Below, one piece after another: positions 1 to 64,000 of a stretch of DNA of 64,000 nt (position 1 is the stretch's first letter; every line of letters begins with the position of its first letter). This DNA comes from Roseomonas sp. OT10 (GTDB lineage: Bacteria; Pseudomonadota; Alphaproteobacteria; Acetobacterales; Acetobacteraceae). The position numbers were made by a program, and so were the translations under genes. The notes under the pieces were generated by a model, which searched no databases, was not told the DNA's origin, and saw nothing but the letters and a program-made list of their open reading frames with translations. Location: contig NZ_CP087719.1 in NCBI RefSeq assembly GCF_020991085.1, forward strand, positions 372,001-436,000, in the 5' to 3' direction.

Positions 1-58
1 GGTCCGGGACCGGCAGCCGCACCGGGAAGCGCAGCGGCGGGGGAGGGTCGAGGTTCAC
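1..58 (-). CDS. Possible 5' end of an unidentified gene (partial)
   Basis: A GTG codon on the minus strand opens a frame that stays open to the window edge. It encodes a proline-rich start (MNLDPPPPLRFPVRLPVPD). It would be divergent from the M81 peptidase gene. Nineteen codons are too few to assign a family, and the start codon is a guess. It could equally be non-coding. Confidence 0.2.
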   Translation of the reverse strand, partial: MNLDPPPPLRFPVRLPVPD

Positions 59-243
59 CCGGCCGCGTCGCCGGCGGCCGTGCGGGACCGGCCGCCCGGC
101 CTTGGGGGGCGGGGCGGGGCGGGCGGTCTCCCCGCGATCGGCCTGTGCGTGCCTGCGGCCATGCACCACTCCCGGACGGAGCCAGTCTATACGGCGGAGG
201 CGAAGCGATCCAAACCGGGGCTTCCATCGCCGGAGATCGTCCC

Positions 244-1770
244 ATGGCCGCGCCGCGCATCGCCATCCTCGGGCTGCACCTGGAGGCCAATGCCTTCGCC
301 CCGCCGACGATGCTCGAGGACTTCGAGAAGCAGTGCCTCGTGGCGGGCGGGGAGATCACGGCGCAGGCCCGTGCGCCCGCCTCCCGCCTGCCCTCCGAAC
401 TGCCCGGCTTCTACGCGCGCATGGATGCGACGGGACCCTGGGTGCCCGTGCCGGTGCTGATGGCGGCCGCCCCGCCGGGTGGGCCGATCGAGCATGGCGT
501 CTTCCTCTCCTTCCTCGACGCGATGCGCGCGGGCCTCGCCGCTGCCCTGCCGCTGGACGGGGTCTATATCGCCAGCCACGGCGCCGCCTCGACCACGGGG
601 GACGAGGACCCGGACGGCACCATCGCCGCGATGGTGCGCCAGGTCGCCGGCCCGGCGGCGACGGTGGTCTGCACCCACGACCTGCATTGCAACATCTCGC
701 AGCGGATGATCGATGCCATCGACGCGCTGGTCGTCTACCGCACCAACCCGCATGTCGACATGGCCGAGCGCGCCGCCGAGGCCGCGGATCTGCTGCGCGA
801 GGGCCTGGCGGGCGAGCGCTTCGCCATGCACCGCATCCGCCTGCCGATGACGCCGCCCACCGTCACCATGCTGACGGCCGAGGGGCCCTATGCCGAGCTC
901 ATGGCCATGGCGGCGGCGGAGATGGCCGCCGGGCCGCGCCTCGCCAACGCCTCGGTGGCCGGCGGCTTCCCGCATTCCGACCTGCCGAAGAACGGGCTGA
1001 CGGTGGTCGCCACGGCGCGGGGCGGCGATGCCGCGCTGGCGCGTGCGGTCGCGACCCGCATCGCGCAGCGCGGCTGGGACACGCGAGGCCGCTTCACCCG
1101 CGACCTGCTGGACGTGCCCCGCGCGGTGGCGATCGCGCAGGAGGCCGGGAGCGGGATGCGGGAGCCGGTCTGCCTCGCCGATTCCGGCGACAACCCCGGC
1201 GGCGGCGGGCGCGGCAACACCACCTGGCTGCTGCGCGGCCTGCACGAGGCGGGGGTGGCCGGCGTGGTGCTGGGGAACTTCGTCGATCCGGCGCTCGCCA
1301 CCGAATGCCACGCGCTGGGCGAGGGCGCGCGCTTCCACGCCGTGCTGAACCGGGTGGAGGATCTCTACGGCAAGCGGCTCGAATCCCCGGCCCGGGTGCT
1401 GCGCCTCTCCGACGGCACGGCCGTCGGGCGGCGCGGCACCCTCGCGGGGCGGCGCTTCGACCTTGGTCCCTCCGCGCTGATCGAGCTGGAGGGGTCGGGG
1501 ATGCGGATCGTCGTCGCCTCGCTGCGCCGGCAGTTGCTGGAACCCGTGATGCTGGAGATGTTCGGCGTGGACATCGCCGCCGCGCGCGTCGTCGTCGTCA
1601 AGAGCCGCGGCCATTTCCGCGCCGGCTTCGACGAGTTCTTTCCGCCCGGCCGCATCCTGGAGGTGTCCGCCCCCGGCCTCACCAGCCCGGTGCTGCGGGA
1701 CTTCGCCTTCCGCCGCCTGCCGCGGCCGGTCTTCCCGCTGGACGAGGGCGTGACCTGGACAGCGGCCTGA
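244..1770 (+). CDS. M81 family metallopeptidase (MlrC-like)
   Basis: A 508-residue protein of the MlrC (microcystinase C)/DUF1485 family, predicted zinc hydrolases acting on small peptides or amides. Likely metal ligands are visible: a Glu near residue 14 (GLHLEANAF), His near 112 (ASHGAAS), the Asp-x-His of THDLHCNIS near 146-148, and His near 170 (RTNPHVDM). The C-terminal half is the usual MlrC_C domain (SGDNPGGGGRGNTT). I chose the ATG giving MAAPRIAILGLHLE because it begins right at the first beta strand; the frame is open about 100 bases further upstream. Downstream are an M20 peptidase and two transporters, which fits uptake and breakdown of a peptide-like or amide compound. The true substrate cannot be told; microcystin is unlikely. 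Confidence 0.9.
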   Translation: MAAPRIAILGLHLEANAFAPPTMLEDFEKQCLVAGGEITAQARAPASRLPSELPGFYARMDATGPWVPVPVLMAAAPPGGPIEHGVFLSFLDAMRAGLAAALPLDGVYIASHGAASTTGDEDPDGTIAAMVRQVAGPAATVVCTHDLHCNISQRMIDAIDALVVYRTNPHVDMAERAAEAADLLREGLAGERFAMHRIRLPMTPPTVTMLTAEGPYAELMAMAAAEMAAGPRLANASVAGGFPHSDLPKNGLTVVATARGGDAALARAVATRIAQRGWDTRGRFTRDLLDVPRAVAIAQEAGSGMREPVCLADSGDNPGGGGRGNTTWLLRGLHEAGVAGVVLGNFVDPALATECHALGEGARFHAVLNRVEDLYGKRLESPARVLRLSDGTAVGRRGTLAGRRFDLGPSALIELEGSGMRIVVASLRRQLLEPVMLEMFGVDIAAARVVVVKSRGHFRAGFDEFFPPGRILEVSAPGLTSPVLRDFAFRRLPRPVFPLDEGVTWTAA

Positions 1771-1916
1771 GGCGCGTCCCGGCGGGGTGGCCGCCAGCTT
1801 CGGCGCGGCTGGCAGCCAATCCCTTGCTTATACTGTAACAAAGCATTCCCGCATCCCCTGCCTCGCTTGATTCGCGGCCATGAGAGGACGGAACCTCACG
1901 GCAAGGGGAGGTATGG
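1771..1916 (+). promoter_or_regulatory. Intergenic gap with a possible promoter for the M20-AbgT-SLC13 genes
   Basis: This is a less GC-rich gap with a TATACT hexamer at 1829-1834 as a possible -10 box. I see no convincing -35 at the right distance. A good ribosome-binding sequence (AAGGGGAGG) lies just before the M20 start. Assignment as promoter is inference. Confidence 0.25.
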
Positions 1917-3299
1917 ATGTCGATCCTGAACGCGGTGCTCGACCACGTCGACGGCCATGTCGAGGCGTCGCTCGAACGCCTCTTCGCGCTGCTGCGGCTT
2001 CGGTCCATCTCGACCGACCCGGCCTATGCCGCGGAATGCCGCGCCTGCGCCGAATGGCACGCCGCCGACCTGCGGGCCATCGGCTTCGAGGCCACCGCCC
2101 ACGCCACGCCGGGCCACCCGATCGTGGTCGCGCACGACCGCACCGCCTCCGGCCCCTCGGCGCTGTTCTACGGGCATTACGACGTGCAGCCGGTCGACCC
2201 GCTGGAGCTGTGGGAGCGCGATCCCTTCGACCCGGTCATCGAGACCCGGCCGGACGGCACCCGCGCCATCCGCGCCCGCGGCGCCTCCGACGACAAGGGC
2301 CAGGTGATGACCTTCGTCGAGGCCTGCCGCGCCTGGAAGGCGGTGACCGGCACGCTGCCCATCCCCGTCACCATCCTGCTGGAGGGGGAGGAGGAATCCG
2401 GCGGCGCCAGCCTGCCGCCCTTCCTCGATGCGCATGCGGAGGAGCTGCGCGCCTCCGTCGGGCTGATCTGCGACACCAGCATGTGGGATGCGCGGACGCC
2501 CGCCATCACCACCATGCTGCGCGGCCTCTGCGGCGAGGAGATCGTCGTCACCGCCGCCGATCGCGACCTGCATTCGGGCTTCTACGGCTCCGCCGCGCGC
2601 AACCCGAACCACGTTCTGGCGCGCATCCTCGCCGACCTGCACGACGAACAGGGCCGCGTGACCCTGCCGGGCTTCTACGACGGCGTGCCGGAGCTGCCGG
2701 AGGCGCTGCGCGCCGACTGGGAGCGGCTGCCCTTCGACCCGGCGCAGTTCCTCGGCGCGGTGGGGCTGTCGGTCCCGGCCGGGGAGACGGGCCGCTCCGT
2801 GCTGGAGATGGTCTGGTCCCGCCCGACCTGCGAGGTGAACGGCATGGGCGGCGGCTATCAGGGCGAGGGGTTCAAGACCGTCATCCCCTCCCGCGCCTCG
2901 GCCAAGGTCTCCTTCCGGCTGGTCTTCGACCAGGACCCGCACGCGGTCCGTGCCGCCTTCCGCGACTTCGTCCGCGCCCGCATCCCGGCCGACTGCCAGG
3001 TGGAGTTCATCGCCCACGGCTCGGGCAAGGCCACCCGCTTCGCCGTGGATTCCCCGCCCTTCGCCAAGGCGCGCGCGGCGCTGGGCGAGGAATGGGGACG
3101 CGACGCCTTCTTCATCGGCGGCGGCGGCTCCATCCCCGTGGCGGACACGCTGCAGCGGGTGCTGGGCATGGAGGTCATCCTGGCCGGCTTCGCGCTGGAG
3201 GACGACCGCATCCACAGCCCGAACGAGAAGTACGAGCTGGAGAGCTTCCGGCGCGGCATCCGCTCCTGGGTGCGGGTGCTGGACGCGCTGTCGCGCTGA
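1917..3299 (+). CDS. M20 family metallo-dipeptidase
   Basis: A 460-residue M20/M25/M40 zinc peptidase, probably a cytoplasmic dipeptidase or aminoacyl-amide hydrolase. The metal-binding His-x-Asp is in YGHYDVQPV (about residue 87), the bridging Asp in GASDDKGQ (about 123), and the catalytic Glu pair in EGEEESGG (about 156). A lid/dimerisation domain interrupts the catalytic domain, and a late His (DRIHSPNEKYE) completes the site. Length matches the family. The start is preceded by AAGGGGAGG. The gene ends 11 bases before an AbgT-type transporter, so the two are probably one operon: import of an aminoacyl conjugate followed by hydrolysis, as in the p-aminobenzoyl-glutamate system. Substrate is inferred, not shown. 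Confidence 0.92.
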   Translation: MSILNAVLDHVDGHVEASLERLFALLRLRSISTDPAYAAECRACAEWHAADLRAIGFEATAHATPGHPIVVAHDRTASGPSALFYGHYDVQPVDPLELWERDPFDPVIETRPDGTRAIRARGASDDKGQVMTFVEACRAWKAVTGTLPIPVTILLEGEEESGGASLPPFLDAHAEELRASVGLICDTSMWDARTPAITTMLRGLCGEEIVVTAADRDLHSGFYGSAARNPNHVLARILADLHDEQGRVTLPGFYDGVPELPEALRADWERLPFDPAQFLGAVGLSVPAGETGRSVLEMVWSRPTCEVNGMGGGYQGEGFKTVIPSRASAKVSFRLVFDQDPHAVRAAFRDFVRARIPADCQVEFIAHGSGKATRFAVDSPPFAKARAALGEEWGRDAFFIGGGGSIPVADTLQRVLGMEVILAGFALEDDRIHSPNEKYELESFRRGIRSWVRVLDALSR

Positions 3300-3310
3300 G
3301 GGGAGGAGAC

Positions 3311-4876
3311 ATGGCCGGAACCACCAGCCCGCCGGCGCCGGGACAGGTGCCGCAGGGGGCCGGGCCCACGCGGATGCAGCGCCTGCTCGACGTGGTGGAG
3401 CGCGTGGGCAACCGCGTGCCGCATCCGGTGGTGATCTTCGTCATCCTGCTGGTCGCCGTGGTGGTGCTGTCGCAGATCCTGGCCCTGGCCGGGGCGCGGG
3501 TGACCTCGCTGCGCTGGAACCCCGCGACGGACGAGATCGAGACGGTGACGATCGCGGCGCGCGGCCTGCTCTCGATCGACGGGCTGCGCTTCATGTTCAC
3601 CGGCGTGGTGTCCAACTTCATGGGCTTCAACGCCGTGGGCGTCATCATCGTCGCCATGGTCGGCGTCGGCGTGGCGGAGGAGGCGGGGCTGGTGAAGGCC
3701 CTGATCCGCAAGCTGGTGATCGTGGCGCCGCCGAGGGCGCTGACCTATATCCTCACCTTCGTCGGCATCCTCTCCTCGATCGCGGCCGATGCGGGCTACC
3801 TCGTGCTGATCCCGCTGGCGGCGGCCGCCTTCGCCAGCGTCGGGCGGCACCCGCTGGCGGGCCTCGCCCTGGCCTTCGCGGCCGTCGCCGCCGCCTTCAC
3901 GGTGAACATCCTGATCGTGCCGGTGGACGGCATCCTGACGGAGATCACCAACGACGCCATCCACCTCGTCGATCCGGCCCGCTCCATCGACCTGACGGCG
4001 AACCTGTGGTTCTCCATCGCCTCCGTCGTGCTGCTGACCGTGCTGATCGCCCAGATCACGGAACGGATCGTCGAGCCCCGCCTGGGCCAGCACGGCGTCG
4101 GCCACACCGCGGCGGACCCGGAGGTGCTGACGGGCGAGGAGCGGCGCGGGCTGCGCTTCGCCTTCTGGGCGCTGATCGGCGTGCTGGCTTTCCTGGCGCT
4201 GATGACGCTGCCGCCCGGCGCGCCGCTGCGCCACCCGGAGACGGGGGCGATCATCGGCAACTCGCCCTTCATGAACAGCCTGATCGTCACCATCGCGCTG
4301 ATCTTCTTCGCCACCGGCGCGGCCTACGGGCTGGGGGCGGGGACGCTGAAGGACAGCGCGGCGGTGGTGGCGGCGATGACCAAGGCGATCGGCAGCCTCT
4401 CCGGGCTGATCCTGCTGCTGCTGGTGATCTCGCAGTTCCTGGCCTTCTTCAACTACTCCAACATGGCGGCGCTGGCCGCCATCTCGCTGGCCGAGGTGCT
4501 GCAGCGCGCCAACCTCGACGCGCTCTGGCTGCTCATCGGCTTCGTGGTGGTGGTGCTGCTGCTCGACGTGATCATCACCGGCGCCATTCCGAAATGGGCG
4601 CTCTTCGCCCCGATCTTCGTGCCGCTGCTGATGAAGCTGGGCGTGGCGCCGGAGGCGGTGCTGGCCGCCTATCGCGTGGGCGATTCGCCCGTGAACGCGA
4701 TCACGCCGCTGAACGCCTATTTCGCCCTGATCGTCACCTTCGCCCAGCAGTACCAGAAGGATGCCGGGGTGGGCACGGTGATCGCGCTGATGCTGCCCTA
4801 TGTGGTGATCTTGGCCGTGGTCTGGACGGCCCTCCTCGCCGCGTGGCACCTGTTGGGCCTGCCCTGGGGGCTCTGA
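3311..4876 (+). CDS. AbgT family transporter
   Basis: A 521-residue inner-membrane protein of the AbgT family, which moves p-aminobenzoyl-glutamate or exports antimetabolites in known members. It has about a dozen hydrophobic segments. Family signatures include the N-terminal VGNRVPHPVVIFVI, the AEEAGLVKALIRKLV region and the C-terminal YRVGDSPVNAITPLNAYF. An RBS (GGGGAGG) sits just before ATG. It lies between the M20 peptidase and an SLC13-type transporter with short gaps, so it is probably co-transcribed. The neighbouring peptidase suggests the imported molecule is an aminoacyl or glutamyl conjugate. Confidence 0.9.
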   Translation: MAGTTSPPAPGQVPQGAGPTRMQRLLDVVERVGNRVPHPVVIFVILLVAVVVLSQILALAGARVTSLRWNPATDEIETVTIAARGLLSIDGLRFMFTGVVSNFMGFNAVGVIIVAMVGVGVAEEAGLVKALIRKLVIVAPPRALTYILTFVGILSSIAADAGYLVLIPLAAAAFASVGRHPLAGLALAFAAVAAAFTVNILIVPVDGILTEITNDAIHLVDPARSIDLTANLWFSIASVVLLTVLIAQITERIVEPRLGQHGVGHTAADPEVLTGEERRGLRFAFWALIGVLAFLALMTLPPGAPLRHPETGAIIGNSPFMNSLIVTIALIFFATGAAYGLGAGTLKDSAAVVAAMTKAIGSLSGLILLLLVISQFLAFFNYSNMAALAAISLAEVLQRANLDALWLLIGFVVVVLLLDVIITGAIPKWALFAPIFVPLLMKLGVAPEAVLAAYRVGDSPVNAITPLNAYFALIVTFAQQYQKDAGVGTVIALMLPYVVILAVVWTALLAAWHLLGLPWGL

Positions 4877-4911
4877 GCCCCCGCGCCGCCGACGCCCCGG
4901 GGGGGGGAGCC

Positions 4912-6741
4912 ATGACCACCGACCTGGCGCTGGTGCTGCTGTTCCTGCTGGCCGCCATCATCATGTTCGTGATGAACCGGCCACGCATGGACGTGGTCGC
5001 GCTGATCATGATCACCTTCCTGCCGCTGACCGGCGTCATCACCATGAACGAGGCGCTGGCCGGCTTCGGCGACAGCGCCATCATCCTGATCGCCGCGCTC
5101 TTCGTGATCGGCGAGGGGCTGGTCCGCACCGGGGTCGCCCGCCGCCTGGGCGACTGGCTCTACGCGAAGGCAGGCCGCAGCCAGACCCGGATGCTGGTGC
5201 TGCTGATGCTCTCGGTCGCGGCCCTGGGATCGCTGATGAGCTCCACCGCCGTGGTCGCCATCTTCATCCCCGTGGTGCTGCGCATCTGCCAGAACACCGG
5301 CACCCCGCCATCGCAGCTGATGATGCCCCTCAGCGTCGCGGCGCTGATCAGCGGCATGCTGACGCTGGTCGCCACCACCCCCAACCTCGTCGTCAGCGCC
5401 GAGCTGGTGCGTCAGGGCGCGGAGGGCTTCCACTTCTTCAGCTTCACCCCCTTCGGCCTGCCGGTCCTGGCCCTGGGCGTGCTCTACATGCTGGTGGCGC
5501 GCCGCCTGCTGGGCGGCCGCGCCGGCGACGCGCGGCCGGCCGGCGCCCCCAGCCTGTCCGACTGGATCGAGCGCTACGGGCTGGCCGAGCGCGAGTACCG
5601 CGTCCGGGTGCGGCCCGGCTCGCCGCTGATCGGGCAGCGGCTGGACGACCTCTCGCTCCGCAGCAGCGGCGTGAACCTGCTGGCCATCGAGCGGGCCCGG
5701 CGCTTCGGCCTGGACGTGCTGCGCCCCCAGGCCAGCACGGTGCTGCGCGAGGGCGACATGCTGCTGATCGACGCGCTGGTCCCGGAGGCGGAGACGGAGG
5801 CGCTGGTGCAGCGCTACGGGGTCGAGCGCCTGGCCCTCGATCCCGGCCGCCCCTACCTCAGCGACCGGCGGCAGGAGCTGGGCATGGCGGAGGCCATCGT
5901 GCGCGCCGATTCCAGCCTGATCGGCCAGACGGTGCTCCAGGCCCGGCTGCGCTCCGAGCACGGGCTGACCGTGATCGGCCTGCGCCGCGGCAAGACCGTG
6001 CTGGGCCACGGGCTGCTGGAGGAGAAGCTGCGGGTCGGCGACACGCTGCTGCTGGTCGGCTTCTGGTCGGACCTGCGCCGGCTCCAGTCCGGCCTTGCCG
6101 ACCTCGTCGCGCTGAACCTCCCGGCGGAGGGGGAGGAGGTGCTGCCCGCCGCCGACAAGGCCCCGCAGGCCCTCGCCGCCCTGGCGCTGGTCGTCGTGCT
6201 GATGGTCGGCGGCGTGGTGCCGAACGTGCAGGCGGCGCTGCTCGGCTGCCTGCTGATGGGGCTGCTGGGCTGCGTCGACATGAACAGCGCCTACCAGTCG
6301 ATCAGCTGGAAGAGCCTGGTGCTGATCGTCGGCATGCTGCCCTTCTCCCTCGCGCTGCAACGCACCGGCGGCGTGGACCTGGCCGCGGACGGGCTGCTGG
6401 CGGTGGTGGGCGGGGCCTCGCCGCGCATGGTGCTGGCCGCGATCTTCGTGATCACGGCGCTGCTGGGCCTGTTCATCTCCAACACCGCCACCGCCGTGCT
6501 GATGGCCCCCGTGGCGCTGGCCATCGCCAAGGATCTCGGCGCCTCGCCCTATCCCTTCGCGATGATCGTGGCGCTCTCCGCCTCGGCGGCCTTCATGACG
6601 CCCATCTCGTCGCCGGTGAACACGCTGGTGGTCGGGCCGGGCAACTACGGCTTCGGCGACTTCATGAAGGTGGGCGTGCCCTTCACCATCCTGGTCGCCC
6701 TGGTCTGTGTGCTGCTGGTGCCGCTGGTGCTGCCGCCGTAG
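4912..6741 (+). CDS. SLC13 family permease with two RCK_C (TrkA-C) domains
   Basis: A 609-residue membrane protein of the DASS/SLC13 (citrate or sulfate transporter-like) type. An N-terminal bundle of about six helices (residues 1-200) is followed by two soluble TrkA_C domains (about 215-390; repeats around GSPLIGQRLDDLSLRSSG and SSLIGQTVLQARLRSEHG). A second helical bundle follows, with the family motif near FISNTATAVLMAPVALAIA. The TrkA_C pair is usual in bacterial sulfate/anion members and probably senses a ligand. The start follows a run of nine G that includes the ribosome-binding site. The gene meets tryptophan dioxygenase tail to tail with a 6-base gap. Confidence 0.9.
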   Translation: MTTDLALVLLFLLAAIIMFVMNRPRMDVVALIMITFLPLTGVITMNEALAGFGDSAIILIAALFVIGEGLVRTGVARRLGDWLYAKAGRSQTRMLVLLMLSVAALGSLMSSTAVVAIFIPVVLRICQNTGTPPSQLMMPLSVAALISGMLTLVATTPNLVVSAELVRQGAEGFHFFSFTPFGLPVLALGVLYMLVARRLLGGRAGDARPAGAPSLSDWIERYGLAEREYRVRVRPGSPLIGQRLDDLSLRSSGVNLLAIERARRFGLDVLRPQASTVLREGDMLLIDALVPEAETEALVQRYGVERLALDPGRPYLSDRRQELGMAEAIVRADSSLIGQTVLQARLRSEHGLTVIGLRRGKTVLGHGLLEEKLRVGDTLLLVGFWSDLRRLQSGLADLVALNLPAEGEEVLPAADKAPQALAALALVVVLMVGGVVPNVQAALLGCLLMGLLGCVDMNSAYQSISWKSLVLIVGMLPFSLALQRTGGVDLAADGLLAVVGGASPRMVLAAIFVITALLGLFISNTATAVLMAPVALAIAKDLGASPYPFAMIVALSASAAFMTPISSPVNTLVVGPGNYGFGDFMKVGVPFTILVALVCVLLVPLVLPP

Positions 6742-6747
6742 CGGCCG

Positions 6748-7620
6748 CTACAGCCGCCCGCGCACCGTCCAGAGCTCCGGGAAGAAGCGCCGGTCCAGCG
6801 CCTGGCGCAGGTAGGACACCCCGGCCGAGCCGCCGGTGCCGGGGCGGCGCCCGATGATCCGCTCCACCGTGGAGACGTGGCGGAAGCGCCATTGCTGGAA
6901 GGCGTCGGAGAGGTCCACCAGCTCCTCCGCCAGCTCGTAGAGGTCGAACAGCCGCTCCGAATCCCGGTAGACCTGCCCCCAGGCGGCGATCACCGCCTCG
7001 TTCTCCGCGTGCGGGGTCGCCGGGTCGCGCTCCAGCACCTCGGCGGGGATGGCGAGGCCGCGGCGGGCCAGCAGGCGCAGCGCCTCGTCGTAGAGGCTGG
7101 GCGCGTGGAACGCCTCGTTCAGCGTCGCGGTCAGGTCGGGCCGGTGGGCGTGCGGCTTCAGCATGAAGGCGTCGCGCGCGCCGAGCCGGATCTCCAGCAG
7201 CCGGTACTGCCAGGACTGGAAGCCGGAGGAGGCGCCGAGCACGTCGCGGAAGGAGAGGTAGTCCGCCGGCGTCATGGTGGAGAGCACCTCCCACGCCTCC
7301 ACCAGCTGCCGCTGGATGCGCGAGACGCGGGCGGTGGCCTTGAAGGCGGGCTGCAGGTTGTCCGCGCGCAGGCAGCGCATGGCCAGCCCCAGCTCCGCGT
7401 TCATCAGCTTCATCCACAGTTCCTGGACCTGGTGGATGATGATGAACAGCATCTCGTCATGCTGGTCGGAGCGCGGGTGCTGCGCCGAGAGCACCGCGTC
7501 CAGCCCGAGATAGTCCGTGTAGGACATGCGGCCGCGGAAGTCGGTCTGCACCCCCTCCCGCCCCGCCGGTTCCGGTGCTTCCGTCTTCGGCCCGTCCCCG
7601 CCCGGCCCGTCCTCAGCCAC
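6748..7620 (-). CDS. kynA: Tryptophan 2,3-dioxygenase
   Basis: A 290-residue haem enzyme opening the indole ring of L-tryptophan to N-formylkynurenine, the first step of the kynurenine pathway. Recognised by FIIIHQVQELWMKL (distal pocket), SSGFQSWQYR (substrate carboxylate Arg), and RHVSTVERIIGRRPGTGG, which should hold the proximal haem His and the glycine-rich loop. The first 25 residues are a variable acidic tail. Its start overlaps the end of the DsbA-like gene by 8 bases, so translation may be coupled. No kynureninase or formamidase lies in the window. Confidence 0.95.
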   Translation of the reverse strand: MAEDGPGGDGPKTEAPEPAGREGVQTDFRGRMSYTDYLGLDAVLSAQHPRSDQHDEMLFIIIHQVQELWMKLMNAELGLAMRCLRADNLQPAFKATARVSRIQRQLVEAWEVLSTMTPADYLSFRDVLGASSGFQSWQYRLLEIRLGARDAFMLKPHAHRPDLTATLNEAFHAPSLYDEALRLLARRGLAIPAEVLERDPATPHAENEAVIAAWGQVYRDSERLFDLYELAEELVDLSDAFQQWRFRHVSTVERIIGRRPGTGGSAGVSYLRQALDRRFFPELWTVRGRL

Positions 7621-8419
7621 GGCGGCGCGCCTCCGCGACCAGCTTCTCCAGCGTGGCGAGGTCCACCGCGCCGGGGACCAGCGTGTCGCCGATCACCAGC
7701 GCGGGCGTGCCCTGGATCTCCAGCGCCTGGGCGAGGCGCAGGTTGGAAGCGATGCGCGCCTGGATCGACGGGTCCTCCATGTCGCGCTTCAGCCGGGGCC
7801 AGTCGATCCCGACCCGCTGCGCCTCCGCCTGGATCGCGGCCTCCGTCGCATCGCCGCGCAGGGCGAGGAGGGCGGTGTGCAGCGCCTCGTACTTCCCCTG
7901 CTTCTGCGCGGCGAGCAGGGCGCGGGAGGCGAGGACGCTGTTCGGCCCCAGGATGGGGATGTCCTTCAGCACGACGCGGATGTTGGGGTCGCGCTTCAGC
8001 AGCTCCGCCATCGCCGGCTGAAGCTGCTTGCAGTAGCCGCAGCGCGCGTCGAAGAATTCCACCAGCGTCACGTCGCCGCGGGGATTGCCCTTCACCGGGT
8101 CGTCCGCGTTGCGGAACAGGGCATCGGCATTGGCGGCGATGGCGTTGCGCTGGGCCGTCGCCTGCTCCGCCTGGTCGGCGTTGCGCATGGCCTCGATCGC
8201 CTCGCGCAGCAGGGAGGGGTCGGTGCGCAGCGCCTCGCGCAGGATGCCCACGATCTCGGCCCGCTGCTCCGGGGTGAAGGCGCCCGGGGCTGCCCCCTGG
8301 GCTCCCCCCTGGGCTGCCCCCTGGACCACCGCCTGGGCCCGCGCCTCCGGCCCGGCGAGCAGCAGCGCCGCCGCCAGGGGCAGGGCGAGGGCCGCCCGTC
8401 GCAACATCCATCCGGCCAT
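7613..8419 (-). CDS. DsbA family periplasmic thiol oxidoreductase
   Basis: A 268-residue exported thioredoxin-fold protein. An N-terminal signal peptide (RRAALALPLAAALLLAG... to AQA) is followed by an alanine-rich helical region of about 80 residues. The DsbA fold carries the active site CGYC in EFFDARCGYCKQL, and the cis-proline loop is likely at QGTPALVIG. It should form or isomerise disulfides in the periplasm; the N-terminal helical extension resembles DsbC/Com1-type members. Just after the signal peptide the gene has three 12-bp tandem repeats (8290-8325) giving QGAA-QGGA-QGAA. It follows the remains of an M48 protease gene, a common neighbour in alphaproteobacteria. Confidence 0.9.
   Translation of the reverse strand: MAGWMLRRAALALPLAAALLLAGPEARAQAVVQGAAQGGAQGAAPGAFTPEQRAEIVGILREALRTDPSLLREAIEAMRNADQAEQATAQRNAIAANADALFRNADDPVKGNPRGDVTLVEFFDARCGYCKQLQPAMAELLKRDPNIRVVLKDIPILGPNSVLASRALLAAQKQGKYEALHTALLALRGDATEAAIQAEAQRVGIDWPRLKRDMEDPSIQARIASNLRLAQALEIQGTPALVIGDTLVPGAVDLATLEKLVAEARRRG
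8290..8325 (-). repeat. Three 12-bp tandem repeats inside the DsbA-like gene
   Basis: Three direct copies of a 12-base unit (ctgccccctggg with one or two changes) encode a Gln-Gly-Ala-Ala linker after the signal peptide. The length is a multiple of three, so copy-number changes would keep the frame. Confidence 0.7.
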
Positions 8420-8467
8420 CCGTCGTTCCCCTGCCTGACGCTGTCGGGGATGTCCCCGTCCCGGCCC

Positions 8468-8796
8468 TTATACAGGCCGGTCGCCGTTCCGCTCCAGGAA
8501 GGCCAGGGGGGCGAGGGGCGGTGGCGGGTGGTTGCCGGGGGTGACGAAGGCGTTTAAGGCCCGCTCCTGGATCAGCGTGATGCGCACCCGGCCGGGAACC
8601 ATCCCGGCGGCGCGGAACAGGGGATTCGCCAGCGCCCGCAGCAGGCCTCCGGTCTCCGCCTCGCGGACGACCGCGATCCCCTGGCCGCCCTGCGCCGGAA
8701 GCTGTCCGGGGATGGCCGGTCCAGGGAACCCGGTCCGGGGAACAGGGACGACAGCATGGCGAGTGCGGCGCAGAACCAGGCGAAGGGCCGACACAT
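8468..8796 (-). pseudogene. M48 family metalloprotease remnant (frameshifted and truncated)
   Basis: A signal-peptide-like start (MCRPFAWFCAALAMLSSLFP) is read in one frame. A frame change of the +1/-2 type within about 50 bases leads into an M48/BepA-type N-terminus: EAETGGLLRALANPLFRAAG, then VRITLIQERALNAFVTPGN. In intact family members this is followed by the GLI helix and the HExxH zinc site. Here the reading ends in an unrelated proline-rich tail and a stop, so HExxH and everything after it are missing. The position directly upstream of the DsbA-like gene is where an intact M48 gene is often found. The 5' end overlaps the divergent gamma-glutamyltransferase-like gene by about 40 bases. 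The family call rests on motif memory. Confidence 0.7.
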
Positions 8797-10240
8797 CACG
8801 GGCAGGCCGTTGCGGGCGGCTGCCCGGCGGCCGGTCCGGCATGCCGTCCTCCTGGCCGCCCTGCTGCTGCCCGGCTGTTCCACCCTCGACCGGGTGGGCA
8901 ACGCCCTGGGCGGCGGCAGCAGCATCCCGCCGGGGCAGGTGGGCTACGTCTCCGGCTTCCTGGGCGGCGCGGTCGCGGATGACCCGCGCGCCGCGCTGGT
9001 GGCGCGGGACCTTCTCTCGGCCGGGGGCAGCGCGGCGGATGCGGCGGCGGCGGCGGGCTTCGCCCTCTCCGTCACCCTGCCCTCGCGGGCCGGGCTGGGC
9101 GGCGGCGGCGCCTGCCTCGCCTATGACCAGCGGCGCGGGGCGACCGAGGCGGTGCTGTTCCCCGCCGCGGCGCCTGCCGCCACCGCCCCGGGGGCCGACC
9201 GCCCGGCGGCGGTGCCGCTGATGGCGCGCGGCCTCTTCGCCCTGCACGCCCGCTTCGGCCGTCGCCCCTTCGAGGAGACCATCGCCCCGGCCGAGCAGCT
9301 CGCCCGCTTCGGGGCGCAGATCTCCCGCACCCTCGCCGCCGACCTCGCCACGGTGGGGGCGCCGCTGCTGGCCGATCCCCGCGCGCGGGCGGTCTTCGGC
9401 ACGGAGGCGACGGAGGGCGGCCGGCTGCTGCAGCCCGACCTCGCCGTCACCCTGTCCCAGATCCGCACCCTCGGCGTGGGCGACTTCCACCAGGGCGCGC
9501 TGGCCCGGCGCGTGGCCGAGGCCTCCGTCCCCGCCGGCGGCGGGCTGACGGTCGCGGCGCTGCGCGACGCGGTGCCGCGCACCGCCCAGCCCCTGACCCT
9601 GCGCGCCGGCTTCGACACCGTCGCCTTCCTGCCGCCGCCCGCCGATGGCGGGCTGGCTGCGGCCGCGGCCTTCGAGGCGCTGCGGGGCGGCGCCGACCCG
9701 GCCCAGGCGCAGGGCCGGGCGCTGGCCACCGTCGCCGCCTTCCGCCGCGGCGGCGGCGATCCGGCGGCGCTGCTCGCCAGCCCGCCGGCCAGCGGCACGG
9801 TGGGGCCGATGGGGGCCTCCACCGCGCTGGTGGTGGCGGACCGCTCGGGGAACGCCGTCTCCTGCGCCTTCTCGCTGAACAACCTGTTCGGCACCGGGCG
9901 CGTGCTGCCGGGGCTGGGCTTCCTGCTCGCCGCGGCCCCTCGTCCCGGCGGTGTGGCGGCGCCGCTGCTCTCGGCGGTGATGGTCAGCAACCCGAACACC
10001 CGCGACTTCCGCTATGCCGGCGCGGGCTCGGGCCAGGACGACGCGCCGATGGCGGTGGCGATCCCGGCCGTGCAGCACCTGCTGCGCAACGTCCCGGTCG
10101 GCAGCGCCCTGGCCGCCGTGCCGGAGCCGGGGCGCGGCGTCGCCTTCGGCTGCCCCGCCGGCCTGCCGGGCAATGCGGCGAGCTGCCAGGCGGCGGCCGA
10201 TCCGCGCGGCGGCGGGCTCGCGGTGATGGGCGGCAACTGA
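8756..10240 (+). CDS. Gamma-glutamyltransferase family lipoprotein
   Basis: A 494-residue Ntn-hydrolase-type protein. The N-terminus carries a lipobox (VLLAALLLPGCS), so it is probably a lipoprotein. The GGT fold is recognised from GGSAADAAAAAGFALSVT with RAGLGGGGACLAY early on, and DRSGNAVSCAFSLNNLFGTG late. GGTs cut themselves before a Thr in a TTH-S-VVD motif; here the matching stretch reads MGASTALVVAD, so the nucleophile would be Ser or a shifted Thr. It is shorter than E. coli Ggt (580). The ATG start has AGGGA nearby; a TTG at about 8808 would give a tighter lipoprotein signal and avoid overlap with the M48 remnant. The stop is followed one base later by the aminotransferase start. Confidence 0.8.
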   Translation: MASAAQNQAKGRHITGRPLRAAARRPVRHAVLLAALLLPGCSTLDRVGNALGGGSSIPPGQVGYVSGFLGGAVADDPRAALVARDLLSAGGSAADAAAAAGFALSVTLPSRAGLGGGGACLAYDQRRGATEAVLFPAAAPAATAPGADRPAAVPLMARGLFALHARFGRRPFEETIAPAEQLARFGAQISRTLAADLATVGAPLLADPRARAVFGTEATEGGRLLQPDLAVTLSQIRTLGVGDFHQGALARRVAEASVPAGGGLTVAALRDAVPRTAQPLTLRAGFDTVAFLPPPADGGLAAAAAFEALRGGADPAQAQGRALATVAAFRRGGGDPAALLASPPASGTVGPMGASTALVVADRSGNAVSCAFSLNNLFGTGRVLPGLGFLLAAAPRPGGVAAPLLSAVMVSNPNTRDFRYAGAGSGQDDAPMAVAIPAVQHLLRNVPVGSALAAVPEPGRGVAFGCPAGLPGNAASCQAAADPRGGGLAVMGGN

Positions 10241-10241
10241 G

Positions 10242-11408
10242 ATGGCGCTCAAGACGGGCCGCGGGGCGGAGGCGCCGCCCTTCCTGGTGATGGACGTGAT
10301 CGCCGCGGCCAATGCCCGCGCCGCCGCCCTGCCGCCCGGCGCGCCGGGGGTGATCCGGCTGGAGGTCGGGCAGCCCGGCACCGGCGCCCCGCGCGGCGCG
10401 GCGGAGGCCGCCATCGCCGCGCTGCGCGGCGGGGCGCCGCTGGGCTACACGGAGGCCTTCGGCATCCGCTCGCTGCGCGAGCGCATCGCCCTGCACTACG
10501 CCCGCAAGTACGGGCAGCCGGTGCCGGCGGAGCGGATCGCGGTGACGGTGGGCGCGTCGGGCGCCTTTCCTCTCGCCTTCCTGGCCGCCTTCGACCCCGG
10601 CGACACGGTGGCGATGGCGGCGCCCTACTACCCTCCCTATGCGAACATCCTGACCGCGCTGGGCATGCGGCCGCTGCTGCTGCCTTGCGACGCGGCCACC
10701 CGCTTCCAGCCGACCATTGCCGCGCTGGAGCGGCTGGAGCGGCTGCCGGACGAGTTGATCGTCGCCTCGCCCTGCAACCCGGCCGGCACGATGCTGGCGC
10801 CCGAGGAACTGGCCGAGATCGCCGCCTGGTGCCACGCGAAGGGCGTGCGGCTGATCTCGGACGAGATCTACCACGGCCTCTCCTACGGCATGGCGGAGGC
10901 GACCGCGGCCGCGCTGAGCCCGAGCGCGGTGGTGGTGAATTCCTTCAGCAAGTACTGGTCGATGACCGGCTGGCGCATCGGCTGGCTGGTGCTGCCGGAG
11001 GACCTGCTTCGCCCGGTGGAGTGCCTGGCGCAGAACATGTTCATCTCCGCCCCGCACGTCGCCCAGGTCGCGGCCGAGGCGGCAATGGACTGCACGGAGG
11101 AGCTGGAGGCCAACCGCGCCGCCTATGCCCGCAGCCGCGCCCTGCTGCTGGAGGGGCTGCCGAAGGCGGGCTTCGACCGGATCGCGGCGGCGGACGGCGC
11201 CTTCTACCTGTGGTGCGACGTCGGGCACCTGACCAACGATTCCGTCGCCTTCTGCGCCGCCATGCTCGCCGAGGCGGGGATCGCCGCGACCCCGGGGGTG
11301 GATTTCGACCCGGAGCGCGGCGGGCGCTTCCTGCGCTTCTCCTATTGCGGGCCGGAGGCGTCGATCGCCGAGGCACCGGAGCGGCTGGCGCGCTGGCTGC
11401 GCCGCTAG
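10242..11408 (+). CDS. PLP-dependent class I/II aminotransferase
   Basis: A 388-residue fold-type I enzyme of the aspartate aminotransferase superfamily. The PLP lysine lies in NSFSKYWSMTGWRIGW (about residue 235), the Asn of the cofactor site in SPCNPAGTM, the Asp-x-x-Tyr in ISDEIYHGLSY, and the substrate-carboxylate Arg near the C-terminus (GRFLRFSYCG). Amino-acid specificity cannot be read from this. It starts one base after the GGT-like stop, so it is translationally linked to it. A plausible use is handling amino acids released in the periplasm, but this is inference. Confidence 0.9.
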   Translation: MALKTGRGAEAPPFLVMDVIAAANARAAALPPGAPGVIRLEVGQPGTGAPRGAAEAAIAALRGGAPLGYTEAFGIRSLRERIALHYARKYGQPVPAERIAVTVGASGAFPLAFLAAFDPGDTVAMAAPYYPPYANILTALGMRPLLLPCDAATRFQPTIAALERLERLPDELIVASPCNPAGTMLAPEELAEIAAWCHAKGVRLISDEIYHGLSYGMAEATAAALSPSAVVVNSFSKYWSMTGWRIGWLVLPEDLLRPVECLAQNMFISAPHVAQVAAEAAMDCTEELEANRAAYARSRALLLEGLPKAGFDRIAAADGAFYLWCDVGHLTNDSVAFCAAMLAEAGIAATPGVDFDPERGGRFLRFSYCGPEASIAEAPERLARWLRR

Positions 11409-11506
11409 CGCGGGTCGCCACCACCCATCGGTTCCGGAATACGCAGGCCCCGCCGCGAGGCCCGGAACCGCCAGCCCATCGCGCAGGGGCGGATTTCGGC
11501 CCCGAC

Positions 11507-11520
11507 CCTCCGAACGGAGG
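11507..11520. terminator. Short perfect hairpin after the aminotransferase gene
   Basis: CCTCCG-AA-CGGAGG forms a 6-bp stem with a 2-base loop, about 100 bases past the stop codon. There is no T-run, so a role as terminator is only possible. Confidence 0.25.
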
Positions 11521-11603
11521 TATCGGCCGGCGGATGGCGACCCTATTCCGGGCGGACCCCGCGCCGGCTCCCCGTCCGGCGACGGGGAGGAGACCTGCCC
11601 GCC

Positions 11604-12077
11604 ATGCCGGGTGTCAGCTCTGGCCTGGTGCCGCCCCCCGGTGCCGCCCGGCCGAACCGCTCCGCCCGCCGGCGTGGCCGCAGCTTGGCTTGGCTGGCCC
11701 TGGCAGCTGCGCTGCTCCCCGCCGGCCTGCTGCTGCCCCGCCCGGAGCTGTCGTGGCCCGCGGCCCATCATCCGGCGGTGCGGGCCCGGCCCGTGCTGGC
11801 GCTGGATGTCGGCCCGCTGCGCCGGGCGCTGGAGGTCCGCGACCCGCTGACCGGGCGCTGGATCGGGGTCTGCCGCCAGGACCTCTCCGATCTGCGCGAG
11901 GCCCCCGCGGCCCTCCATGCCGCCCATCGCAGCGGGGCTGGCGACCTGTGGCGGCGGGTGGGGTGCCAGGGCACGGAGCCTCCCGTCTGCGCGTTGCTGG
12001 AGGGCAAGCGCTGGAACAAGGCCGGGTCGAGTCCCGAGGCGCTGGCCCTGTACCGCCGGTGCCAGCGCATGGCTTGA
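11604..12077 (+). CDS. Hypothetical protein with one N-terminal membrane segment
   Basis: A 157-residue protein I do not recognise. A basic start (NRSARRRGRS) precedes a hydrophobic segment (residues 29-46, LAWLALAAALLPAGLLLP), so it is an anchored or exported protein. The rest carries Cys residues spaced as if for disulfides (GVCRQDL, RVGCQG, PVCALLEG, RRCQRMA). An AGGAG sits 11 bases before the ATG. It stands alone between the aminotransferase and a LexA-controlled small gene. Confidence 0.55.
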   Translation: MPGVSSGLVPPPGAARPNRSARRRGRSLAWLALAAALLPAGLLLPRPELSWPAAHHPAVRARPVLALDVGPLRRALEVRDPLTGRWIGVCRQDLSDLREAPAALHAAHRSGAGDLWRRVGCQGTEPPVCALLEGKRWNKAGSSPEALALYRRCQRMA

Positions 12078-12164
12078 TCTGCCGCATCAAGCTACTGTTC
12101 CGAAAAGATATTCTTTCCAACGGGAGAGACGGCAAAGGGCTGCCGTTTCGTCATGGTGATTTTT

Positions 12165-12179
12165 GTTCACTCTTTGTTC
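12165..12179 (+). promoter_or_regulatory. LexA (SOS) box, GTTC-N7-GTTC
   Basis: GTTCACTCTTTGTTC exactly matches the alphaproteobacterial LexA operator, a GTTC-N7-GTTC direct repeat. It ends 21 bases before the ATG of the next gene, inside an unusually AT-rich stretch (about 12085-12195). A TAGGAT (12189-12194) downstream could be the -10 box, which would place the transcript start at about the ATG. Confidence 0.7.
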
Positions 12180-12200
12180 GTTCTTGCCTAGGATGCCCCC

Positions 12201-12611
12201 ATGACCGACCGCCCGACTCCACCCCCCTCCCTGGATGTTACCGCCCTGCGCGACATCGCGGCACGGCTGGATGCGGCCCTGGCGCGCGGGGCGCCGCGCA
12301 GCCTGGCGCAGTCGGCGGCCGTGGCGGCGTTGCACCGCCTCTACCCCCCCGGCGCGGGGCTTCCCGCCGCCCGGGCGGCGCTGCGGCTGCTGGCGGCGCA
12401 ATCCCCGCGGCCGGTCTTCCCGGCCGGTTCCGTGGCGCCGCTCTGTCCGACCCCGCCGGGCCGGGCGCTGCGCGAGGCGCTGGTGACGCCCTGGCAGGCC
12501 GAGGAACTGCACGAGGACACCGCCGAGGCGGCGGAGGCGCCGGAGGCCGGGCGGGCGGCTTGGCCCGCCGCCCGCCCGGCCCCGCGGCAGGCGGAGGGCC
12601 TGGCGCGCTGA
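12201..12611 (+). CDS. Hypothetical protein, probable LexA-regulated SOS gene
   Basis: A 136-residue protein with no family I can name. The first two thirds look alpha-helical and alanine/leucine-rich (LRDIAARLDAALARG; AAVAALHRLYPP). The tail is Pro/Ala/Glu-rich and likely disordered. Upstream is a perfect GTTC-N7-GTTC LexA box 21 bases from the start, so it should be switched on by DNA damage. It is not recognisably ImuA, ImuB, DnaE2, RecA or a known cell-division inhibitor. The ATG may be close to the transcript start; an AGGA at 12190-12193 could serve as RBS instead. A hairpin-rich repeat follows it. Confidence 0.6.
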   Translation: MTDRPTPPPSLDVTALRDIAARLDAALARGAPRSLAQSAAVAALHRLYPPGAGLPAARAALRLLAAQSPRPVFPAGSVAPLCPTPPGRALREALVTPWQAEELHEDTAEAAEAPEAGRAAWPAARPAPRQAEGLAR

Positions 12612-12813
12612 CACGGTTCGGCAGGAGCCATTTCGGGGCGCGACTCGGCGGCGGCACGATCCCCACCCCGCCGCCACACCCCGGCCAGGGCTCCTGCCAG
12701 GGATCCGCCCCGGTTCCCCCACCGGGGCGGGTCCCACCCCCCCCTCGGCCCGCTCCGGCGGACCTGATACGGACGGCGGGATGCCCTGATCCATGCCGGC
12801 GCGGGGTGCGCGC
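12612..12813. other. Non-coding stretch before mosaic repeat A
   Basis: No gene is visible here. It contains a perfect hairpin (CCCCGGT-tcccc-ACCGGGG) around 12710-12730 and merges into the mosaic repeat. Confidence 0.4.
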
Positions 12814-13170
12814 GTGGCCCGGGGGCAAGGCGCTGCCTCGCCCCCGTACCCCCACTCCGCCAGGACCCTGCGGGCCCTGGACCCATTTGGCGCTGCCGCG
12901 CGGTGGTGGTGACGGGGTCACGGCGCCGAGGAGCTTGGCTCCTCGGCGGGTACGGCCGCAGCCCTCGCTGACGCCTGTGAGACTTTTTCAGAGTCCCGCC
13001 TGTCCGCGCGCCGTCAGGGTTCAGCCCGGAGGCTGACACCCACCGGAAGCACCAGACTCCTAGCGGGGACCGGGGCCCGCTTGTGGCCCCGGCAGGGGAG
13101 GGTCTGGGAGGGGACGGCGTCCCCTCCCGGTCCGACGATGGAACACCACGGCGCGACAGGTCAGCTCATC
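12814..13170 (+). repeat. Mosaic hairpin repeat, copy A (convergent gap)
   Basis: One of five long near-copies in the window. It begins GTGGCCCGGGGGCAAGG and runs through a fixed series of hairpins. These include a GGGGGC/GCCCCC stem, a CCAGG/CCTGG stem, CCGAGGAGC-ttg-GCTCCTCGG at 12926-12946, a CCGGGGCC/GGCCCCGG stem, and finally a GGAGGGGAC/GTCCCCTCC stem. It ends in a weakly conserved gaacac-acag tail. No open frame is shared between copies, so it is not an insertion sequence. It separates the LexA-box gene (plus) from the ABC exporter (minus). Confidence 0.85.
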
Positions 13171-13210
13171 CCGCCATCGGTTTGAGGGCGAAGGGGGAGG
13201 GCGGGCCGTC

Positions 13211-15013
13211 CTACCTCCCCAGGCCCTGGGCCAGGTCCAGCGCCTGCCGCTCGAACAGCCGGCGGTAGAGGCCGCCCTCGCGGCGCACCAGCGCCTCGTG
13301 CCGCCCTTCCTCCACCACGTGCCCGGCGTCGAAGACCAGGATGCGGTCCAGGGCGCGGACGGTGGAAAGCCGGTGCGCGATGACCAGCGTGGTACGCCCG
13401 ACCATCAGCCGCCCCATCGCCTCCTGGATCGCGGCTTCCGATTCCGAATCCAGGCTGGCCGTCGCCTCGTCCAGGATCAGGATCGGCGCGTCGGCCAGGA
13501 AGGCACGCGCCAGGGCCACGCGCTGGCGCTCGCCGCCCGAGAGCTTCACCCCCCGCTCGCCGACGAGCGTGCCGTAGCCCTCCGGCAGGCGGGTGATGAA
13601 GCCGTGCGCATTGGCCAGCCGCGCGGCGGCCTCGATCTCCCGCAGCGGCGCGCCGGGCCGGGCATAGGCGATGTTCTCCGCCAGGCTGCGGTGGAACAGC
13701 ACCGGCTCCTGCTGGACGATCGCCACCTGCCGGCGAAGCGATTCCTGCGTCACGCCCGCGATGTCCTGGCCGTCGATCAGGATGCGGCCCTCCGTCACGT
13801 CGTGCAGCCGCTGGATCAGCTTCACGAAGGTGGTCTTGCCGGAGCCGGAGTGGCCGACCAGCCCCACGCGCTCGCCCGCCGCGATGGTCAGCGACAGGTC
13901 GCGGTAGAGCGGCGTCGCATGCCCGCCGTAGCGGAAGCCGACCTGCCGGAACTCGATGCGGCCGTCCTCGATCGCGATCGGCACGGCCCCGGGCCGGTCC
14001 GGCACGCCGAGCGGCTGCGCATGCAGCGCCACCATCTCCTCCATGTCGTTCACCGCGCGGCGCAGGTTGTTGATGTGGTAGCCCACGTCGCGCAGGTAGC
14101 CCTGCACCACGAAGAACATGGTCAGCACGGTGGCCAGGTCTCCCAGCCCCGCCTGCCCGTGCCACCACAGCCACAGCGCCGTGCCGATCACCGCCACGCG
14201 CAGCAGCACCAGCGCCGCCGTTTGCGCCGTGCCGCTGAGCGTGGCGCGCCACCAGGTGATGTTGGTCGCGAAGCGCCAGACGCGCAGGATGCGCGACAGC
14301 CGCGCCTCCTCGCGTTCCTCCGCGCCGAAGGCCTTCACCACCGCGTTGGCGCCGACCGCATCCGACAGCGCGCCGCCCAGCCGCGTGTCCCAGGCGTTGG
14401 AGCGCTGCGCCGCCGGCGACACCCAGCGCAGCGACAGCCAGGCCGTCGCCGCGACATAGCCGGCGGAGCCCAGCGCCACGACCAGCCCCATCACCGGCCA
14501 GCGCCAGCCCAGCAGCAGCGTCGCGCCGAGCAGCATGGTCAGCGAGGGCAGCAGCGCCACCAGCACCGTGTCGTGCAGCAGGTCCAGCGCGTACATGCCG
14601 CGCGTGACCTGCCGCACGGTGGAGCCGGCGAAGGAGGAGGCGTGCCAGTCGGCCGAGAGCCGCTGCACCCGGTGGAAGGCACCCTCCGCCGCCTCGGTCA
14701 TGGCGCGCAGCGTCATGCGCACGATGGTGAGGAAGGCGAGGTGGCGCAGCACCAGCCCCGCCACGCCGAGCCCGGTCAGCATGGCGAGGGCCTGCAGCGC
14801 CGTGGCCAGCGCGGCGTCGCGGTCGGGGTTGGCGGCGGCCTCCACCAGCCGCCCGGCATAGAGCGGCACCAGCACGTCGGTGCCGGTGGAGGCGATCATG
14901 GCGGCGGCGATGGCGAGCACCAGCCCGCGCTGCCGCCCCCAGCCGCGCAGGACGAAGGCCAGCACGGCCCGGAAGGGATTCGCCGCACGCGCGGCGTTCC
15001 TGGAATCGGTCAC
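13211..15013 (-). CDS. ABC exporter, fused membrane and ATPase domains
   Basis: A half-transporter of about 600 residues: an ABC_membrane domain with six segments, then an ATPase with Walker A (GHSGSGKTT), Q-loop (AIVQQEPVLF), signature LSGGERQRVALARAF and Walker B (ILILDEATASLD). It would act as a homodimer in the inner membrane, exporting a lipid, drug or peptide. Substrate is unknown. The GTG start (MTDSRNAARAANPF) is chosen; a TTG further out (15055) extends it by 14 residues. Neither has a clear ribosome-binding site. It points toward mosaic repeat A. Confidence 0.88.
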   Translation of the reverse strand: MTDSRNAARAANPFRAVLAFVLRGWGRQRGLVLAIAAAMIASTGTDVLVPLYAGRLVEAAANPDRDAALATALQALAMLTGLGVAGLVLRHLAFLTIVRMTLRAMTEAAEGAFHRVQRLSADWHASSFAGSTVRQVTRGMYALDLLHDTVLVALLPSLTMLLGATLLLGWRWPVMGLVVALGSAGYVAATAWLSLRWVSPAAQRSNAWDTRLGGALSDAVGANAVVKAFGAEEREEARLSRILRVWRFATNITWWRATLSGTAQTAALVLLRVAVIGTALWLWWHGQAGLGDLATVLTMFFVVQGYLRDVGYHINNLRRAVNDMEEMVALHAQPLGVPDRPGAVPIAIEDGRIEFRQVGFRYGGHATPLYRDLSLTIAAGERVGLVGHSGSGKTTFVKLIQRLHDVTEGRILIDGQDIAGVTQESLRRQVAIVQQEPVLFHRSLAENIAYARPGAPLREIEAAARLANAHGFITRLPEGYGTLVGERGVKLSGGERQRVALARAFLADAPILILDEATASLDSESEAAIQEAMGRLMVGRTTLVIAHRLSTVRALDRILVFDAGHVVEEGRHEALVRREGGLYRRLFERQALDLAQGLGR

Positions 15014-15149
15014 GAAGACGACCCGGCCGCACGGGAGGCGGCCGATCCCTGACAAGGGGGAAGGGTGGCGATGCCGCAGGGCGGCACGCCGACGGTTCAG
15101 GGCTGGTCCGGGATGGCGGTCCGCGCGGCTGGCGCGCGGATCGACGGAC

Positions 15150-15215
15150 CTAGCGGAGCGCCATGCGGCGCTTGCCCATCGCGAGGAGGAAGGCGATGCG
15201 TGGATGCTTCATCAT
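15150..15215 (-). CDS. Candidate 21-residue small protein or leader peptide
   Basis: The sequence MMKHPRIAFLLAMGKRRMALR starts 5 bases after a perfect GGAGG (15221-15225 on this strand) and ends at TAG. It is basic with a short hydrophobic patch, suited to contact with membrane or RNA. It sits alone between tyrS and the ABC exporter. A possible promoter lies upstream (TTGCAT, 18 bases, TAGACG). The strong Shine-Dalgarno is the main evidence. A leader peptide or chance ORF is possible. Confidence 0.45.
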   Translation of the reverse strand: MMKHPRIAFLLAMGKRRMALR

Positions 15216-15353
15216 GCAGCCCTCCTGGCGCGAGCGTTGGAACCGAGACTCCCGTCTAGCGAAGCCGCAACGGGGAATGCAAGCCCTTCCTGCGGGCGGG
15301 ACGGGCCGCCGGGGAAGTTCGAGGCAGGGCGCCCCGGATCCCCGGCCTTCCCG

Positions 15354-16583
15354 TCATCCCACCCGCACCAGCGCGTGCTTCTTCCGCCCCGCCGAAAGCT
15401 TCGCCGCGCCGTCGCGCAGGTCGGCCGCCTCCACCTGGCGGGTCTCGTCCTCGACCACCGCGTCGTTCAGGCGGATGCCGCCCTGGCGCACCAGGCGGCG
15501 GGCCTCGCCCTTGCTGGCGGCGAAGCCGGCGGCGACCAGCAGGTCCAGCAGCCCGGCCGGCAGGCTGGCCGCGACGGTGGGCAGGTCCTCGGCGGCCTGG
15601 CCGGCCTCGAAGGTGGCCTGGGCGGTGCGGGCGGCGGCCTCGGCGGCCTCGCGCCCGTGGAGCAGGGCGGTGGCCTCGGTGGCGAGCACCTTCTTGGCCT
15701 CGTTCACCTCGGCGCCCTGGAGGGCGGCGAGGCGGGCGATCTCCGCCATCGGCAGCTCGGTGAACAGCTTGAGGAAGCGGCCGACATCGGCATCCTCGGC
15801 GTTGCGCCAGAACTGCCAGTAGTCATAGGCGGAGAGCCGGTCCGGGTTCAGCCAGACGGCGCCGGAGGCCGTCTTGCCCATCTTGGCGCCGGAGGCGGTG
15901 GTGAGCAGCGGCGTGGTCAGGCCGAAGACCTGGGCGGGGGTGCCGGCCTCGGCGGCGACCCGGCGCACCAGCTCCACCCCCATGATGATGTTGCCCCACT
16001 GGTCGGAGCCGCCCATCTGCAGGGCGACGCCCGCGCGCCGGTTCAGCTCCAGGAAGTCGTAGGACTGGAGCAGCATGTAGTTGAACTCGAGGAAGCTCAG
16101 TGGCTGCTCGCGCTCCAGCCGCAGCTTCACGCTGTCCATGGTCAGCATGCGGTTGACGCTGAAATGCCGCCCCACGTCGCGCAGGAAGGGGATGTAGGCC
16201 AGCCGGTCCAGCCATTCCGCATTGTCCAGCATCAGCGCGCCGGCGTCGAAGTCGAGGAAGGCGTCGAAGGTGCGGCGGATGCCCGCCTTGTTGTGCGCGA
16301 TCTGCGCGTCCGTCAGCAGCGGCCGGGCGTCGTCGCGGAAGGAAGGGTCGCCGATCCGCGTGGTGCCGCCGCCCAGCAGCGCCACGGACACATGGCCGCA
16401 GCGTTGCAGCAGGCGAAGCAGCATGATCGAGAGCAGGTGGCCGACATGCAGGCTGTCCGCCGTGCAGTCGAAGCCGACATAGGCCGGCAGCTTCCCCTGG
16501 CGCAGGCGGGCGGCGAGGGCGTCCTCGTCCGTTACCTGGTGGATGAAGCCCCGCTCGCGGGCGATGTGCAGGAAGTCGTGCAT
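15354..16583 (-). CDS. tyrS: Tyrosyl-tRNA synthetase
   Basis: A 409-residue class I aminoacyl-tRNA synthetase attaching tyrosine to tRNA-Tyr. Features: the tyrosine-pocket start [16 protein letters not shown] with the HIGH-like [15 protein letters not shown], the KMSKS-type loop read as KMGKT, and a C-terminal S4 RNA-binding domain ([19 protein letters not shown]). Length fits the bacterial TyrRS group. The ATG start is in the usual place for the family ([16 protein letters not shown]). It lies downstream of an alpha/beta hydrolase gene but is separated from it by an intrinsic terminator, so it probably has its own promoter. Confidence 0.97.
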
Positions 16584-16700
16584 GGCGCCGGCGTCTTGCC
16601 AGACCGGCGCGGCTTCGCCCAGGGGTCACGGCGATGCGGGATGGCGGGCCGGCAGGGACGGGTGGCCGGCGTCGCCGGGGCCAGGGAAAGCCGGGCGAAG

Positions 16701-16734
16701 AAAAAAGGGCGGCGGCCTTCCGGCGCGCCGCCCT
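16701..16734 (-). terminator. Intrinsic terminator of the alpha/beta hydrolase gene
   Basis: Read on the minus strand, AGGGCGGC and its complement GCCGCCCT form a GC-rich stem, directly followed by TTTTTT. It lies about 25 bases past the hydrolase stop, the textbook layout of a Rho-independent terminator. Confidence 0.8.
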
Positions 16735-16759
16735 CCGAGGGTCGGGACAGGCCCGTGGA

Positions 16760-17428
16760 TCAGTCGGCGGCCATGGACATGCGGGCGCGGTTCAGCACCG
16801 TCATCACATGGTCCTGGGTGGCGTCGGCCACCTTCTCCACCTGCTCCGGGGTATAGACGTGGCCCGCGCCTTCCATGACGCGGTAGTCGATCTTCACGCC
16901 CTTCTGGGTGTTCAGCTTGTCCACCAGCTTCCGGACGGAGGGCTCCGGCACCAGCTCGTCATCGGCGCCGTGCAGGATCAGGCCGGAGCAGGGGCAGGGC
17001 GCCAGGAAGCCGAAATCGTAGTGGCTGGCCGGCGCCGAGATGGAGACGAAGCCGCCCATCTCCGGCCGCCGCATCAGCACCTGCATGCCGACATAGGCGC
17101 CGAAGGAGTAGCCCGCGACCCAGAGCATGGAGGCGCCGGGATTCACCGCCTGGAGGAAATCGAGCGCCGCCGTCGCGTCCGAGATCTCGCCGATGCCGCC
17201 GTCATAGCGCCCCTGGCTCTTGCCCACGCCGCGGAAGTTGAAGCGCAGGGTCGAGAAGCCCATGGCCTGGAAGCGGCCGTAGAGCGAATGGACCACCCGG
17301 TTGTTCATGGTCCCGCCATGCAGCGGGTGGGGGTGGAGGATCAGGGCGACGGGGGCATTGGCAGTCTTGGCGTGGTGGTAGCGTCCCTCCAGCCGGCCGT
17401 CGGGACCGGCGAACATCACTTCGGGCAT
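16760..17428 (-). CDS. Alpha/beta hydrolase (dienelactone-hydrolase-like, small)
   Basis: A 222-residue cytoplasmic serine hydrolase. The nucleophile elbow is GYSFGAYVG and the oxyanion region LILHPHPLHGGTMNNRVV, with RFNFRGVGKSQG after it. The acid is near HGADDELVPE and the His in GAGHVYTPEQVEKV. This matches the widespread, poorly characterised 'alpha/beta hydrolase, COG2945' type. The ATG giving MPEVMFAGPDGRLEG is chosen over an upstream extension of 27 residues because it matches family length and has AAGGGG before it. It ends at an intrinsic terminator, so it is a single-gene unit. Confidence 0.9.
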   Translation of the reverse strand: MPEVMFAGPDGRLEGRYHHAKTANAPVALILHPHPLHGGTMNNRVVHSLYGRFQAMGFSTLRFNFRGVGKSQGRYDGGIGEISDATAALDFLQAVNPGASMLWVAGYSFGAYVGMQVLMRRPEMGGFVSISAPASHYDFGFLAPCPCSGLILHGADDELVPEPSVRKLVDKLNTQKGVKIDYRVMEGAGHVYTPEQVEKVADATQDHVMTVLNRARMSMAAD

Positions 17429-17847
17429 CGTCCCCTTACATCCGCTTCCTTGGAGGCGCGCGAACAAGTTCGCCGCACACCTCGAGCCAAAGCCCTGCCA
17501 CGGCGCCACCCACCGGACGGGCAGGTCACGCCGCTACTTGTCGTCTTCACGGACCCTGATGCCGGGCCATGGACCTGGACGTGGCGCGCAGCCAGCCGCT
17601 GGAGGTATCCATGCCACGGATCGGGTCCGACCATGCCGTGATGCCCCGGGGAAGGGCTTACGAAGCCCGGGGCAAAGCCAATATAGGGCGCGGCAACGGG
17701 TTTTCATAATGGAATCATGGCATGTCGCCCATGTCCGACCATCCGGACGGCGCTCGCCCCGCTCTGTCGCATCCGGCCGCTCCGTTCGCGGAACGGCACG
17801 ACCCGCTTTCGTGCCGCCCCGTTCCGGCCTGAGGGACAGCTGACGCC
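17429..17847 (+). promoter_or_regulatory. Divergent regulatory gap (hydrolase / Rrf2 operon)
   Basis: No gene is visible. The gap holds an inverted repeat GCCCCGGG (17643-17650) with CCCGGGGC (17666-17673), and an alternative inner hairpin GGGCTT-acg-AAGCCC. After these come AT-rich words (AATATAGG, TTTTCATAATGG, about 17680-17712) that could be promoter elements for the downstream iron-sulfur operon. Competing hairpins are directly visible; a regulatory role is inference. Confidence 0.35.
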
Positions 17848-18345
17848 ATGCGCCTCTCCACCCGCGCCCGTTACGCCGTGATGGCGATGGCGGAAATGGC
17901 CTCCCGCCGCCGCGAGGCCGGCATCTGCTGCGCCGATGCCGGTCAGGCGCCGATCACCCTGGCCGAGATCGCCACCGCCCAGATGCTGTCCGTCGCCTAT
18001 CTGGAACAGCTGTTCGGCCGGTTGCGCCGCGCCGGGCTGGTCGCCTCGGCCCGCGGCCCGGGCGGCGGCTATCGCCTGGCCCGCCCGGCGGCCGCCATCC
18101 GCATCAGCGAGATCGTCGAGGCGGTGGAGGAGCCCATCGCGGCCACCCGCTGCGACGCGGGGGGCGCCGGCTGCCTGGGTGGCCAGAAATGCGCCACCCA
18201 TGACCTCTGGGCAGAGCTGGGCGAGCAGATCCGGCTGTTCCTGGCCGGCGTCACCCTGGCCGAGGTGGTGGAGGGGCGCGTCCTGGGCCGCGCTGCCTCC
18301 CCGGCCGGCGCCCCGGCCAGGCTGGCCCGCATGGCGCGGAGCTAG
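17848..18345 (+). CDS. Rrf2/IscR-family Fe-S-sensing regulator
   Basis: A 165-residue winged-helix regulator. The helix-turn-helix covers residues 1-60 (MRLSTRARYAVMAMAEMA; LSVAYLEQLFGRLRRAGLV), followed by the wing ARGPGGGYRLARP. The cluster-binding loop has three Cys and a His (C-x6-C-x5-C-x2-H in RCDAGGAGCLGGQKCATH), as in IscR, with one extra residue between the first two Cys. It heads a run of cysteine desulfurases and ferredoxin and very likely represses it when Fe-S clusters are plentiful. The gap to the next gene is about 20 bases. Confidence 0.92.
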   Translation: MRLSTRARYAVMAMAEMASRRREAGICCADAGQAPITLAEIATAQMLSVAYLEQLFGRLRRAGLVASARGPGGGYRLARPAAAIRISEIVEAVEEPIAATRCDAGGAGCLGGQKCATHDLWAELGEQIRLFLAGVTLAEVVEGRVLGRAASPAGAPARLARMARS

Positions 18346-18366
18346 GGGCGACGGTCCCGGCGCAGG

Positions 18367-19473
18367 ATGCTGACCCTCTATCTCGACGCTAATGCCACCG
18401 AGCCGTTGCGCCCCGAGTCGCGGGCAGCGGTGCTGGAGGCGCTGGAGCTCCCCGGCAACCCCTCCTCCGTCCATGCCGAGGGCCGGGCGGCGCGGCGACT
18501 GCTGGAACGCGCCCGGGCGCAGGTGGCGGCGCGCTTCGGGGCGCGGCCGCAGGACGTCGTCTTCACCTCCGGCGGGACGGAGGCGGATGCGCTGGCGATC
18601 CGGGGGCTGGGGGCGGGGCGGCGGGTCCTGGTCGGGGCCACGGAACACCCTGCCGTGCTGGCCGCCACGCCGGGGGCCGCGCGCGTGCCGGTGCGGCCGG
18701 ACGGGGCGCTGGACCTCGACGCCCTGGCGGCGGCGCTGGCGGACGGGCCGCCGGCGCTGCTCTGCCTGATGCACGCCAACAACGAGACGGGGGTGGTCCA
18801 CCCCGTCGCCGAGGCGGCGGCGCTGTGCCGACAGTATGGTGCCCTGCTGCATGTCGATGCGGCGCAGTCCGGCGGGCGCATCCCCGTCTCCCTGGCGGCG
18901 CTGGGCGCGGACAGCCTGGCCGTCTCTGGGCACAAGCTCGGCGGCCCCAAGGGCGCGGGCGCCCTTCTGCTGCGGCCGGGGCTGGAGATCCCCGCGCTGA
19001 TCCCCGGCGGCGGGCAGGAGCGCGGCCGGCGCGGCGGGACGGAGCCGCTGCCCGCCATCGCCGGGCTGGGCGCCGCCGCCGAGGCCGCCGACCCGCCCGG
19101 GGCCGCGCGCCTCGCCGTCTTGCGCGACGCCATCGAGGCGGGCGCCGGCCTGCCCGTGGCCGGCGCCGGGGCACCGCGCCTGCCCAACACGGCATCGCTC
19201 ATCCTCCCCGGCATCCCGTCGGAGACCCAGGTGATCGCGCTGGATCTCGCGGGCGTGCGGGTTTCAGCCGGATCGGCCTGCTCCTCCGGCAAGGTGGCGC
19301 GCTCGCATGTGCTGGAGGCGATGGGGCTGGGCGCGGCGGCCGGCTGCGCCATCCGCGTCTCGCTGCCCTGGAACGCCCCGGCGGAGGCGGCGGAGCGTTT
19401 CCTCTCCGCCCATGCCGCCATGCGCGAACGGCTCTCGAACCGCGCCGCCGCCCGGCCCATCTTCGCGGCATGA
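18367..19473 (+). CDS. Cysteine desulfurase, first copy (NifS/IscS-like)
   Basis: A 368-residue PLP enzyme taking sulfur from cysteine as persulfide. The PLP Lys is in SGHKLGGPKGAG, and the sulfur-carrying Cys in SAGSACSSGKVARSHVL. The N-terminus MLTLYLDANATEPLRPE replaces the usual YLDNxATTP, so it is the more divergent of two tandem copies. Its stop overlaps the second copy by ATGA. Such pairs often split roles between Fe-S assembly and tRNA thiolation, but which copy does which cannot be told here. Confidence 0.9.
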   Translation: MLTLYLDANATEPLRPESRAAVLEALELPGNPSSVHAEGRAARRLLERARAQVAARFGARPQDVVFTSGGTEADALAIRGLGAGRRVLVGATEHPAVLAATPGAARVPVRPDGALDLDALAAALADGPPALLCLMHANNETGVVHPVAEAAALCRQYGALLHVDAAQSGGRIPVSLAALGADSLAVSGHKLGGPKGAGALLLRPGLEIPALIPGGGQERGRRGGTEPLPAIAGLGAAAEAADPPGAARLAVLRDAIEAGAGLPVAGAGAPRLPNTASLILPGIPSETQVIALDLAGVRVSAGSACSSGKVARSHVLEAMGLGAAAGCAIRVSLPWNAPAEAAERFLSAHAAMRERLSNRAAARPIFAA

Positions 19474-20681
19474 GCGAGACGGACGGCCGCCCGATCTATC
19501 TGGACAACCATGCCACCACCCCGCCCGACCCGCGGGTGCTGGCGGCGATGCGCCCCTGGTGGGAGGGCAACATCGCCAACCCCGCCAGCATCGAGCACGC
19601 GATGGGCCGCGCCGCCGAGGCCGCCGTCGAGGCCGCGCGGGAGGAGATCGCCGCGCTGATCGGGGCGGAGGCGCGGGAGGTGGTGCTGACCTCCGGCGCC
19701 ACGGAGTCCAACAACCTGGCGATCAAGGGCGCCGCGCGCTTCGCCGCCTCCCAGGGGAGCGACCGGCGGCGGGTGATCGCCCTGGCGACCGAGCATAAAT
19801 GCGTGCTGGAGAGCGTGCGCGACCTCGCCGCCGAGGGGTTCGAGCCGGTGATCCTGCCGGTCGGCCGCGACGGGCTGCTGGACCCGGAGACGCTGCGCGC
19901 CGCCCTGGCGGAACGGCCGACCCTGCTGGTCAGCGTCATGGCGGCGAACAACGAGATCGGCGTGCTCCAGGACCTGCCGGCCCTGGCCGCCCTGGCGCAC
20001 GGCGCCGGCGCCCTGTTCCACACCGACGCCGCCCAGGCCGCGGGCCGCGTCCCGCTCGACGTGGCGGCGATCGGGGCGGACCTGCTCTCCCTCTCCGCGC
20101 ACAAGATGTACGGGCCCAAGGGGATCGGCGCCCTCTATGTCCGCCGCCGGCCGCGCGTCCGGCTGGCGCCCCTGTTCTCCGGCGGCGGGCAGGAGCGCGG
20201 GCTGCGCTCCGGCACGCTCGCCGCCCCGCTGGTGGCGGGCTTCGGCGAGGCCGCCCGGATCGCCCGGCTGGAAGGCGCGCTGGACACCGGCCGCATCGCC
20301 GGGCAGCGCGACCGCTTCCTGTCCGCGCTGGCCGCCGCCGTGCCGGGGATCGCCCTCAACGGCCATGCGGAGCGCCGGGTCGCCGGCAACCTGAACCTGA
20401 CCTTCCCCGGCGGGGTGGACGCCCAGGCGCTGATGGCCGCTGCGCCGGCGGTCTGCGTCTCCACCGGCTCCGCCTGCTCCTCGGCCAGCGTCGAGCCCAG
20501 CTATGTGCTGCGCGCGATCGGGCTGGAGGAGGCGGCCGCGAGAGCGACCTTGCGCGTGGGGATCGGGCGCTTTACGGGTCCGGCGGATGTGGACCGGGCC
20601 GCGGCGCTGCTCGCGCGGGCCTGGGAGGCCACCCGGACCAGGACACCCACCACCATCACACCCGTAAGGGCGGCGGAGTAG
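19470..20681 (+). CDS. iscS: Cysteine desulfurase, second copy (IscS-like)
   Basis: A 403-residue PLP enzyme closer to classical IscS. It starts YLDNHATTPPDPRVLAAM; the PLP Lys is in SAHKMYGPKGIGALYV and the active Cys in STGSACSSASVEPSYVL. The Cys loop is long, as in group I enzymes that hand sulfur directly to scaffolds and thiolases. The start overlaps the stop of the first copy (ATGA), so they are translationally coupled. No IscU, IscA, HscA or SufBCD gene follows here. The downstream partners are a 2Fe-2S ferredoxin and, a little later, MnmA, which receives sulfur from IscS in other bacteria. Confidence 0.92.
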   Translation: MSETDGRPIYLDNHATTPPDPRVLAAMRPWWEGNIANPASIEHAMGRAAEAAVEAAREEIAALIGAEAREVVLTSGATESNNLAIKGAARFAASQGSDRRRVIALATEHKCVLESVRDLAAEGFEPVILPVGRDGLLDPETLRAALAERPTLLVSVMAANNEIGVLQDLPALAALAHGAGALFHTDAAQAAGRVPLDVAAIGADLLSLSAHKMYGPKGIGALYVRRRPRVRLAPLFSGGGQERGLRSGTLAAPLVAGFGEAARIARLEGALDTGRIAGQRDRFLSALAAAVPGIALNGHAERRVAGNLNLTFPGGVDAQALMAAAPAVCVSTGSACSSASVEPSYVLRAIGLEEAAARATLRVGIGRFTGPADVDRAAALLARAWEATRTRTPTTITPVRAAE

Positions 20682-20689
20682 AACGGCGC

Positions 20690-21019
20690 ATGCCGAAGAT
20701 GACCTTCGTGGAGCGCGACGGCACGCGCAAGGAAGTGGATGCCCCGCTGGGCCTCTCCGTGCTGGAGATCGCGCACCGCCACGGCGTGGATATCGAGGGC
20801 GCCTGCGAGGGCAGCCTCGCCTGCTCCACCTGCCACGTGATCGTGGACGAGGACTGGTTCCCGCGCCTGCTCGACCCGACCGAGGATGAGGAGGACATGC
20901 TCGACCTCGCCTTCGACCTGCAGGAGACCTCCCGCCTCGGCTGCCAGATCGTGATGACGGAGAAGCTGGACGGGCTCGTGGTCAAGCTGCCGGCCGGCAG
21001 CAAGAACGCGGGTGGCTGA
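20690..21019 (+). CDS. fdx: 2Fe-2S ferredoxin (adrenodoxin/Isc Fdx type)
   Basis: A 109-residue ferredoxin with ligands in CEGSLACSTCHVIV and a distant Cys in SRLGCQIVM, the adrenodoxin-type C-x5-C-x2-C-xn-C pattern. The acidic helix DPTEDEEDMLDLAFDL typically docks IscS or reductase. It would feed electrons to Fe-S cluster assembly. It starts 8 bases after the second desulfurase and overlaps the TenA gene by 8 bases. Confidence 0.94.
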   Translation: MPKMTFVERDGTRKEVDAPLGLSVLEIAHRHGVDIEGACEGSLACSTCHVIVDEDWFPRLLDPTEDEEDMLDLAFDLQETSRLGCQIVMTEKLDGLVVKLPAGSKNAGG

Positions 21020-21701
21020 GATCACCCCCGACGGCGCGCCGGGCGGGCTGTTCCGCGCCCTGCGCCACGCGGCCGCGGCGGAGTGGGAGGCCTATTGCTG
21101 GCACCCCTTCGTCCAGGGCCTGGCGGACGGCACCCTGCCGCTTACCGCCTTCCGCCGCTACCTGGTGCAGGACTACCTGTTCCTGATCCAGTTCGCCCGC
21201 GCCCAGGCGCTGGCGGTGGTGAAGGCCGAGAGCCTGGAGGCGATGCGCGCCAAGAGCGCCACCGTCCAGGCGATCATCGGCGAGACCAAGCTGCACATCC
21301 AGTTCTGCGCCGCCTGGGGCCTGACCGAGGCGGACATCCTGGCCGAGCCCGAGGCGCCCGAGACCGTCTCCTACACCCGCTGGGTGCTGGATCGCGGCCT
21401 GGCCGGCGACATCCTCGACCTGGAGGTGGCGCTCGCCCCCTGCACCGTCGGCTATGGCGAGATCGCCCGGCGCATCGAGGCGCATCCCGCCCGCAACCGA
21501 TCCGGCAATCCCTACGAGCCCTGGATCGCCTCCTATGCCGGCGAGGACTACCAGAAGGTCGCCGCCGCCTCCGCCGCGCGGCTCGACGCGCTGGGAAGGA
21601 CCCATGGCGGCGAGGCCCGGCTGCCATCCCTCGCCCGCGCCTTCGCCGAGGCGTCCCGGCTGGAGGCGGAGTTCTGGCAGATGGGGCTGCGGGCGGCATG
21701 A
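21012..21701 (+). CDS. tenA: TenA/thiaminase II family protein
   Basis: A 229-residue helical protein of the TenA family, which hydrolyses aminopyrimidine thiamin breakdown products for salvage. Family features: EAYCWHPFVQGLADGTLP, FRRYLVQDYLFLIQFARA, and the active-site region APCTVGYGEIA with a Cys. The late Glu pair (ASRLEAEFWQMGL) is present. It starts with GTG and overlaps the ferredoxin gene, so it shares the operon. No TPP riboswitch is visible. Its presence between ferredoxin and mnmA hints at a general sulfur/thiamin theme. Confidence 0.85.
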   Translation: MAEITPDGAPGGLFRALRHAAAAEWEAYCWHPFVQGLADGTLPLTAFRRYLVQDYLFLIQFARAQALAVVKAESLEAMRAKSATVQAIIGETKLHIQFCAAWGLTEADILAEPEAPETVSYTRWVLDRGLAGDILDLEVALAPCTVGYGEIARRIEAHPARNRSGNPYEPWIASYAGEDYQKVAAASAARLDALGRTHGGEARLPSLARAFAEASRLEAEFWQMGLRAA

Positions 21702-21718
21702 GGCCCGGGCGTGGCATG

Positions 21719-21881
21719 CGGGGGAGTGACCTCCCCCGCCCCCCCTCCCTTTTTCGGGAGTCCGCCTGGGGTCAGGGGCAGCACCCGTGCCACGCAGGCT
21801 GCGCCTGCGGGTGGGGCGCAGGTCCGGCCAGGCGCGGACTCCTGAAGAAAGGAGGGGGATTCGGGGGAGTTCACTCCCCCG
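21719..21881. repeat. Long imperfect inverted repeat between tenA and mnmA
   Basis: The left arm (21719-21770) begins cgggggagtgacctccccc, and the right arm (about 21828-21881) is nearly its reverse complement over about 52 bases. The roughly 60-base loop contains its own hairpins (CGCAGGC-tgc-GCCTGCG, CACCCG/CGGGTG). Transcribed, it would fold into one long stem just ahead of mnmA. It is unlike the mosaic repeats elsewhere in the window in sequence, but similarly built of palindromes. Confidence 0.75.
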
Positions 21882-21909
21882 AGGCTTCCGCGCCCCCGGA
21901 TTCGACGCC

Positions 21910-23025
21910 ATGAGGATTCTCGTCGCCATGTCCGGCGGCGTGGACAGCAGCGTCGCCGCCGGGCTGCTGCACGAGGCGGGGCACGAGGTGGTCGGCGCCA
22001 CGTTGCAGCTCTACGACCACGGCGCCGCGACCAGCCGCAAGGGCGCCTGCTGCGCCGGGCAGGATATCCACGACGCGCGCGACGTCGCCGACCGGCTGGG
22101 CATCCCGCACTACGTGCTGGACCGCGAGGCGCGCTTCCGTGCCGCGGTGATCGACGACTTCGCCGGCAGCTATGCGAAGGGCGAGACGCCCATCCCCTGT
22201 GTCCGCTGCAACCAGACGGTGAAGTTCCAGGACCTGGTCGAGCTGGCCCGCGACCTGGGCTGCGATTCCCTGGCCACCGGGCATTACGCGCAGCGGGTCG
22301 ATGGGCCGGAGGGGCCGGAGCTGCGCCGCGCGGCCGATCCGGCGCGGGACCAGTCCTACTTCCTCTTCGCCACGACGCGCGAGCAGCTCGCCTTCACCCG
22401 CTTCCCGCTGGGCGCCATGCGCGACAAGGCCGCCGTGCGGGCGGAGGCGGCGCGGCTGGGCCTCGCGGTCGCGGAGAAGCCGGACAGCCAGGACATCTGC
22501 TTCGTCCCGTCCGGCCGCTACCACGAGACGGTGGCGAAGCTGCGGCCGGAGACGGCCGAGCCGGGCGAGATCGTCCACCTCGACGGCCGCGTGCTGGGGC
22601 GCCATGCCGGGCTGGGGCGCTACACGGTGGGCCAGGGGCGGGGCCTGGGCGAGGCCTCCCGCGATGGCGAGGAGCCGATGTTCGTCGCGGCCCTCGACGC
22701 CCCGCGCCGCCGCGTGGTGGTGGGGCCGCGCAGCGCCCTGCCGCAGGTCGAGGCGGTGGCGGGCGAGGTGAACTGGCTGATCGACCCGCCGTGCGGCCGC
22801 TTCGCCGCCCAAGGCAAGTTCCGCGCCCGCGAGGTGCCGCAGCCGCTGACGGCCCAATGGGATGCGGCGGCCGGGCTGCTGCGCGTGGTGCCGGACACGC
22901 CGGTGGTCACGGCGCCGGGCCAGGCGCTGGTGCTCTATGACGGAGAGCGGGTGCTGGGTGGCGGCTTCCTGCGCCGGGCGAACGTCGCCCGCGGGGGCGT
23001 TGACAGCCAGGGCGTGGCGGCCTAA
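21910..23025 (+). CDS. mnmA: tRNA-specific 2-thiouridylase
   Basis: A 371-residue enzyme making s2U34 in tRNA-Lys, -Glu and -Gln with sulfur relayed from IscS. The ATP PP-loop is SGGVDSS at residues 9-15. The two catalytic Cys lie in [12 protein letters not shown] and [11 protein letters not shown]. The central and C-terminal beta-barrel domains are complete. It belongs by function with the two desulfurases upstream, though a long inverted repeat separates it from tenA. It is followed after 19 bases by tRNA-Met on the same strand. Confidence 0.96.
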
Positions 23026-23044
23026 CTCGCGGCCATCGCTGGAT

Positions 23045-23119
23045 GGCGGCGTAGCTCAGCGGTAGAGCAGGGGAATCATAATCCCTTGGTCGGTGGTTCA
23101 AATCCGCCCGCCGCTACCA
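23045..23119 (+). tRNA. tRNA-Met (CAT)
   Basis: A 75-base cloverleaf. The acceptor GGCGGCG pairs with CGCCGCT, the D arm is GCTC/GAGC, the anticodon loop is ATCATAA giving CAT, the T loop is GGTTCAAATCC, and CCA is encoded. The form looks like the elongator, not initiator, methionine tRNA; an ATA-reading tRNA-Ile2 cannot be fully excluded. It is 19 bases downstream of mnmA. Confidence 0.93.
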
Positions 23120-23514
23120 GCGATTTCAAGGCATGGATTCGTTGGCGCTCCTTCCGCAGAGCGTTGGACACCGATCCCCTCCCTCAAAGCCGAGCCGACG
23201 TTACGGGCCTGCCCATGGCGGGGCCCGAGTTGCGCTGCCTGCTGGTCGTGAACAGCAAACGGGTTCTCACCCACATCGAAGAGTGTCGATGGGGATCCAT
23301 GGAAGTATGTCACTTGGATTTGAGTCACTGTCACAAGTCGGTAGACATAACATAAAGTTGAGAATGTCTGACCGTACTCAACCGGCTGTCGCATGCGATT
23401 TCTATCTGATTCTCAAGGGTTTTCAAATTTCGGGACTGGATGCGCACTCCTTGCATTTCATTCTCCGCCCAAAAGAAGATGCGCTGCGTCTCGTGCCGTA
23501 ACTTATGAGGGAGA
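23120..23514. other. Lower-GC gap after tRNA-Met, no clear gene
   Basis: This is clearly less GC-rich than the rest of the window, with AT words such as gacataacataaagttgag. Short frames exist on both strands (up to about 120 codons) but lack a good start, codon bias or recognisable motifs. It probably carries the promoter of the Hint-domain gene. The base composition beside a tRNA suggests acquired DNA. Confidence 0.5.
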
Positions 23515-24387
23515 ATGGACGTGCCGACAGCCGCTTACGCGAATGCCTACCTGCTGGACTCTTCCAATGGCGTGGTTCTGAACTTCTCCCTTGTGCCGGG
23601 AGCTGTGACACAACTTCTGGACAGCACCCTGACGACCCTCAACCCCGGTGATGCACTCACGGTGAACCTGGGGGCCGACGTGGGCGTGCCCGCTACCGTC
23701 CTGGGGACGTCCGGAGGTGGCATCGCCGTGGATGTTCTCGGCAGCACAGTGGTCTTCACCGACGTCACCCTGAACGTCGGCGATACTGTGATCATCACGA
23801 CCGAACCCGTGACCGTCTGCTTCCTGGCAGGCACCCTGGTGGCCACGCCGACAGGCCCCAGGCCGATCGAGACACTACAGGCCGGCGACCTCGTCCTGAC
23901 CCACGATGGCCACAGCGCCCCCGTCGTCTGGCTCGGCCGTCAGACCGTCTCCACCACCTTCGCCGATCCGCTGAGCGTCGCGCCCATCCGCATCGCTGCC
24001 GGCGCGCTGGGCGAGGGCCTGCCGCAGCGCGACCTGTACGTCTCCACCGACCATGCGCTGCTGCTCGACGGCGTGCTGGTCCAGGCCGGCAGCCTGGTGA
24101 ACGGGTCCACCATCGCCCGGCAGACGGCGCTGCCCGAGCGCTTCACCTACTATCACGTGGAACTCGCCGACCACGCGCTGCTGCTGGCCGAAGGCGTCGC
24201 GGCGGAGACCTTCATCGACAACGCCTCCCGCCGGTCCTTCGACAACTGGGCGGAGCACCCGGGCGACTCCACGCTGACAGAGCTGCCGTTCCCGCGTGCC
24301 AAGTCGTACCGACAGCTTTCCTCCACGCTCCGCGCGCGCCTGGCGGAACGTGCCGCGGCACTGGCGCCGCCCGCCCAGGCGGCCTGA
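23515..24387 (+). CDS. Hint-domain-containing protein
   Basis: A 290-residue protein. Residues 1-100 are a Thr/Val/Gly-rich beta region with no signal peptide. The Hint (Hedgehog/intein) domain begins at the Cys in VCFLAGTLVATPTG and continues PIETLQAGDLVLTHDG and VVWLGRQTV, up to DNASRRSFDNW. This is the bacterial Hint_2 type often at the end of adhesins in Acetobacteraceae and Rhodobacteraceae. It may cut itself before the Cys. The RBS GAGGGAGA precedes the ATG. Base composition at its 5' side differs from neighbours. The gene ends one base before the stop of the opposite LexA-box gene. Function of the protein in the cell is unknown. Confidence 0.85.
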   Translation: MDVPTAAYANAYLLDSSNGVVLNFSLVPGAVTQLLDSTLTTLNPGDALTVNLGADVGVPATVLGTSGGGIAVDVLGSTVVFTDVTLNVGDTVIITTEPVTVCFLAGTLVATPTGPRPIETLQAGDLVLTHDGHSAPVVWLGRQTVSTTFADPLSVAPIRIAAGALGEGLPQRDLYVSTDHALLLDGVLVQAGSLVNGSTIARQTALPERFTYYHVELADHALLLAEGVAAETFIDNASRRSFDNWAEHPGDSTLTELPFPRAKSYRQLSSTLRARLAERAAALAPPAQAA

Positions 24388-24388
24388 G

Positions 24389-24619
24389 CTAGTCGAGGTC
24401 CATCCCGTACTGGAGGCTTCCTTCCGGCGAAGGAAGCCTCCGCATCACCACGAAGCGGCGCTGGCGCAGATGCGTGGCGATGCGCTTGGCCAGGAAGTCC
24501 CCGTTCGTTCGCAGGCTGTCCGGCAGCGGCATGCCCCGCTCATCCCAGCCCAGCGCGAAGCGCAAGGCTTCCTCGAGGTCGGCGAGTTCGACGGGGACGA
24601 CAGGGTCGGAATCGGGCAT
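24389..24619 (-). CDS. Small hypothetical protein, probable LexA-regulated SOS gene
   Basis: A 76-residue protein (MPDSDPVVPVELADLEEALR...). It has an acidic N-terminal half and a basic middle (AKRIATHLRQRRFVVMRRL), and is not recognised. A perfect GTTC-N7-GTTC LexA box ends 17 bases before this ATG. A TATACG (-10-like, 24628-24633) would put the transcript start at about the ATG, so the mRNA may be leaderless. A GTG two codons earlier (24625) is another possible start. It is convergent with the Hint gene, whose stop codon is almost adjacent. Confidence 0.6.
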   Translation of the reverse strand: MPDSDPVVPVELADLEEALRFALGWDERGMPLPDSLRTNGDFLAKRIATHLRQRRFVVMRRLPSPEGSLQYGMDLD

Positions 24620-24636
24620 GGCCACAGCGTATACAT

Positions 24637-24651
24637 GAACGAATAGAGAAC
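24637..24651 (-). promoter_or_regulatory. LexA (SOS) box, GTTC-N7-GTTC
   Basis: On the minus strand GTTCTCTATTCGTTC is an exact GTTC-N7-GTTC direct repeat, the alphaproteobacterial LexA site. It overlaps the probable promoter of the small gene just downstream, the usual place for LexA repression. Confidence 0.7.
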
Positions 24652-24785
24652 AAAGTACTTTGCGCCTGCGGCCTCCACCGCACCTTGCAAGGCAGGCTTC
24701 TTATGGGCGGATCGTTCGGTGCGGCCGTCCCGGGGGTTGCCTTGCCCCCGGAAAGCCCATAGAAACCGGCCCGTTCCGCTATCCT

Positions 24786-24860
24786 GGGCGCGTAGCTCAG
24801 CGGGAGAGCGTCCCCCTGACACGGGGAAGGTCACAGGTTCAATCCCTGTCGCGCCCACCA
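24786..24860 (+). tRNA. tRNA-Val (GAC)
   Basis: A 75-base cloverleaf. The acceptor GGGCGCG pairs with CGCGCCC, the D arm is GCTC/GAGC, the anticodon stem TCCCC/GGGGA encloses the loop CTGACAC (anticodon GAC), the T loop is GGTTCAATCC, and CCA is encoded. A TATCCT about 10 bases upstream may be its -10 box. Confidence 0.94.
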
Positions 24861-24965
24861 TCCCGCCCCCTTGTCTCCGACAGTACCCTTCACTTGGCGA
24901 CGATGCCGCCTGCCGGTCGGCACCCATGCAGCCTACCCTCCGCCCGCGGCAGGGGAGGACATGCC

Positions 24966-25751
24966 ATGCGCGGTCTGGCGGGCAAGCGCGTGCTGATCAC
25001 CGGGGCGTCGCAGGGGATTGGACTCGCCGTCGCGCGGCGCTTCGCGGCCGAGGGCGCGCGGGTGGCCGTCAGCGACCGCCAGGGCGGTCAGGCGCTGGAT
25101 GCGGCGCTGGCCTCGCTGCCGCCCGTGCCGATGGGGCCGCATCTTGCCCTGGGCGCCGACCTGGCCGATGGCGCGGCGGCCGAGAGGCTGGTGGCCGAGG
25201 CGATCGCCCGGCTCGGCGGGCTCGAGGTGCTGGTCAACAATGCCGGCTTCCAGGTGCCGCAGCCATCCGAGGCGGGCGACATGGCCGGCTTCGACGCCGT
25301 GCTGGCGGTGAACCTGCGGAGCCTCGTGATCTGCGCCAAGGCCGCCATCCGGCATTTCCTCGGCCATGATGGCGGCGTGGTGCTGAACACCTCCTCCGTC
25401 CACGAGGTGATCCCGAAGCCCGGCTACCTGGGCTACGCCGCCAGCAAGGCCGCCGTGGGCGCCGTCACCCGCACCCTGGCGCTGGAATTCGCCGGCCGCG
25501 GCATCCGGGTCAACGCCGTCGCGCCGGGCGCGACCGTCACGCCGATGAACGCCGCCTGGACCGGCGATCCCGCGGCCCGCGCCCGGGTAGAGGGACACAT
25601 CCCCATGCGCCGGCCCGCCACGCCGGAGGAGATCGCGGGCTGCTTCGCCTTCCTCGCCTCGGATGATGCGGCCTATGTCACCGGCCAGACGCTCTTCGCC
25701 GATGGCGGGCTGACCCTTTACCCGGAATTCGCGGAGAACTGGGCATCCTGA
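24966..25751 (+). CDS. SDR family oxidoreductase
   Basis: A 261-residue classical short-chain dehydrogenase. The cofactor loop is TGASQGIGLAVA, NNAG is present, the catalytic Ser is in NTSSVHEV, and Tyr/Lys in YLGYAASKAAVG. The C-terminal SDR tail is FLASDDAAYVTGQTLFADGG. An Asp after beta-2 (VSDRQGG) favours NAD over NADP. It resembles glucose 1-dehydrogenase or 3-oxoacyl reductase types; substrate unknown. The ATG is preceded by GGGGAGG. It stands between tRNA-Val and the CinA-like gene. Confidence 0.9.
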   Translation: MRGLAGKRVLITGASQGIGLAVARRFAAEGARVAVSDRQGGQALDAALASLPPVPMGPHLALGADLADGAAAERLVAEAIARLGGLEVLVNNAGFQVPQPSEAGDMAGFDAVLAVNLRSLVICAKAAIRHFLGHDGGVVLNTSSVHEVIPKPGYLGYAASKAAVGAVTRTLALEFAGRGIRVNAVAPGATVTPMNAAWTGDPAARARVEGHIPMRRPATPEEIAGCFAFLASDDAAYVTGQTLFADGGLTLYPEFAENWAS

Positions 25752-25805
25752 CGCGCCGGCCGCGCCCTTCCCGCGGGGCCGGGGTGCGCGCAGTATCGCG
25801 CCGCC

Positions 25806-26567
25806 ATGGCCGAAAACCCCACAGCCTGCCTGCTGATCATCGGCAACGAGGTCCTCTCGGGCCGCACCCGCGACGCCAACCTGCAGTTCCTCGCCACCCG
25901 CCTGGGCGAACTCGGCATCCCGCTGCGCGAGGTGCGGGTGATCCCGGACGTGCAGGAGACGATCGTGGAGACGGTGAACGCGGTGCGGCCGCGCTTCACC
26001 TATGTCTTCACCACCGGCGGCATCGGCCCGACGCATGACGACATCACCGCCGAATCCGTCGCCGCCGCCTTCGGCCTGCCCTGGGAACCCCACCCCGAGG
26101 CCTGGGCGCTGATGGCGGCGCACTACGAGAAGCAGGGCAGCGAGTTCAACGCCGCGCGCCAGCGCATGGCCACCATGCCGCGCGGTGCGACGCTGATTCC
26201 CAACCCCGTCTCGATCGCGCCGGGCTTCGTCATCGGCAACGTCCACGTCATGGCCGGCGTGCCGCGCATCATGCAGGCGATGTTCGACGCGCTGGCGCCC
26301 TCGCTGGTCGGCGGCACGCCGGTGCAGTCGCGCGCGGTGCATGCGACAGGGCTGCTGGAAGGAACGATCGCCGCCGGGCTGGGCGCGATCCAGGCGCGCT
26401 TCCCGGATCTCGATATCGGCTCCTACCCCTACTACCGCCCGGAGGGGAACGGCGTGGCCCTGGTGGCGAAGGGCACCGATCCCGCCCGTGCCGAGGCCGC
26501 GGCAGCGGAGATGAGCACGCTCATCCGCTCCATGGGGCTGGAGCCGGTGCCGGGCGAGCCAGGCTGA
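25806..26567 (+). CDS. CinA-like molybdopterin-binding domain protein
   Basis: A 253-residue MoaB/MogA-like fold as in the N-terminal half of CinA. Motifs: LLIIGNEVLSGRTRDANLQF and TTGGIGPTHDDITAE, plus the PGFVIGNVHVMAGVP loop. The C-terminal nicotinamide-nucleotide amidase domain of full CinA is absent, which is normal for this alphaproteobacterial short form. Exact biochemical role is unclear. It ends at mosaic repeat B. Confidence 0.9.
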   Translation: MAENPTACLLIIGNEVLSGRTRDANLQFLATRLGELGIPLREVRVIPDVQETIVETVNAVRPRFTYVFTTGGIGPTHDDITAESVAAAFGLPWEPHPEAWALMAAHYEKQGSEFNAARQRMATMPRGATLIPNPVSIAPGFVIGNVHVMAGVPRIMQAMFDALAPSLVGGTPVQSRAVHATGLLEGTIAAGLGAIQARFPDLDIGSYPYYRPEGNGVALVAKGTDPARAEAAAAEMSTLIRSMGLEPVPGEPG

Positions 26568-26672
26568 ACCCAGGGGCGGCATCCCGGACGTGGGGCGGCC
26601 GCGCCCTCCCTTCCGAGGCCCGCATCGCGGTCACGATCGCCCCGCGCGGATGATGCGGACGGCGGGGTGCCC

Positions 26673-27031
26673 GTGGCCCGGGGGCAAGGCTCTGCCTCGC
26701 CCCCGTACCCCCACTCCGCCAGGACCCTGCGGGCCCTGGACCCGATCAGCGCTGCCGCGGGACAGCTTAAGACGGGGTCGAGGCGCCGAGGAGCTATGCT
26801 CCTCGGCGGGTACGGCCGCCGCCCTCGCGGACGCCTTTGAAGCTTTTTGGGAGTCCCGCCTGTCCGCGCTCTGTCAGGGTTCAGACCGCAGGCTGACGGC
26901 AGCCGCGTAGAGCCAATTCCCAGCGGGGACCGGGGCCCGCTTGTGGCCCCGGCAGGGGAGGGTCTGGGAGGGGACAGCGTCCCCTCCCGGTCCACCGCCG
27001 GAACACGACAGCACGACAGGTCAGATCATCC
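26673..27031 (+). repeat. Mosaic hairpin repeat, copy B (convergent gap)
   Basis: A near-copy of copy A in the same orientation: GTGGCCCGGGGGCAAGG start, CCGAGGAGC-tat-GCTCCTCGG in the centre, CCGGGGCC/GGCCCCGG stem, GGAGGGGAC/GTCCCCTCC stem, and a gaacacgacagcacgacagg tail. It fills the gap between the CinA-like gene (plus) and the transglutaminase/DUF2126 gene (minus). Confidence 0.85.
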
Positions 27032-27084
27032 TGTCGTGGTCATGAGAGGTGACGGGGAGGCGGCGAAGCCTTCTCCCCGGGGGC

Positions 27085-30000
27085 TCACCGCACTGGCCGG
27101 CGCAGGTCCAGCGTGCGCGGCTGGTCCAGCGACACGGAGAGCGGCGGTTCCGTCATCGGCCCGGTGGTATGGCCGAAGGGCAGGAAGCGGATGCGGCGGC
27201 GCGCCTCCGCCTCGTTGGCGTTGACCGGCCGGGTCTCGTAGTTGCGGCCGCCGGGGTGGGAGACGTGATAGGTCATCCCGCCCAGCGAGCGCCCCGTCCA
27301 GCGGTCGTAGACGTCGAAGACCAGCGGCGTCTGCACGCCCACGGTGGGATGCAGCGACGATGGCGGGTTCCACGCCTTGAAGCGCACGCCGCCCACGTAC
27401 TCGCCCTGGCGCTGCGTCGCCGTCAGCGGGATGGCGCGGCCGTTGCAGGCGAGGACGTAGCGCTCGTCCACCCAGCCGCTGACCTTGGTCTGCACCCGCT
27501 CGGCCGAGCTGTCGACGTAGCGGACCGTGCCGCCGATCCCCGGCTCCTCGGCCAGGGTGTGCCAGGGCTCCAGCGCGTGGCGCAGCTCGACATTCGCGCC
27601 CATCACGGTCACGTCGCCGAACTTGGGGAAGCGGAACTCCAGGTGCGGGCGGAACCAGTCGGCGTCGAGCGGCGCGCCCAGCCCCTTCAGCTCCTCGATC
27701 GCGTCGCGGAAATCCTGCTCCACGAAGTGCGGCAGCATGAAGTCGTCGTGCAGCCGGGTGCCCCAGCGCACCAGGCGGCGCTCGTAGGGGCGCTCCCAGA
27801 AGGCGGCGAGGCAGGCGCGCGTCAGCAGGGTCTGCGCGGTCGCCATCTGGTGGTGCGGTGGCATCTCCAGCGCGCGGTACTCCACCAGGCCGAGCCGGCC
27901 CGAGCTGCTCTCGGGCGCGTACATCTTGTCGATGCAGAACTCGGTGCGGTGGGTGTTGCCCGTCATGTCCGCGAGGATGTTGCGGAACAGCCGGTCGGTC
28001 AGCCAGGGCGGGGTAGGGCGGTCCTTCGACACCTCGGCGAAGGCGATCTCCAGCTCGTTCACGCTGTCGCCACGGGCCTCGTCCACGCGCGGGTGCTGCG
28101 AGGAGGGGCCGATGAACAGGCCGCTGAACAGGTAGGAGAGGCTCGGATGGTTGTGCCAGAAGCCGACCATCGACTTCAGCAGGTCCGGCCGCCGCAGGAA
28201 GGGGCTGTCGGAGGGGCGCGCCGCCCCCATCACCACGTGGTTGCCGCCGCCGGTGCCGACATGGCGGCCGTCCAGCATGAACTTCTCGGCGATCAGCCCG
28301 GTCTGCCGCGCCTCCTCGTAGAGCTGCTCGGAGCGCTCCACATGCTCGCCCCAGCTCGACGACGGATGCACGTTCACCTCGATCACGCCCGGGTCGGGGG
28401 TGACGGAGAAGGAGAGCAGGCGCGGGTCACGCGGCGGCGGGTAGCCCTCCAGGAAGACCTTGCGGCCGAACTCGGCGGCCGTGTCCTCGATGGCGGCGCA
28501 GAGGTCGAGCCAGTCCTCCGCCTCGTAGAGCGGCGGGAAGAAGACGTGCAGCACGCCGTTGCGGGCCTCGACGGTCAGCGCGGTGCGGACAACGTCCGGC
28601 TCCTCGCGGTCCACCTCGGGGCGCCAGTCGGCGGCGGGCGGGGTGTAGCGGGGCCCGGCCTGCGCCACGCCCAGGCCCATCGCCGGGCCGTGCCCGCCGG
28701 CATTGCCGGGCAGGCCGCCGCGCGTCAGGGGCAGCGGGCCCAGCTCGCCGGCCATGGGGCCGTCCACCGGCCCGTCCTCCCGCAGCCGCTGGCCGAGCGG
28801 GCCGAAGGGCGCGGCGCCCGGGCCGGCATTGCCCGTGCCCACATGGCGCACCGGCTGCGCGCCGTGGCGCGGATGCGGCGGCAGGGCGCCGAGCGGGGCG
28901 AAGGGGTCGCGCTCCACCTCCAGCGGGCGCTTGCCGTCGCTGACCCAGGGGAGGGATTGCAGCGGCAGGCGGAAGCCGATGGCGCTGTCGCCGGGCACCA
29001 GGAAGATGTGGTCGCCGCGCATGAACCAGCGGCCGGACTGCCAGCGCTTGACGCCGTCCATCCAGATGCGCCGGATCGGCAGGACGCTGCCGACCTCGGC
29101 GTTCAGCCCTTGGCCGTAGACGCGGGCGAGGCGGTCGCGCTCCAGCGGGTCCTTGAGCTTGGCGTCCTCGACGATGACGTTGGCCGGCAGGCGGTGCTCC
29201 CGCCAGAGGTAGTAGTGGATGTCCTCGTAGGCGCCCTGCACCAGGGAGGGGTCCACCTGCAGCCGCTCCGCCAGCGCCCGGCCGAAGCGCTTGGCGTCCT
29301 CGGCCGTGGCGTCGTCGCGGTCGTCGTCGGAGGCCAGGAGGGAATGGTCGGTCCAGACCGGCTCGCCATCCTTGCGCCAGTGGCAGTGCAGCGCCCAGCG
29401 GGGCAGCTGCTCGCCCGGATAGTGCTTGCCCACCGTGTGCTGGAGGACCATCCCCGGCGACCAGAGCTTCGCCAGGCGGCGGATCAGGCGGCCGGCATAG
29501 GCGCGCTTGGTCGGGCCCAGCGCGTCCGTGTTCCATTCCGGCGCGTCCATGTCGTCGGCGGCGATGAAGGTCGGCTCGCCGCCCATGGTCAGGCGCATGT
29601 CGCCGGCGTTCAGCCGGACGTCCACCGCCCGGCCGGCGGCCAGGATGTCCTGCCAGTCCTGCTCCTCGTAGGGCCGGGTGGTGCGCGGGGTCTCCGCCAC
29701 GCGCGTCACCGACATCTCGAAGCCGAACTCGGTCTCCGCCTTCTCCAGCAGCCCGCTGATCGGCGCGGCGGAGGAGGGCTCCGGGGTCGCGGCCAGCGGG
29801 ATGTGGCCCTCGCCGGTCAGCAGGCCGGAGGTGGCGTCGAGCCCGACCCAGCCGGCGCCGGGGAGGTAGACCTCCGCCCAGGCGTGCAGGTCGGTGAAGT
29901 CGGCGGACGGCCCCTCCGGCCCGGTCACCGGCTTCACGTCGGCGGTGAGCTGGATCAGGTAGCCCGAGACGAAGCGCGCGGCGAAGCCCAGGTTGCGGAG

Positions 30001-30570
30001 AAGCTGCACCAGCACCCAGGCGCTGTCGCGGCAGGAGCCCTTGGCGTGGCCCAGCGTCTCCTCGGGGGTCCAGACGCCCGGCTCCATGCGGACGATGTAG
30101 GCGATCCGCTCCTGCACCCGGCGGTTGAGGTCCACCAGGAAGTTGACCGTGTGGTGCTCCCCCTTGGGCAGCCCGTCGATCAGCCCCTGGAGCAGCGGGC
30201 CCGGCGTCTCGCAGCGGCGGTAGGGCGCCAGCTCCTCGGCGAGGACGGGGTCATAGGCGAAGGGGAAGGTCTCCGCCTCCGGCTCCAGGAAGAAGTCGAA
30301 GGGGTTGATCGTGGCCATGTCGGCCACGAGGTCCACCGTCACGTCGAAATGCGTCACCCGCTCCGGGAAGACCACCCGCGCCTGGAAGTTCCCCGAGGGG
30401 TCCTGCATCCAGTTGATGAAGTGCGGCCTGGGCTCGATCTTCAGCGCATAGGAGACGATCGGCGTCCGCGCGTGCTGGGCCGGCCGCAGCCGGATCGTCT
30501 GCGCCCCCAGGGTGATCGGGCGGTCGTACTTGTAGGTCGTGCGGTGGTGCAGCGCGACGTGCAGCGTCAT
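27085..30570 (-). CDS. Large transglutaminase-like protein with DUF2126
   Basis: A 1161-residue protein. The N-terminal bacterial transglutaminase-type domain (residues 1-300) has the Cys in AKGSCRDSAWVLVQL, His in DLHAWAEVYLPG and Asp in VGLDATSGLLTG. It is followed by the long DUF2126 region, seen by its size and motifs such as GGEPTFIAADDMDAPEWN and GTGGGNHVVMGA. Such proteins usually pair with alpha-E and circularly permuted ATP-grasp proteins and are proposed to act in peptide ligation or cleavage; those partners are not next to it here. I start at MTLHVALHHRTTYKYDRP, the family's normal N-terminus, 23 codons inside the open frame. No signal peptide is seen. A Gly/Pro-rich linker lies near residues 560-640. 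Confidence 0.92.
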   Translation of the reverse strand: MTLHVALHHRTTYKYDRPITLGAQTIRLRPAQHARTPIVSYALKIEPRPHFINWMQDPSGNFQARVVFPERVTHFDVTVDLVADMATINPFDFFLEPEAETFPFAYDPVLAEELAPYRRCETPGPLLQGLIDGLPKGEHHTVNFLVDLNRRVQERIAYIVRMEPGVWTPEETLGHAKGSCRDSAWVLVQLLRNLGFAARFVSGYLIQLTADVKPVTGPEGPSADFTDLHAWAEVYLPGAGWVGLDATSGLLTGEGHIPLAATPEPSSAAPISGLLEKAETEFGFEMSVTRVAETPRTTRPYEEQDWQDILAAGRAVDVRLNAGDMRLTMGGEPTFIAADDMDAPEWNTDALGPTKRAYAGRLIRRLAKLWSPGMVLQHTVGKHYPGEQLPRWALHCHWRKDGEPVWTDHSLLASDDDRDDATAEDAKRFGRALAERLQVDPSLVQGAYEDIHYYLWREHRLPANVIVEDAKLKDPLERDRLARVYGQGLNAEVGSVLPIRRIWMDGVKRWQSGRWFMRGDHIFLVPGDSAIGFRLPLQSLPWVSDGKRPLEVERDPFAPLGALPPHPRHGAQPVRHVGTGNAGPGAAPFGPLGQRLREDGPVDGPMAGELGPLPLTRGGLPGNAGGHGPAMGLGVAQAGPRYTPPAADWRPEVDREEPDVVRTALTVEARNGVLHVFFPPLYEAEDWLDLCAAIEDTAAEFGRKVFLEGYPPPRDPRLLSFSVTPDPGVIEVNVHPSSSWGEHVERSEQLYEEARQTGLIAEKFMLDGRHVGTGGGNHVVMGAARPSDSPFLRRPDLLKSMVGFWHNHPSLSYLFSGLFIGPSSQHPRVDEARGDSVNELEIAFAEVSKDRPTPPWLTDRLFRNILADMTGNTHRTEFCIDKMYAPESSSGRLGLVEYRALEMPPHHQMATAQTLLTRACLAAFWERPYERRLVRWGTRLHDDFMLPHFVEQDFRDAIEELKGLGAPLDADWFRPHLEFRFPKFGDVTVMGANVELRHALEPWHTLAEEPGIGGTVRYVDSSAERVQTKVSGWVDERYVLACNGRAIPLTATQRQGEYVGGVRFKAWNPPSSLHPTVGVQTPLVFDVYDRWTGRSLGGMTYHVSHPGGRNYETRPVNANEAEARRRIRFLPFGHTTGPMTEPPLSVSLDQPRTLDLRRPVR

Positions 30571-30718
30571 GGGACGGGGCTCTTGGGCGCAATTCGGGGG
30601 GAAGGCGCAAGTTGATCGAAACGACCACGGCTTGTCCACGCATCGTGTGGGCGCGGCTGCATCCCGTCTGGCGCGGGCGGGGGCGCCGCAGGCTGCCCCG
30701 CGGCGGCGTGGCCGCCGT

Positions 30719-31267
30719 TCAGCCCAGATTCGCGTGCCGCGCCGCCAGGCCGGACATTTCCTGACCGGCCCGCGCCGCTAGCCGCCGGATCAGCAGGTCG
30801 CCGAACAACCAGAGCGCCAGCTCGTACTGCCCGCCCATCGGCAGCGTGGAGGGCACCGGCGCCCCGTCGCCTTCCCAGGCCTGGGCCGGCAGGCGCAGAA
30901 CGAGGTCGGCCGCATCCAGGGCCGGCCCGGCGGCCGCGGCGGTCAGCACGGCCCGCTGCACGCCCAGCGGCCCGGCCTGGCGCAGCAGCGCCACCGCCCG
31001 CGGCAGGTCGCCGCGCGAGGCGTTGACCAGCAGCAGATCGCCCGGCCGCAGCGGCGGGACGGTCACATCCCCCAGCCAGTGCGCGTCGCGGCCCGACTGG
31101 TGCAGCCGCATCGCCAGCGCCTGCAACGCCAGCCCGGCCCGCCCGGCGCCCCAGAGGAGGAGGCGCGGCGCCGCCTCGACGGCCTCCACCGCGGCGTCCA
31201 GCGTCCCGGCCGGCAGGCGGGCGAAGACGCCGTGCAGCTCATCCAGCCAGGGGCCGACATCGCTCAC
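30719..31267 (-). CDS. SIS-domain sugar-phosphate isomerase, 6-phospho-3-hexuloisomerase-like
   Basis: A 182-residue SIS-fold protein. WGAGRAGLALQALAMRLHQSG matches the phosphate-binding and FAMRL region of HxlB, PMGGQYELALWL the conserved later motif, and the chain ends RHANLG (HANLE in HxlB). HxlB isomerises 3-hexulose-6-phosphate to fructose-6-phosphate in formaldehyde fixation. The usual partner, hexulose-phosphate synthase, is absent. It starts with GTG overlapping the TGA of the ABC ATPase, so it is the last gene of an IclR-ATPase-isomerase operon. Its substrate here may be another phosphosugar. Confidence 0.75.
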   Translation of the reverse strand: MSDVGPWLDELHGVFARLPAGTLDAAVEAVEAAPRLLLWGAGRAGLALQALAMRLHQSGRDAHWLGDVTVPPLRPGDLLLVNASRGDLPRAVALLRQAGPLGVQRAVLTAAAAGPALDAADLVLRLPAQAWEGDGAPVPSTLPMGGQYELALWLFGDLLIRRLAARAGQEMSGLAARHANLG

Positions 31268-32043
31268 GCGGCCGCCGCCCCGTGCAGCACCCCGCGCGCC
31301 AGGAACAGCTCCGTCACCTCCTCCACGGCGGCGAGGAAGCGCGGGTCGCGGCGGGCGGCGAGGCCGCGCGGGCGGGGCAGGTCGATGGTCAGCAGCCGGT
31401 CGATGCGGCCCGGGCGCGGCGACATCACCGCGACCCGGTCGGCCAGCAGCACCGCCTCGTCCACGCTGTGGGTGATGAACAGCACGGTCTTGCGCCCCGC
31501 CATCCACAGCGCCTCCAGGTCCAGCCGCATCTGCTCGCGCGTCAGCGCGTCCAGCGCGCCGAAGGGCTCGTCCATCAGGATCAGCGGCGGGTCGTGCAGC
31601 AGGGCGCGGGCGATCGAGGCGCGCTGGCGCATGCCGCCCGAGAGCTCGTGCGGGTGGCGGTCGGCGAAGTCCGCCAGCCCCACCTGGCGCAGCAGGGCCA
31701 TGGCGCGGTCGCGATGGGCCGCCTCGTCCAGGCCGCGGATGCCTGCCTGGAACAGCACGTTGCCGAGCACGGTGCGCCATTCCAGCAGCACGGGCTGCTG
31801 GAAGACGATGCCGACCTCCGTCACCGGCTTCGTCACCGGCCGGCCCTGCACCTCCACCCGGCCGGTGGAGGCGGGCAGCAGCCCCGCCACCAGCCGCAGC
31901 AGGGTGGACTTGCCGCAGCCCGAGGGGCCGACCACGGCCAGGAACTCCCCCTGCGGCACATCGAGGTCGAGGGAGTCGAGGGCCAGCGTCTCGCCGGACC
32001 TCGTGTGGAAGCGTCGCGAGACGCCCTCCAGGCGGATACTCAC
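31264..32043 (-). CDS. ABC transporter ATP-binding protein (NitT/TauT type)
   Basis: A 259-residue ATPase: Walker A GPSGCGKST, Q-loop IVFQQPVLLEW, signature LSGGMRQRASIARAL, Walker B LILMDEPFGALDALT, H-loop FITHSVDEAVLLADR. Together these are typical of SsuB/TauB importers. It starts with GTG overlapping the IclR stop and ends overlapping the isomerase start, so the three are tightly coupled. Its permease and binding protein are encoded on the opposite strand, beyond the IclR gene. Confidence 0.92.
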   Translation of the reverse strand: MSIRLEGVSRRFHTRSGETLALDSLDLDVPQGEFLAVVGPSGCGKSTLLRLVAGLLPASTGRVEVQGRPVTKPVTEVGIVFQQPVLLEWRTVLGNVLFQAGIRGLDEAAHRDRAMALLRQVGLADFADRHPHELSGGMRQRASIARALLHDPPLILMDEPFGALDALTREQMRLDLEALWMAGRKTVLFITHSVDEAVLLADRVAVMSPRPGRIDRLLTIDLPRPRGLAARRDPRFLAAVEEVTELFLARGVLHGAAAA

Positions 32044-32840
32044 GCGGTTTCCTCCACGGTTCTCGTCGTGTCCTGTCGCGGCGCCGGCCAAGCGCGGCCG
32101 AGATCGGTGGCGGCGGCGAGCAGCAGCGCCGCCAGCTCGGGATGGCGCGCGGGCGGCAGGCGCACCAGCGGCCCGGCGATGGAGAGGGTGGCCACCGCCG
32201 GCCCCGGCCCCGCGCGCACCGGCACGGCCAGGGCGGCGACGCCCGCCTCCGCCTCCTCGACCGCCAGGGCCCAGCCGCGCGCCCGCACCGTCTCCAGCTC
32301 CCGCGCCAGGGTGGCGGCATCCGCCACGGCGCGCGGGCCCGGCCCGCCCAGCCCCAGCCCGGCGCGACCGGCGATGGCGAGCGCCGCCCCGGGCTCCAGC
32401 GTCGAGAGCCAGGCCTTGCCGTTGGCGGTGGCGTGCGGCGAGACGTCGTCCGTCATCGCCGGCTGGTAGATCAGCCCCGGCGGCGCGCCCTGGGCCTGAG
32501 CCAGCCAGACCAGCCGGTCCGGCAGGGCCAGCGCGGCGCGGGCCAGCTCCCGGCTGCCGGCGGCGATGCGGTCCAGCACCGCGCGCGAGAGGTCCGGCAG
32601 GCCGGAGGCGTGCAGCACGCGCTGGGTCACCAGCGGCAGGCGGTGCGCGAGGCGATAGGCGCCGCCCTCCGCCTGCTCCACCCAGCCCAGCCGGGCGAGT
32701 TCCGTCAGCAGCCGGTGCGCCGCGACCTTGGGCATGTCGAGCGTCCGGGCGAGGTCGGAGAGGCGCAGCCCGCCGGGATGGGCGGAGAGCAGCTCCACCA
32801 CCTCGACGCAGCGTTCCAGCAGGCCCTTGACGAGACGCAT
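32040..32840 (-). CDS. IclR family transcriptional regulator
   Basis: A 266-residue regulator. The winged helix covers residues 1-65 (VEVVELLSAHPGGLRLSDLARTL), with recognition helix KVAAHRLLTELARLGWV, followed by the IclR effector domain (SPHATANGKAWLSTL is the usual landmark). I start at the ATG giving MRLVKGLLERCVEV; the upstream TTG start would place a 17-bp palindrome inside the gene. It lies at the junction of two divergent arms of one ABC system and most likely controls both. Confidence 0.9.
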   Translation of the reverse strand: MRLVKGLLERCVEVVELLSAHPGGLRLSDLARTLDMPKVAAHRLLTELARLGWVEQAEGGAYRLAHRLPLVTQRVLHASGLPDLSRAVLDRIAAGSRELARAALALPDRLVWLAQAQGAPPGLIYQPAMTDDVSPHATANGKAWLSTLEPGAALAIAGRAGLGLGGPGPRAVADAATLARELETVRARGWALAVEEAEAGVAALAVPVRAGPGPAVATLSIAGPLVRLPPARHPELAALLLAAATDLGRAWPAPRQDTTRTVEETA

Positions 32841-32844
32841 CCTG

Positions 32845-32861
32845 ACGGAACACTGTTCCGT
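32845..32861. promoter_or_regulatory. 17-bp palindromic operator between iclR-type gene and permease
   Basis: ACGGAACA-C-TGTTCCGT is a perfect palindrome with 8-base arms, 4 bases upstream of the IclR start and 29 bases before the divergent permease start. Position and symmetry suit binding of the IclR dimer. An adjacent TTAACG may be part of a promoter. Confidence 0.6.
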
Positions 32862-32890
32862 TAACGAGGGAACGGTCAAGGGGCAGCATC

Positions 32891-33748
32891 ATGGGCGCTG
32901 CGCAGCAGCTCGCCGGCACGCCGGCCGGCACCGGGGCGACCCGGAGGCCCGGCGCAACCCAGGGCTCCCGGCGCCTTGCCGGCAGCGCGCGCGTGGCGCT
33001 GGCCTTCCTGGCGCTGCTGCTCGTGTGGGAGGCGGCGGTCCGCCTCCTCGCCATCCCGGAATACATCCTGCCCGCCCCCAGCCGCGTGCTGATCGACGCC
33101 TCGGGCCGCTGGCGCTCCCTGCTGGAGGCGGCGGCCTTCACCGTGCAGCCGATGCTGCTGGGCTATGCCGTCGCCGTGGTGGCGGGGGTGGCGATCGCGC
33201 TGTCCATCGCCTTCTCCGACGCCGCGCGGCAGGTCGCCTATCCGCTGCTGGTCTTCCTGCAGATCGTGCCGAAGATCGCGGTGGCGCCGCTCTTCATCAT
33301 CTGGTTCGGCTTCGGGCTGATGCCGAAGGTGCTGCTGGTCTTCCTGCTCTCCTTCTTCCCGGTGGTGGTCAGCGCCCTCCAGGCCTTCCGCTCGCTGGAG
33401 CCGGAGGTGGCGGAGCTGCTCCGCTCCTCGGGCGCCTCCCGCTGGCGCGCCTTCCGGATGGTGCAGCTTCCGGCCGCCCTGCCCACCCTCTTCGCCGGGC
33501 TGAAGGTCGCGGCCGCGCTCGCCGCCACCGCCGCGGTGGTGGCGGAGTTCGTCGCCTCCGACCGCGGCCTCGGCTACCTGCTGCTGGAATACAACGGCAA
33601 TCTCGACACCCCGATGGCCTTCGCCGCCATCGCCGTGCTCACCGCCCTCGGCCTCGCCCTCTACGGCGCCGTCGAGCTGGCCGAGCGCGCCGCCATCCCC
33701 TGGCACGTCTCCCGCCGCCGGGCGGAGGGCGAGGTGCCTGGGCTGTGA
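32891..33748 (+). CDS. ABC transporter permease (NitT/TauT type)
   Basis: A 285-residue inner-membrane protein with about six transmembrane segments. The ATPase-contact loop is EAA-like (ELLRSSGASRWRAFRMVQLPAALP), and the family motif VPKIAVAPLFIIWFGFG is present. The first 30 residues are a variable cytosolic tail. It pairs with the ATPase across the IclR gene and with the binding protein 350 bases downstream. Confidence 0.92.
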   Translation: MGAAQQLAGTPAGTGATRRPGATQGSRRLAGSARVALAFLALLLVWEAAVRLLAIPEYILPAPSRVLIDASGRWRSLLEAAAFTVQPMLLGYAVAVVAGVAIALSIAFSDAARQVAYPLLVFLQIVPKIAVAPLFIIWFGFGLMPKVLLVFLLSFFPVVVSALQAFRSLEPEVAELLRSSGASRWRAFRMVQLPAALPTLFAGLKVAAALAATAAVVAEFVASDRGLGYLLLEYNGNLDTPMAFAAIAVLTALGLALYGAVELAERAAIPWHVSRRRAEGEVPGL

Positions 33749-33749
33749 G

Positions 33750-34082
33750 CGTCGCGCCCGGCCCCCGGGGGAGGCGCCGCCTCCCCCGATACCCCCTCCG
33801 CCGGGGCCACAAGCTGGCCCCGGACCCCGCTGGGCGTTGGCTCGGGCGGACGCGGCCTGCCTCCGGGCTGATCCCGGCGGGAGCGCGGACAGGCGGGGCG
33901 CCAATCAGCGTCTTCGAGAGCAGCGAGCGTGGCGACGTGGCCCGCCGAGGAGCATGGCTCCTCGGCGCGACCCCGACGCAGCGCGCGGATGAACGGAAGG
34001 TCCAGGAAACTCAGTTTCCTGGCGGATAGGGGGTATCGGGGGAAAGGCAGGGCCTTTCCCCCGGGGAACGAGAACCGACGCA
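33750..34082 (-). repeat. Divergent mosaic hairpin repeat F
   Basis: This shares the module order of the canonical repeats read in reverse: GGGGAGGCGCCGCCTCCCC hairpin, GGCCACAAGCTGGCC, a 'gcggacaggcgggg' block, the CCGAGGAGC-atg-GCTCCTCGG hairpin, and a final ggcagggcctttcccccg block. Identity to copies A-E is only moderate. It fills the 350 bases between the permease and binding-protein genes, which run in the same direction, and may give the latter its own transcription signals. Confidence 0.6.
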
Positions 34083-34098
34083 AGGGAGGGAACACGAC

Positions 34099-35073
34099 AT
34101 GACGACGCGGCGGCAATTCCTGGCGGCAAGCGGTGCGGCGCTGGCCGCCCCGGCGGTGGCGCAGGCGCCGCAGGCGGCGAGCCTGCGGCTGAACTGGCTG
34201 CTCTACGGCTTCCACGCGCCCTTCCTCTATGGCGTGGAGCGCGGGCTGTACCGCGAGGCGGGGGTGGATCTGACGGTCGGCGAGGGGCAGGGCTCGGCGC
34301 GGGCGGTGCAGATCGTCGCCGCCGGGTCGGACACCTTCGGGCTGTCGGACGGCACCTCGATCATCGCCGGCGCCGCGCGGGGCGCGCCGCTGCGGGCGGT
34401 GATGGGGATCATGAACCGCTCGCCCTTCGCCGTGATCGTGCGCGAGGATTCCGGCATCCGGGTGATGGCCGACCTGCGCGGCAAGACCATCGCCGCGACG
34501 ACGGGCGAGGCGGGGCTGACGATCTTCCCGGCGCTGCTGCGCGCCAACAAGATGGGGGCCGACGACGTGCGCTTCCTGCGCGTGGACGGCGCCGGCAAGA
34601 TGGTGGCGACGCTGGAGGGGCGCACGGTCGGGCTGCTCGGCGGCTTTGAGAACCAGGCGCTGGTGCTGCCGCAGCGCGGGACCCCGGTGCGCTCGCTGCT
34701 CTACGCCGACAACGGCGTGAACACCGTGGGACTGGCGATCCACACGACGCGCGAGACCCAGGCCCGCAACCCCGACCTGGTGCGCCGCTTCGTCGCCGCC
34801 ACGCGCCGCGCCTTCGAGCAGGCGGAGCGCGAGCCGGAGGCGGCGATCGACGCGCTGCTGAAGGTGAAGCCCGATTTCGACCGGGCGCTGTCGCTGGCGC
34901 AGCTCAAGGCGGGGATGACGCTGATGCGCAGCGCCCGCGCCATGGACAAGCCGATCGGCGCGATGGCGCCGGAGGACTGGTCGGAGACGCTCGCGCTGAT
35001 GAAGGAGTTCCAGGAGCTGCGCACCGACCTGCCGGCGGAGGCCTTCTACACCAACGAGTTCGCCCCCGCGTGA
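34099..35073 (+). CDS. ABC transporter substrate-binding protein (NMT1/THI5-like)
   Basis: A 324-residue periplasmic protein with a Tat-type leader (MTTRRQFLAASGAALAAPAVAQA). The SsuA/THI5 fold shows LRLNWLLYGFHAPFLYGVERGLYREAGVDLTV and the DLRGKTIAATTGEAG loop. Such proteins bind nitrate, sulfonates or pyrimidine precursors; the ligand here is unknown. A GGGAGG lies before the ATG. It overlaps the SDR gene by 4 bases, so catabolism genes follow directly. Confidence 0.9.
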   Translation: MTTRRQFLAASGAALAAPAVAQAPQAASLRLNWLLYGFHAPFLYGVERGLYREAGVDLTVGEGQGSARAVQIVAAGSDTFGLSDGTSIIAGAARGAPLRAVMGIMNRSPFAVIVREDSGIRVMADLRGKTIAATTGEAGLTIFPALLRANKMGADDVRFLRVDGAGKMVATLEGRTVGLLGGFENQALVLPQRGTPVRSLLYADNGVNTVGLAIHTTRETQARNPDLVRRFVAATRRAFEQAEREPEAAIDALLKVKPDFDRALSLAQLKAGMTLMRSARAMDKPIGAMAPEDWSETLALMKEFQELRTDLPAEAFYTNEFAPA

Positions 35074-35753
35074 GCCGCACCGCCATCGTCACCGGCGCGG
35101 CGCGCGGCATCGGCGCCGCCGTCGCCGACCGGCTGCGGGCGGAGGGCTGCACGGTCGCCGGCTGGGACATCCGCGGCGACCCGCCGGTGGACGTGACCGA
35201 TGCGGCGGCGATGGCGCGCGCCGCCGCGGCGCTGCCGCCGGTCGACGTGCTGGTGCTCTGCGCCGGGGTGCTGGGGCCGGTCGCCCCCGCCTGGGAGGTG
35301 GCGCCGGAGGATTTCGCCCGGGTCGTCGCGGTGAACCTGCTGGGGGCGCAGGCGACCCTGCGCGCCGTGGTGCCGCGCATGCTGGCGGTGCCGGCGGAGC
35401 GGCGCGCGGGACGGATCGTGGCCATCGCCTCGGTCCAGGCCAAGGAGGGCACGGCGCTGGCCGGGGCCTATGCCGCCTCCAAGGCCGGGCTGATCGCGCT
35501 GGTGAAGTCCGTGGGGAAGGAGCTGGCGCGGGAGGGCATCCTCGCCAACGCCGTCACCCCCACAGTGATCGAGACGGACATGCTGGCCGAGATCACCCCG
35601 GAGCGCGCCGCCGACCTGCGGTCGCGCATCCCAATGGGGCGCTTCGGCCAGGTGTCGGAGGTGGCGGAGATGGTGGCCTGGCTGGCCTCGCCGGCCTGTT
35701 CCTTCTCCACCGGGGCGGTGTTCGACCTGTCCGGCGGGCGGGCGACGTACTGA
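35070..35753 (+). CDS. SDR family oxidoreductase
   Basis: A 227-residue short-chain dehydrogenase. The cofactor loop is TGAARGIGAAVA, LCAGV replaces NNAG, catalytic Ser is in IASVQAKEG, and Tyr/Lys in YAASKAGLIALV. The tail is SFSTGAVFDLSGGRATY. The GTG start overlaps the binding-protein stop (GTGA). Being in the transporter arm, it probably oxidises or reduces the imported compound or a product of it. Confidence 0.9.
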   Translation: MSRTAIVTGAARGIGAAVADRLRAEGCTVAGWDIRGDPPVDVTDAAAMARAAAALPPVDVLVLCAGVLGPVAPAWEVAPEDFARVVAVNLLGAQATLRAVVPRMLAVPAERRAGRIVAIASVQAKEGTALAGAYAASKAGLIALVKSVGKELAREGILANAVTPTVIETDMLAEITPERAADLRSRIPMGRFGQVSEVAEMVAWLASPACSFSTGAVFDLSGGRATY

Positions 35754-35764
35754 GGGGACAGGGG

Positions 35765-36433
35765 ATGCTGTGCGGCGAGGGCGTGGTCGCGATCTGGAAC
35801 GGGGTCGCGCCGGAGGGGCGGGCGGAGGTCGATGCCTGGCATGTGCTGGAGCACGTGCCGGAGCGCGTCGGCATCCCGGGCTTCCGGCGCGGCCGGCGCT
35901 ACGCCGCCTGGGACGCGGCCACGCGCCCCGCGAACTTCACCCTCTACGAGGCCGACACCCTCCAGGTCCTCCAGGGCCGCGACTACCGCGAGCGGCTGGA
36001 CGCGCCGACCCCCTGGACCCGGCGCGCCACGGCGCATTTCCGCGACACCTCCCGCGCCGTCGCGCGCGTGCTGCACAGCGAGGGGCCGGGGATGGGCGGC
36101 ATCGCCCTGACCCTCCGCTTCGATGCGGAGGATTCCGCGCGCGAGGGACTGACGGCATTGCTGCGCGAGGCCGCGCGGGCGCCGCGCGTGACGGGCGCGC
36201 ATCTGGCCGCCGCCGATGCCGAGGCGTCGGGCACCGTCACCCGCGAGCAGGAGGGGCGCAGCGACATCGGCGCCCCGCCGCGCTGGTTCGTGCTGGTCGA
36301 GGCGCTGGACGCCGCCGCGCTGGAGGCGCTGCTGCCGGACCAGGCGCTGGCCGCGGCCGGGGCGCGCGGCCCCTTCTCGCGGGGCGTGTACCGGCTGGAA
36401 TACCTGCGGACCACGACCGCCTGGTCACCCTGA
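35765..36433 (+). CDS. DUF4286-like dimeric alpha/beta-barrel protein
   Basis: A 222-residue protein. The N-terminal half has the pattern seen in DUF4286/ferredoxin-like proteins: WHVLEHVPERVGIPGFRRGRRY, then LYEADTLQVLQGRDYRERLD and PTPWTRR. The second half looks like a degenerate repeat of the same fold. The function of this group is not established, though dimeric alpha/beta barrels often act on small aromatic or hydroxy compounds. It is last in the transporter-SDR operon, 11 bases after the SDR. Family name is from motif memory. Confidence 0.7.
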   Translation: MLCGEGVVAIWNGVAPEGRAEVDAWHVLEHVPERVGIPGFRRGRRYAAWDAATRPANFTLYEADTLQVLQGRDYRERLDAPTPWTRRATAHFRDTSRAVARVLHSEGPGMGGIALTLRFDAEDSAREGLTALLREAARAPRVTGAHLAAADAEASGTVTREQEGRSDIGAPPRWFVLVEALDAAALEALLPDQALAAAGARGPFSRGVYRLEYLRTTTAWSP

Positions 36434-36687
36434 CCGGCCCGCATCCCGCCAAGCGTCCGCGAGACTCCCGGTGCCCGCGAACAGGGACCGGAATACGGCC
36501 GCACGGATGCTGGAACGGTAGGTCGGTTCGCGCGCAGGACTGGCGTCGAGCCGTGCGCCCGGCAGGGTCATGCCGACCCGCGCGGGACGCTTGTCCCCTC
36601 CGTGAGCCGTCGAAGGTGCCGGTTGGGCGCCACCAGTCCCCGGGAACCGCTCGAAGGTCAGATGGAGCCCACCGTCCCGGATCATGC
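36434..36687. other. Non-coding stretch before mosaic repeat C
   Basis: I see no convincing gene. A short minus-strand frame here has some protein-like character (RSSIRAAVFRSLFAGTG) but no start signal or family match. Confidence 0.35.
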
Positions 36688-37075
36688 GCGCGGCGTGATG
36701 CGTTGACGTCTGCCGGCGTTGCACCCGCGGCCCGGGGGCAAGGCTCTGCCTCGCCCCCGTACCCCCACTCCGCCAGGACCCTGCGGGCCCTGGACCCGAT
36801 CGGCGCTGCCGCGGGACAGCCTGCAACGGGGTCACAGCGCCGAGGAGCGTGGCTCCTCGGCGGGTACGGCCACCGCACTCGCTGACGCCTTTGAAGCTTT
36901 TTCGGAGTCCCGCCTGTCCGCGCTCCGTCAGGGTTCAGCCCGCGGGCTGACGCCCACCGGAAGCACCAGACTCCCAGCGGGGACCGGGGCCCGCTTGTGG
37001 CCCCGGCAGGGGAGGGTCCGTGGAGGGGACGGCGTCCCCTCCCGGTCCGCCGTCGGGCCACCGGGCGCGACAGCC
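36688..37075 (+). repeat. Mosaic hairpin repeat, copy C (convergent gap)
   Basis: This is the longest copy. It adds a leading block cgcggcgtgatgcgttgacg shared with copy D. Then come the GGGGGC/GCCCCC stem, CCAGG/CCTGG stem, CCGAGGAGC-gtg-GCTCCTCGG, a perfect CAGCCCGCGGGCTG palindrome, the CCGGGGCC/GGCCCCGG stem and the GGAGGGGAC/GTCCCCTCC stem. It lies between the DUF4286-like gene (plus) and cysE (minus). Confidence 0.85.
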
Positions 37076-37086
37076 CGCCGCCCGGA

Positions 37087-37926
37087 TCAGATCGAGAATT
37101 CGGGCCGCGGCAGGCTCTGGTCCATGGTGAGGGCGGGCAGGGAGTTGTGGCGGCCGACCCGCTTCGCCGGCACGCCGACCACGGTGGTATAGGGCGGCAC
37201 GTCCTCCAGCACGATGGAGCCGGCGCCGACCTTGGCACCCGTTGCCACCTCGATGTTGCCCAGGATCTTGGCGCCGGCGCCGATCAGCACGCCGCGGCGG
37301 ATCTTGGGGTGGCGGTCGCCGCATTCCTTGCCCGTGCCGCCCAGCGTGACGCCCTGGAGGATGGAGACGTCGTCCTCCACCACCGCCGTCTCGCCGATCA
37401 CGATGCCCGTGCTATGGTCCAGCATGATCCCGCGCCCGAGCCGGGCCGCCGGGTGGATGTCCACGCCGAAACATTCCGAGACCCGCGAGTGCAGGTGGCG
37501 CGCCAGATGCATCCGGCCCTGGTGCCACAACCAGTGGGACACGCGGTAGGCCTGCAGCGCCTGGTAGCCCTTGAAGTAGAGGAAGGGGGTCAGCAGGTCC
37601 GGGCAGGCGGGGTCGCGGTCCTCCACCGCGCGCAGGTCGGCGGCGGCGGCGGCGACGATCTCCGGCTCCTGCACGAAGGCCTCGCAGATCACCCCGGCCA
37701 GGACCCCGGCCTCCACGTCGCCATCCCCCAGCTTGCGGGCGATGCGGTAGCCCAGCGCCGGGGCGAAGCCGCCATGCCCCAGCACCGCGCGGTGCAGCGG
37801 CTGCGCCAGCAGCGCGTCGCGGCCGATCGCCTCCTTCGCCTCCCGGCGCAGCCGGGCCCAGAGTCCGGCCGCGGGGGAGGATTCGTCCAGTTCGCCGGGA
37901 AGCAGGGCAAGGCAGGGTGACGGCAT
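37087..37926 (-). CDS. cysE: Serine O-acetyltransferase
   Basis: A 279-residue enzyme acetylating serine with acetyl-CoA, the first step of cysteine synthesis. The N-terminal helical domain (LWARLRREAKEAIGRD) precedes a left-handed hexapeptide beta-helix with the catalytic His in MLDHSTGIVIGETAVV and the DVSILQGVTLGGTGK loop. The C-terminal tail usually binds cysteine synthase through a terminal Ile, and here the chain ends FSI. The ATG giving MPSPCLALLPGELDE fits family length. It supplies cysteine, the sulfur donor used by the desulfurases elsewhere in the window. Confidence 0.95.
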   Translation of the reverse strand: MPSPCLALLPGELDESSPAAGLWARLRREAKEAIGRDALLAQPLHRAVLGHGGFAPALGYRIARKLGDGDVEAGVLAGVICEAFVQEPEIVAAAAADLRAVEDRDPACPDLLTPFLYFKGYQALQAYRVSHWLWHQGRMHLARHLHSRVSECFGVDIHPAARLGRGIMLDHSTGIVIGETAVVEDDVSILQGVTLGGTGKECGDRHPKIRRGVLIGAGAKILGNIEVATGAKVGAGSIVLEDVPPYTTVVGVPAKRVGRHNSLPALTMDQSLPRPEFSI

Positions 37927-38031
37927 GATGCGGGACGTTCCGGTGGGATGCGGTAGATAGGCGCTCCCGCCCCGCGTAACAGGGTGTGGCCGATGCAACC
38001 AGCGCGCGCGGCGCCGGGCCGCCGCGCGGCC

Positions 38032-39306
38032 TCACGGGGGCAGGGCGAGGGCCGAGGCGTCCAGCTCCGCCGGCGTGCGACACCCGCACAGGGCCAGGGT
38101 CAGGTCCAGCTCGGCGGCCAGGTGACGGATCACCGCGCGCACGCCCGCCTCCCCTGCCAGCGCCAGCCCGTAGGCATAGGGCCGCCCGAGCAGCACCGCC
38201 CGGGCGCCCAGGGCCAGCGCCTTGGCCGCGTCCGCCCCGGTGCGGATGCCGCTGTCGAACAGCACCGGCACCCGGCCGGCGACCGCCGCCGTGACCGCCG
38301 GCAGGGCGTCCAGCGCCGCCACCGCCCCGTCCACCTGCCGCCCGCCATGGTTGGAGACGATGATCCCGTCCATCCCCGCCTCCAGCGCCCGCCTGGCGTC
38401 GTCGGGATGCAGGATGCCCTTCAGCAGGATCGGCAGGCCGGTCATGCGCCGCAGGCGCGGCAGGTCGTCCCAGGTGAGGTCGGGGCGGGAGTAGAGGGCG
38501 ATGAAGCGCCGCACCGCCGCCACCGCCTGCCGCGCCTGGCCCAGCGCCGCCAGCGGCCCGCCGGGCCAGGCGCGCAGCAGCTCGGCGATCGCCGGCAGCG
38601 AGAGGAGGCCGAGCGGCGGCTTCTCGCCGGCCGCGGCCCGGTCGTCGGGCAGGCCGCGGAAGACGGGGTCGGAGAGGTAGTTCGCCAGCCCCCGCCCGCG
38701 CAGGAAGGGCAGGTAGCCGAGGTCCAGGTCGCGCGGCCGCCAGCCCAGCTGCGTGGTGTCGAGCGTGACCACCACCGCCTCGTAGCCCGCCGCCTCGGCC
38801 CGGCGCAGGAAGCTTGCCGCCAGCTCGTCGCGCGCGGACCAGTAGAGCTGGAACCAGCGCGGCCCGTCGCCGCAGGCCGCGGCGATGGCCTCCAGCGGAT
38901 GCGAGGCCTGGCTGGAGGTGACGAAGGGCACCCCCTCCGCCGCCGCGGCCCGGGCGGCGGCCAGGTCGGCCCGGCGGTGCGCCATCTCCAGCACGCCGAT
39001 CGGCGCGAGCAGCAGGGGCAGTGGCAGGCGGCGGCCGAACAGCTCCACCGACAGGTCGCGGGCGGACACGTCGCGCAGCACGCGCGGCACCAGCCGGTGG
39101 CGGTCGAAGGCGGCCCGGTTCGCCGCCATCGTGCGCTCCATCCCCGCCCCGCCGGCGACGTAGGCCCCGGCCCGCGCCCCCAGCCGTTCCAGTGCCGCCC
39201 GCTCCAGCGCCTCCGGCGCCACGGGCACGGCGGGGCGCCGCCCGGCGAAGCCGGCGGTGTAGATCGCGGCCTGATGGCGGCGCCCGCCGCCCGTGGAATC
39301 CCCCAT
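38032..39306 (-). CDS. FMN-dependent alpha-hydroxyacid dehydrogenase/oxidase
   Basis: A 424-residue TIM-barrel flavoenzyme of the lactate dehydrogenase/glycolate oxidase family. Motifs: [41 protein letters not shown], the FMN-binding Lys in [14 protein letters not shown], and the catalytic His-Gly-Gly in [12 protein letters not shown]. Phosphate binding is at [18 protein letters not shown]. It would oxidise a 2-hydroxyacid; which one cannot be said. The ATG (MGDSTGG) has GTGAGGG just before it. It runs away from the cbiD gene behind it. Confidence 0.93.
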
Positions 39307-39384
39307 GCCCTCACCCCCCCTGCCGTGCCGGGACACCCTGCCCGAAACGCCGGCCCGGGCATCCGGGCGGCGAGCGTGCCCCGC

Positions 39385-40467
39385 TCACCCGGCGCGGCCG
39401 AGCAGCCCGCCCTCGCGGTCGAAGACCACCACCTCCGCCGCGACCGGCGCGCCGTCCAGCACGGCGGCGACGGTACGGTGCGCGGCCGCGGCCACCGCGT
39501 CGCCCAGCGGCAGTCCGGCCGCCCCGGCCAGGCGGAAGGCCTCCAACGCCGTGTTGGCCCCGGCGATGCCCGCCGCCAGCGCCTCCCCGGCCCCCAGCCC
39601 GCGCGCCAGGCCCGCCAGGGCCGGCAGGTCCACCCCGCCGCGCCGGGAATGCAGGTCCAGTCGGCCCTGCGCCAGCTTGGTCATCTTGGCCAGCCCGCCC
39701 GCCACGGTGACGCGCGGCACCGGATGGGCGCGCAGGTACTTCAGCATGCCGCCGACGAAGTCGCCCATGTCGATCAGCGCCTGCTCCGGCAGCCCGTGCA
39801 GCCGCCGCACCGCCTCCTCGGAGGTGCTGCCGGTCGCCCCGGCGACGTGCCCCAGCCCCAGCGCCCGCGCCACGTCGATGCCGCGCTGGATGCTGTGGAT
39901 CCAGGCGGCGCAGGAATAGGGCACCACCACCCCGGTGGTCCCCAGCACCGAGAGCCCGCCCAGGATGCCCAGGCGGGGGTTCATGGTCTTCAGCGCGAGG
40001 GCCTCGCCACCGGGGATGGCGACCTCCACCTCCGCATCCGCCGGCTCGCCCCGCGCGGCCGAGACCGCCTCCACCGCCTCGCGGATCATCCGCCGCGGCA
40101 CCGGGTTGATGGCGGGCTCGCCCGGCGGCAGCGGCAGGCCCGGCAGCGTCACCGTCCCCACCCCCTCGCCGGCGCGGAAGGTCACGCCGCTTCCCGGCTT
40201 GCCGCGACGCAGCGTCGCGCGCACCAAGACGCCATGCGTCACGTCCGGGTCGTCGCCCGCATCCTTCACCACGCCGGCCGAGGCCCAACCCTCGCCGCGC
40301 GCCGTCTCGGCCAGGGCGAAGGCCGGCCGCTCCCCGCGCGGCAGCATCAGCGCGACGGGATCGGGGAACTCCCCCGCCGGCAGCCCGGCCCAGGCCGCCT
40401 TCGCCGCCGCGGCGGCGCAGGCGCCCGTCGTCCAGCCCTGCCGCAGCGTCGCACCCTCGTCGGCCAT
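39385..40467 (-). CDS. cbiD: Cobalt-precorrin-5B (C1)-methyltransferase
   Basis: A 360-residue enzyme of corrin ring synthesis that methylates C1 during ring contraction. Recognised by LRQGWTTGACAAAAAKAA, DAGDDPDVTHG, INPVPRRMIREAV and GTTGVVVPYSCAAWIHSI. CbiD is typical of the cobalt-early route but also serves as the CobF replacement in several alphaproteobacteria. It is divergent from cobB with a hairpin-rich gap between. Confidence 0.93.
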   Translation of the reverse strand: MADEGATLRQGWTTGACAAAAAKAAWAGLPAGEFPDPVALMLPRGERPAFALAETARGEGWASAGVVKDAGDDPDVTHGVLVRATLRRGKPGSGVTFRAGEGVGTVTLPGLPLPPGEPAINPVPRRMIREAVEAVSAARGEPADAEVEVAIPGGEALALKTMNPRLGILGGLSVLGTTGVVVPYSCAAWIHSIQRGIDVARALGLGHVAGATGSTSEEAVRRLHGLPEQALIDMGDFVGGMLKYLRAHPVPRVTVAGGLAKMTKLAQGRLDLHSRRGGVDLPALAGLARGLGAGEALAAGIAGANTALEAFRLAGAAGLPLGDAVAAAAHRTVAAVLDGAPVAAEVVVFDREGGLLGRAG

Positions 40468-40499
40468 GCCCTCGCCTGTACCAGCGGAGGGCGCGCCTG

Positions 40500-40760
40500 T
40501 CCCGGGCGGGCGTGGCGCGCGTGGCCCGCAGGGGCGGGCTCCGCCCCCCCTGCACCCCCCCGCCAGGAGCAAAGCCCCTGGACCCCCTTTCACAAATGCG
40601 CTGTCCCGAAGGGGAGCTCCCCGACGCGGCTCCGCCGTCGGGGAGCTCCCCTTCGGGACAGCACCGCTCTTCTACGAATAGGGGTCCAGGGGCTTTGCTC
40701 CTGGCGGATGGGGGATACGGGGGGAAGGCAGGGCCTTTCCCCCCGGGCCACAGGCGCACC
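40500..40760. repeat. Nested palindromic repeat G between cbiD and cobB
   Basis: The gap is almost entirely self-complementary. Perfect 24-base outer arms lie at 40563-40586 and 40681-40704. Perfect 27-base inner arms lie at 40600-40626 and 40636-40662 with a 9-base loop. Still further out, imperfect arms begin and end with GTGGCCCG...CGGGCCAC. The outer arms (ccaggagcaaagcccctgg) resemble the CCAGG...CCTGG module of copies A-E, so it looks like a relative. Any promoter of cobB or cbiD must lie in or beside it. Confidence 0.8.
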
Positions 40761-42077
40761 ATGACGTCCGGGCTGATCGTCGCCGCCCCGCGGTCTGGCT
40801 CGGGCAAGACGACGGTGACGCTGGCGCTGCTGGCGGCGCTGCGCCGGCGCGGGATGGCGGTGCGGGCGGCGAAGTCGGGGCCGGACTACATCGACCCCGC
40901 CTTCCACGCGGCGGCGACGGGGCGGGAGGGGGGAAACCTCGACAGCTGGGCCATGCCGCCGGGGATGCTGGACCAGAGACTGGCCGAGGCCGCCGAGGGG
41001 GCGGAACTGCTGGTCGTCGAGGCCTCGATGGGGCTGTTCGACGGGGTGGGCGAGGCGCCGCACCGGGGCTGCGCCGCGGACCTCGCCGCGCGCTGGGGGC
41101 TGCCGGTGCTGCTGGTGCTCGATGTCTCGGGGCAGTCGCAGTCGGCGGCGGCGGTGGCGCGCGGCTTCGCGACGCATGAGCCGGGGGTGCGGGTGGCAGG
41201 CGTGGTGCTGAACCGCGTGGCCAGCGAGCGCCACCATGCCCAGGCCGCCCGGGCGCTGGAGGCCGTGGGGCTGCCGGTGCTCGGCGCCCTGCCGCGCGAG
41301 GCGGGGATCGCCGTGCCGGAACGGCATCTCGGCCTCGTGCAGGCGGCGGAGCTGCCGGAGCTGGCCGCGCTGCTGGACCGGCTGGCCGATCTGGGGGAGG
41401 CGCATCTCGGGCTGGAGGCCGTCCGTGCCCTGGCCGCGCCCCTGCCGCCGCCGGCCGGCACCGGGGGAGTGCCGCTCCCGCCGCCGGGCCAGCGCATCGC
41501 CCTGGCACGGGATGCCGCCTTCGGCTTCGCCTATCCGCACGTCCTGGCGGGCTGGCGGTCGGCCGGGGCGGAGATCCACCCCTTCTCGCCGCTGGCCGAC
41601 GAGGCGCCGCCGGAAGCCTGCGACGCCTGCTGGCTCCCGGGCGGCTATCCCGAGCTGCATGCCGGCCGCCTCGCCGCCGCCGCGCGCTTCCGCGACGGGA
41701 TGCGCCGCTTCGCCGCGAGCCGCCCGGTGCATGGCGAGTGCGGCGGCTTCATGGTGCTGGGCGAGGGGCTGGAGGATGCCGCCGGCGGCCGCCATGCCAT
41801 GCTGGGCCTGCTCGGCCACGCGACCAGCTTCGCCAGGCGGCGCATGAACCTGGGGTACCGTGTCGCGCGCCTGCTGGCCGCCGGGCCGCTCGGCGGGGCC
41901 GGAACGGTTCTGCGCGGGCACGAATTCCATTATGCGCGGGTGACGGATCCTGGCAGCGATTCGCCCCTCGCCACCCTGTCCGATGCCGCCGGCCGCGATC
42001 TCGGCCCCGGCGGCGGGTGGCGCGGGCGGGTCAGCGGCAGCTTCTTCCACGCCATCGCGCAGCAGACCGAGGCCTGA
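40761..42077 (+). CDS. cobB: Cobyrinate a,c-diamide synthase (hydrogenobyrinate type)
   Basis: A 438-residue ATP-dependent amidotransferase amidating the a and c side chains of the corrin ring. The N-terminal P-loop is APRSGSGKTT (residues 8-17), with SGPDYIDPAFH and LVVEASMGLFDG for the Mg site. The C-terminal type-3 glutaminase domain shows GGYPELHAG and the catalytic Cys in VHGECGGFMVLGEG. The closing His is probably in GHEFHYARV. It overlaps cobT by one base (TGATG). Confidence 0.95.
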   Translation: MTSGLIVAAPRSGSGKTTVTLALLAALRRRGMAVRAAKSGPDYIDPAFHAAATGREGGNLDSWAMPPGMLDQRLAEAAEGAELLVVEASMGLFDGVGEAPHRGCAADLAARWGLPVLLVLDVSGQSQSAAAVARGFATHEPGVRVAGVVLNRVASERHHAQAARALEAVGLPVLGALPREAGIAVPERHLGLVQAAELPELAALLDRLADLGEAHLGLEAVRALAAPLPPPAGTGGVPLPPPGQRIALARDAAFGFAYPHVLAGWRSAGAEIHPFSPLADEAPPEACDACWLPGGYPELHAGRLAAAARFRDGMRRFAASRPVHGECGGFMVLGEGLEDAAGGRHAMLGLLGHATSFARRRMNLGYRVARLLAAGPLGGAGTVLRGHEFHYARVTDPGSDSPLATLSDAAGRDLGPGGGWRGRVSGSFFHAIAQQTEA

Positions 42078-43093
42078 TGCCCCGCTATCCCGACCTGTCC
42101 GCCCTCCGCGCCGCCTGTGCCGGCCTGCCCGCCGGGGACGCGGCGGCCGAGGCCGCGGTGCGCGCGCGCCAGGACCGGCTGACCAAGCCGGCCGGCAGCC
42201 TGGGCAGGCTGGAGAGCCTGGTCGCCTGGATGGCGCGGTGGCAGGGCCGGCCCCTGCCGGCGCTGGACCGGGTGGTGGTGCTCGTCTTCGCCGGCAACCA
42301 CGGGGTGACGGCCCAGGGGGTGTCACCCTACCCCCCCGCCGTCACCGCCCAGATGGTGGCGAACTTCGCGGCCGGGGGCGCCGCGATCAACCAGCTCGCC
42401 GGCTGTGTCGGCGCCACCCTGCGGGTGGTGCCGCTGGAGCTGGAGGCCCCCACCGCCGACATGACCGGGGCGCCGGCCCTGACGGAGCCCCAGTTCCTCG
42501 ACGCCGTGGCGCAGGGCGAGGCGGCGATCCCGGCCGCGACGGACCTGCTCTGCCTCGGCGAGATGGGCATCGGCAACACCACCGCCGGCGCCGCCCTGGC
42601 CGCCGCCCTGTTCGGCGGCGGCGGCGCCGACTGGGCCGGGCGCGGCACGGGGGTGGACGAGGCCGGGCTGGCCCGGAAGCAGGCCGCCGTGGATGCTGCC
42701 CTGGCCCGCCATCCGCAGGCCCGGCGCGACCCGCTGCAGGCCGCCATGGCGCTGGGTGGGCGGGAGCTGGCGGCGATCCTGGGCGCCACCCTGGCGGCGC
42801 GGCAGTCGGGCATCCCGGTGCTTCTGGACGGCTTCGTCTGCACCGCGGCCGCGGCGCCGCTGGCGCGCCTGGCGCCGGACGGGCTGGCGCATGCCGTGCT
42901 GGCGCACCGCTCGGCGGAAGCCGGGCATGGCCGGCTGGCCGCGGCCCTCGGGATGGCGCCGCTGCTCGACCTGGGGATGCGGCTGGGCGAGGCCTCGGGC
43001 GCCGCCCTGGCCGTGCCGCTGCTGCGCGCCGCCCTGGCCTGCCACGCCGGGATGGCCACCTTCGGCGAGGCGGGCGTGTCGGAGGCGGGGTGA
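42077..43093 (+). CDS. cobT: Nicotinate-nucleotide-dimethylbenzimidazole phosphoribosyltransferase
   Basis: A 338-residue enzyme making alpha-ribazole phosphate, the lower ligand of cobalamin. Motifs: RLTKPAGSLGRLESL, FAGNHGVTAQGVSPYP, GEMGIGNTTAGAALAAAL and the catalytic Glu region near FGEAGVSEAG at the C-terminus. Start and stop overlap both neighbours (TGATG with cobB, GTGA with cobS), so the three are translated together. Confidence 0.96.
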   Translation: MPRYPDLSALRAACAGLPAGDAAAEAAVRARQDRLTKPAGSLGRLESLVAWMARWQGRPLPALDRVVVLVFAGNHGVTAQGVSPYPPAVTAQMVANFAAGGAAINQLAGCVGATLRVVPLELEAPTADMTGAPALTEPQFLDAVAQGEAAIPAATDLLCLGEMGIGNTTAGAALAAALFGGGGADWAGRGTGVDEAGLARKQAAVDAALARHPQARRDPLQAAMALGGRELAAILGATLAARQSGIPVLLDGFVCTAAAAPLARLAPDGLAHAVLAHRSAEAGHGRLAAALGMAPLLDLGMRLGEASGAALAVPLLRAALACHAGMATFGEAGVSEAG

Positions 43094-43881
43094 CGCCGCG
43101 CCCCGGTCCCTCCGGTGGTCTCTTGGGCGGCCTCGCGCGGGACCTCGGCGGGGCGCTGGCGCTGCTGACCCGGCTGCCCGCCCATCGCCTGCTGCCGATG
43201 CCCGCGGAGGCGGCCGGCTTCGCGCGCGGCGTCTGGGCCTATCCGCTGGTGGGGGCGCTGGCCGGCGCGATCGGCGGCGGGGTCTGGTGGGCGGGCCGGT
43301 CGCTGGGCCTGCCGCCGCTGCCCGCCGCCTGCTGGGCGCTGGCGGCGCTGCTGCTGGCCACCGGCGCCTTCCACGAGGACGGGCTGGCGGACACGGCGGA
43401 CGGCTTCGGCGGCGGCCGCACCCGCGAGCGCAAGCTGGAGATCATGCGCGACAGCCGCATCGGCAGCTACGGCGCCCTGGCGCTGGCGCTCTGCCTGGCG
43501 CTGCGCGGCACGGCCCTGGCCACGCTCTCCGGCCCGGCGGGATGCGCGGCGCTGGTGGCGTCCGGCGCGCTGGGGCGAGGGGCCATCCTGGGGCTGCTGC
43601 GGCTGCTGCCCCCGGCCCGCGCCGACGGGATGGCCGCTGCGCTGGGGCGGCCGGGCGGGGCGGTTCTGGCGGCGGGGCTGGGGCTGGCAGCGCTGCCGGC
43701 CGCGTTGCTGCTGCCCTGGTCCGCCGTGGCGGGGGCGGTGCTGGCGGCGCCGGCAGCCACGCTGGCACTGGCCGCGCTGGCGCGGCGGCAGATCGGCGGG
43801 CATACGGGGGATGTGCTGGGCGCGGGCTCGGTCGTCGCGGAATGCACCGTGCTGAGTCTGCTGGCGGCGCTGGCCGCCTGA
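43090..43881 (+). CDS. cobS: Adenosylcobinamide-GDP ribazoletransferase
   Basis: A 263-residue inner-membrane enzyme joining adenosylcobinamide-GDP and alpha-ribazole, the last assembly step of cobalamin. Motifs: LLTRLPAHR near the start, FHEDGLADTADGFGGG with the metal-binding acidic residues, and RKLEIMRDSRIGSYG. Several hydrophobic segments follow. The GTG start overlaps the cobT stop. The cobinamide kinase (CobU/CobP) is not in this cluster. Confidence 0.95.
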   Translation: MTPRPGPSGGLLGGLARDLGGALALLTRLPAHRLLPMPAEAAGFARGVWAYPLVGALAGAIGGGVWWAGRSLGLPPLPAACWALAALLLATGAFHEDGLADTADGFGGGRTRERKLEIMRDSRIGSYGALALALCLALRGTALATLSGPAGCAALVASGALGRGAILGLLRLLPPARADGMAAALGRPGGAVLAAGLGLAALPAALLLPWSAVAGAVLAAPAATLALAALARRQIGGHTGDVLGAGSVVAECTVLSLLAALAA

Positions 43882-43894
43882 TCCGGGCGGCGGG

Positions 43895-44297
43895 ATGGAA
43901 CTGACCCGTGGTGCTGTGGTGTTCGGGCGTCGGACCGGGAGGGGACGGCGTCCCCTCCCAGACCCTCCCCTGCCGGGGCCACAAGCGGGCCCCGGTCCCC
44001 GCTGAGAGTTGGCTCTACGCGGCTGCCGTCAGCCTGCGGGCTGAACCCTGACGGAGCGCGGACAGGCGGGACTCTAGAATAGCTTCAGAAGGCGTCAGCG
44101 AGGGTAGAGGCCGTACCCGCCGAGGAGCATGGCTCCTCGGCGCTGTGACCCCGTTGCAGGCTGTCCCGCGGCAGCGCCTCTCGGGTCCAGGGCCCGCAGG
44201 GTCCTGGCGGAGTGGGGGTACGGGGGCGAGGCAGCGCCTTGCCCCCGGGCCACGGGCGCCCGTCCGGCAGACGTCAGCGCATCACGCCGCGCGGATG
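43895..44297 (-). repeat. Mosaic hairpin repeat, copy D (convergent gap, reversed)
   Basis: The only one of the five canonical copies in the reverse orientation. On the plus strand it reads GGAGGGGACGGCGTCCCCTCC, then GGCCACAAGCGGGCC, CCGAGGAGC-atg-GCTCCTCGG, ccgcagggtcctggcgg, and ends at GGGCCAC near 44253. The extra block shared with copy C (ccggcagacgtcagcgc) follows. It lies between cobS (plus) and the MarR gene (minus). Confidence 0.85.
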
Positions 44298-44343
44298 AAC
44301 GGCCGGCTGAAGCGCAGGCCTCCGGCCGGGGTCGGCGCTGGCC

Positions 44344-44883
44344 CTACGTCCGGGCCATGACGGCTGCGATCTGGCGCAGGGCGCGGAGGAGGTCCGCCTT
44401 GCCCGCCGCGTCCAGGATGGCGTCGAGGGCCCGTTCGTGCTCCGTGGCATGGACCGCCAGCTCGCGCAGCGCGGCCTCCCCGGCCGCCGTCAGGGACAGC
44501 TCGTAGCTGCGCCGGTTGTTCGCCGGGCGCTGGCGGAGGATCAGTCCCTGGCGCTCCAGCGCGTCCAGGATGGCCGTCAGGGTCGACTTGTCGCGCCCGC
44601 TGGCGGCGCCGAGCGTGGTCTGGGACAGGCCGGGGTTGGCACCGATCAGGACCAGGATGATGAAGTGGCCGGGGCGGGTTTCCAGCCCCTCCACCCGCCG
44701 GGCGAAGGCGGCGAAGGCGATCTCCTGCGCCAGGCGGAGGTGGAAGCCGATCGCGTCCTCCAGCATGCCGAGCCGGATGGGCTCCGCGGGCGTGGCGCGC
44801 GTCGCGGCCGGCGGGGTCACCGCCCGCCGCGCGGTCCTCGTCCTGGGCGGCGCCCGTTCCTTCCGATCCTCCGCACCCCGCAT
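44344..44883 (-). CDS. MarR family transcriptional regulator
   Basis: A 179-residue winged-helix regulator. After a 35-residue basic, Pro/Arg-rich tail comes a helical dimer region (DAIGFHLRLAQEIAFAAFARRV). Then the DNA-binding part is ISQTTL-like (LSQTTLGAASGRDKSTLTAILDALERQGLI) with the wing RQRPANNRRSYELSLT. Close to the SlyA/HpaR-type group. Target unknown; it lies just downstream of the VOC gene on the same strand, and the two may be linked. Confidence 0.9.
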   Translation of the reverse strand: MRGAEDRKERAPPRTRTARRAVTPPAATRATPAEPIRLGMLEDAIGFHLRLAQEIAFAAFARRVEGLETRPGHFIILVLIGANPGLSQTTLGAASGRDKSTLTAILDALERQGLILRQRPANNRRSYELSLTAAGEAALRELAVHATEHERALDAILDAAGKADLLRALRQIAAVMART

Positions 44884-44947
44884 CAGCCCTGCCCGTCGGT
44901 GAGCGTGGAGCGTGCCACGGGATGCCGGAGGTCGAAAGCCGCGGCGG

Positions 44948-45343
44948 TCAGCCCGCCTCCGCCCGCGGCGGGCCGACGAAGTGCAGCCGGTTGCCGAAGG
45001 GGTCGGTGATGGACATCACGCGCTCGCCCCAGGGCGCGTCCTCGATGCCGGGCCGCGCATAGGGGTAGTCCTTCGCCGCCAGCTCGGCCTGCAACGCGTC
45101 CAGCCCCCGGGTGCGGACGCGCAGGGCGGCGCCGGGGCAGCCGTCGCCGTGATGCTCGCTCAGGTGCAGGGTCACGCCGTCGCGCGAGACCTGGGCATAG
45201 AGCGGCATGCCCGGCCCGAAGCGATGCTCCCAGTCCCACTGGAAGCCGAGGAAGCCCAGATAGAACTCCCGCGCCTTCGCCACGTCGAAGATCCGCAGGA
45301 TCGAGGTCACCGGCCCCAGGCCGACCGTGTCATCCGCCGCCAT
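44948..45343 (-). CDS. VOC (glyoxalase/bleomycin-resistance superfamily) protein
   Basis: A 131-residue protein with two beta-alpha-beta-beta-beta modules: SILRIFDVAKAREFYLGFLGFQWDWEHRF and, later, DAPWGERVMSITDPFGNRLHF. This is the form usual in small bacterial 'glyoxalase superfamily' proteins, often antibiotic-binding or dioxygenase-like. The Glu in HLSEHHGDG and in the second module could bind metal. I prefer the ATG at MAADDTVGLGP because a GAGG lies 9 bases before it; another ATG sits three codons upstream. Confidence 0.88.
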   Translation of the reverse strand: MAADDTVGLGPVTSILRIFDVAKAREFYLGFLGFQWDWEHRFGPGMPLYAQVSRDGVTLHLSEHHGDGCPGAALRVRTRGLDALQAELAAKDYPYARPGIEDAPWGERVMSITDPFGNRLHFVGPPRAEAG

Positions 45344-45418
45344 GCTTCGCATCCTCGCCGATCCGAACCGCCCCTGAGGCTGAACGCGCGCCGGCGGCGT
45401 CCGGCGGCAGCCCGGCCC

Positions 45419-46924
45419 CTACAGATCCACGCCGCTGTAGGAGGCGTTGAAGGATTTGTTGCACAGGGGGAAGTCGGCGACGATGTTGCCCTCGATGGCG
45501 GCCTCCAGCAGCGGCCAGTGCAGCCAGCTCGCGTCGCGCGGGAAGACGGCGCGGATCAGCCCCGCCTCGTCCAGCGCGAGCCAGTGCAGCGCCTCGCCGC
45601 GGAAGGCCTCGACCATCCCCACGCCCTCGCCCGCCCGCGCCGGCAGCGGCACCGCGATCTCGCCCGGCTCCAGCAGGGCGACGATTTGCGGCACGAGCGC
45701 CAGGCTCTCGCGCAGCTCCGCGACGCGCACGCGCACCCGCGCATCCACGTCGCCGGCGCCGAGGACCGGGCGTGCCGCCAGCCCGAGGCGGTGATAGGGC
45801 GCATGGGGCCGCGCCGTCCGCGCGTCGAAGGCGCGGCCGGAGGCGCGGCCGACCGGCCCCCCCGCCGCGTAGAGCGCCGCCCGTTCCGGGCGCACCACGC
45901 CCGTCCCGACCATGCGGTCCTGCAGGCTGGCATGCTCCTCGTAGATCGCGAGCAGCTTCGGCACGTCGCGCGCGGCGGCCTCCGCCGCCGCGAGGATCGC
46001 CGCCGCCCCCTCCGCCGTCAGCTCCGCGGCGACGCCGCCGGGGACCACGCGATCCATCATCAGCCGGTGGCCGAAGGCGGCCTCGCAGGCACGCAGGATG
46101 CCCTCGCGCAGCCAGCCGCAGCGCGCGTGCGGATAGGCGAAGGCGGCGTCGTTGCAGATGAAGCCCCAGTCGTTCAGGTGGTTCGCCGTCCGCTCCAGCT
46201 CCGCCATCAGCGCGCGCAGCAGCAGGGCGCGCGGCGGCACCTCGGCCTCCGCCGCCGCCTCCGCCGCCATCGCGAAGGCCCAGCCATGCGCCACGGTGGA
46301 ATCGCCGGACAGCCGCGCCGCGAAGCGCGCCGCGGCGCGCGGCGACTTGCCCAGCATCAGCCCCAGCGTGCCCTTGTGGGCATAGCCGAGCCGTGCCTCC
46401 AGCCGGACCACGATCTCGCCCTGCACGTGGAAGCGGAAATGCCCCGGCTCGATCACCCCGGCATGCACCGGGCCGACGGCGATCTGGTGGATGCCCTCAC
46501 CCTCGGCCGGCAGGAACGTCATCTGCGGCGGCGGGGCGGAACGTCGCACCGGGTGCTCCGACAGGGGCGCGTCGAACAGCCACCGGCCGTGGTCCAGCCA
46601 GGGGCGGGAATCCACCGCGCCCGTCGCCTCCAGCCCCCACAGGTCGCGCACCGCCCGTTCGAACAGCGCCGCCCCCGGCCGGGCCGGGGAGAGCGCGGCA
46701 TAGCGCCCCTCGCGCGCCGGGGAGGAGGCGAGGCGGAGCGCCGCCTCCGCCTCGTCCCAGAAGGCCGCGTGCACCATCCCCGGCTCGGCCCAGAGGCCCA
46801 GCAGCGCCATCTCCGGCTGCGCCTCCAGCGCGGCGGGGAGGAGCGCCCAGTCCTCCACGGTCAGGACGTGCCGCACGCCGCTCCGGCGACCGGCGGCGAG
46901 GAGGCGGGTGGCGGGGCCGGTCAT
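45419..46924 (-). CDS. Hydrogenase-4-like large subunit (NuoCD-like), lacking NiFe ligands
   Basis: A 501-residue fusion of a NuoC-like domain (residues 1-140) and a NuoD/hydrogenase-large-subunit domain, as in HyfG/HycE. Where true hydrogenases carry R-x-C-G-x-C, this reads ARLSGDSTVAHGWAF, and the C-terminal CxxC is replaced by DFPLCNKSFNASYSG with a single Cys. It should therefore not bind NiFe; this is the 'energy-converting hydrogenase-related' (Ehr) form. The start overlaps the HyfF-like stop (ATGA). No NuoB-like small subunit follows, which is unusual. Confidence 0.88.
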   Translation of the reverse strand: MTGPATRLLAAGRRSGVRHVLTVEDWALLPAALEAQPEMALLGLWAEPGMVHAAFWDEAEAALRLASSPAREGRYAALSPARPGAALFERAVRDLWGLEATGAVDSRPWLDHGRWLFDAPLSEHPVRRSAPPPQMTFLPAEGEGIHQIAVGPVHAGVIEPGHFRFHVQGEIVVRLEARLGYAHKGTLGLMLGKSPRAAARFAARLSGDSTVAHGWAFAMAAEAAAEAEVPPRALLLRALMAELERTANHLNDWGFICNDAAFAYPHARCGWLREGILRACEAAFGHRLMMDRVVPGGVAAELTAEGAAAILAAAEAAARDVPKLLAIYEEHASLQDRMVGTGVVRPERAALYAAGGPVGRASGRAFDARTARPHAPYHRLGLAARPVLGAGDVDARVRVRVAELRESLALVPQIVALLEPGEIAVPLPARAGEGVGMVEAFRGEALHWLALDEAGLIRAVFPRDASWLHWPLLEAAIEGNIVADFPLCNKSFNASYSGVDL

Positions 46925-48354
46925 CGCGCCAGCACCGACGCCGCCTCGGCCAGCAGCGGCGGCGCGGCGAGGCCGAGCAGGGCGGCCAGCGCCAGGTGCC
47001 CCCAGATCGGCACGAGGACCGCCCAGCCGCCCAGCGCCGGGGTGCCCATCGGCGCGCGGTCGGGGGTCGCCGGGCCGAGGCAGAGGGCCTGCATGGCGGC
47101 GGCCAGCGCGGTGGCGGCGACGAGCAGGCCGAGGCCGAGGGGCAGCAGCAGCCAGGGCGCGGTGCGTCCCGTGGCGAGGGCCATGCCGGTCTCCGAGGCG
47201 AAGAGGGCGAAGGGCGGCAGCCCGGCGAGGCCCGCGACGGCGAGGGCCAGCCCCCAGCCGAGCGCGGGGGCGGAGGCGGCGAGGCCGGTCAGGTCGGCCA
47301 GCTTCTGGCTGCCCTTGAGCGCGATGGCGCGGCCCAGGGCGAAGAAGACCGCGCCCTTCAGCAGGGTGTGGCCGGCCATGTGCAGCACCCCGGCCAGCGG
47401 CGCGCCGATGCCGAAGGCGAAGGTGGCGAGGCCCATCTGCTCGATGCTGCTCCAGCCGAAGAGGCGGCGTGCGTCGCGGCGGCGCCACAGGGCGAGCGAG
47501 GCGAGGCCCAGCGAGAGCAGCCCCAGCCCGGCCAGGAAGGGGCCGGTGGGCACGGCGCCGGGGCTGGCGTCGATCACCGCGCAGACCCGCAGCAGCGCAT
47601 GCAGCGCGGCGTTGGGCAGCAGGCCGGAGAGCACGGCGGTCAGCGCCACCGGCCCCTCGGCATGGGCATCGGGCAGCCAGGCGTGCATGGGCACCAGCCC
47701 GGCCTTGGTGCCGTAGCCGACCAGCAGGAAGACGAAGGCGAGGCTGAGCAGCCCGGGGTCGGTCTCCGGCGCCGCCGCCATCAGCGCGCCCCAGGACAGG
47801 CGGTCGGCCGCCGCCGGCACCGCGCCCTCGGCCGCGAGCGCCAGCACCACGGTGCCGAACAGCGCCAGCGCGATGCCGACGCCGCAGAGGACGAGGAACT
47901 TCCACGCGGCCTCGATGGCGGCGGGGGTGCGGTGGATGGCGATGATGGGGGCGGTGGCGAGGGTGGCGGTCTCGATCGCCACCCAGGTCACGGCCAGGTG
48001 GTCCGCCAGCAGGGCCAGGTGGTGCCCGCCCAGGAAGATCTGGAAGGCGGCGTGGTAGAGCCGCGTCTCGCGCCGGTCGAAGCCTTCCTCCGGCAGCGTG
48101 GCGGCGGAGTAGACGGCGGTCGTCAGCCCGACGAAGGCGCCGGTCAGCAGCAGCCACAGGTTCAGCGCGTCCAGCCGCAGCACGCCCACGACGCCGCGCG
48201 GCGCGCCGAGCAGGGCGAGGGCGGCGAGCAGGGCCAGCGCCGCCGCCGCCACGTTCCCCAGCGCCGCCGGCCGCGCGCGCGGCGCCATGGCCAGGAGGAC
48301 GGCCGCCAGGAAGGGGATCGCGACGGGCAGCCAGGGCAGCAGGGAGGAGGTCAT
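46921..48354 (-). CDS. hyfF: Hydrogenase-4 subunit F-like antiporter-type membrane protein
   Basis: A 477-residue protein with about 14 hydrophobic segments, homologous to NuoL/M/N and Mrp antiporter subunits. Key residues of the proton path are present: Glu in ALTWVAIETATLAT-like AVTWVAIETATLA, Lys in WKFLVLCGVG, Lys/His in GYGTKAGLVPMHAWLPDAHAEGP, and HTLLKGAVFF. It likely pumps H+ or Na+ as part of the membrane arm. It overlaps the genes on either side by 4 bases. Confidence 0.9.
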   Translation of the reverse strand: MTSSLLPWLPVAIPFLAAVLLAMAPRARPAALGNVAAAALALLAALALLGAPRGVVGVLRLDALNLWLLLTGAFVGLTTAVYSAATLPEEGFDRRETRLYHAAFQIFLGGHHLALLADHLAVTWVAIETATLATAPIIAIHRTPAAIEAAWKFLVLCGVGIALALFGTVVLALAAEGAVPAAADRLSWGALMAAAPETDPGLLSLAFVFLLVGYGTKAGLVPMHAWLPDAHAEGPVALTAVLSGLLPNAALHALLRVCAVIDASPGAVPTGPFLAGLGLLSLGLASLALWRRRDARRLFGWSSIEQMGLATFAFGIGAPLAGVLHMAGHTLLKGAVFFALGRAIALKGSQKLADLTGLAASAPALGWGLALAVAGLAGLPPFALFASETGMALATGRTAPWLLLPLGLGLLVAATALAAAMQALCLGPATPDRAPMGTPALGGWAVLVPIWGHLALAALLGLAAPPLLAEAASVLAR

Positions 48355-49037
48355 CCGCGCTCGCCGCGATGCAGGTCGAGCGCCGCCGTGTCCAGCCCGC
48401 CCAGGCTGTGGCGCATGCGGTGGGCGAAGAAGGCCGCGACCATGGCCAGCGCCAGCACCAGGGCGGCGAGCGACAGCTCCACCGTCAGCGGCATGCCCGG
48501 CACGCCGATCGCGGCCAGGATCAGCCCGTTCTCCAGGCTCAGCAGGCCGACCGCCTGGCTGACCGCGTTGCGCCGCGTCAGCATCATCAGCACGCCCAGC
48601 AGCAGGACGGACAGCGCGATCGCCAGATCCTCGCGCGCCAGCGCCCCGGCGGCGCGGCCGGTCGCCGGGAGGACGGCCAGCACGGCCAGCGCCACCAGCG
48701 CCACCCCCGCCACCATCGACGGCACGATGCCCAGCGCCGGCTCCACCTGCCGGTGCAGATCGAGGCGCCGCACCAGCGCGTGCAGCCCCGCCGGGATCAG
48801 CGCCGCCTTGGCGACCAGCGCGATGGCGGCGGTGAGGTAGAGCCCGACCTCGCCCTGCACCCAGCCCTGCCAGGCCGCGGCCGCGGCCAGCACCGCGCCC
48901 TGGGTCGCGAAGGCGTTGATCACCGCGGCCGTGCGCCGCTGGTAGAGCAGCAGGAAGGAGCAGAGCAGCACGCCCCCCGCCAGCAGGTGCGCGACGTCGT
49001 AGGGGAGGTGGCCGAAGCGCAGCCCTGGCTCCATCAT
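48351..49037 (-). CDS. hyfE: Hydrogenase-4 component E-like membrane protein
   Basis: A 228-residue hydrophobic protein of the HyfE type, the NuoK-like small membrane subunit with extra helices. VGLLSLENGLILAA carries the conserved Glu of NuoK-type helices. It overlaps hyfF by 4 bases and follows hyfC by 10. Confidence 0.87.
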   Translation of the reverse strand: MMEPGLRFGHLPYDVAHLLAGGVLLCSFLLLYQRRTAAVINAFATQGAVLAAAAAWQGWVQGEVGLYLTAAIALVAKAALIPAGLHALVRRLDLHRQVEPALGIVPSMVAGVALVALAVLAVLPATGRAAGALAREDLAIALSVLLLGVLMMLTRRNAVSQAVGLLSLENGLILAAIGVPGMPLTVELSLAALVLALAMVAAFFAHRMRHSLGGLDTAALDLHRGERG

Positions 49038-49047
49038 GCCGACCCCA

Positions 49048-50007
49048 TCACGCGATCCCCGTGCTGACGAAGAGCAGCACCGCGCCCAGCAGCGCCAGCA
49101 GCAGCGCCGCGCCGAGGAACTCCGGCACGCGGAAGACGCGCATCTTGGCGATGGCGCTCTCGAACACCGCCAGCCCGGTGCAGAGCACGGCGACCTTCGC
49201 GGCCCAGGCCAGGGCGCCGATGCCCCAGGCGAGCGGCCCCGCCCCGGCCGGCGCGGTGCCGAAGGGCAGGAAGACCGCGCTGAGCAGGGACATCCAGAGC
49301 AGCAGCTGCAGCGCCGCCTGGAACTCCCACAGCGCGAGGTGGCGCCCCGAGGCCTCCAGCAGCATCGCCTCGTGCACCATGGTCAGCTCCAGATGCGTCG
49401 CCGGGTTGTCCACCGGGATGCGCGCGTTCTCGGCCAGGGCCAGCGTCACCAGGGCGACGAGGCAGAGCGCCAGCGACACCCGCACCCCCTGCGCCCCCTC
49501 CTGGAAGACAGTGCCCAGCATGTCGAGGTTCGTCCCCCCCGACAGGATCGCGAAGGTCAGGGCGCAGAGCAGCAGCGCCGGCTCGGCCAGGGCGGCGAAG
49601 GCCATCTCCCGCCCCGCGCCCAGCCCGCCGAAGGCCGTCCCCGCATCCAGCCCCGCCAGCGCCAGCGCGCAGCGCGCGAGCGCCAGCAGCCCGGCGATCA
49701 GGATCAGGTCCGCGGCCGGCGCCAGCAGCATCCCGTGCGCCAGCGTCGGCACCAGCATCGCCGCCGCCAGCGTGGCCGCCGCGGCGAGGTAGGGCGCCAC
49801 CCGCGTGACGGCGGAGGACCCTTCGGCCAGCACCGGCCGCTTGCGCAGCAGCTTCGCCAGGTCCCGCCAGGGCTGCCACGGCACCGCGCCGCGCCGGCCC
49901 GTCAGCCGCGCCTTCACCCAGCGCGTCAGCCCCGTCGCCAGCGGGGCCACGGCGATCATGAGGGCGAGGTGCAGGAGCTGCGTCGCCAGTCCGGAGAGGA
50001 GCGTCAT
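49048..50007 (-). CDS. hyfC: NuoH-like membrane subunit (HyfC type)
   Basis: A 319-residue membrane protein related to NuoH/HycD, the subunit joining the soluble and membrane arms. Motifs: GLTRWVKARLTGRRGAVPWQPW, RDLAKLLRKRPV, and the acidic loop NARIPVDNPATHLELTMVHEA, which includes the conserved Glu residues. It is separated from the HyfB-like gene upstream by a 292-base repeat, an unusual gap inside such an operon. Confidence 0.9.
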   Translation of the reverse strand: MTLLSGLATQLLHLALMIAVAPLATGLTRWVKARLTGRRGAVPWQPWRDLAKLLRKRPVLAEGSSAVTRVAPYLAAAATLAAAMLVPTLAHGMLLAPAADLILIAGLLALARCALALAGLDAGTAFGGLGAGREMAFAALAEPALLLCALTFAILSGGTNLDMLGTVFQEGAQGVRVSLALCLVALVTLALAENARIPVDNPATHLELTMVHEAMLLEASGRHLALWEFQAALQLLLWMSLLSAVFLPFGTAPAGAGPLAWGIGALAWAAKVAVLCTGLAVFESAIAKMRVFRVPEFLGAALLLALLGAVLLFVSTGIA

Positions 50008-50009
50008 GG

Positions 50010-50299
50010 GAAGCAGGGCGCCCGGTCCCCGGGGGAGGCGTCGCCTCCCCCGCTACCCCATCCGCCGGGGGCGGGCCGGCACCAGGATCCCGGCGGGGTT
50101 CCGCCATCCGGGGGCCGCGTCGCGGAGAGCCCGGATGGCGGGATATCCGGGCCGCGCGGGCCGTGGCCGCCGTCGCCGGGGAGCCAGGCTCCCCGGCGTG
50201 CGACGCCTCTGTGAATGGGGGTCCAGGGACCTCGCTCCCGGCGGATGGGGGGGGCGGGGGGCAAGGCGGAGCCTTCCCCCCGGGGGCCGGCGCCGCGCC
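50010..50299. repeat. Divergent mosaic hairpin repeat H inside the hydrogenase-4-like operon
   Basis: A hairpin chain: GGGGGAGGC-gtc-GCCTCCCCC, then CCGGGGAGCCAGGCTCCCCGG (perfect stem), a 'gggggtccagggacctcgctcc' block like the outer arm of repeat G, and a final ggggcaaggcggagccttcccc hairpin. It lies between the HyfB-like and HyfC-like genes. No gene is visible in it. Confidence 0.65.
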
Positions 50300-52336
50300 T
50301 CACGCCCGCCCCCCCAGCCACGTCACCAGCGCGAGCAGGACCAGCAGGCCCGCGAAGGCCATCCCCAGGCATTGCCGCGCCGAGAGGTCGCGCAGGCGCT
50401 CGGCGCGGGCGGCCAGGGTGTCGCGCAGCCGGGCCAGCGGTTCGAGCAGGTGGCGAAGGGAGGGATCGGCGAAGCCGGCCAGCAGCCGGGCCGGCTGCGG
50501 GCTGCCGGGGGCGGCGGGTTCGACGCGCTCGCGCGCGGAGAGCAGGCTGGTGCTCAGCATCCGGCGCAGCGGCTGACTGAGGCCCTCGGCGCTCGGCTGC
50601 GTGGCGGGATCGCCGAAGGGCAGGTGCGGCGGCGGGGCCTGGAAGCCGCAATCCCAGGCCGGCGCCACCACCGGCTCCGGCGCGCCGCGCAGCCGCACCG
50701 CCCAGGCCAGCAGGGCGGCGGCCATGGCCAGCAGCAGCGCGGCGGCGAGCGGCCAGTAGACGCCCGTCCCGTCGCCCGCCGCCACGGACCAGGGGCCGAC
50801 GCGCTCCTCCATGCCGCTGCCGGTCAGCCGGTGCAGGGCAGGGGTGGCGAGGCCGAGCAGCGGCCCCGGCAGCAGGCCGAGCCCGGCGGCCAGCGCCGCC
50901 AGCCCGGCCAGGGCGGCGGCGGCGGGGCCATGGGCGTCGGCGGCGCCCGCGGTCCGCGGATGGCGCGGGCGGCCGAGGAAGGCGAGGCCGACGAAGCGCA
51001 CCATCGCCGCGGCCGCCAGCGCCGCGGACAGCGCCACCACCGCCAGGGCGCCGGCCAGCACCACCTGCATCCCCACCTGCCCCAGCCGCCAGCCGCCGAT
51101 CAGCGCCTGCAGCAGCAGCCATTCCGAGGCGAAGCCGGAGAGCGGCGGCAGGGCCGCGGCCGCGGCGGCGCCGAGCAGGGCGCAGCAGCCCGCGAGCGGC
51201 ATGGGGTGGATCAGCCCGCCCAGCCGGTCCAGCGCACGGCTGCCGGCGGCATGGGCGACCTCGCCCGCGACGAGGAAGAGCAGGGTCTTGAACAGGGCGT
51301 GGAACAGGGCGTGCAGCAGCGCGGCGCCGGCGGCGAGCGCCGCCAGGGGCGCGAGGTCGGCGCCGCGGAACATGGCGGCGAGGCCGAGGCCGGTCGCGAT
51401 CAGCCCGACATTCTCGATGGTCGAGCAGGCCAGCAGGGTCTTCACGTCGCCTTCCAGATTCGCCCGCAGCGCCCCCAGCAGCGCCGAGCCCACCCCGAGC
51501 GCCACCAGCGGGACGCCCCACCAGGCGGGCTGGGCCGGCCCGCAGAGGTCGAGCAGCAGCCGCGCCAGCACGTAGAGCGCGACCTTGGTCATCGCCCCCG
51601 ACATCAGCGCCGAGACGTGGCTGGGCGCCGCCGGATGGGCCAGCGGCAGCCAGGCGTGCAGCGGCACCAGCCCCGCCTTGGCGCCCGCCCCGGCGGTGAC
51701 CAGCAGCAGGATCGCCACGGCGCGCCAGCCGTCGGGCGGGGCCTCGCGCAGCGCGGCGAAGGAGAGGGCGCCCGCGGGGATGGCCAGCAGCGCCAGGGCC
51801 GCCAGCAGGCAGGCGCCCGAGAAGAGGGCGAAGGCGAGGTAGAGCCGGGCGGCCGCCCGGTTCTCCGCGCGCTGGTGGTCCGCCGCGACCAGGACCCAGG
51901 AGGCGAGCGACATCGCCTCGAAGCCCAGCAGCAGCGTCAGCCCATCCCCGGCGCCGAGCGCCAGCGCCATGCCCGCGAGGAAGAGCGGCAGCGGCACCAG
52001 GCGGCGCGGCGACTCCGCCGGGGCGTGCGACAGCGCCCAGAGGCAGGCGGCGAGGGCGGCGAGGCCGAGGAGGAGCAGGAACCAGCCCGAGAGCGCGTCG
52101 GGCGCCAGCAGCGGTCCGGCCGCGCCGTCCATCCCCGCCAGCGGGAAGGCCGGCGCGATGGGCAGCGGCGCCGCGGCGGGCAGCAGCAGGGCCGCCACGC
52201 CCAGGCCGGCCAGCGCCGCGCCGCCCAGGGCACAGCCGGCGAGGACGAGCCGCGCCGCCGGGAGGCCACCCCGCCAGGCGCCCAGCGGGGCGAGGAGAAC
52301 CAGCGCGGCGATCACGAGGGCGAGCAGGGTCGGCAC
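50300..52336 (-). CDS. hyfB: Hydrogenase-4 subunit B-like antiporter-type membrane protein
   Basis: A 678-residue protein with about 14-16 hydrophobic segments, NuoL-like. GFEAMSLASWVLVAADH, AGAGAKAGLVPLHAWLPLAHPAAPSH and HALFHALFKTLLFLVAGEV carry the conserved Glu, Lys and His residues of antiporter-type subunits. The GTG start (VPTLLALVIAALV) is at the first membrane segment. It is the first gene of the five-gene Ehr-like set and is divergent from the TRAP operon. Confidence 0.9.
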   Translation of the reverse strand: MPTLLALVIAALVLLAPLGAWRGGLPAARLVLAGCALGGAALAGLGVAALLLPAAAPLPIAPAFPLAGMDGAAGPLLAPDALSGWFLLLLGLAALAACLWALSHAPAESPRRLVPLPLFLAGMALALGAGDGLTLLLGFEAMSLASWVLVAADHQRAENRAAARLYLAFALFSGACLLAALALLAIPAGALSFAALREAPPDGWRAVAILLLVTAGAGAKAGLVPLHAWLPLAHPAAPSHVSALMSGAMTKVALYVLARLLLDLCGPAQPAWWGVPLVALGVGSALLGALRANLEGDVKTLLACSTIENVGLIATGLGLAAMFRGADLAPLAALAAGAALLHALFHALFKTLLFLVAGEVAHAAGSRALDRLGGLIHPMPLAGCCALLGAAAAAALPPLSGFASEWLLLQALIGGWRLGQVGMQVVLAGALAVVALSAALAAAAMVRFVGLAFLGRPRHPRTAGAADAHGPAAAALAGLAALAAGLGLLPGPLLGLATPALHRLTGSGMEERVGPWSVAAGDGTGVYWPLAAALLLAMAAALLAWAVRLRGAPEPVVAPAWDCGFQAPPPHLPFGDPATQPSAEGLSQPLRRMLSTSLLSARERVEPAAPGSPQPARLLAGFADPSLRHLLEPLARLRDTLAARAERLRDLSARQCLGMAFAGLLVLLALVTWLGGRA

Positions 52337-52410
52337 GCCTGGACGATAGCAGCCGGGGGCGGGACGGCCAGGGTACAACCGGGATCGCCGCCGGGGACGA
52401 AACGCGCGAT

Positions 52411-52447
52411 TCGAGAACTTCTCAACCCGATCCGTCCATTCTATGCA
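52411..52447 (+). promoter_or_regulatory. Possible promoter of the TRAP operon with a small palindrome
   Basis: TTCTCA (52419-52424), a 17-base spacer and TATGCA (52442-52447) fit a sigma-70 promoter about 55 bases before the binding-protein start. The -35 overlaps a perfect palindrome, GAGAA-C-TTCTC (52413-52423), a possible operator. Confidence 0.4.
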
Positions 52448-52501
52448 AAGGGTGCCGGGAAGGGGCAGCCAAGCCCCCCACGCAGGAGACGTTCAGCTTC
52501 C

Positions 52502-53626
52502 ATGGACCGCCGCAGCTTCCTCGCGGGTGCCAGCGCCGCCGCCCCGGCAGCCCTGGCCACGAGCCTTGCCGCCCCCGCCCTGGCGCAGTCCGCGCCGGAG
52601 ATCCGCTGGCGCTGTGCCAGCTCCTTCCCCAAGTCGCTGGACACCATCTACGGCGCCGGCGAGCACGTGGCCAAGCGCGTCGCGGCCCTGACCGACGGCA
52701 AGTTCCGCATCACCATGTTCGCCGCGGGCGAGGTGGTGCCGGGCCTGGCGGTCGCCGACGCCGTGCAGAACGGCACCGTGGACTGCGCCCACACCGCCTC
52801 CTACTACTTCGTCGGCAAGGACCCGACCTTCGCGCTCGACGGTACCATCCCCTTCGGGATGAACTTCCGCCAGATCAACGCCTGGCTGAACGGGGCCGGC
52901 GGGCGCGAGGTGCTGCGCGAGTTCTACGACAGCTTCAACATCGTCTCGATCCCCGCGGGCAACACCGGTGCCCAGATGGGCGGCTGGTTCCGCAAGGAGA
53001 TCAAGAGCGTCGCCGACCTGAACGGGCTGAAGTTCCGCATCGGCGGCTTCGCCGGCAACGTGCTGCAGAAGCTGGGCGTGGTGGCGCAGCAGATCGCGGG
53101 CGGCGACATCTACCCGGCGCTGGAGCGCGGCACGATCGACGCCGCCGAGTGGATCGGCCCCTATGACGACGAGAAGCTGGGCTTCAACCGCGTCGCGCCC
53201 TTCTACTACTACCCGGGCTTCTGGGAGGGCGGGCTGAACCTGTCCGTCTACGTCGCCAAGGCGAAGTACGACGAGCTGCCGCCGCTCTACAAGGAGGCGC
53301 TGGAGAGCGCCTGCCGCGATGCCACCATCGAGACCATCGCCAAGTACGACGTGCAGAACCCGCAGGCACTGCGCCGCCTCGTCGCCTCCGGCACCCAGCT
53401 CCGTCCCTTCCCGCGCGAGGTGATGCAGGCGGCCTACAAGGCGGCCTTCGAGCTGTACGACGAGACGGCGGCGTCCAACCCGCGCTTCAAGAAGGTCTAC
53501 GACCACTTCAAGGCCTTCCGCGACACGGAGCTGCAGTGGTTCCGCGTGGCGGAGAACACCTACGACAACTTCGTCTACTCCATGCAGGCGCTCGAGCAGC
53601 AGCAGGCTGCCCAGCCGCGCCGTTAA
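52502..53626 (+). CDS. TRAP transporter substrate-binding protein (DctP family)
   Basis: A 374-residue periplasmic protein with a Tat-style leader (MDRRSFLAGASAAAPAALAT...). The DctP fold shows RCASSFPKSLDTIYGAGE, the ligand-binding Arg region DLNGLKFRIGGFAGNVLQ, and IYPALERGTIDAAEWIGPYDD. The pattern is of the mannitol/2-oxoacid/chloroaromatic sub-group with helix-swapped dimers. Ligand is not determinable. The small and large membrane subunits follow in order. Confidence 0.94.
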   Translation: MDRRSFLAGASAAAPAALATSLAAPALAQSAPEIRWRCASSFPKSLDTIYGAGEHVAKRVAALTDGKFRITMFAAGEVVPGLAVADAVQNGTVDCAHTASYYFVGKDPTFALDGTIPFGMNFRQINAWLNGAGGREVLREFYDSFNIVSIPAGNTGAQMGGWFRKEIKSVADLNGLKFRIGGFAGNVLQKLGVVAQQIAGGDIYPALERGTIDAAEWIGPYDDEKLGFNRVAPFYYYPGFWEGGLNLSVYVAKAKYDELPPLYKEALESACRDATIETIAKYDVQNPQALRRLVASGTQLRPFPREVMQAAYKAAFELYDETAASNPRFKKVYDHFKAFRDTELQWFRVAENTYDNFVYSMQALEQQQAAQPRR

Positions 53627-53635
53627 GGGCCACCC

Positions 53636-54184
53636 ATGAGACCACTGCTCGCCTTCAGCCGCGTCGTGGACGACGTGAACACCGTCTTCGGCAAGATCGC
53701 CGAGTGGATGGTGCTGGCCGCCTGCGTCATCAGCGCCGGCAACGCCGTCATCCGCTATGCCCTGTCCATGTCGTCCAACGGCTGGCTGGAGGTGCAGTGG
53801 TACCTCTTCGCGGGCGTGGTCATGCTGGGTGCCGCCTATACCCTGAACCGCAACGGCCACGTCCGCGTCGACCTGATCTACGGCAACCTGTCGGAGCGCG
53901 GGCGGCTGTGGGTGGACGTGCTGGGGATCATCTTCTTCCTGTTCCCCGCCATGCTGCTGCTGGTGTGGATGACCTGGCCCTTCTTCCTCGACTCCTGGAC
54001 CCGCTCGGAAGGCAGCCAGAATGCCGGTGGCCTGATCCGCTGGCCGGTCAAGCTGCTGCTGCCGCTGGGCTACCTGCTGATCACGCTCCAGGGCGCCTCC
54101 GAGCTCATCAAGCGGATCGCGCTGCTGCGCGGCATCCGCCCCGAGGGCGACGTGATCCTGTCCTACGAGAAGCCGGTGCAGTGA
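53636..54184 (+). CDS. TRAP transporter small permease (DctQ)
   Basis: A 182-residue four-helix membrane protein. The family motif EVQWYLFAGVVMLGAAYTLNRNGHVRVDLIY is complete. It supports the large permease. It starts 9 bases after the binding-protein gene. Confidence 0.93.
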   Translation: MRPLLAFSRVVDDVNTVFGKIAEWMVLAACVISAGNAVIRYALSMSSNGWLEVQWYLFAGVVMLGAAYTLNRNGHVRVDLIYGNLSERGRLWVDVLGIIFFLFPAMLLLVWMTWPFFLDSWTRSEGSQNAGGLIRWPVKLLLPLGYLLITLQGASELIKRIALLRGIRPEGDVILSYEKPVQ

Positions 54185-54227
54185 GCGCCGGCCACACCGC
54201 ACGCCCCCTTACGGACGCCGAGGCGCG

Positions 54228-55640
54228 ATGAATCCCGACTACATGCCCCCGCTGATGTTCAGCGGGCTGGTGATCTTCCTGCTCGTGGGCTTTCCCGTCG
54301 CCTTCAGCCTGGCGGCGGTGGGTCTGTTCTTCGGCTTCCTGTCGATCGAGCTGGGCTTCTTCACCACCGCCTTCCTGGCCAACCTGCCGCTGCGCGTCTT
54401 CGGCGTGCTGTCGAACGAGCTGCTGCTGGCCATTCCCTTCTTCACCCTGATGGGCGCCATCCTGGAACGCTGCGGGCTGGCGGAGGACCTGCTGGAGGGC
54501 ATGGGCCAGCTCTTCGGCAAGATGCCCGGCGGCCTCGCCATCGCCGTCGTGCTGGTGGGCGCGGTGCTGGGCGCCATCACCGGCACCGTCGCCGCCTCGG
54601 TGATCGCGATGGGCATGATCTCCCTGCCGATCATGCTGCGCTACGGCTACGACCAGCGCATCGCCACCGGCGTCATCGCCGCCTCGGGCACCATCGCGCA
54701 GCTGATCCCGCCCAGCCTCGTGCTGATCATCCTGGGTGACCAGCTCGGCCGCTCGGTCGGCGACATGTATGCCGGCGCCATCGGCCCCTCCATCCTCCAG
54801 GTCAGCGTCTTCATCCTGTTCATCCTGGGCGTCGCGCTCTTCGCCCCGCACCGCGTGCCGCCGCTGCCGGAGGAGGCGCGGATGGACCGAGGCTGGCGCC
54901 TGTACTGGAAGGTGCTGCGCGGCATCGTGCCGTCCGCCGCGCTGATGTTCCTCGTGCTCGGCACCATCTTCCTCGGCCTCGCGACCCCCACCGAGGCGGG
55001 CGCGATGGGCGCGGTGGGTGCCATCTTCCTGGCCATCCTCAACCGCCGCTTCAGCTACCCGCTGCTGCGCGAGGCGCTGGCCAACACCGCGCGCATCACC
55101 GCGATGGTGGTCTTCCTGCTGCTGGGCGCCACCGTCTTCTCGCTGGTCTTCCAGGGCGTGGACGGGGGATTGTGGATCGAGCACCTGCTGTCCCACCTGC
55201 CCGGCGGCCAGACGGGCTTCCTGATCTTCGTCAACGTCTTCGTCTTCTTCCTGGCCTTCTTCCTCGACTTCTTCGAGATCGCCTTCATCGTCGTGCCGCT
55301 GCTGGCGCCGGTGGCGGCGAAGCTGGACATCAACCTGGTCTGGTTCGGCGTGCTGCTCTGCGTGAACCTGCAGACCAGCTTCATGCACCCGCCCTTCGGC
55401 TTTGCCCTGTTCTACCTGCGCTCCGTGGCGCCGCCCGAGGTCCGCACCAGCCAGATCTACTACGGGGCCATCCCCTGGGTCTGCCTGCAGCTCATCATCG
55501 TGGCCATCGTGATCTTCTGGCCGGAGAGCGTGACCTACTGGATCGACCACGGGCCCACGATGGACCCGGCCAGCGTGCGTATCGACGTGCCCATGCCGGA
55601 TATGGGGTTCGACGAAGCTCCGCCGATCGAGTTCAAGTAG
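54228..55640 (+). CDS. TRAP transporter large permease (DctM)
   Basis: A 470-residue membrane protein with about 12-14 helices carrying the Na+-driven transport site. Landmarks: FSGLVIFLLVGFPVAFSLA, IPFFTLMGAILERCGLAEDL, GTVAASVIAMGMISLPIML, and LQTSFMHPPFGFALFYLR near the C-terminus. It completes the tripartite set and ends before a hairpin terminator. Confidence 0.94.
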   Translation: MNPDYMPPLMFSGLVIFLLVGFPVAFSLAAVGLFFGFLSIELGFFTTAFLANLPLRVFGVLSNELLLAIPFFTLMGAILERCGLAEDLLEGMGQLFGKMPGGLAIAVVLVGAVLGAITGTVAASVIAMGMISLPIMLRYGYDQRIATGVIAASGTIAQLIPPSLVLIILGDQLGRSVGDMYAGAIGPSILQVSVFILFILGVALFAPHRVPPLPEEARMDRGWRLYWKVLRGIVPSAALMFLVLGTIFLGLATPTEAGAMGAVGAIFLAILNRRFSYPLLREALANTARITAMVVFLLLGATVFSLVFQGVDGGLWIEHLLSHLPGGQTGFLIFVNVFVFFLAFFLDFFEIAFIVVPLLAPVAAKLDINLVWFGVLLCVNLQTSFMHPPFGFALFYLRSVAPPEVRTSQIYYGAIPWVCLQLIIVAIVIFWPESVTYWIDHGPTMDPASVRIDVPMPDMGFDEAPPIEFK

Positions 55641-55647
55641 CCGGGAC

Positions 55648-55677
55648 GCGGCCGGGAGGGGGGACCTGCCCGGCCGC
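55648..55677 (+). terminator. Probable terminator of the TRAP operon
   Basis: GCGGCCGGG and CCCGGCCGC form a perfect 9-bp stem with a 12-base loop, seven bases after the dctM stop. The tail (ttcgctctt) is only partly T-rich, so the call is moderate. Confidence 0.55.
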
Positions 55678-55710
55678 TTCGCTCTTCGGCGCAGGGCTCC
55701 TGGCCCCGAA

Positions 55711-55737
55711 TTACTTGCGAACGGTTCTTACTTGCGA
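55711..55737 (+). promoter_or_regulatory. Tandem 10-bp direct repeat upstream of a small gene
   Basis: TTACTTGCGA occurs twice, 17 bases apart start to start, separated by ACGGTTC. It lies 36 bases before the next ATG in an AT-richer stretch, a good position for an operator. The TTGCGAA...TTC words recall iron-regulator (Fur-type) sites of alphaproteobacteria, but that is a guess. Confidence 0.45.
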
Positions 55738-55772
55738 CAAGCTGGGTCCCCACGCCTCTGGAGGAGCCTTGC

Positions 55773-56237
55773 ATGGCCGCCCACGGACTGCCCGCCTGGC
55801 CCTGGACCGGTGCCGCCCCGGAGGAGCTGCCGCCGCCGGAAGCCCTGCTGCTCGACGCCCTGCGCGGCTGGGCCCGGGCTCGGCGGCTGGGCCACCCCGC
55901 CGCGCATGCCATCGCCCTGCCGCTCGCCACCGCCGATCTGGCCGAGGCCGCGCCGGCGCTTGATCAGGCGCTGCGCCTCTGCACCAGCCCCGGGGAACTC
56001 GGCTGCCCGCTCTGCCCCCGGCTGGTCGGCGCGGAGCCGGCCCTGCTCCTGGCCTTCGCCCTGGCCCAGCGCGGCCCGCGCCGGGAGGCGCTGGCCGCCT
56101 TCCTGCGCCTCGTTCCGCCGCCGAGCGCCTATGCCGCCCTGGGACATGCACTGGCGGTCATGATCGCCTTCCGGCGCGCCGGGCTGTGGCTGGAGAATCC
56201 GGTGCGCCGCCCGGCCTCCGCGACCCGCCCGTTCTGA
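55773..56237 (+). CDS. Hypothetical protein with a CxxC motif
   Basis: A 154-residue protein I do not recognise. It is helical, Ala/Leu/Pro-rich, without signal peptide. A short Cys cluster (RLCTSPGELGCPLCPRLVG, about residues 68-85) could hold a metal or redox disulfide. A GGAGG lies before the ATG, and a tandem direct repeat lies upstream, so it looks like a regulated real gene. It stands alone between the TRAP operon and the HtrA gene. Confidence 0.6.
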   Translation: MAAHGLPAWPWTGAAPEELPPPEALLLDALRGWARARRLGHPAAHAIALPLATADLAEAAPALDQALRLCTSPGELGCPLCPRLVGAEPALLLAFALAQRGPRREALAAFLRLVPPPSAYAALGHALAVMIAFRRAGLWLENPVRRPASATRPF

Positions 56238-56394
56238 GGCCCTCCGCGGGCCTGCCCCGGTTGGCGGGCCGCATGTGACGCGACCGTAATTCGTGATGGA
56301 AACAGATTAAGGCCCGGGCGGATCGAACCGTCATCCGCGGCCGCCCATCCTTCCGCAACAGACGCCGCCCCCGCGGCCTGGCCGGAGGATCCCG

Positions 56395-57498
56395 ATGACC
56401 ACCCCTCGCTTGCGCAACACCCTAGCCGCCGCCCTGCTCGCCGCGACCGCCCTCGGCGGCGGAGTCCTGGGAAGCACGCTGGCCGCCCCCAGCCCGGCCT
56501 ATGCCGCTCCGCTCGCCGCGGTCGCGGCCCAGCCCCAGGGCTTCGCGGATCTGGTGGACCGGGTCGCCCCCGCCGTGGTGAAGATCGCCGTGGCCGGAAC
56601 GGCGCCAAGCGAGCAGGCCCAGGCCATCCCGCCGGGCTTTCTGCCGCCGGGCGCCAAGCTGCGTGGCGCCGAGCCGCGTCGCGTGATGGGCGAGGGCTCG
56701 GGCTTCATCATCGACCCCTCGGGCCTCGTGGTGACGAACTTCCATGTCGCCGGCCATGCCGATTCCATCCGCGTCACCCTGGCTGACGGCACCACCCTGC
56801 CCGCCCGCGTGATCGGTAGCGACGAGCGCACCGACCTCGCCCTGCTGCAGGTCGCGACGGACAAGCCGCTGCCCGCCGTGTCTTTCGCCGATGGGGCGGA
56901 GCCGCGCGTGGGCGACTGGGTGCTGGCGGTGGGCAACCCCTTCGGCCTCGGCCCCAGCGTGACGGCGGGCATCATCTCCGCCCGCGGCCGCGATCTGAAC
57001 GCCGGCCCCTATGACAGCTTCCTGCAGACGGATGCCCCCATCAACCCGGGCAATTCCGGCGGGCCGCTGTTCGACACCCAGGGGCGCGTGGTGGGCGTGA
57101 ACACCGCCATCCTCTCCCCCTCCGGCGCCAATGCCGGCATCGGCTTCGCCGTGCCCGCCGATCTGGCCTCCCGCGTCGTCACCGCGCTGAAGGCCGATGG
57201 CCGCGTCGCCCGCGGCTGGCTGGGCGTGGAGACCGCCCCCTTCGCCGAGGGCAAGCGCGAGGGCGCCATGGTCGCGGCCGTGCAGGACAACGGCCCCGCC
57301 GCCAAGGCCGGCCTGCGCCCGGGCGACGTCATCACCGCCGTGGACGGACAGGCGGTGAAGGACCCCCGCGCCCTGGCCCGCCTCGTGGCCGATCAACATC
57401 CGGGTGCGGAGGTCGCCCTGACCATCGCCCGGGGTCCCGCCTCCACCACCCTCCGCGCGACGCTCAAGGACCAGCCGCCCCTGCACGCGCAGAGCTGA
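56395..57498 (+). CDS. HtrA/DegP-like serine protease with PDZ domain
   Basis: A 367-residue S1C protease. A signal peptide ends near AYAAPL. The trypsin-like domain has His in VVTNFHVAGHAD, Asp in DERTDLALLQV and Ser in INPGNSGGPLFD. A single PDZ domain (about residues 270-360; GPAAKAGLRPGDVITAVDG) follows, and the N-terminal VDRVAPAVVKIAV is typical. It acts in periplasmic protein quality control. One PDZ places it with DegS-like or short HtrA forms. The 155-base gap before it has AT-rich words (cgtaattcgtgatggaaac) that may be its promoter. It ends at mosaic repeat E. Confidence 0.93.
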   Translation: MTTPRLRNTLAAALLAATALGGGVLGSTLAAPSPAYAAPLAAVAAQPQGFADLVDRVAPAVVKIAVAGTAPSEQAQAIPPGFLPPGAKLRGAEPRRVMGEGSGFIIDPSGLVVTNFHVAGHADSIRVTLADGTTLPARVIGSDERTDLALLQVATDKPLPAVSFADGAEPRVGDWVLAVGNPFGLGPSVTAGIISARGRDLNAGPYDSFLQTDAPINPGNSGGPLFDTQGRVVGVNTAILSPSGANAGIGFAVPADLASRVVTALKADGRVARGWLGVETAPFAEGKREGAMVAAVQDNGPAAKAGLRPGDVITAVDGQAVKDPRALARLVADQHPGAEVALTIARGPASTTLRATLKDQPPLHAQS

Positions 57499-57540
57499 GG
57501 AAGCGCAGCACAGGGCGCTGATCCCAAGGAGGCAGCGCCC

Positions 57541-57904
57541 GTGGCCCGGGGGCAAGGCTCTGCCTCGCCCCCGTACCCCCACTCCGCCAGGACCCTGCGG
57601 GCCCTGGACCCGAGAGGCGCTGCCGCGGGACAGCCTGCGAGGGGGTCACGGCGCCGAGGAGCATGGCTCCTCGGCGGGTACGGCCGCAGCATTCGCTGAC
57701 GCCTTTGATGTTTCTTTCAGCGTCCCGCCTGTCCGCGCTTTCCCCGGGATCAGCCCGCAGGCTGACGCCTACCGGAAGCACCAGACTCCCAGCGGGGTCC
57801 GGGGCCCGCTTGTGGCCCCGGCAGGGGAGGGTCCGTGGAGGGGACGGCGTCCCCTCCCGGTCCGACGCCGGAACACGACAGCGCCACGGGTCAGGTCATC
57901 CCGC
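57541..57904 (+). repeat. Mosaic hairpin repeat, copy E (convergent gap)
   Basis: A near-copy of A-C. Hairpins can be placed exactly: GGGGGC/GCCCCC at 57548-57572, CCGAGGAGC-atg-GCTCCTCGG at 57654-57674, CCGGGGCC/GGCCCCGG at 57799-57821, and GGAGGGGAC/GTCCCCTCC at 57837-57857. It ends in the gaacacgacag tail. It fills the gap between the HtrA gene (plus) and the DapA-like gene (minus). Confidence 0.87.
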
Positions 57905-57934
57905 CGTTCTTGCGGCGGCGGGTCCCGGGCCGGG

Positions 57935-58858
57935 TCAGGCTGCGCGGCGGGTGGCGATGCCCCAGCCGGCGAGAAGCTTCTCCAGCGTCGTCTGGGCCTC
58001 GGGCAGCAGCGGCCAGGCGGCGGGCGGGCGGGCGGGGCCGACATCCTCGCCCATCAGGTTCAGCGCCGCCTTGACCACCGAGACGTTGGCGCCGCCGTTC
58101 TCCTGGGCGCGCAGCACCTCGAAGGGGCCGATGGCGTGGATCTGCTCGGCGGCGCTGTCGAAGTCGCGCGCGTTCAGGGCGTTCAGGATGGCGACGGAGC
58201 GTTCCGGCAGCACGTTGATCAGGCCGGAGGTGAAGCCGCGGGCGCCCACGGCCTGCATCGGCGGGGCCCAGGGCTCGGCCAGGCCGCAGACCCAGTTGAT
58301 GGGCATGCCGCGGGTGCGGCGGACCGCCTCGGCCAGCAGCAGCACGTTGGGGGTGGCCCATTTCACGCCGGCGATGCCGGGCAGGCTGGCCAGCTCCACG
58401 ATGCGGTCGATGCCCATGGCGTCGTTGCGCAGGTAGAGGATGACGGGCAGCTCGCCCGCCTCGGCGACGCGCTGGAGGTAGGCCTTCACGCCGCGCGGCG
58501 CGTTGAACGGGTCGGGGGGCTGGTGGACCATCAGCGCGTCGGCGCCGGCCTTCCGCGCGACCCGCGCGAGCTGCTCCGCCTCGCCGACCGAGCGGCCGAC
58601 GCCGGCGATGATGGTGGCGCGGCCGGCGACGAGGGCAGGGACCTCCGCCTGCATCCGCTCGGCTTCCGCGAAGGAGAGGCTGTAGAACTCGCTGGTGTTG
58701 CCGTTCACCGTCAGCCCGTGGACGCCCGCCTTGGCCGCGCGGGCGACGATCGGCTCCAGCGCGGCCGGGTTGGGCTTGCCGTCGCGGTCGAAGGGGGTCA
58801 CGAGGATCCCCGAGATGCCGCGCAGCGAGGCGGCGAGCCTGGTCCGGTCCTGGGTCAT
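57935..58858 (-). CDS. Dihydrodipicolinate synthase family aldolase/lyase
   Basis: A 307-residue class I aldolase. The Schiff-base Lys is in GIAGVKWATPN, the Tyr in VILYLRNDA, and the nucleotide-free TIM-barrel start is ISGILVTPFDRDGKPNPAAL. The GNTSEFYSL motif replaces the GTTGE of true DapA, so it is probably a catabolic member (2-keto-3-deoxy-acid or similar), not lysine biosynthesis. It overlaps the GntR gene by 4 bases, so regulator and enzyme form one unit. Confidence 0.88.
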   Translation of the reverse strand: MTQDRTRLAASLRGISGILVTPFDRDGKPNPAALEPIVARAAKAGVHGLTVNGNTSEFYSLSFAEAERMQAEVPALVAGRATIIAGVGRSVGEAEQLARVARKAGADALMVHQPPDPFNAPRGVKAYLQRVAEAGELPVILYLRNDAMGIDRIVELASLPGIAGVKWATPNVLLLAEAVRRTRGMPINWVCGLAEPWAPPMQAVGARGFTSGLINVLPERSVAILNALNARDFDSAAEQIHAIGPFEVLRAQENGGANVSVVKAALNLMGEDVGPARPPAAWPLLPEAQTTLEKLLAGWGIATRRAA

Positions 58859-59607
58859 GCGTTCCTCCGGTGGGGCGGGGCGGCAGGCTCGGCCGGTCCC
58901 GCGAAGGCCTGTTGCAGCGAGCGCAGGCCATGCGCGCGCATCCGCGCCTCGGCGAGCGCCGAGTCGCCCCGGCGCAGCGCCGCCAGCAGGGCGGCGTGCT
59001 CGCGCAGGGCCCGGCGCATCTCGCTGTCCGTGGTCAGGATGCGGCGGCGGCCGACGCTCTCGTAGCCGCGCAGCCCGCGCAGGGTCTGGGTGAGGAAGGC
59101 GTTGTCGGCCACCGCATGCAGCATGGCGTGGAACTGGCCGTTCGCCTCGGCCACCGCCTCCGCGTCGCCGGACCGGGTGGCGTCGCGCATGGCCACCAGC
59201 TGGGCGCGCAGCGCGGCGATCTCCGCGGGCGTGACGCGGCGCGCGGCGAAGCCGGCGGCCACCGCCTCCAGCGCCACACGGATGCGGCCCATCTGCTCGA
59301 TCTGGACGGGGCCGAAATCGGCGACCAGCGTGCCGCGGCGGGGCTGGGTGACGACCATCCCCTCCGTTTCCAGCCGGCGCAGCGCATCGCGCACCGGGGC
59401 GGCGGAGACGCCGAGCGAGGCGGCGAGCTGCCGTTCCGACACGCGCGAATGCGGCGCCAGCGCCCCCGCGACGATGGCGTCGCGCAGGCGGAGGTAGACC
59501 CGGTCGGCCAGGGAGGCCGTATCTTCCAGGGTCAGCGGGGTAAAGGGCAGGGCGTCTGGCACTGCAACCTGAAATATCAGTTTGATGGCGTCCTGGGAAG
59601 AGGGCAT
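58855..59607 (-). CDS. GntR family regulator, FCD (FadR-like) domain
   Basis: A 250-residue regulator. The winged helix is VYLRLRDAIVAGALAPHSRVSERQLAASLGVS with APVRDALRRLETEGMV. The FCD domain follows, with metal-type His residues in GQFHAMLHAVADN and ALREHAALLAAL. Start is uncertain: the ATG (MPSSQDAIKLIFQ) is used, but a GTG at 59562 (VPDALPFTPLTLED) sits after an AT-rich CTGATATTTCAG that looks like an operator. It probably controls its own gene and the lyase in response to the pathway's acid. Confidence 0.88.
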   Translation of the reverse strand: MPSSQDAIKLIFQVAVPDALPFTPLTLEDTASLADRVYLRLRDAIVAGALAPHSRVSERQLAASLGVSAAPVRDALRRLETEGMVVTQPRRGTLVADFGPVQIEQMGRIRVALEAVAAGFAARRVTPAEIAALRAQLVAMRDATRSGDAEAVAEANGQFHAMLHAVADNAFLTQTLRGLRGYESVGRRRILTTDSEMRRALREHAALLAALRRGDSALAEARMRAHGLRSLQQAFAGPAEPAAPPHRRNA

Positions 59608-59659
59608 CGCACCTCTCTTCCTGCCATGCGCGAACGTCCCGGCCGCTGCCGCGTTGACC

Positions 59660-59680
59660 GGCGGCGGGTTGCCCGCCGCC
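59660..59680. other. Perfect 9-bp hairpin in the GntR / phosphatase divergent gap
   Basis: GGCGGCGGG-ttg-CCCGCCGCC lies about 115 bases before the phosphatase gene and 53 bases upstream of the GntR start. It has no T-run. A role in control is possible but unproven. Confidence 0.3.
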
Positions 59681-59793
59681 AGGAAGGGTGGCGACCGGCC
59701 CGTGACGGCACGTGGCGCGGCGGGACCTCCGCCACCCGCCTGCCGGGACCGCACCCGAACCTGCTGCCCAAACCTTCTGGGGGACCGACGCCG

Positions 59794-60558
59794 ATGCAGC
59801 AACCCTGGCCGGATCGGCTCTGGATCATCCGCCATGGCGAGAGCGCCGGGAACGTGGCGCGTGACGCCGCCCAGGCCGCCGGCATCGGCCGGATCGACAT
59901 CGCCGAGCGGGACGTGGACGTGCCGCTGAGCGCGCTGGGCGTGGAGCAGTCCGCCGCGCTCGGCCGTTGGTTCGCGGCCATGCCGGAGGCGGAGCGGCCG
60001 GATGTGGTGCTGACCTCGCCCTACCAGCGGGCCCGGCATACCGCCGAGCTGATGCAGGCGGCGGGCGGCATGCCCGTCGCCCCGGGGGACTTCGTCGTGG
60101 ACGAGCGGCTGCGGGAGAAGGAGTTCGGCATCCTCGACCGGCTGACCCGCCACGGCATCACGGAGCTGCATCCGGACCAGGCGGAGTTCCGCCGCATCCT
60201 GGGCAAGTTCTATCACCGGCCGCCGGGGGGCGAGAGCTGGTGCGACGTGATCCTGCGCCTGCGCAGCGCGCTGGACACGATCAGCCTGCACCATGGCGGG
60301 CGCCGCGTGGTGATCGTCGGCCACCAGGTGGTGGTGCTCTGCCTGCGCTACCTGCTGGAGAACATGACCGAGGAGCGGATCCTGGCCGTGGACCGGGAGG
60401 CGGACGTGGCAAACTGCTCCGTCACCGAGTACCGCTTCGATCCGGCCCTGGGGAAGGGCGGCGGGCTGGCGCTGCACCGCTACAACTTCGTCGCGCCGCT
60501 GGAGCGCGCCGGCGCCCCGGTGACGGACGAGCCCGACGCGCCGGTGGCCACGCGATGA
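59794..60558 (+). CDS. Histidine phosphatase (phosphoglycerate mutase-like)
   Basis: A 254-residue branch-1 histidine phosphatase. The catalytic His is in WIIRHGESAGN, the Arg in TSPYQRARHTAELM, and the second His in VIVGHQVVVLCLR. REKEFGILDRLTRHG is a distinctive conserved stretch. It would remove phosphate from a small metabolite; the substrate is unknown. The ATG start follows GGGGGACC. It overlaps the NnrD gene by 4 bases. Confidence 0.9.
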   Translation: MQQPWPDRLWIIRHGESAGNVARDAAQAAGIGRIDIAERDVDVPLSALGVEQSAALGRWFAAMPEAERPDVVLTSPYQRARHTAELMQAAGGMPVAPGDFVVDERLREKEFGILDRLTRHGITELHPDQAEFRRILGKFYHRPPGGESWCDVILRLRSALDTISLHHGGRRVVIVGHQVVVLCLRYLLENMTEERILAVDREADVANCSVTEYRFDPALGKGGGLALHRYNFVAPLERAGAPVTDEPDAPVATR

Positions 60559-61484
60559 GCGCGCCATCCCGGCTGGACGAGGCGCTGCTGCGCGGCCTGC
60601 CGCTGCCCGCCCACCGCGACGGCGACGACAAGGATGCGCGCGGCAGCGTGCTGGTGGTGGGCGGCAGCCTGGAGGTGCCGGGCGCGGTGCTCCTGGCGGG
60701 GGAGGCGGCGCTGCGGGCCGGGGCGGGCCGGCTGCAGGTGGCGGTGCCGCGCAGCCTGGCGCCGCCGCTGGGCCTGGCCTTGCCGGAGGCGCTGGCGATG
60801 GGGCTGCCGGAGAGCCCCGAGGGTGGCATCGCGCCGACCGCGGCCGGGCCTCTGCGCGAGCGGGCCGGGCGCGTGGACGCGCTGCTGGTCGGGCCCGGCA
60901 TGGCGGGCGAGGCGGCGACCGCGGCGCTGGTCGGCACCCTGCTGGCCGCCCTGCCCGAGGGGGAGGGGCCGGCCATCCTGCTCGATGCCTGTGCCCTGAC
61001 ACGGTTGCCGGAGGGGCGGGAGGCGCTGCGCCGCCATGCCGGCCGGATCGTGGTCACGCCGCATGCCGGGGAGATGGCGTCGCTGCTGGGGACGGGGCGG
61101 GAGGCGGTGCTGGCGGACCCGCTCGGCGCCGCCCGCCGCGCGGCCGCCCAGCTGCAGGCGGTGGTGGCCATGAAGGGCGGCCGCACCTTCGTCGTCACGC
61201 CGCAGGGCGAGGCCTGGATCTGCGAGCACGGCTGCGTCGGCCTGGGGACCTCCGGGTCGGGGGACACGCTGGCCGGCATCGTCGCCGGCCTGCTGGCGCG
61301 CGGCGCGGCTCCGGCGGTGGCGACGCTCTGGGGGGTCTGGCTGCATGCCGAGGCGGGGCAGCGCCTCTCCCGCCGCCATGGCCCGGTCGGCTTCCTGGCG
61401 CGGGAGATCCCGGGGGAGGTGCCGGCCATCATGGCCGGACTCGCCAAGACGCCCGGGGACGGAGCGGGCCGGGGGGTTGCATAA
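60555..61484 (+). CDS. nnrD: ADP/ATP-dependent NAD(P)H-hydrate dehydratase
   Basis: A 309-residue ribokinase-fold protein that repairs hydrated NAD(P)H. Motifs: DDKDARGSVLVVGGS, LRAGAGRLQVAVP, LLVGPGMAG, VVTPHAGEMASLLG and the ATP site GTSGSGDTLAGIVAGLLARG. The N-terminal NnrE epimerase domain of fused forms is absent. The start overlaps the phosphatase stop by 4 bases, so they form a pair. Confidence 0.92.
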   Translation: MSAPSRLDEALLRGLPLPAHRDGDDKDARGSVLVVGGSLEVPGAVLLAGEAALRAGAGRLQVAVPRSLAPPLGLALPEALAMGLPESPEGGIAPTAAGPLRERAGRVDALLVGPGMAGEAATAALVGTLLAALPEGEGPAILLDACALTRLPEGREALRRHAGRIVVTPHAGEMASLLGTGREAVLADPLGAARRAAAQLQAVVAMKGGRTFVVTPQGEAWICEHGCVGLGTSGSGDTLAGIVAGLLARGAAPAVATLWGVWLHAEAGQRLSRRHGPVGFLAREIPGEVPAIMAGLAKTPGDGAGRGVA

Positions 61485-61514
61485 ATCTTCGCGGACAATC
61501 CCTACGGTTGCATA
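61475..61514 (+). promoter_or_regulatory. Direct repeat GGTTGCATA x2 after nnrD
   Basis: GGTTGCATA occurs at 61475-61483 and 61506-61514, 31 bases apart, i.e. about three helical turns. The stretch is AT-richer than its surroundings and lies 67 bases before the orphan gene, so it may be an operator or promoter. The first copy overlaps the nnrD stop. Confidence 0.35.
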
Positions 61515-61580
61515 GGGAGGGGAAGCGCCGTTTCATTCCCGTGGCGGCCGTCCTGCGGCCGCACGAGAGAGGAACGATCC

Positions 61581-62213
61581 GTGAGCCGCTTCTACCTCTA
61601 CCTGCCCTGGGACGACGACCAGGGGCTGATCAACGGCGCCGTCGCCTTCGCGGAGCGGATCGACCACCTCGGCGGCTACGACGAGGTGGACATCCTCACG
61701 CCGAACACCCTGGCCGGTGCGAAGGTCGGCGACGACGACGAGCTCTACGTCAGCGGCGAGTGCAACGCGAACGTCGACGTCATCGGGAGCAAGGACGGGC
61801 GCAGGCTGACGGCGAGGGAGCTGGCGGCGCAGTTCGACGGGCGCCTCGCCAAGACCCATCGATCGATCCACGTCTGGGCCTGCTATTCCGGCCATGGGAT
61901 GGAGGGCGTCGTCTCCCCCTTGGGCCGGATCGGGCTGGCCCACGAGTTCTGGAAGGAGATGCATGCCGCCGGCTTCAAGCAGCTCGCCGTCTTCGGCTAC
62001 CGCTTCGCCGTGCTGGATCCTCTCGACCGCAGCCAGGCGGACCTGCTGACGGCCAGGATCCTGCCCGGCTTCCGCAGCTTGAGCGAGACGCCGACGAAGA
62101 TCGAGTTCCTGCCCGGCAACGCGAACAACTGGATGACGGGCATCGCCGCCGACGGGTCGATCGTCCCGCCGGCGCCGCTGCCCAGGCCCAACAACCTCAC
62201 GCCGCTGCCCTGA
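61581..62213 (+). CDS. Orphan protein, possibly related to caspase-like (clan CD) folds
   Basis: A 210-residue protein with no signal peptide that I cannot assign. The central part runs DDDELYVSGECNANVD, then LTARELAAQFDGRL and SIHVWACYSGHGMEGV. This spacing of a beta strand, a 'lta.eLa.ql' helix and a strand ending in Cys-x-Ser-Gly resembles clan CD peptidases (C80/C14-like). However, the His expected after the first strand (usually HG) reads GEC here. The C-terminus is Pro-rich. A good RBS (AGAGAGG) precedes it. Family link is speculative. Confidence 0.55.
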   Translation: MSRFYLYLPWDDDQGLINGAVAFAERIDHLGGYDEVDILTPNTLAGAKVGDDDELYVSGECNANVDVIGSKDGRRLTARELAAQFDGRLAKTHRSIHVWACYSGHGMEGVVSPLGRIGLAHEFWKEMHAAGFKQLAVFGYRFAVLDPLDRSQADLLTARILPGFRSLSETPTKIEFLPGNANNWMTGIAADGSIVPPAPLPRPNNLTPLP

Positions 62214-62250
62214 CCGTCCCGTGGGGCCTCCCGTCGGGGGAAGCCGCCCG

Positions 62251-63258
62251 TCAGGACGGCTCGATCTTCGCCTCGCGCACCAGCATCTCCGCCTGCTGCC
62301 GGGATTCGGCCAGGAAGCGCGCGAACTCCTCCGGGCTGCTGCCGACCGGCTCGGCGCCGATCTGGGCCAGGCGGTGGCGGATCTCCGGCTCGGCCAGCAC
62401 CTTCACCACGGCCGCCTGCAGCTTCTCCAGGATCGGTGCCGGCGTGCCGGCAGGGGCGAAGAGGCCCGTCCATTCGTCCAGCGCCGTGCCCGGATAGGAT
62501 TCGGCCAGGGTCGGCACGTCGGGCAGGAGGGAGGTCCGCTGCGGGCTCGCCACCGCCAGGAAGCGGGCCCGCCCGCCCTGCACCAGCGCCACCAGCGACA
62601 CCAGGGTCAGCATCCCGGAATCCAGCGTGCCCCCGGCGATGTCGCGCCCCGCATCGCCGCCGCCGCGATAGGGCAGGTTGTTCAGCTCGATGCCCGCGCG
62701 CGACTGCAGCAGCGCCGCGGCGAGGTGCGCGGCGGTGGCGTTGCCGGCATTGCCGCAGGAGATCTGGCCCGGCCGCCGCTTCGCCTCGGCCACGAACTCC
62801 GCCAGGTTCTGCGCCGGGAAGTCGGCCCGCACGGCGAGCGCCAGGGGCAGGCGCGTCACCTGCATCACCGGGGTGAAGGCGGTGCGGTAGTCGAAGGGCA
62901 GGCCGCGCAGCACCAGCGGGTTCACCACCTGCACGATGGTGTCGAGCAGGAAGGTCGCGCCGTCCGGCCTGGCCTGCGCCGCCACGCCCGCGCCGATCGA
63001 GCCGCCGGCGCCGGAGCGGTTCTCCACCACCACGGTCTGGCCCAGCACGGCCGAGAGGCGGTCGGACATGGCGCGGGCGGAGCTGTCGGTCGCCCCGCCG
63101 GGGGCGAAGGGCACGATCAGCCGGATCGGCCGGTCCGGCCAGGCGCCCTGGGCGCGGGCCAGGCCGGGAGCCAGGGCGGGGGCGGCCAGGGCAGGGGCAG
63201 CCAGCAGCCCGGCCAGGGCGCGTCGCCCGATGGGGACACGCGGCGGAAGAGAGGTCAT
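62251..63258 (-). CDS. Bug/TctC-type tripartite tricarboxylate transporter binding protein
   Basis: A 335-residue periplasmic protein with a leader (RRALAGLLAAPALAAPALAPGLARA). The Bug fold shows WPDRPIRLIVPFAPGGATD, VVVENRSGAGGSIGAG, ISCGNAGNATAAHLAA and LPDVPTLAESYPG. It binds a carboxylated solute; ligand unknown. The membrane parts (TctA/TctB) are not here, as is common for orphan Bug genes. The ATG at MTSLPPRVPIGRRAL is chosen over a longer frame. Confidence 0.92.
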   Translation of the reverse strand: MTSLPPRVPIGRRALAGLLAAPALAAPALAPGLARAQGAWPDRPIRLIVPFAPGGATDSSARAMSDRLSAVLGQTVVVENRSGAGGSIGAGVAAQARPDGATFLLDTIVQVVNPLVLRGLPFDYRTAFTPVMQVTRLPLALAVRADFPAQNLAEFVAEAKRRPGQISCGNAGNATAAHLAAALLQSRAGIELNNLPYRGGGDAGRDIAGGTLDSGMLTLVSLVALVQGGRARFLAVASPQRTSLLPDVPTLAESYPGTALDEWTGLFAPAGTPAPILEKLQAAVVKVLAEPEIRHRLAQIGAEPVGSSPEEFARFLAESRQQAEMLVREAKIEPS

Positions 63259-63360
63259 GGACGGTTCCCGATCCGAGTCTTTGCCGGCGAGACTACCAGG
63301 GTGCGTCCGGTTCCGCGCGCCCATCCTGCCATGATCCGCGGCCGCGCCCGCCCTGGCCGG

Positions 63361-64000
63361 TCAGGGCTGCGCCGCGGCCGGCCCGGCCCGGCGCCGGCGC
63401 AGCCGCCGCAGCTCCCGCAGGTCCAGCGCGCCGAGCCAGTGGGCCGCGCCGAAATAGGTGCCCATCCCCGCCATGATCAGCAGGGCGAGGCTGGCCAGCC
63501 GCCCGCCCGGCAGCCAGCCCGTGCGGAACAGCGCCAGCTCCGCCGCCCAGACCACCGCCGCCATCAGCAGGTTCGCCAGCAGCATCCGCGGCAGCGCCTG
63601 GCGCAGGCGGCGGTCGGCGCGCCAGGCGCCGCGCCGGTGCAGCAGCATGGCCAGGACGGCCACGTTGACCCAGGCGGCGATCCCGGTGGCCAGCGCGATG
63701 CCGACATGGGCGAGGAACTGCGTCAGCAGCAGGTTCAGCAGCAGGTTCAGCACCACCACGCCGATGCCGATGCGGACCGGCGTGGCCGTGTCGCCGCGCG
63801 CGAAGAAGCACGGCGCGAAGGCCTTCACCAGCACGAAGGCCGGCAGGCCGAGGGAATAGGCGGCCAGCGCGTCGGCGGTGGCCCGGGCGGCCTCGGCCCC
63901 GAAGGCGCCGCGCTGGAACAGGGCGGTGACGATGGCATCCGCCGCGATCCACTGCGCCACCGCCGCCGGCAGGGTGAGGGCGAGCGAGAACTCCAGCGCC
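63361..64000 (-). CDS. murJ: Lipid II flippase MurJ (partial, 3' part)
   Basis: The last ~213 residues of a MurJ/MviN flippase, which turns lipid II across the inner membrane for cell-wall growth. The 5' part is beyond the right edge. Visible features: VTALFQRGAFGAEAARATADALAAYSLGLPAFVLVKAFAPCFFARGDTATP, shown here in pieces as FQRGAFG and SLGLPAFVLVKAFAP, then several membrane segments and a basic tail. Codons run open to the window end. Confidence 0.92.
   Translation of the reverse strand, partial: ALEFSLALTLPAAVAQWIAADAIVTALFQRGAFGAEAARATADALAAYSLGLPAFVLVKAFAPCFFARGDTATPVRIGIGVVVLNLLLNLLLTQFLAHVGIALATGIAAWVNVAVLAMLLHRRGAWRADRRLRQALPRMLLANLLMAAVVWAAELALFRTGWLPGGRLASLALLIMAGMGTYFGAAHWLGALDLRELRRLRRRRAGPAAAQP

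What the first reader, a model, noticed from the sequence alone, without database searches (positions are those of the whole stretch)
12814..57904. A family of ~360-bp hairpin-chain repeats marking convergent gene junctions
Five long near-copies (about 12814, 26673, 36688, 43895 and 57541) share one module order: at least six stem-loops in a row, no shared ORF, no transposase. Each sits between two genes pointing at each other. By my count the window has eight convergent junctions; all five wider than 40 bp hold a copy, and the other three (about 6744, 24388, 62230) are under 40 bp. This looks selected, for example as two-way transcription terminators, mRNA 3'-end structures, or sites for a nucleoid protein or REP-type transposase. 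Copy D is flipped, so orientation is not fixed.
Basis: partly seen in the sequence, partly recalled or inferred. Interest (0 to 1): 0.78.

Follow-up and report, generated by a model that had tools for sequence, protein, structure and literature searches.

The report
Mobile hairpin repeats at gene ends
A Roseomonas bacterium carries well over a hundred copies of a 415-base hairpin-rich element that looks like a small mobile DNA which often landed exactly at stop codons, mostly where two genes face each other, and whose two outer hairpin pairs have been kept almost unchanged, so it may have become punctuation marking the ends of genes.

Summary
The five copies are real (89% mean column identity) and belong to a family of an estimated 170 copies in a 5.69-Mb Roseomonas genome (160 strict matches, 0 in the reversed control). 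In an evenly spaced sample (15% of the main contig) plus the window, 26 copies could be placed: 20 convergent, 6 co-directional, 0 divergent. The window also holds three shorter relatives in non-convergent gaps. Each copy is a ~415-bp unit with imperfect terminal inverted repeats, flanked by a 3-bp TNA direct repeat, usually TGA (26 of 27 copies with TNA at both ends match). In 37 of 56 copies one repeat is a gene's stop codon at 0 bp. So it is MITE-like, probably spread by an IS5/IS1031-type transposase (inferred; no partner found, no RAYT). Two inverted double-hairpin modules differ by about 1% from consensus while ends and core differ by 11-14%, and stems covary between species. This suggests a resident function at gene 3' ends, such as an orientation-free terminator or transcript-end barrier (inferred; no U-tail seen). 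Copies within one genome are in linkage equilibrium beyond ~15 bp, implying conversion between dispersed copies. Convergent enrichment of such repeats is already published; the conversion signal is the surprising part.

The parts
12768..13182 (+). copy A, whole element (415 bp); TGA direct repeats at 12765-12767 and 13183-13185
12818..12884 (+). copy A, left double-hairpin module (HP1-linker-HP2)
   Evidence: 83.2 bits
13066..13132 (-). copy A, right double-hairpin module, inverted
   Evidence: 48.6 bits
26654..27042 (+). copy B; TGA direct repeats at 26651-26653 and 27043-27045 (left boundary from script; right boundary placed by eye, the script chose another place)
36685..37086 (+). copy C (402 bp); TCA/TCA direct repeats, the right one at 37087-37089 being the complement of the stop codon of the serine acetyltransferase gene
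43882..44295 (-). copy D (414 bp), inverted; TGA/TGA direct repeats, the left one at 43879-43881 being the stop codon of the CobS gene
57499..57912 (+). copy E; left end taken by eye to follow the stop codon 57496-57498 of the trypsin/PDZ protease gene directly (terminal repeat diverged, the script chose another place); right end without a recognisable repeat
33764..34065 (-). shorter, diverged relative with two inverted modules, in a co-directional gap
40527..40746 (-). short relative (two inverted modules around a long hairpin core) in a divergent gap
50026..50284 (-). short relative, two inverted modules, co-directional gap

Best explanation
The repeats are copies of a non-autonomous DNA transposon (MITE-like, ~415 bp). 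A transposase with a 3-bp T-N-A target inserted them, and insertions survived mainly at gene 3' ends, often exactly at a stop codon and most often between convergent genes. Shown: terminal inverted repeats, the TNA direct repeat, exact abutment to stop codons in two thirds of the copies examined, 3'-end placement, no shared reading frame. Inferred: the kind of transposase (IS5 superfamily, IS1031 type) and that it has been lost or was missed. Resident copies keep two inverted double-hairpin modules almost unchanged while their ends and core drift. I therefore infer that they now serve at gene ends as orientation-free 3'-end structures that stop RNA polymerase or protect the ends of the two converging transcripts. 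Variants at different sites of the element are combined at random among copies. I infer frequent gene conversion or mosaic formation between dispersed copies, which keeps the family alike within a species.
For: TNA direct repeat: 26 of 27 copies with TNA at both ends are identical, including one TAA case; chance 2e-7 if the middle base were a free two-way choice. Stop codon at offset 0 in 37 of 56 copies. A resident IS5-type IS shows 3-bp TNA repeats in the 6 of 12 loci that my script aligned (6 of 6, read by eye), and TNA is the published IS1031 habit (PMC12016507, passage seen). One orthologous gap is 40-44 bp in three relatives against 448-452 bp here. Placement 20 convergent / 6 co-directional / 0 divergent of 26. 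Modules: divergence from consensus 0.1-3% in HP1, linkers and HP2 against 11-14% in core, spacer and ends, 54 copies; 2341 of 2364 stem cells Watson-Crick. Between species 13 of 42 pairs show double changes, 0 of 500 shuffles reach this, slid controls 2-4. Linkage: r2 0.36 below 5 bp, 0.0212 beyond 30 bp against 0.0208 for shuffled alleles; a star tree with rate variation gives 0.7 or fewer clean two-allele sites on average against 26 observed.
Against: 21 of 47 copies with both ends placed do not show identical triplets. None of 24 PF13586 transposase loci carries the pair of terminal repeats, one having a weak single hit. R. mucosa-clade relatives and the G101 genus show the same inner architecture at gene 3' ends, and by eye no such repeat (not formally tested), so TNA insertion may be a habit of this lineage only. 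Given the TNA triplets available in short gaps, stop abutment is only modestly above expectation: 32 of 45 against 27.3 expected, p 0.04. The preference for convergent over free co-directional 3' ends is weak: p 0.066 outside the window, 0.010 with it. For termination: no U-tract terminator in copy E, no G-U over A-C excess on the sense strand (5 against 5), and the distal module of nine co-directional copies is not relaxed (4/536 against 11/521 proximal). In the covariation count one of five measures, the number of further pair types, is not above shuffles (26 against 27.4).
Confidence: 0.6

Rival explanations
1. Purely selfish MITE: insertions go to any T-N-A and remain only where harmless; hairpins have no host role and are kept for mobility.
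For: Convergent enrichment weakens once free 3' ends are the null: p 0.066 outside the window when only co-directional gaps of 100 bp or more count. Stop abutment is near what TNA availability gives. Published precedent for pneumococcal repeats, where tolerance was offered as the explanation (PMC3049150, passages seen).
Against: If modules were kept only for mobility the terminal repeats should be at least as conserved; they are not. Module divergence is about 1% in copies whose cores differ by about 12%.
Confidence: 0.3
2. REP/REPIN-like element: the two inverted modules are the replicating ends, moved by a hairpin-recognising transposase, the core being a spacer.
For: Same plan as published REPINs: inverted conserved ends, less conserved spacer, compensatory changes (PMC3116915, passages seen). 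An inverted partner module at 14 of 20 top-scoring module loci of three other genera.
Against: No Y1_Tnp (RAYT) match in the genome while the control rings in 5 of 14 genomes. TNA direct repeats lie outside the modules.
Confidence: 0.15
3. Nucleoid or supercoiling sites: paired modules bind a protein such as gyrase or a nucleoid protein and relax supercoils between converging genes.
For: Module conservation is symmetrical and does not depend on which side is transcribed; no RNA-strand bias in stem substitutions; the unpaired linkers are about as frozen as the stems.
Against: No binding data. Nine of ten co-directional copies lie exactly at the upstream stop codon, as expected for a 3'-end element.
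Confidence: 0.2
4. The linkage equilibrium is caused by recurrent mutation, not conversion.
For: 37 of 72 variable sites are transitions, and some sites have third alleles.
Against: 35 of 72 variable sites are transversions, some near 50:50 with few or no third alleles; star simulations fail to give this; linkage is strong below 5 bp and falls with distance, p <= 0.0005 for pairs within 15 bp.
Confidence: 0.05

Closest known systems
Bacterial MITEs (Correia, RUP, Chunjie, QMITE; review PMC10969869, passages seen)
   Same: Short, no coding capacity, terminal inverted repeats, direct repeat of the target, intergenic, many copies.
   Different: Two inverted double-hairpin modules frozen far below the divergence of the ends; stop codon as one target repeat in two thirds of the copies examined; linkage equilibrium among copies. 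The review's main text holds none of the terms 'stop codon', 'gene conversion' and 'convergent'.
SPRITE, RUP and BOX of Streptococcus pneumoniae (PMC3049150, passages seen)
   Same: Over-represented between convergent genes; SPRITE close to gene 3' ends and thought co-opted as terminators; BOX sometimes encodes the stop codon.
   Different: Another phylum (recalled), no likeness tested; SPRITE has a U-rich tract, none was found in the copy of ours that was scanned.
REP / BIME / REPIN (PMC3116915, PMC3733652, passages seen)
   Same: Inverted palindromic units in high copy, mostly between convergent or co-directional genes, compensatory changes.
   Different: No RAYT in this genome; about 415 bp; TNA direct repeats. 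PMC3733652 names Acetobacteraceae among families without CGTC repeats.
IS5 family, IS1031 group (PMC12016507, passage seen)
   Same: 3-bp TNA target, TGA being an example.
   Different: Our element has no transposase; its terminal repeats differ from those of the resident IS5-type IS.

Membership tests
MITE | terminal inverted repeats | tested here: met
   Both ends carry T-N-A then TACSGACGGCGGGATG, imperfectly; found at both ends in 47 of 56 copies at the score used
MITE | target-site direct repeat | tested here: met
   26 of 27 copies with TNA at both ends identical; 26 of all 47 identical
MITE | no coding capacity | tested here: met
   No frame open in more than 16 of 54 copies; longest open stretch equals shuffled
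MITE | shares terminal repeats with an autonomous IS | tested here: inconclusive
   24 PF13586 loci, none with the repeat pair; other transposase families not searched
REP/REPIN | RAYT (Y1_Tnp) in the genome | tested here: not met
   0 matches to PF01797
REP/REPIN | inverted pair of conserved palindromic ends around a less conserved spacer | tested here: met
Intrinsic (Rho-independent) terminator | G+C-rich stem followed by a U-run | tested here: not met
   0 found in 57400-58000; only copy E scanned
Rfam family | match at gathering score | tested here: not met
   window scan gave two tRNAs only
IS5/IS1031-mobilised | movement by such a transposase | not testable with these tools
   TNA repeat is consistent with it, no activity data

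The most novel reading that the evidence does not exclude
A former transposon has become a genome-wide, orientation-free punctuation mark for gene 3' ends in several Acetobacteraceae. Its roughly 170 copies in this genome behave as one freely recombining population inside a single chromosome: gene conversion shuffles their cores to linkage equilibrium while selection freezes the two double-hairpin modules.
Probability: 0.3. Interest if true: 0.78.

Novelty: new variant of a known kind. Interest (0 to 1): 0.6.

Why it matters
Whether dispersed bacterial repeats are kept alike by gene conversion is an old question (Higgins et al. 1988, seen only as a title in a reference list). This family has enough copies, and enough variation, to measure conversion rate and tract length directly. 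It also offers a clean case for asking when a mobile element turns into a host 3'-end signal, since the parts needed for mobility and the parts that are conserved are physically separate.

Tried and rejected
RAYT/IS200-type mobiliser: searched, none. IS5-type partner with the same ends: 24 loci scanned, none with the pair; 6 end-motif hits in the sample lie outside known copies, against 9 in the reversed control. A 9-base likeness between the resident IS end (GAGCCTGATCCG) and the inner part of our end (CCTGATCCG) was seen by eye only and not pursued. Synteny around the DUF2126 gene in six relatives: three scattered gene matches only, so no orthologous junctions there. Orthologues of three other junction gene ends in three relatives: no profile hit adjoining any of the nine gene ends, and one at the DUF2126 gene end in G004 only, 1 of 3. 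The double-hairpin module as a feature of all Acetobacteraceae: rejected, a strict scan of 80 loci gave 5 against 10 in the reversed control; the covariance model finds it in 17 of 80 genomes, this one included. Link to replication origin: GC skew of the sample is small and patternless, and dnaA lies at 3.68, 2.66 and 3.61 Mb, not at a common place relative to the copies. My first junction table allowed too little overlap between convergent genes and mis-typed one copy (L189:12266); corrected. In one search a labelling slip pooled convergent and co-directional copies under 'CO'; the pooled figure is what I report. The scan profile was built from the same ends that it describes; the direct-repeat test did not use the three repeat bases, but its end motif was chosen after looking at the flanks.
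Full report
What is there. The five copies align over 391 columns at 89% mean column identity, copy D being inverted. The window lies at C1:372001-436000 of a 5,689,429-bp genome in three contigs. Its genus is that of Roseomonas mucosa: relative G004 has a contig of 286,498 bases, the length of the R. mucosa ATCC BAA-692 contig; the species of the window itself is not identified. A search with copy E gave 362 first-look candidates, of which 40 were scored, and all 40 matched over most of the query at 88-100%. A 38-base core segment with up to 3 mismatches has 160 matches, 79 and 81 by strand, and 0 in the reversed control.

Placement, tested on an evenly spaced sample. I took 40 stretches of 20 kb plus the window, 864 kb in all, and found 45 profile hits, 31 of them above 200 bits; 26 in 800 kb outside the window scales to about 170 on contig 1. 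Five of the 31 lie at stretch ends and could not be placed. Of the other 26, 20 are convergent, 6 co-directional and 0 divergent, against 93, 544 and 97 junctions. Without the window it is 15, 6 and 0 of 21: p 7e-10 by junction count, 1.3e-8 by intergenic length, 1.2e-5 if every stop codon is an equal target, but only 0.066 (0.010 with the window) if co-directional gaps below 100 bp are left out. So 3'-end placement is firm, and the further preference for convergent over free co-directional 3' ends is weak. The weaker hits (13) are 6 convergent and 7 co-directional. Gene calls are from my own Markov caller; Pfam was run on window neighbours only.

It is a mobile element. An end motif sits at both termini (TACSGACGGCGGGATG reading inward), preceded by T-N-A. 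I examined 56 distinct copies: the sample plus the 30 best matches to copy E, so this set leans towards E-like copies. 47 have both ends placed; in 26 of these the two flanking triplets are the same on one strand (16 TGA, 9 TCA, 1 TTA), in 21 they are not. Of the 27 with TNA on both sides, 26 agree (chance 2e-7). In 37 of 56 copies a gene's stop codon ends exactly at the boundary: 25 of 40 convergent, 9 of 10 co-directional, 3 of 6 unplaced. The TTA case carries a TAA stop, so the triplet comes from the target, not from the element. The 26 matched copies have a median length of 416 bp, range 402-443. An IS5-type IS of this genome, in 12 loci of equal score, leaves TNA repeats in the 6 of 6 copies that my script aligned (repeats read by eye). 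Stop abutment is 32 of 45 against 27.3 expected from TNA availability (p 0.04, convergent and co-directional pooled), so a general TNA target plus loss of harmful insertions explains most of it. One orthologous gap, co-directional (squalene-hopene cyclase and a hopanoid gene; names recalled, not searched), is 40-44 bp between aligned blocks in three relatives and 448-452 bp here. The exact insertion point cannot be read there because the gap has diverged, and since the relatives may form one clade, gain here against loss there is not polarised.

Anatomy. Left and right parts carry the same two-hairpin module (HP1, a CCCCC..TCCGCC linker, HP2) facing each other. With a covariance model of this module, a partner facing it was found at 14 of 20 top-scoring loci of three other genera. 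Of these 20, the 8 of G101 are all convergent, the 6 of G088 all co-directional, and of the 6 of G092 one is convergent; the loci were picked by score. The module occurs in 17 of 80 Acetobacteraceae genomes searched, this one included. R. mucosa-clade copies (first-look candidates 282, 248 and 216; 40 scored in each) are 15 convergent, 9 co-directional and 0 divergent of 24 placed; these stretches were partly picked for hits.

Constraint. In 54 copies of this genome divergence from consensus is 0.1% in HP2, 0.5% in HP2', 1.9-2.3% in the outer hairpins, 1.2-3.0% in the linkers and 5.1% in HP3, but 11-14% in spacer, core and outer parts. Of 2364 stem cells 2341 are Watson-Crick; G-U (10) and A-C (8) are about equally rare, also on the strand of the abutting gene, 5 and 5. 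Between species 97.3% of cells pair and 13 of 42 pairs have double changes (shuffled mean 8.1, 0 of 500 reach it; slid controls 2-4); the number of further pair types is not above shuffles. Selection on resident copies is the simplest reading, since the terminal repeats, which mobility would need, are not the conserved part. Against a plain terminator: no U-tail in the copy scanned, and in nine co-directional copies the distal module is not relaxed (4 of 536 against 11 of 521; few changes, low power).

Linkage equilibrium. Among the 54 copies (mean pairwise identity 87.5%) 72 sites have a common second allele, 35 of them transversions. r2 is 0.36 below 5 bp, 0.09 at 5-15 bp and about 0.02 beyond; for pairs over 30 bp apart it is 0.0212 against 0.0208 for shuffled alleles. 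Of 44 sites with a second allele in 12 or more copies, 26 have at most 2 further letters; star-tree simulations with three rate spreads give 0.7 or fewer such sites on average. Forty R. mucosa-clade copies from three species show a similar decay (0.115, 0.046, then 0.031-0.033; shuffled 0.027), ending slightly above shuffled. This is what frequent conversion between dispersed copies would leave.

What is known. TNA is the published target of the IS1031 group (PMC12016507, passage). Convergent enrichment of mobile repeats, explained by tolerance and in one case by co-option as terminators, is published for pneumococcus (PMC3049150, passages), and placement between convergent and co-directional genes for REPs (PMC3733652, passages). 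REPINs share the inverted plan (PMC3116915, passages). In the listings (open-access library only; most matching papers not listed) I saw no description of this Roseomonas family and no linkage test among bacterial dispersed repeats; that is not proof of absence.

Verdict. A new MITE/REPIN-like family with a clear insertion signature, possible co-option at gene 3' ends, and an unexpected conversion signal. Placement, direct repeats, module constraint and linkage decay are shown; the transposase, the molecular function and conversion as the cause are inferred.

Noticed in passing
G000 C1; G003 C1; G012 C1: Copies crowd into part of each chromosome: of the 100 places I counted from the list (160 matches in all), 33 lie in 0-1 Mb, 14 in 1-3 Mb and 53 beyond 3 Mb of 5.33 Mb; none of the 40 full-length hits counted for G003 lies between 0.92 and 3.11 Mb, and 1 of 40 for G012 between 1.9 and 3.99 Mb.
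   Followed up: partly
33764-34065, 40527-40746, 50026-50284; L163, L179, L185, L187, L191, L192, L196: Shorter relatives with two inverted modules fill most of the co-directional gap between two genes, often ending 12-21 bp from each coding sequence, which leaves little room for a promoter outside the element.
   Followed up: no
40527-40746: The core of this short element is a long near-perfect hairpin, between divergent CbiD and CbiA/GATase_3-type genes.
   Followed up: no
L285-L296: A 971-bp IS5-type insertion sequence in 12 loci of equal score, 9 of them on contig C2, with 3-bp TNA direct repeats in the 6 copies aligned.
   Followed up: partly
window 1-64000 against G003, G004, G012, G006, G008, G013: Gene order around the DUF2126 gene is almost wholly different in all six same-genus genomes looked at although that protein is 72-85% identical, so operon-scale shuffling seems extensive.
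   Followed up: no
L248-L255: In another genus (G101) the equivalent elements have a long palindromic core and sit 5-26 bp from the left stop codon and 6-38 bp from the right one in 8 of 8 top-scoring loci looked at.
   Followed up: partly
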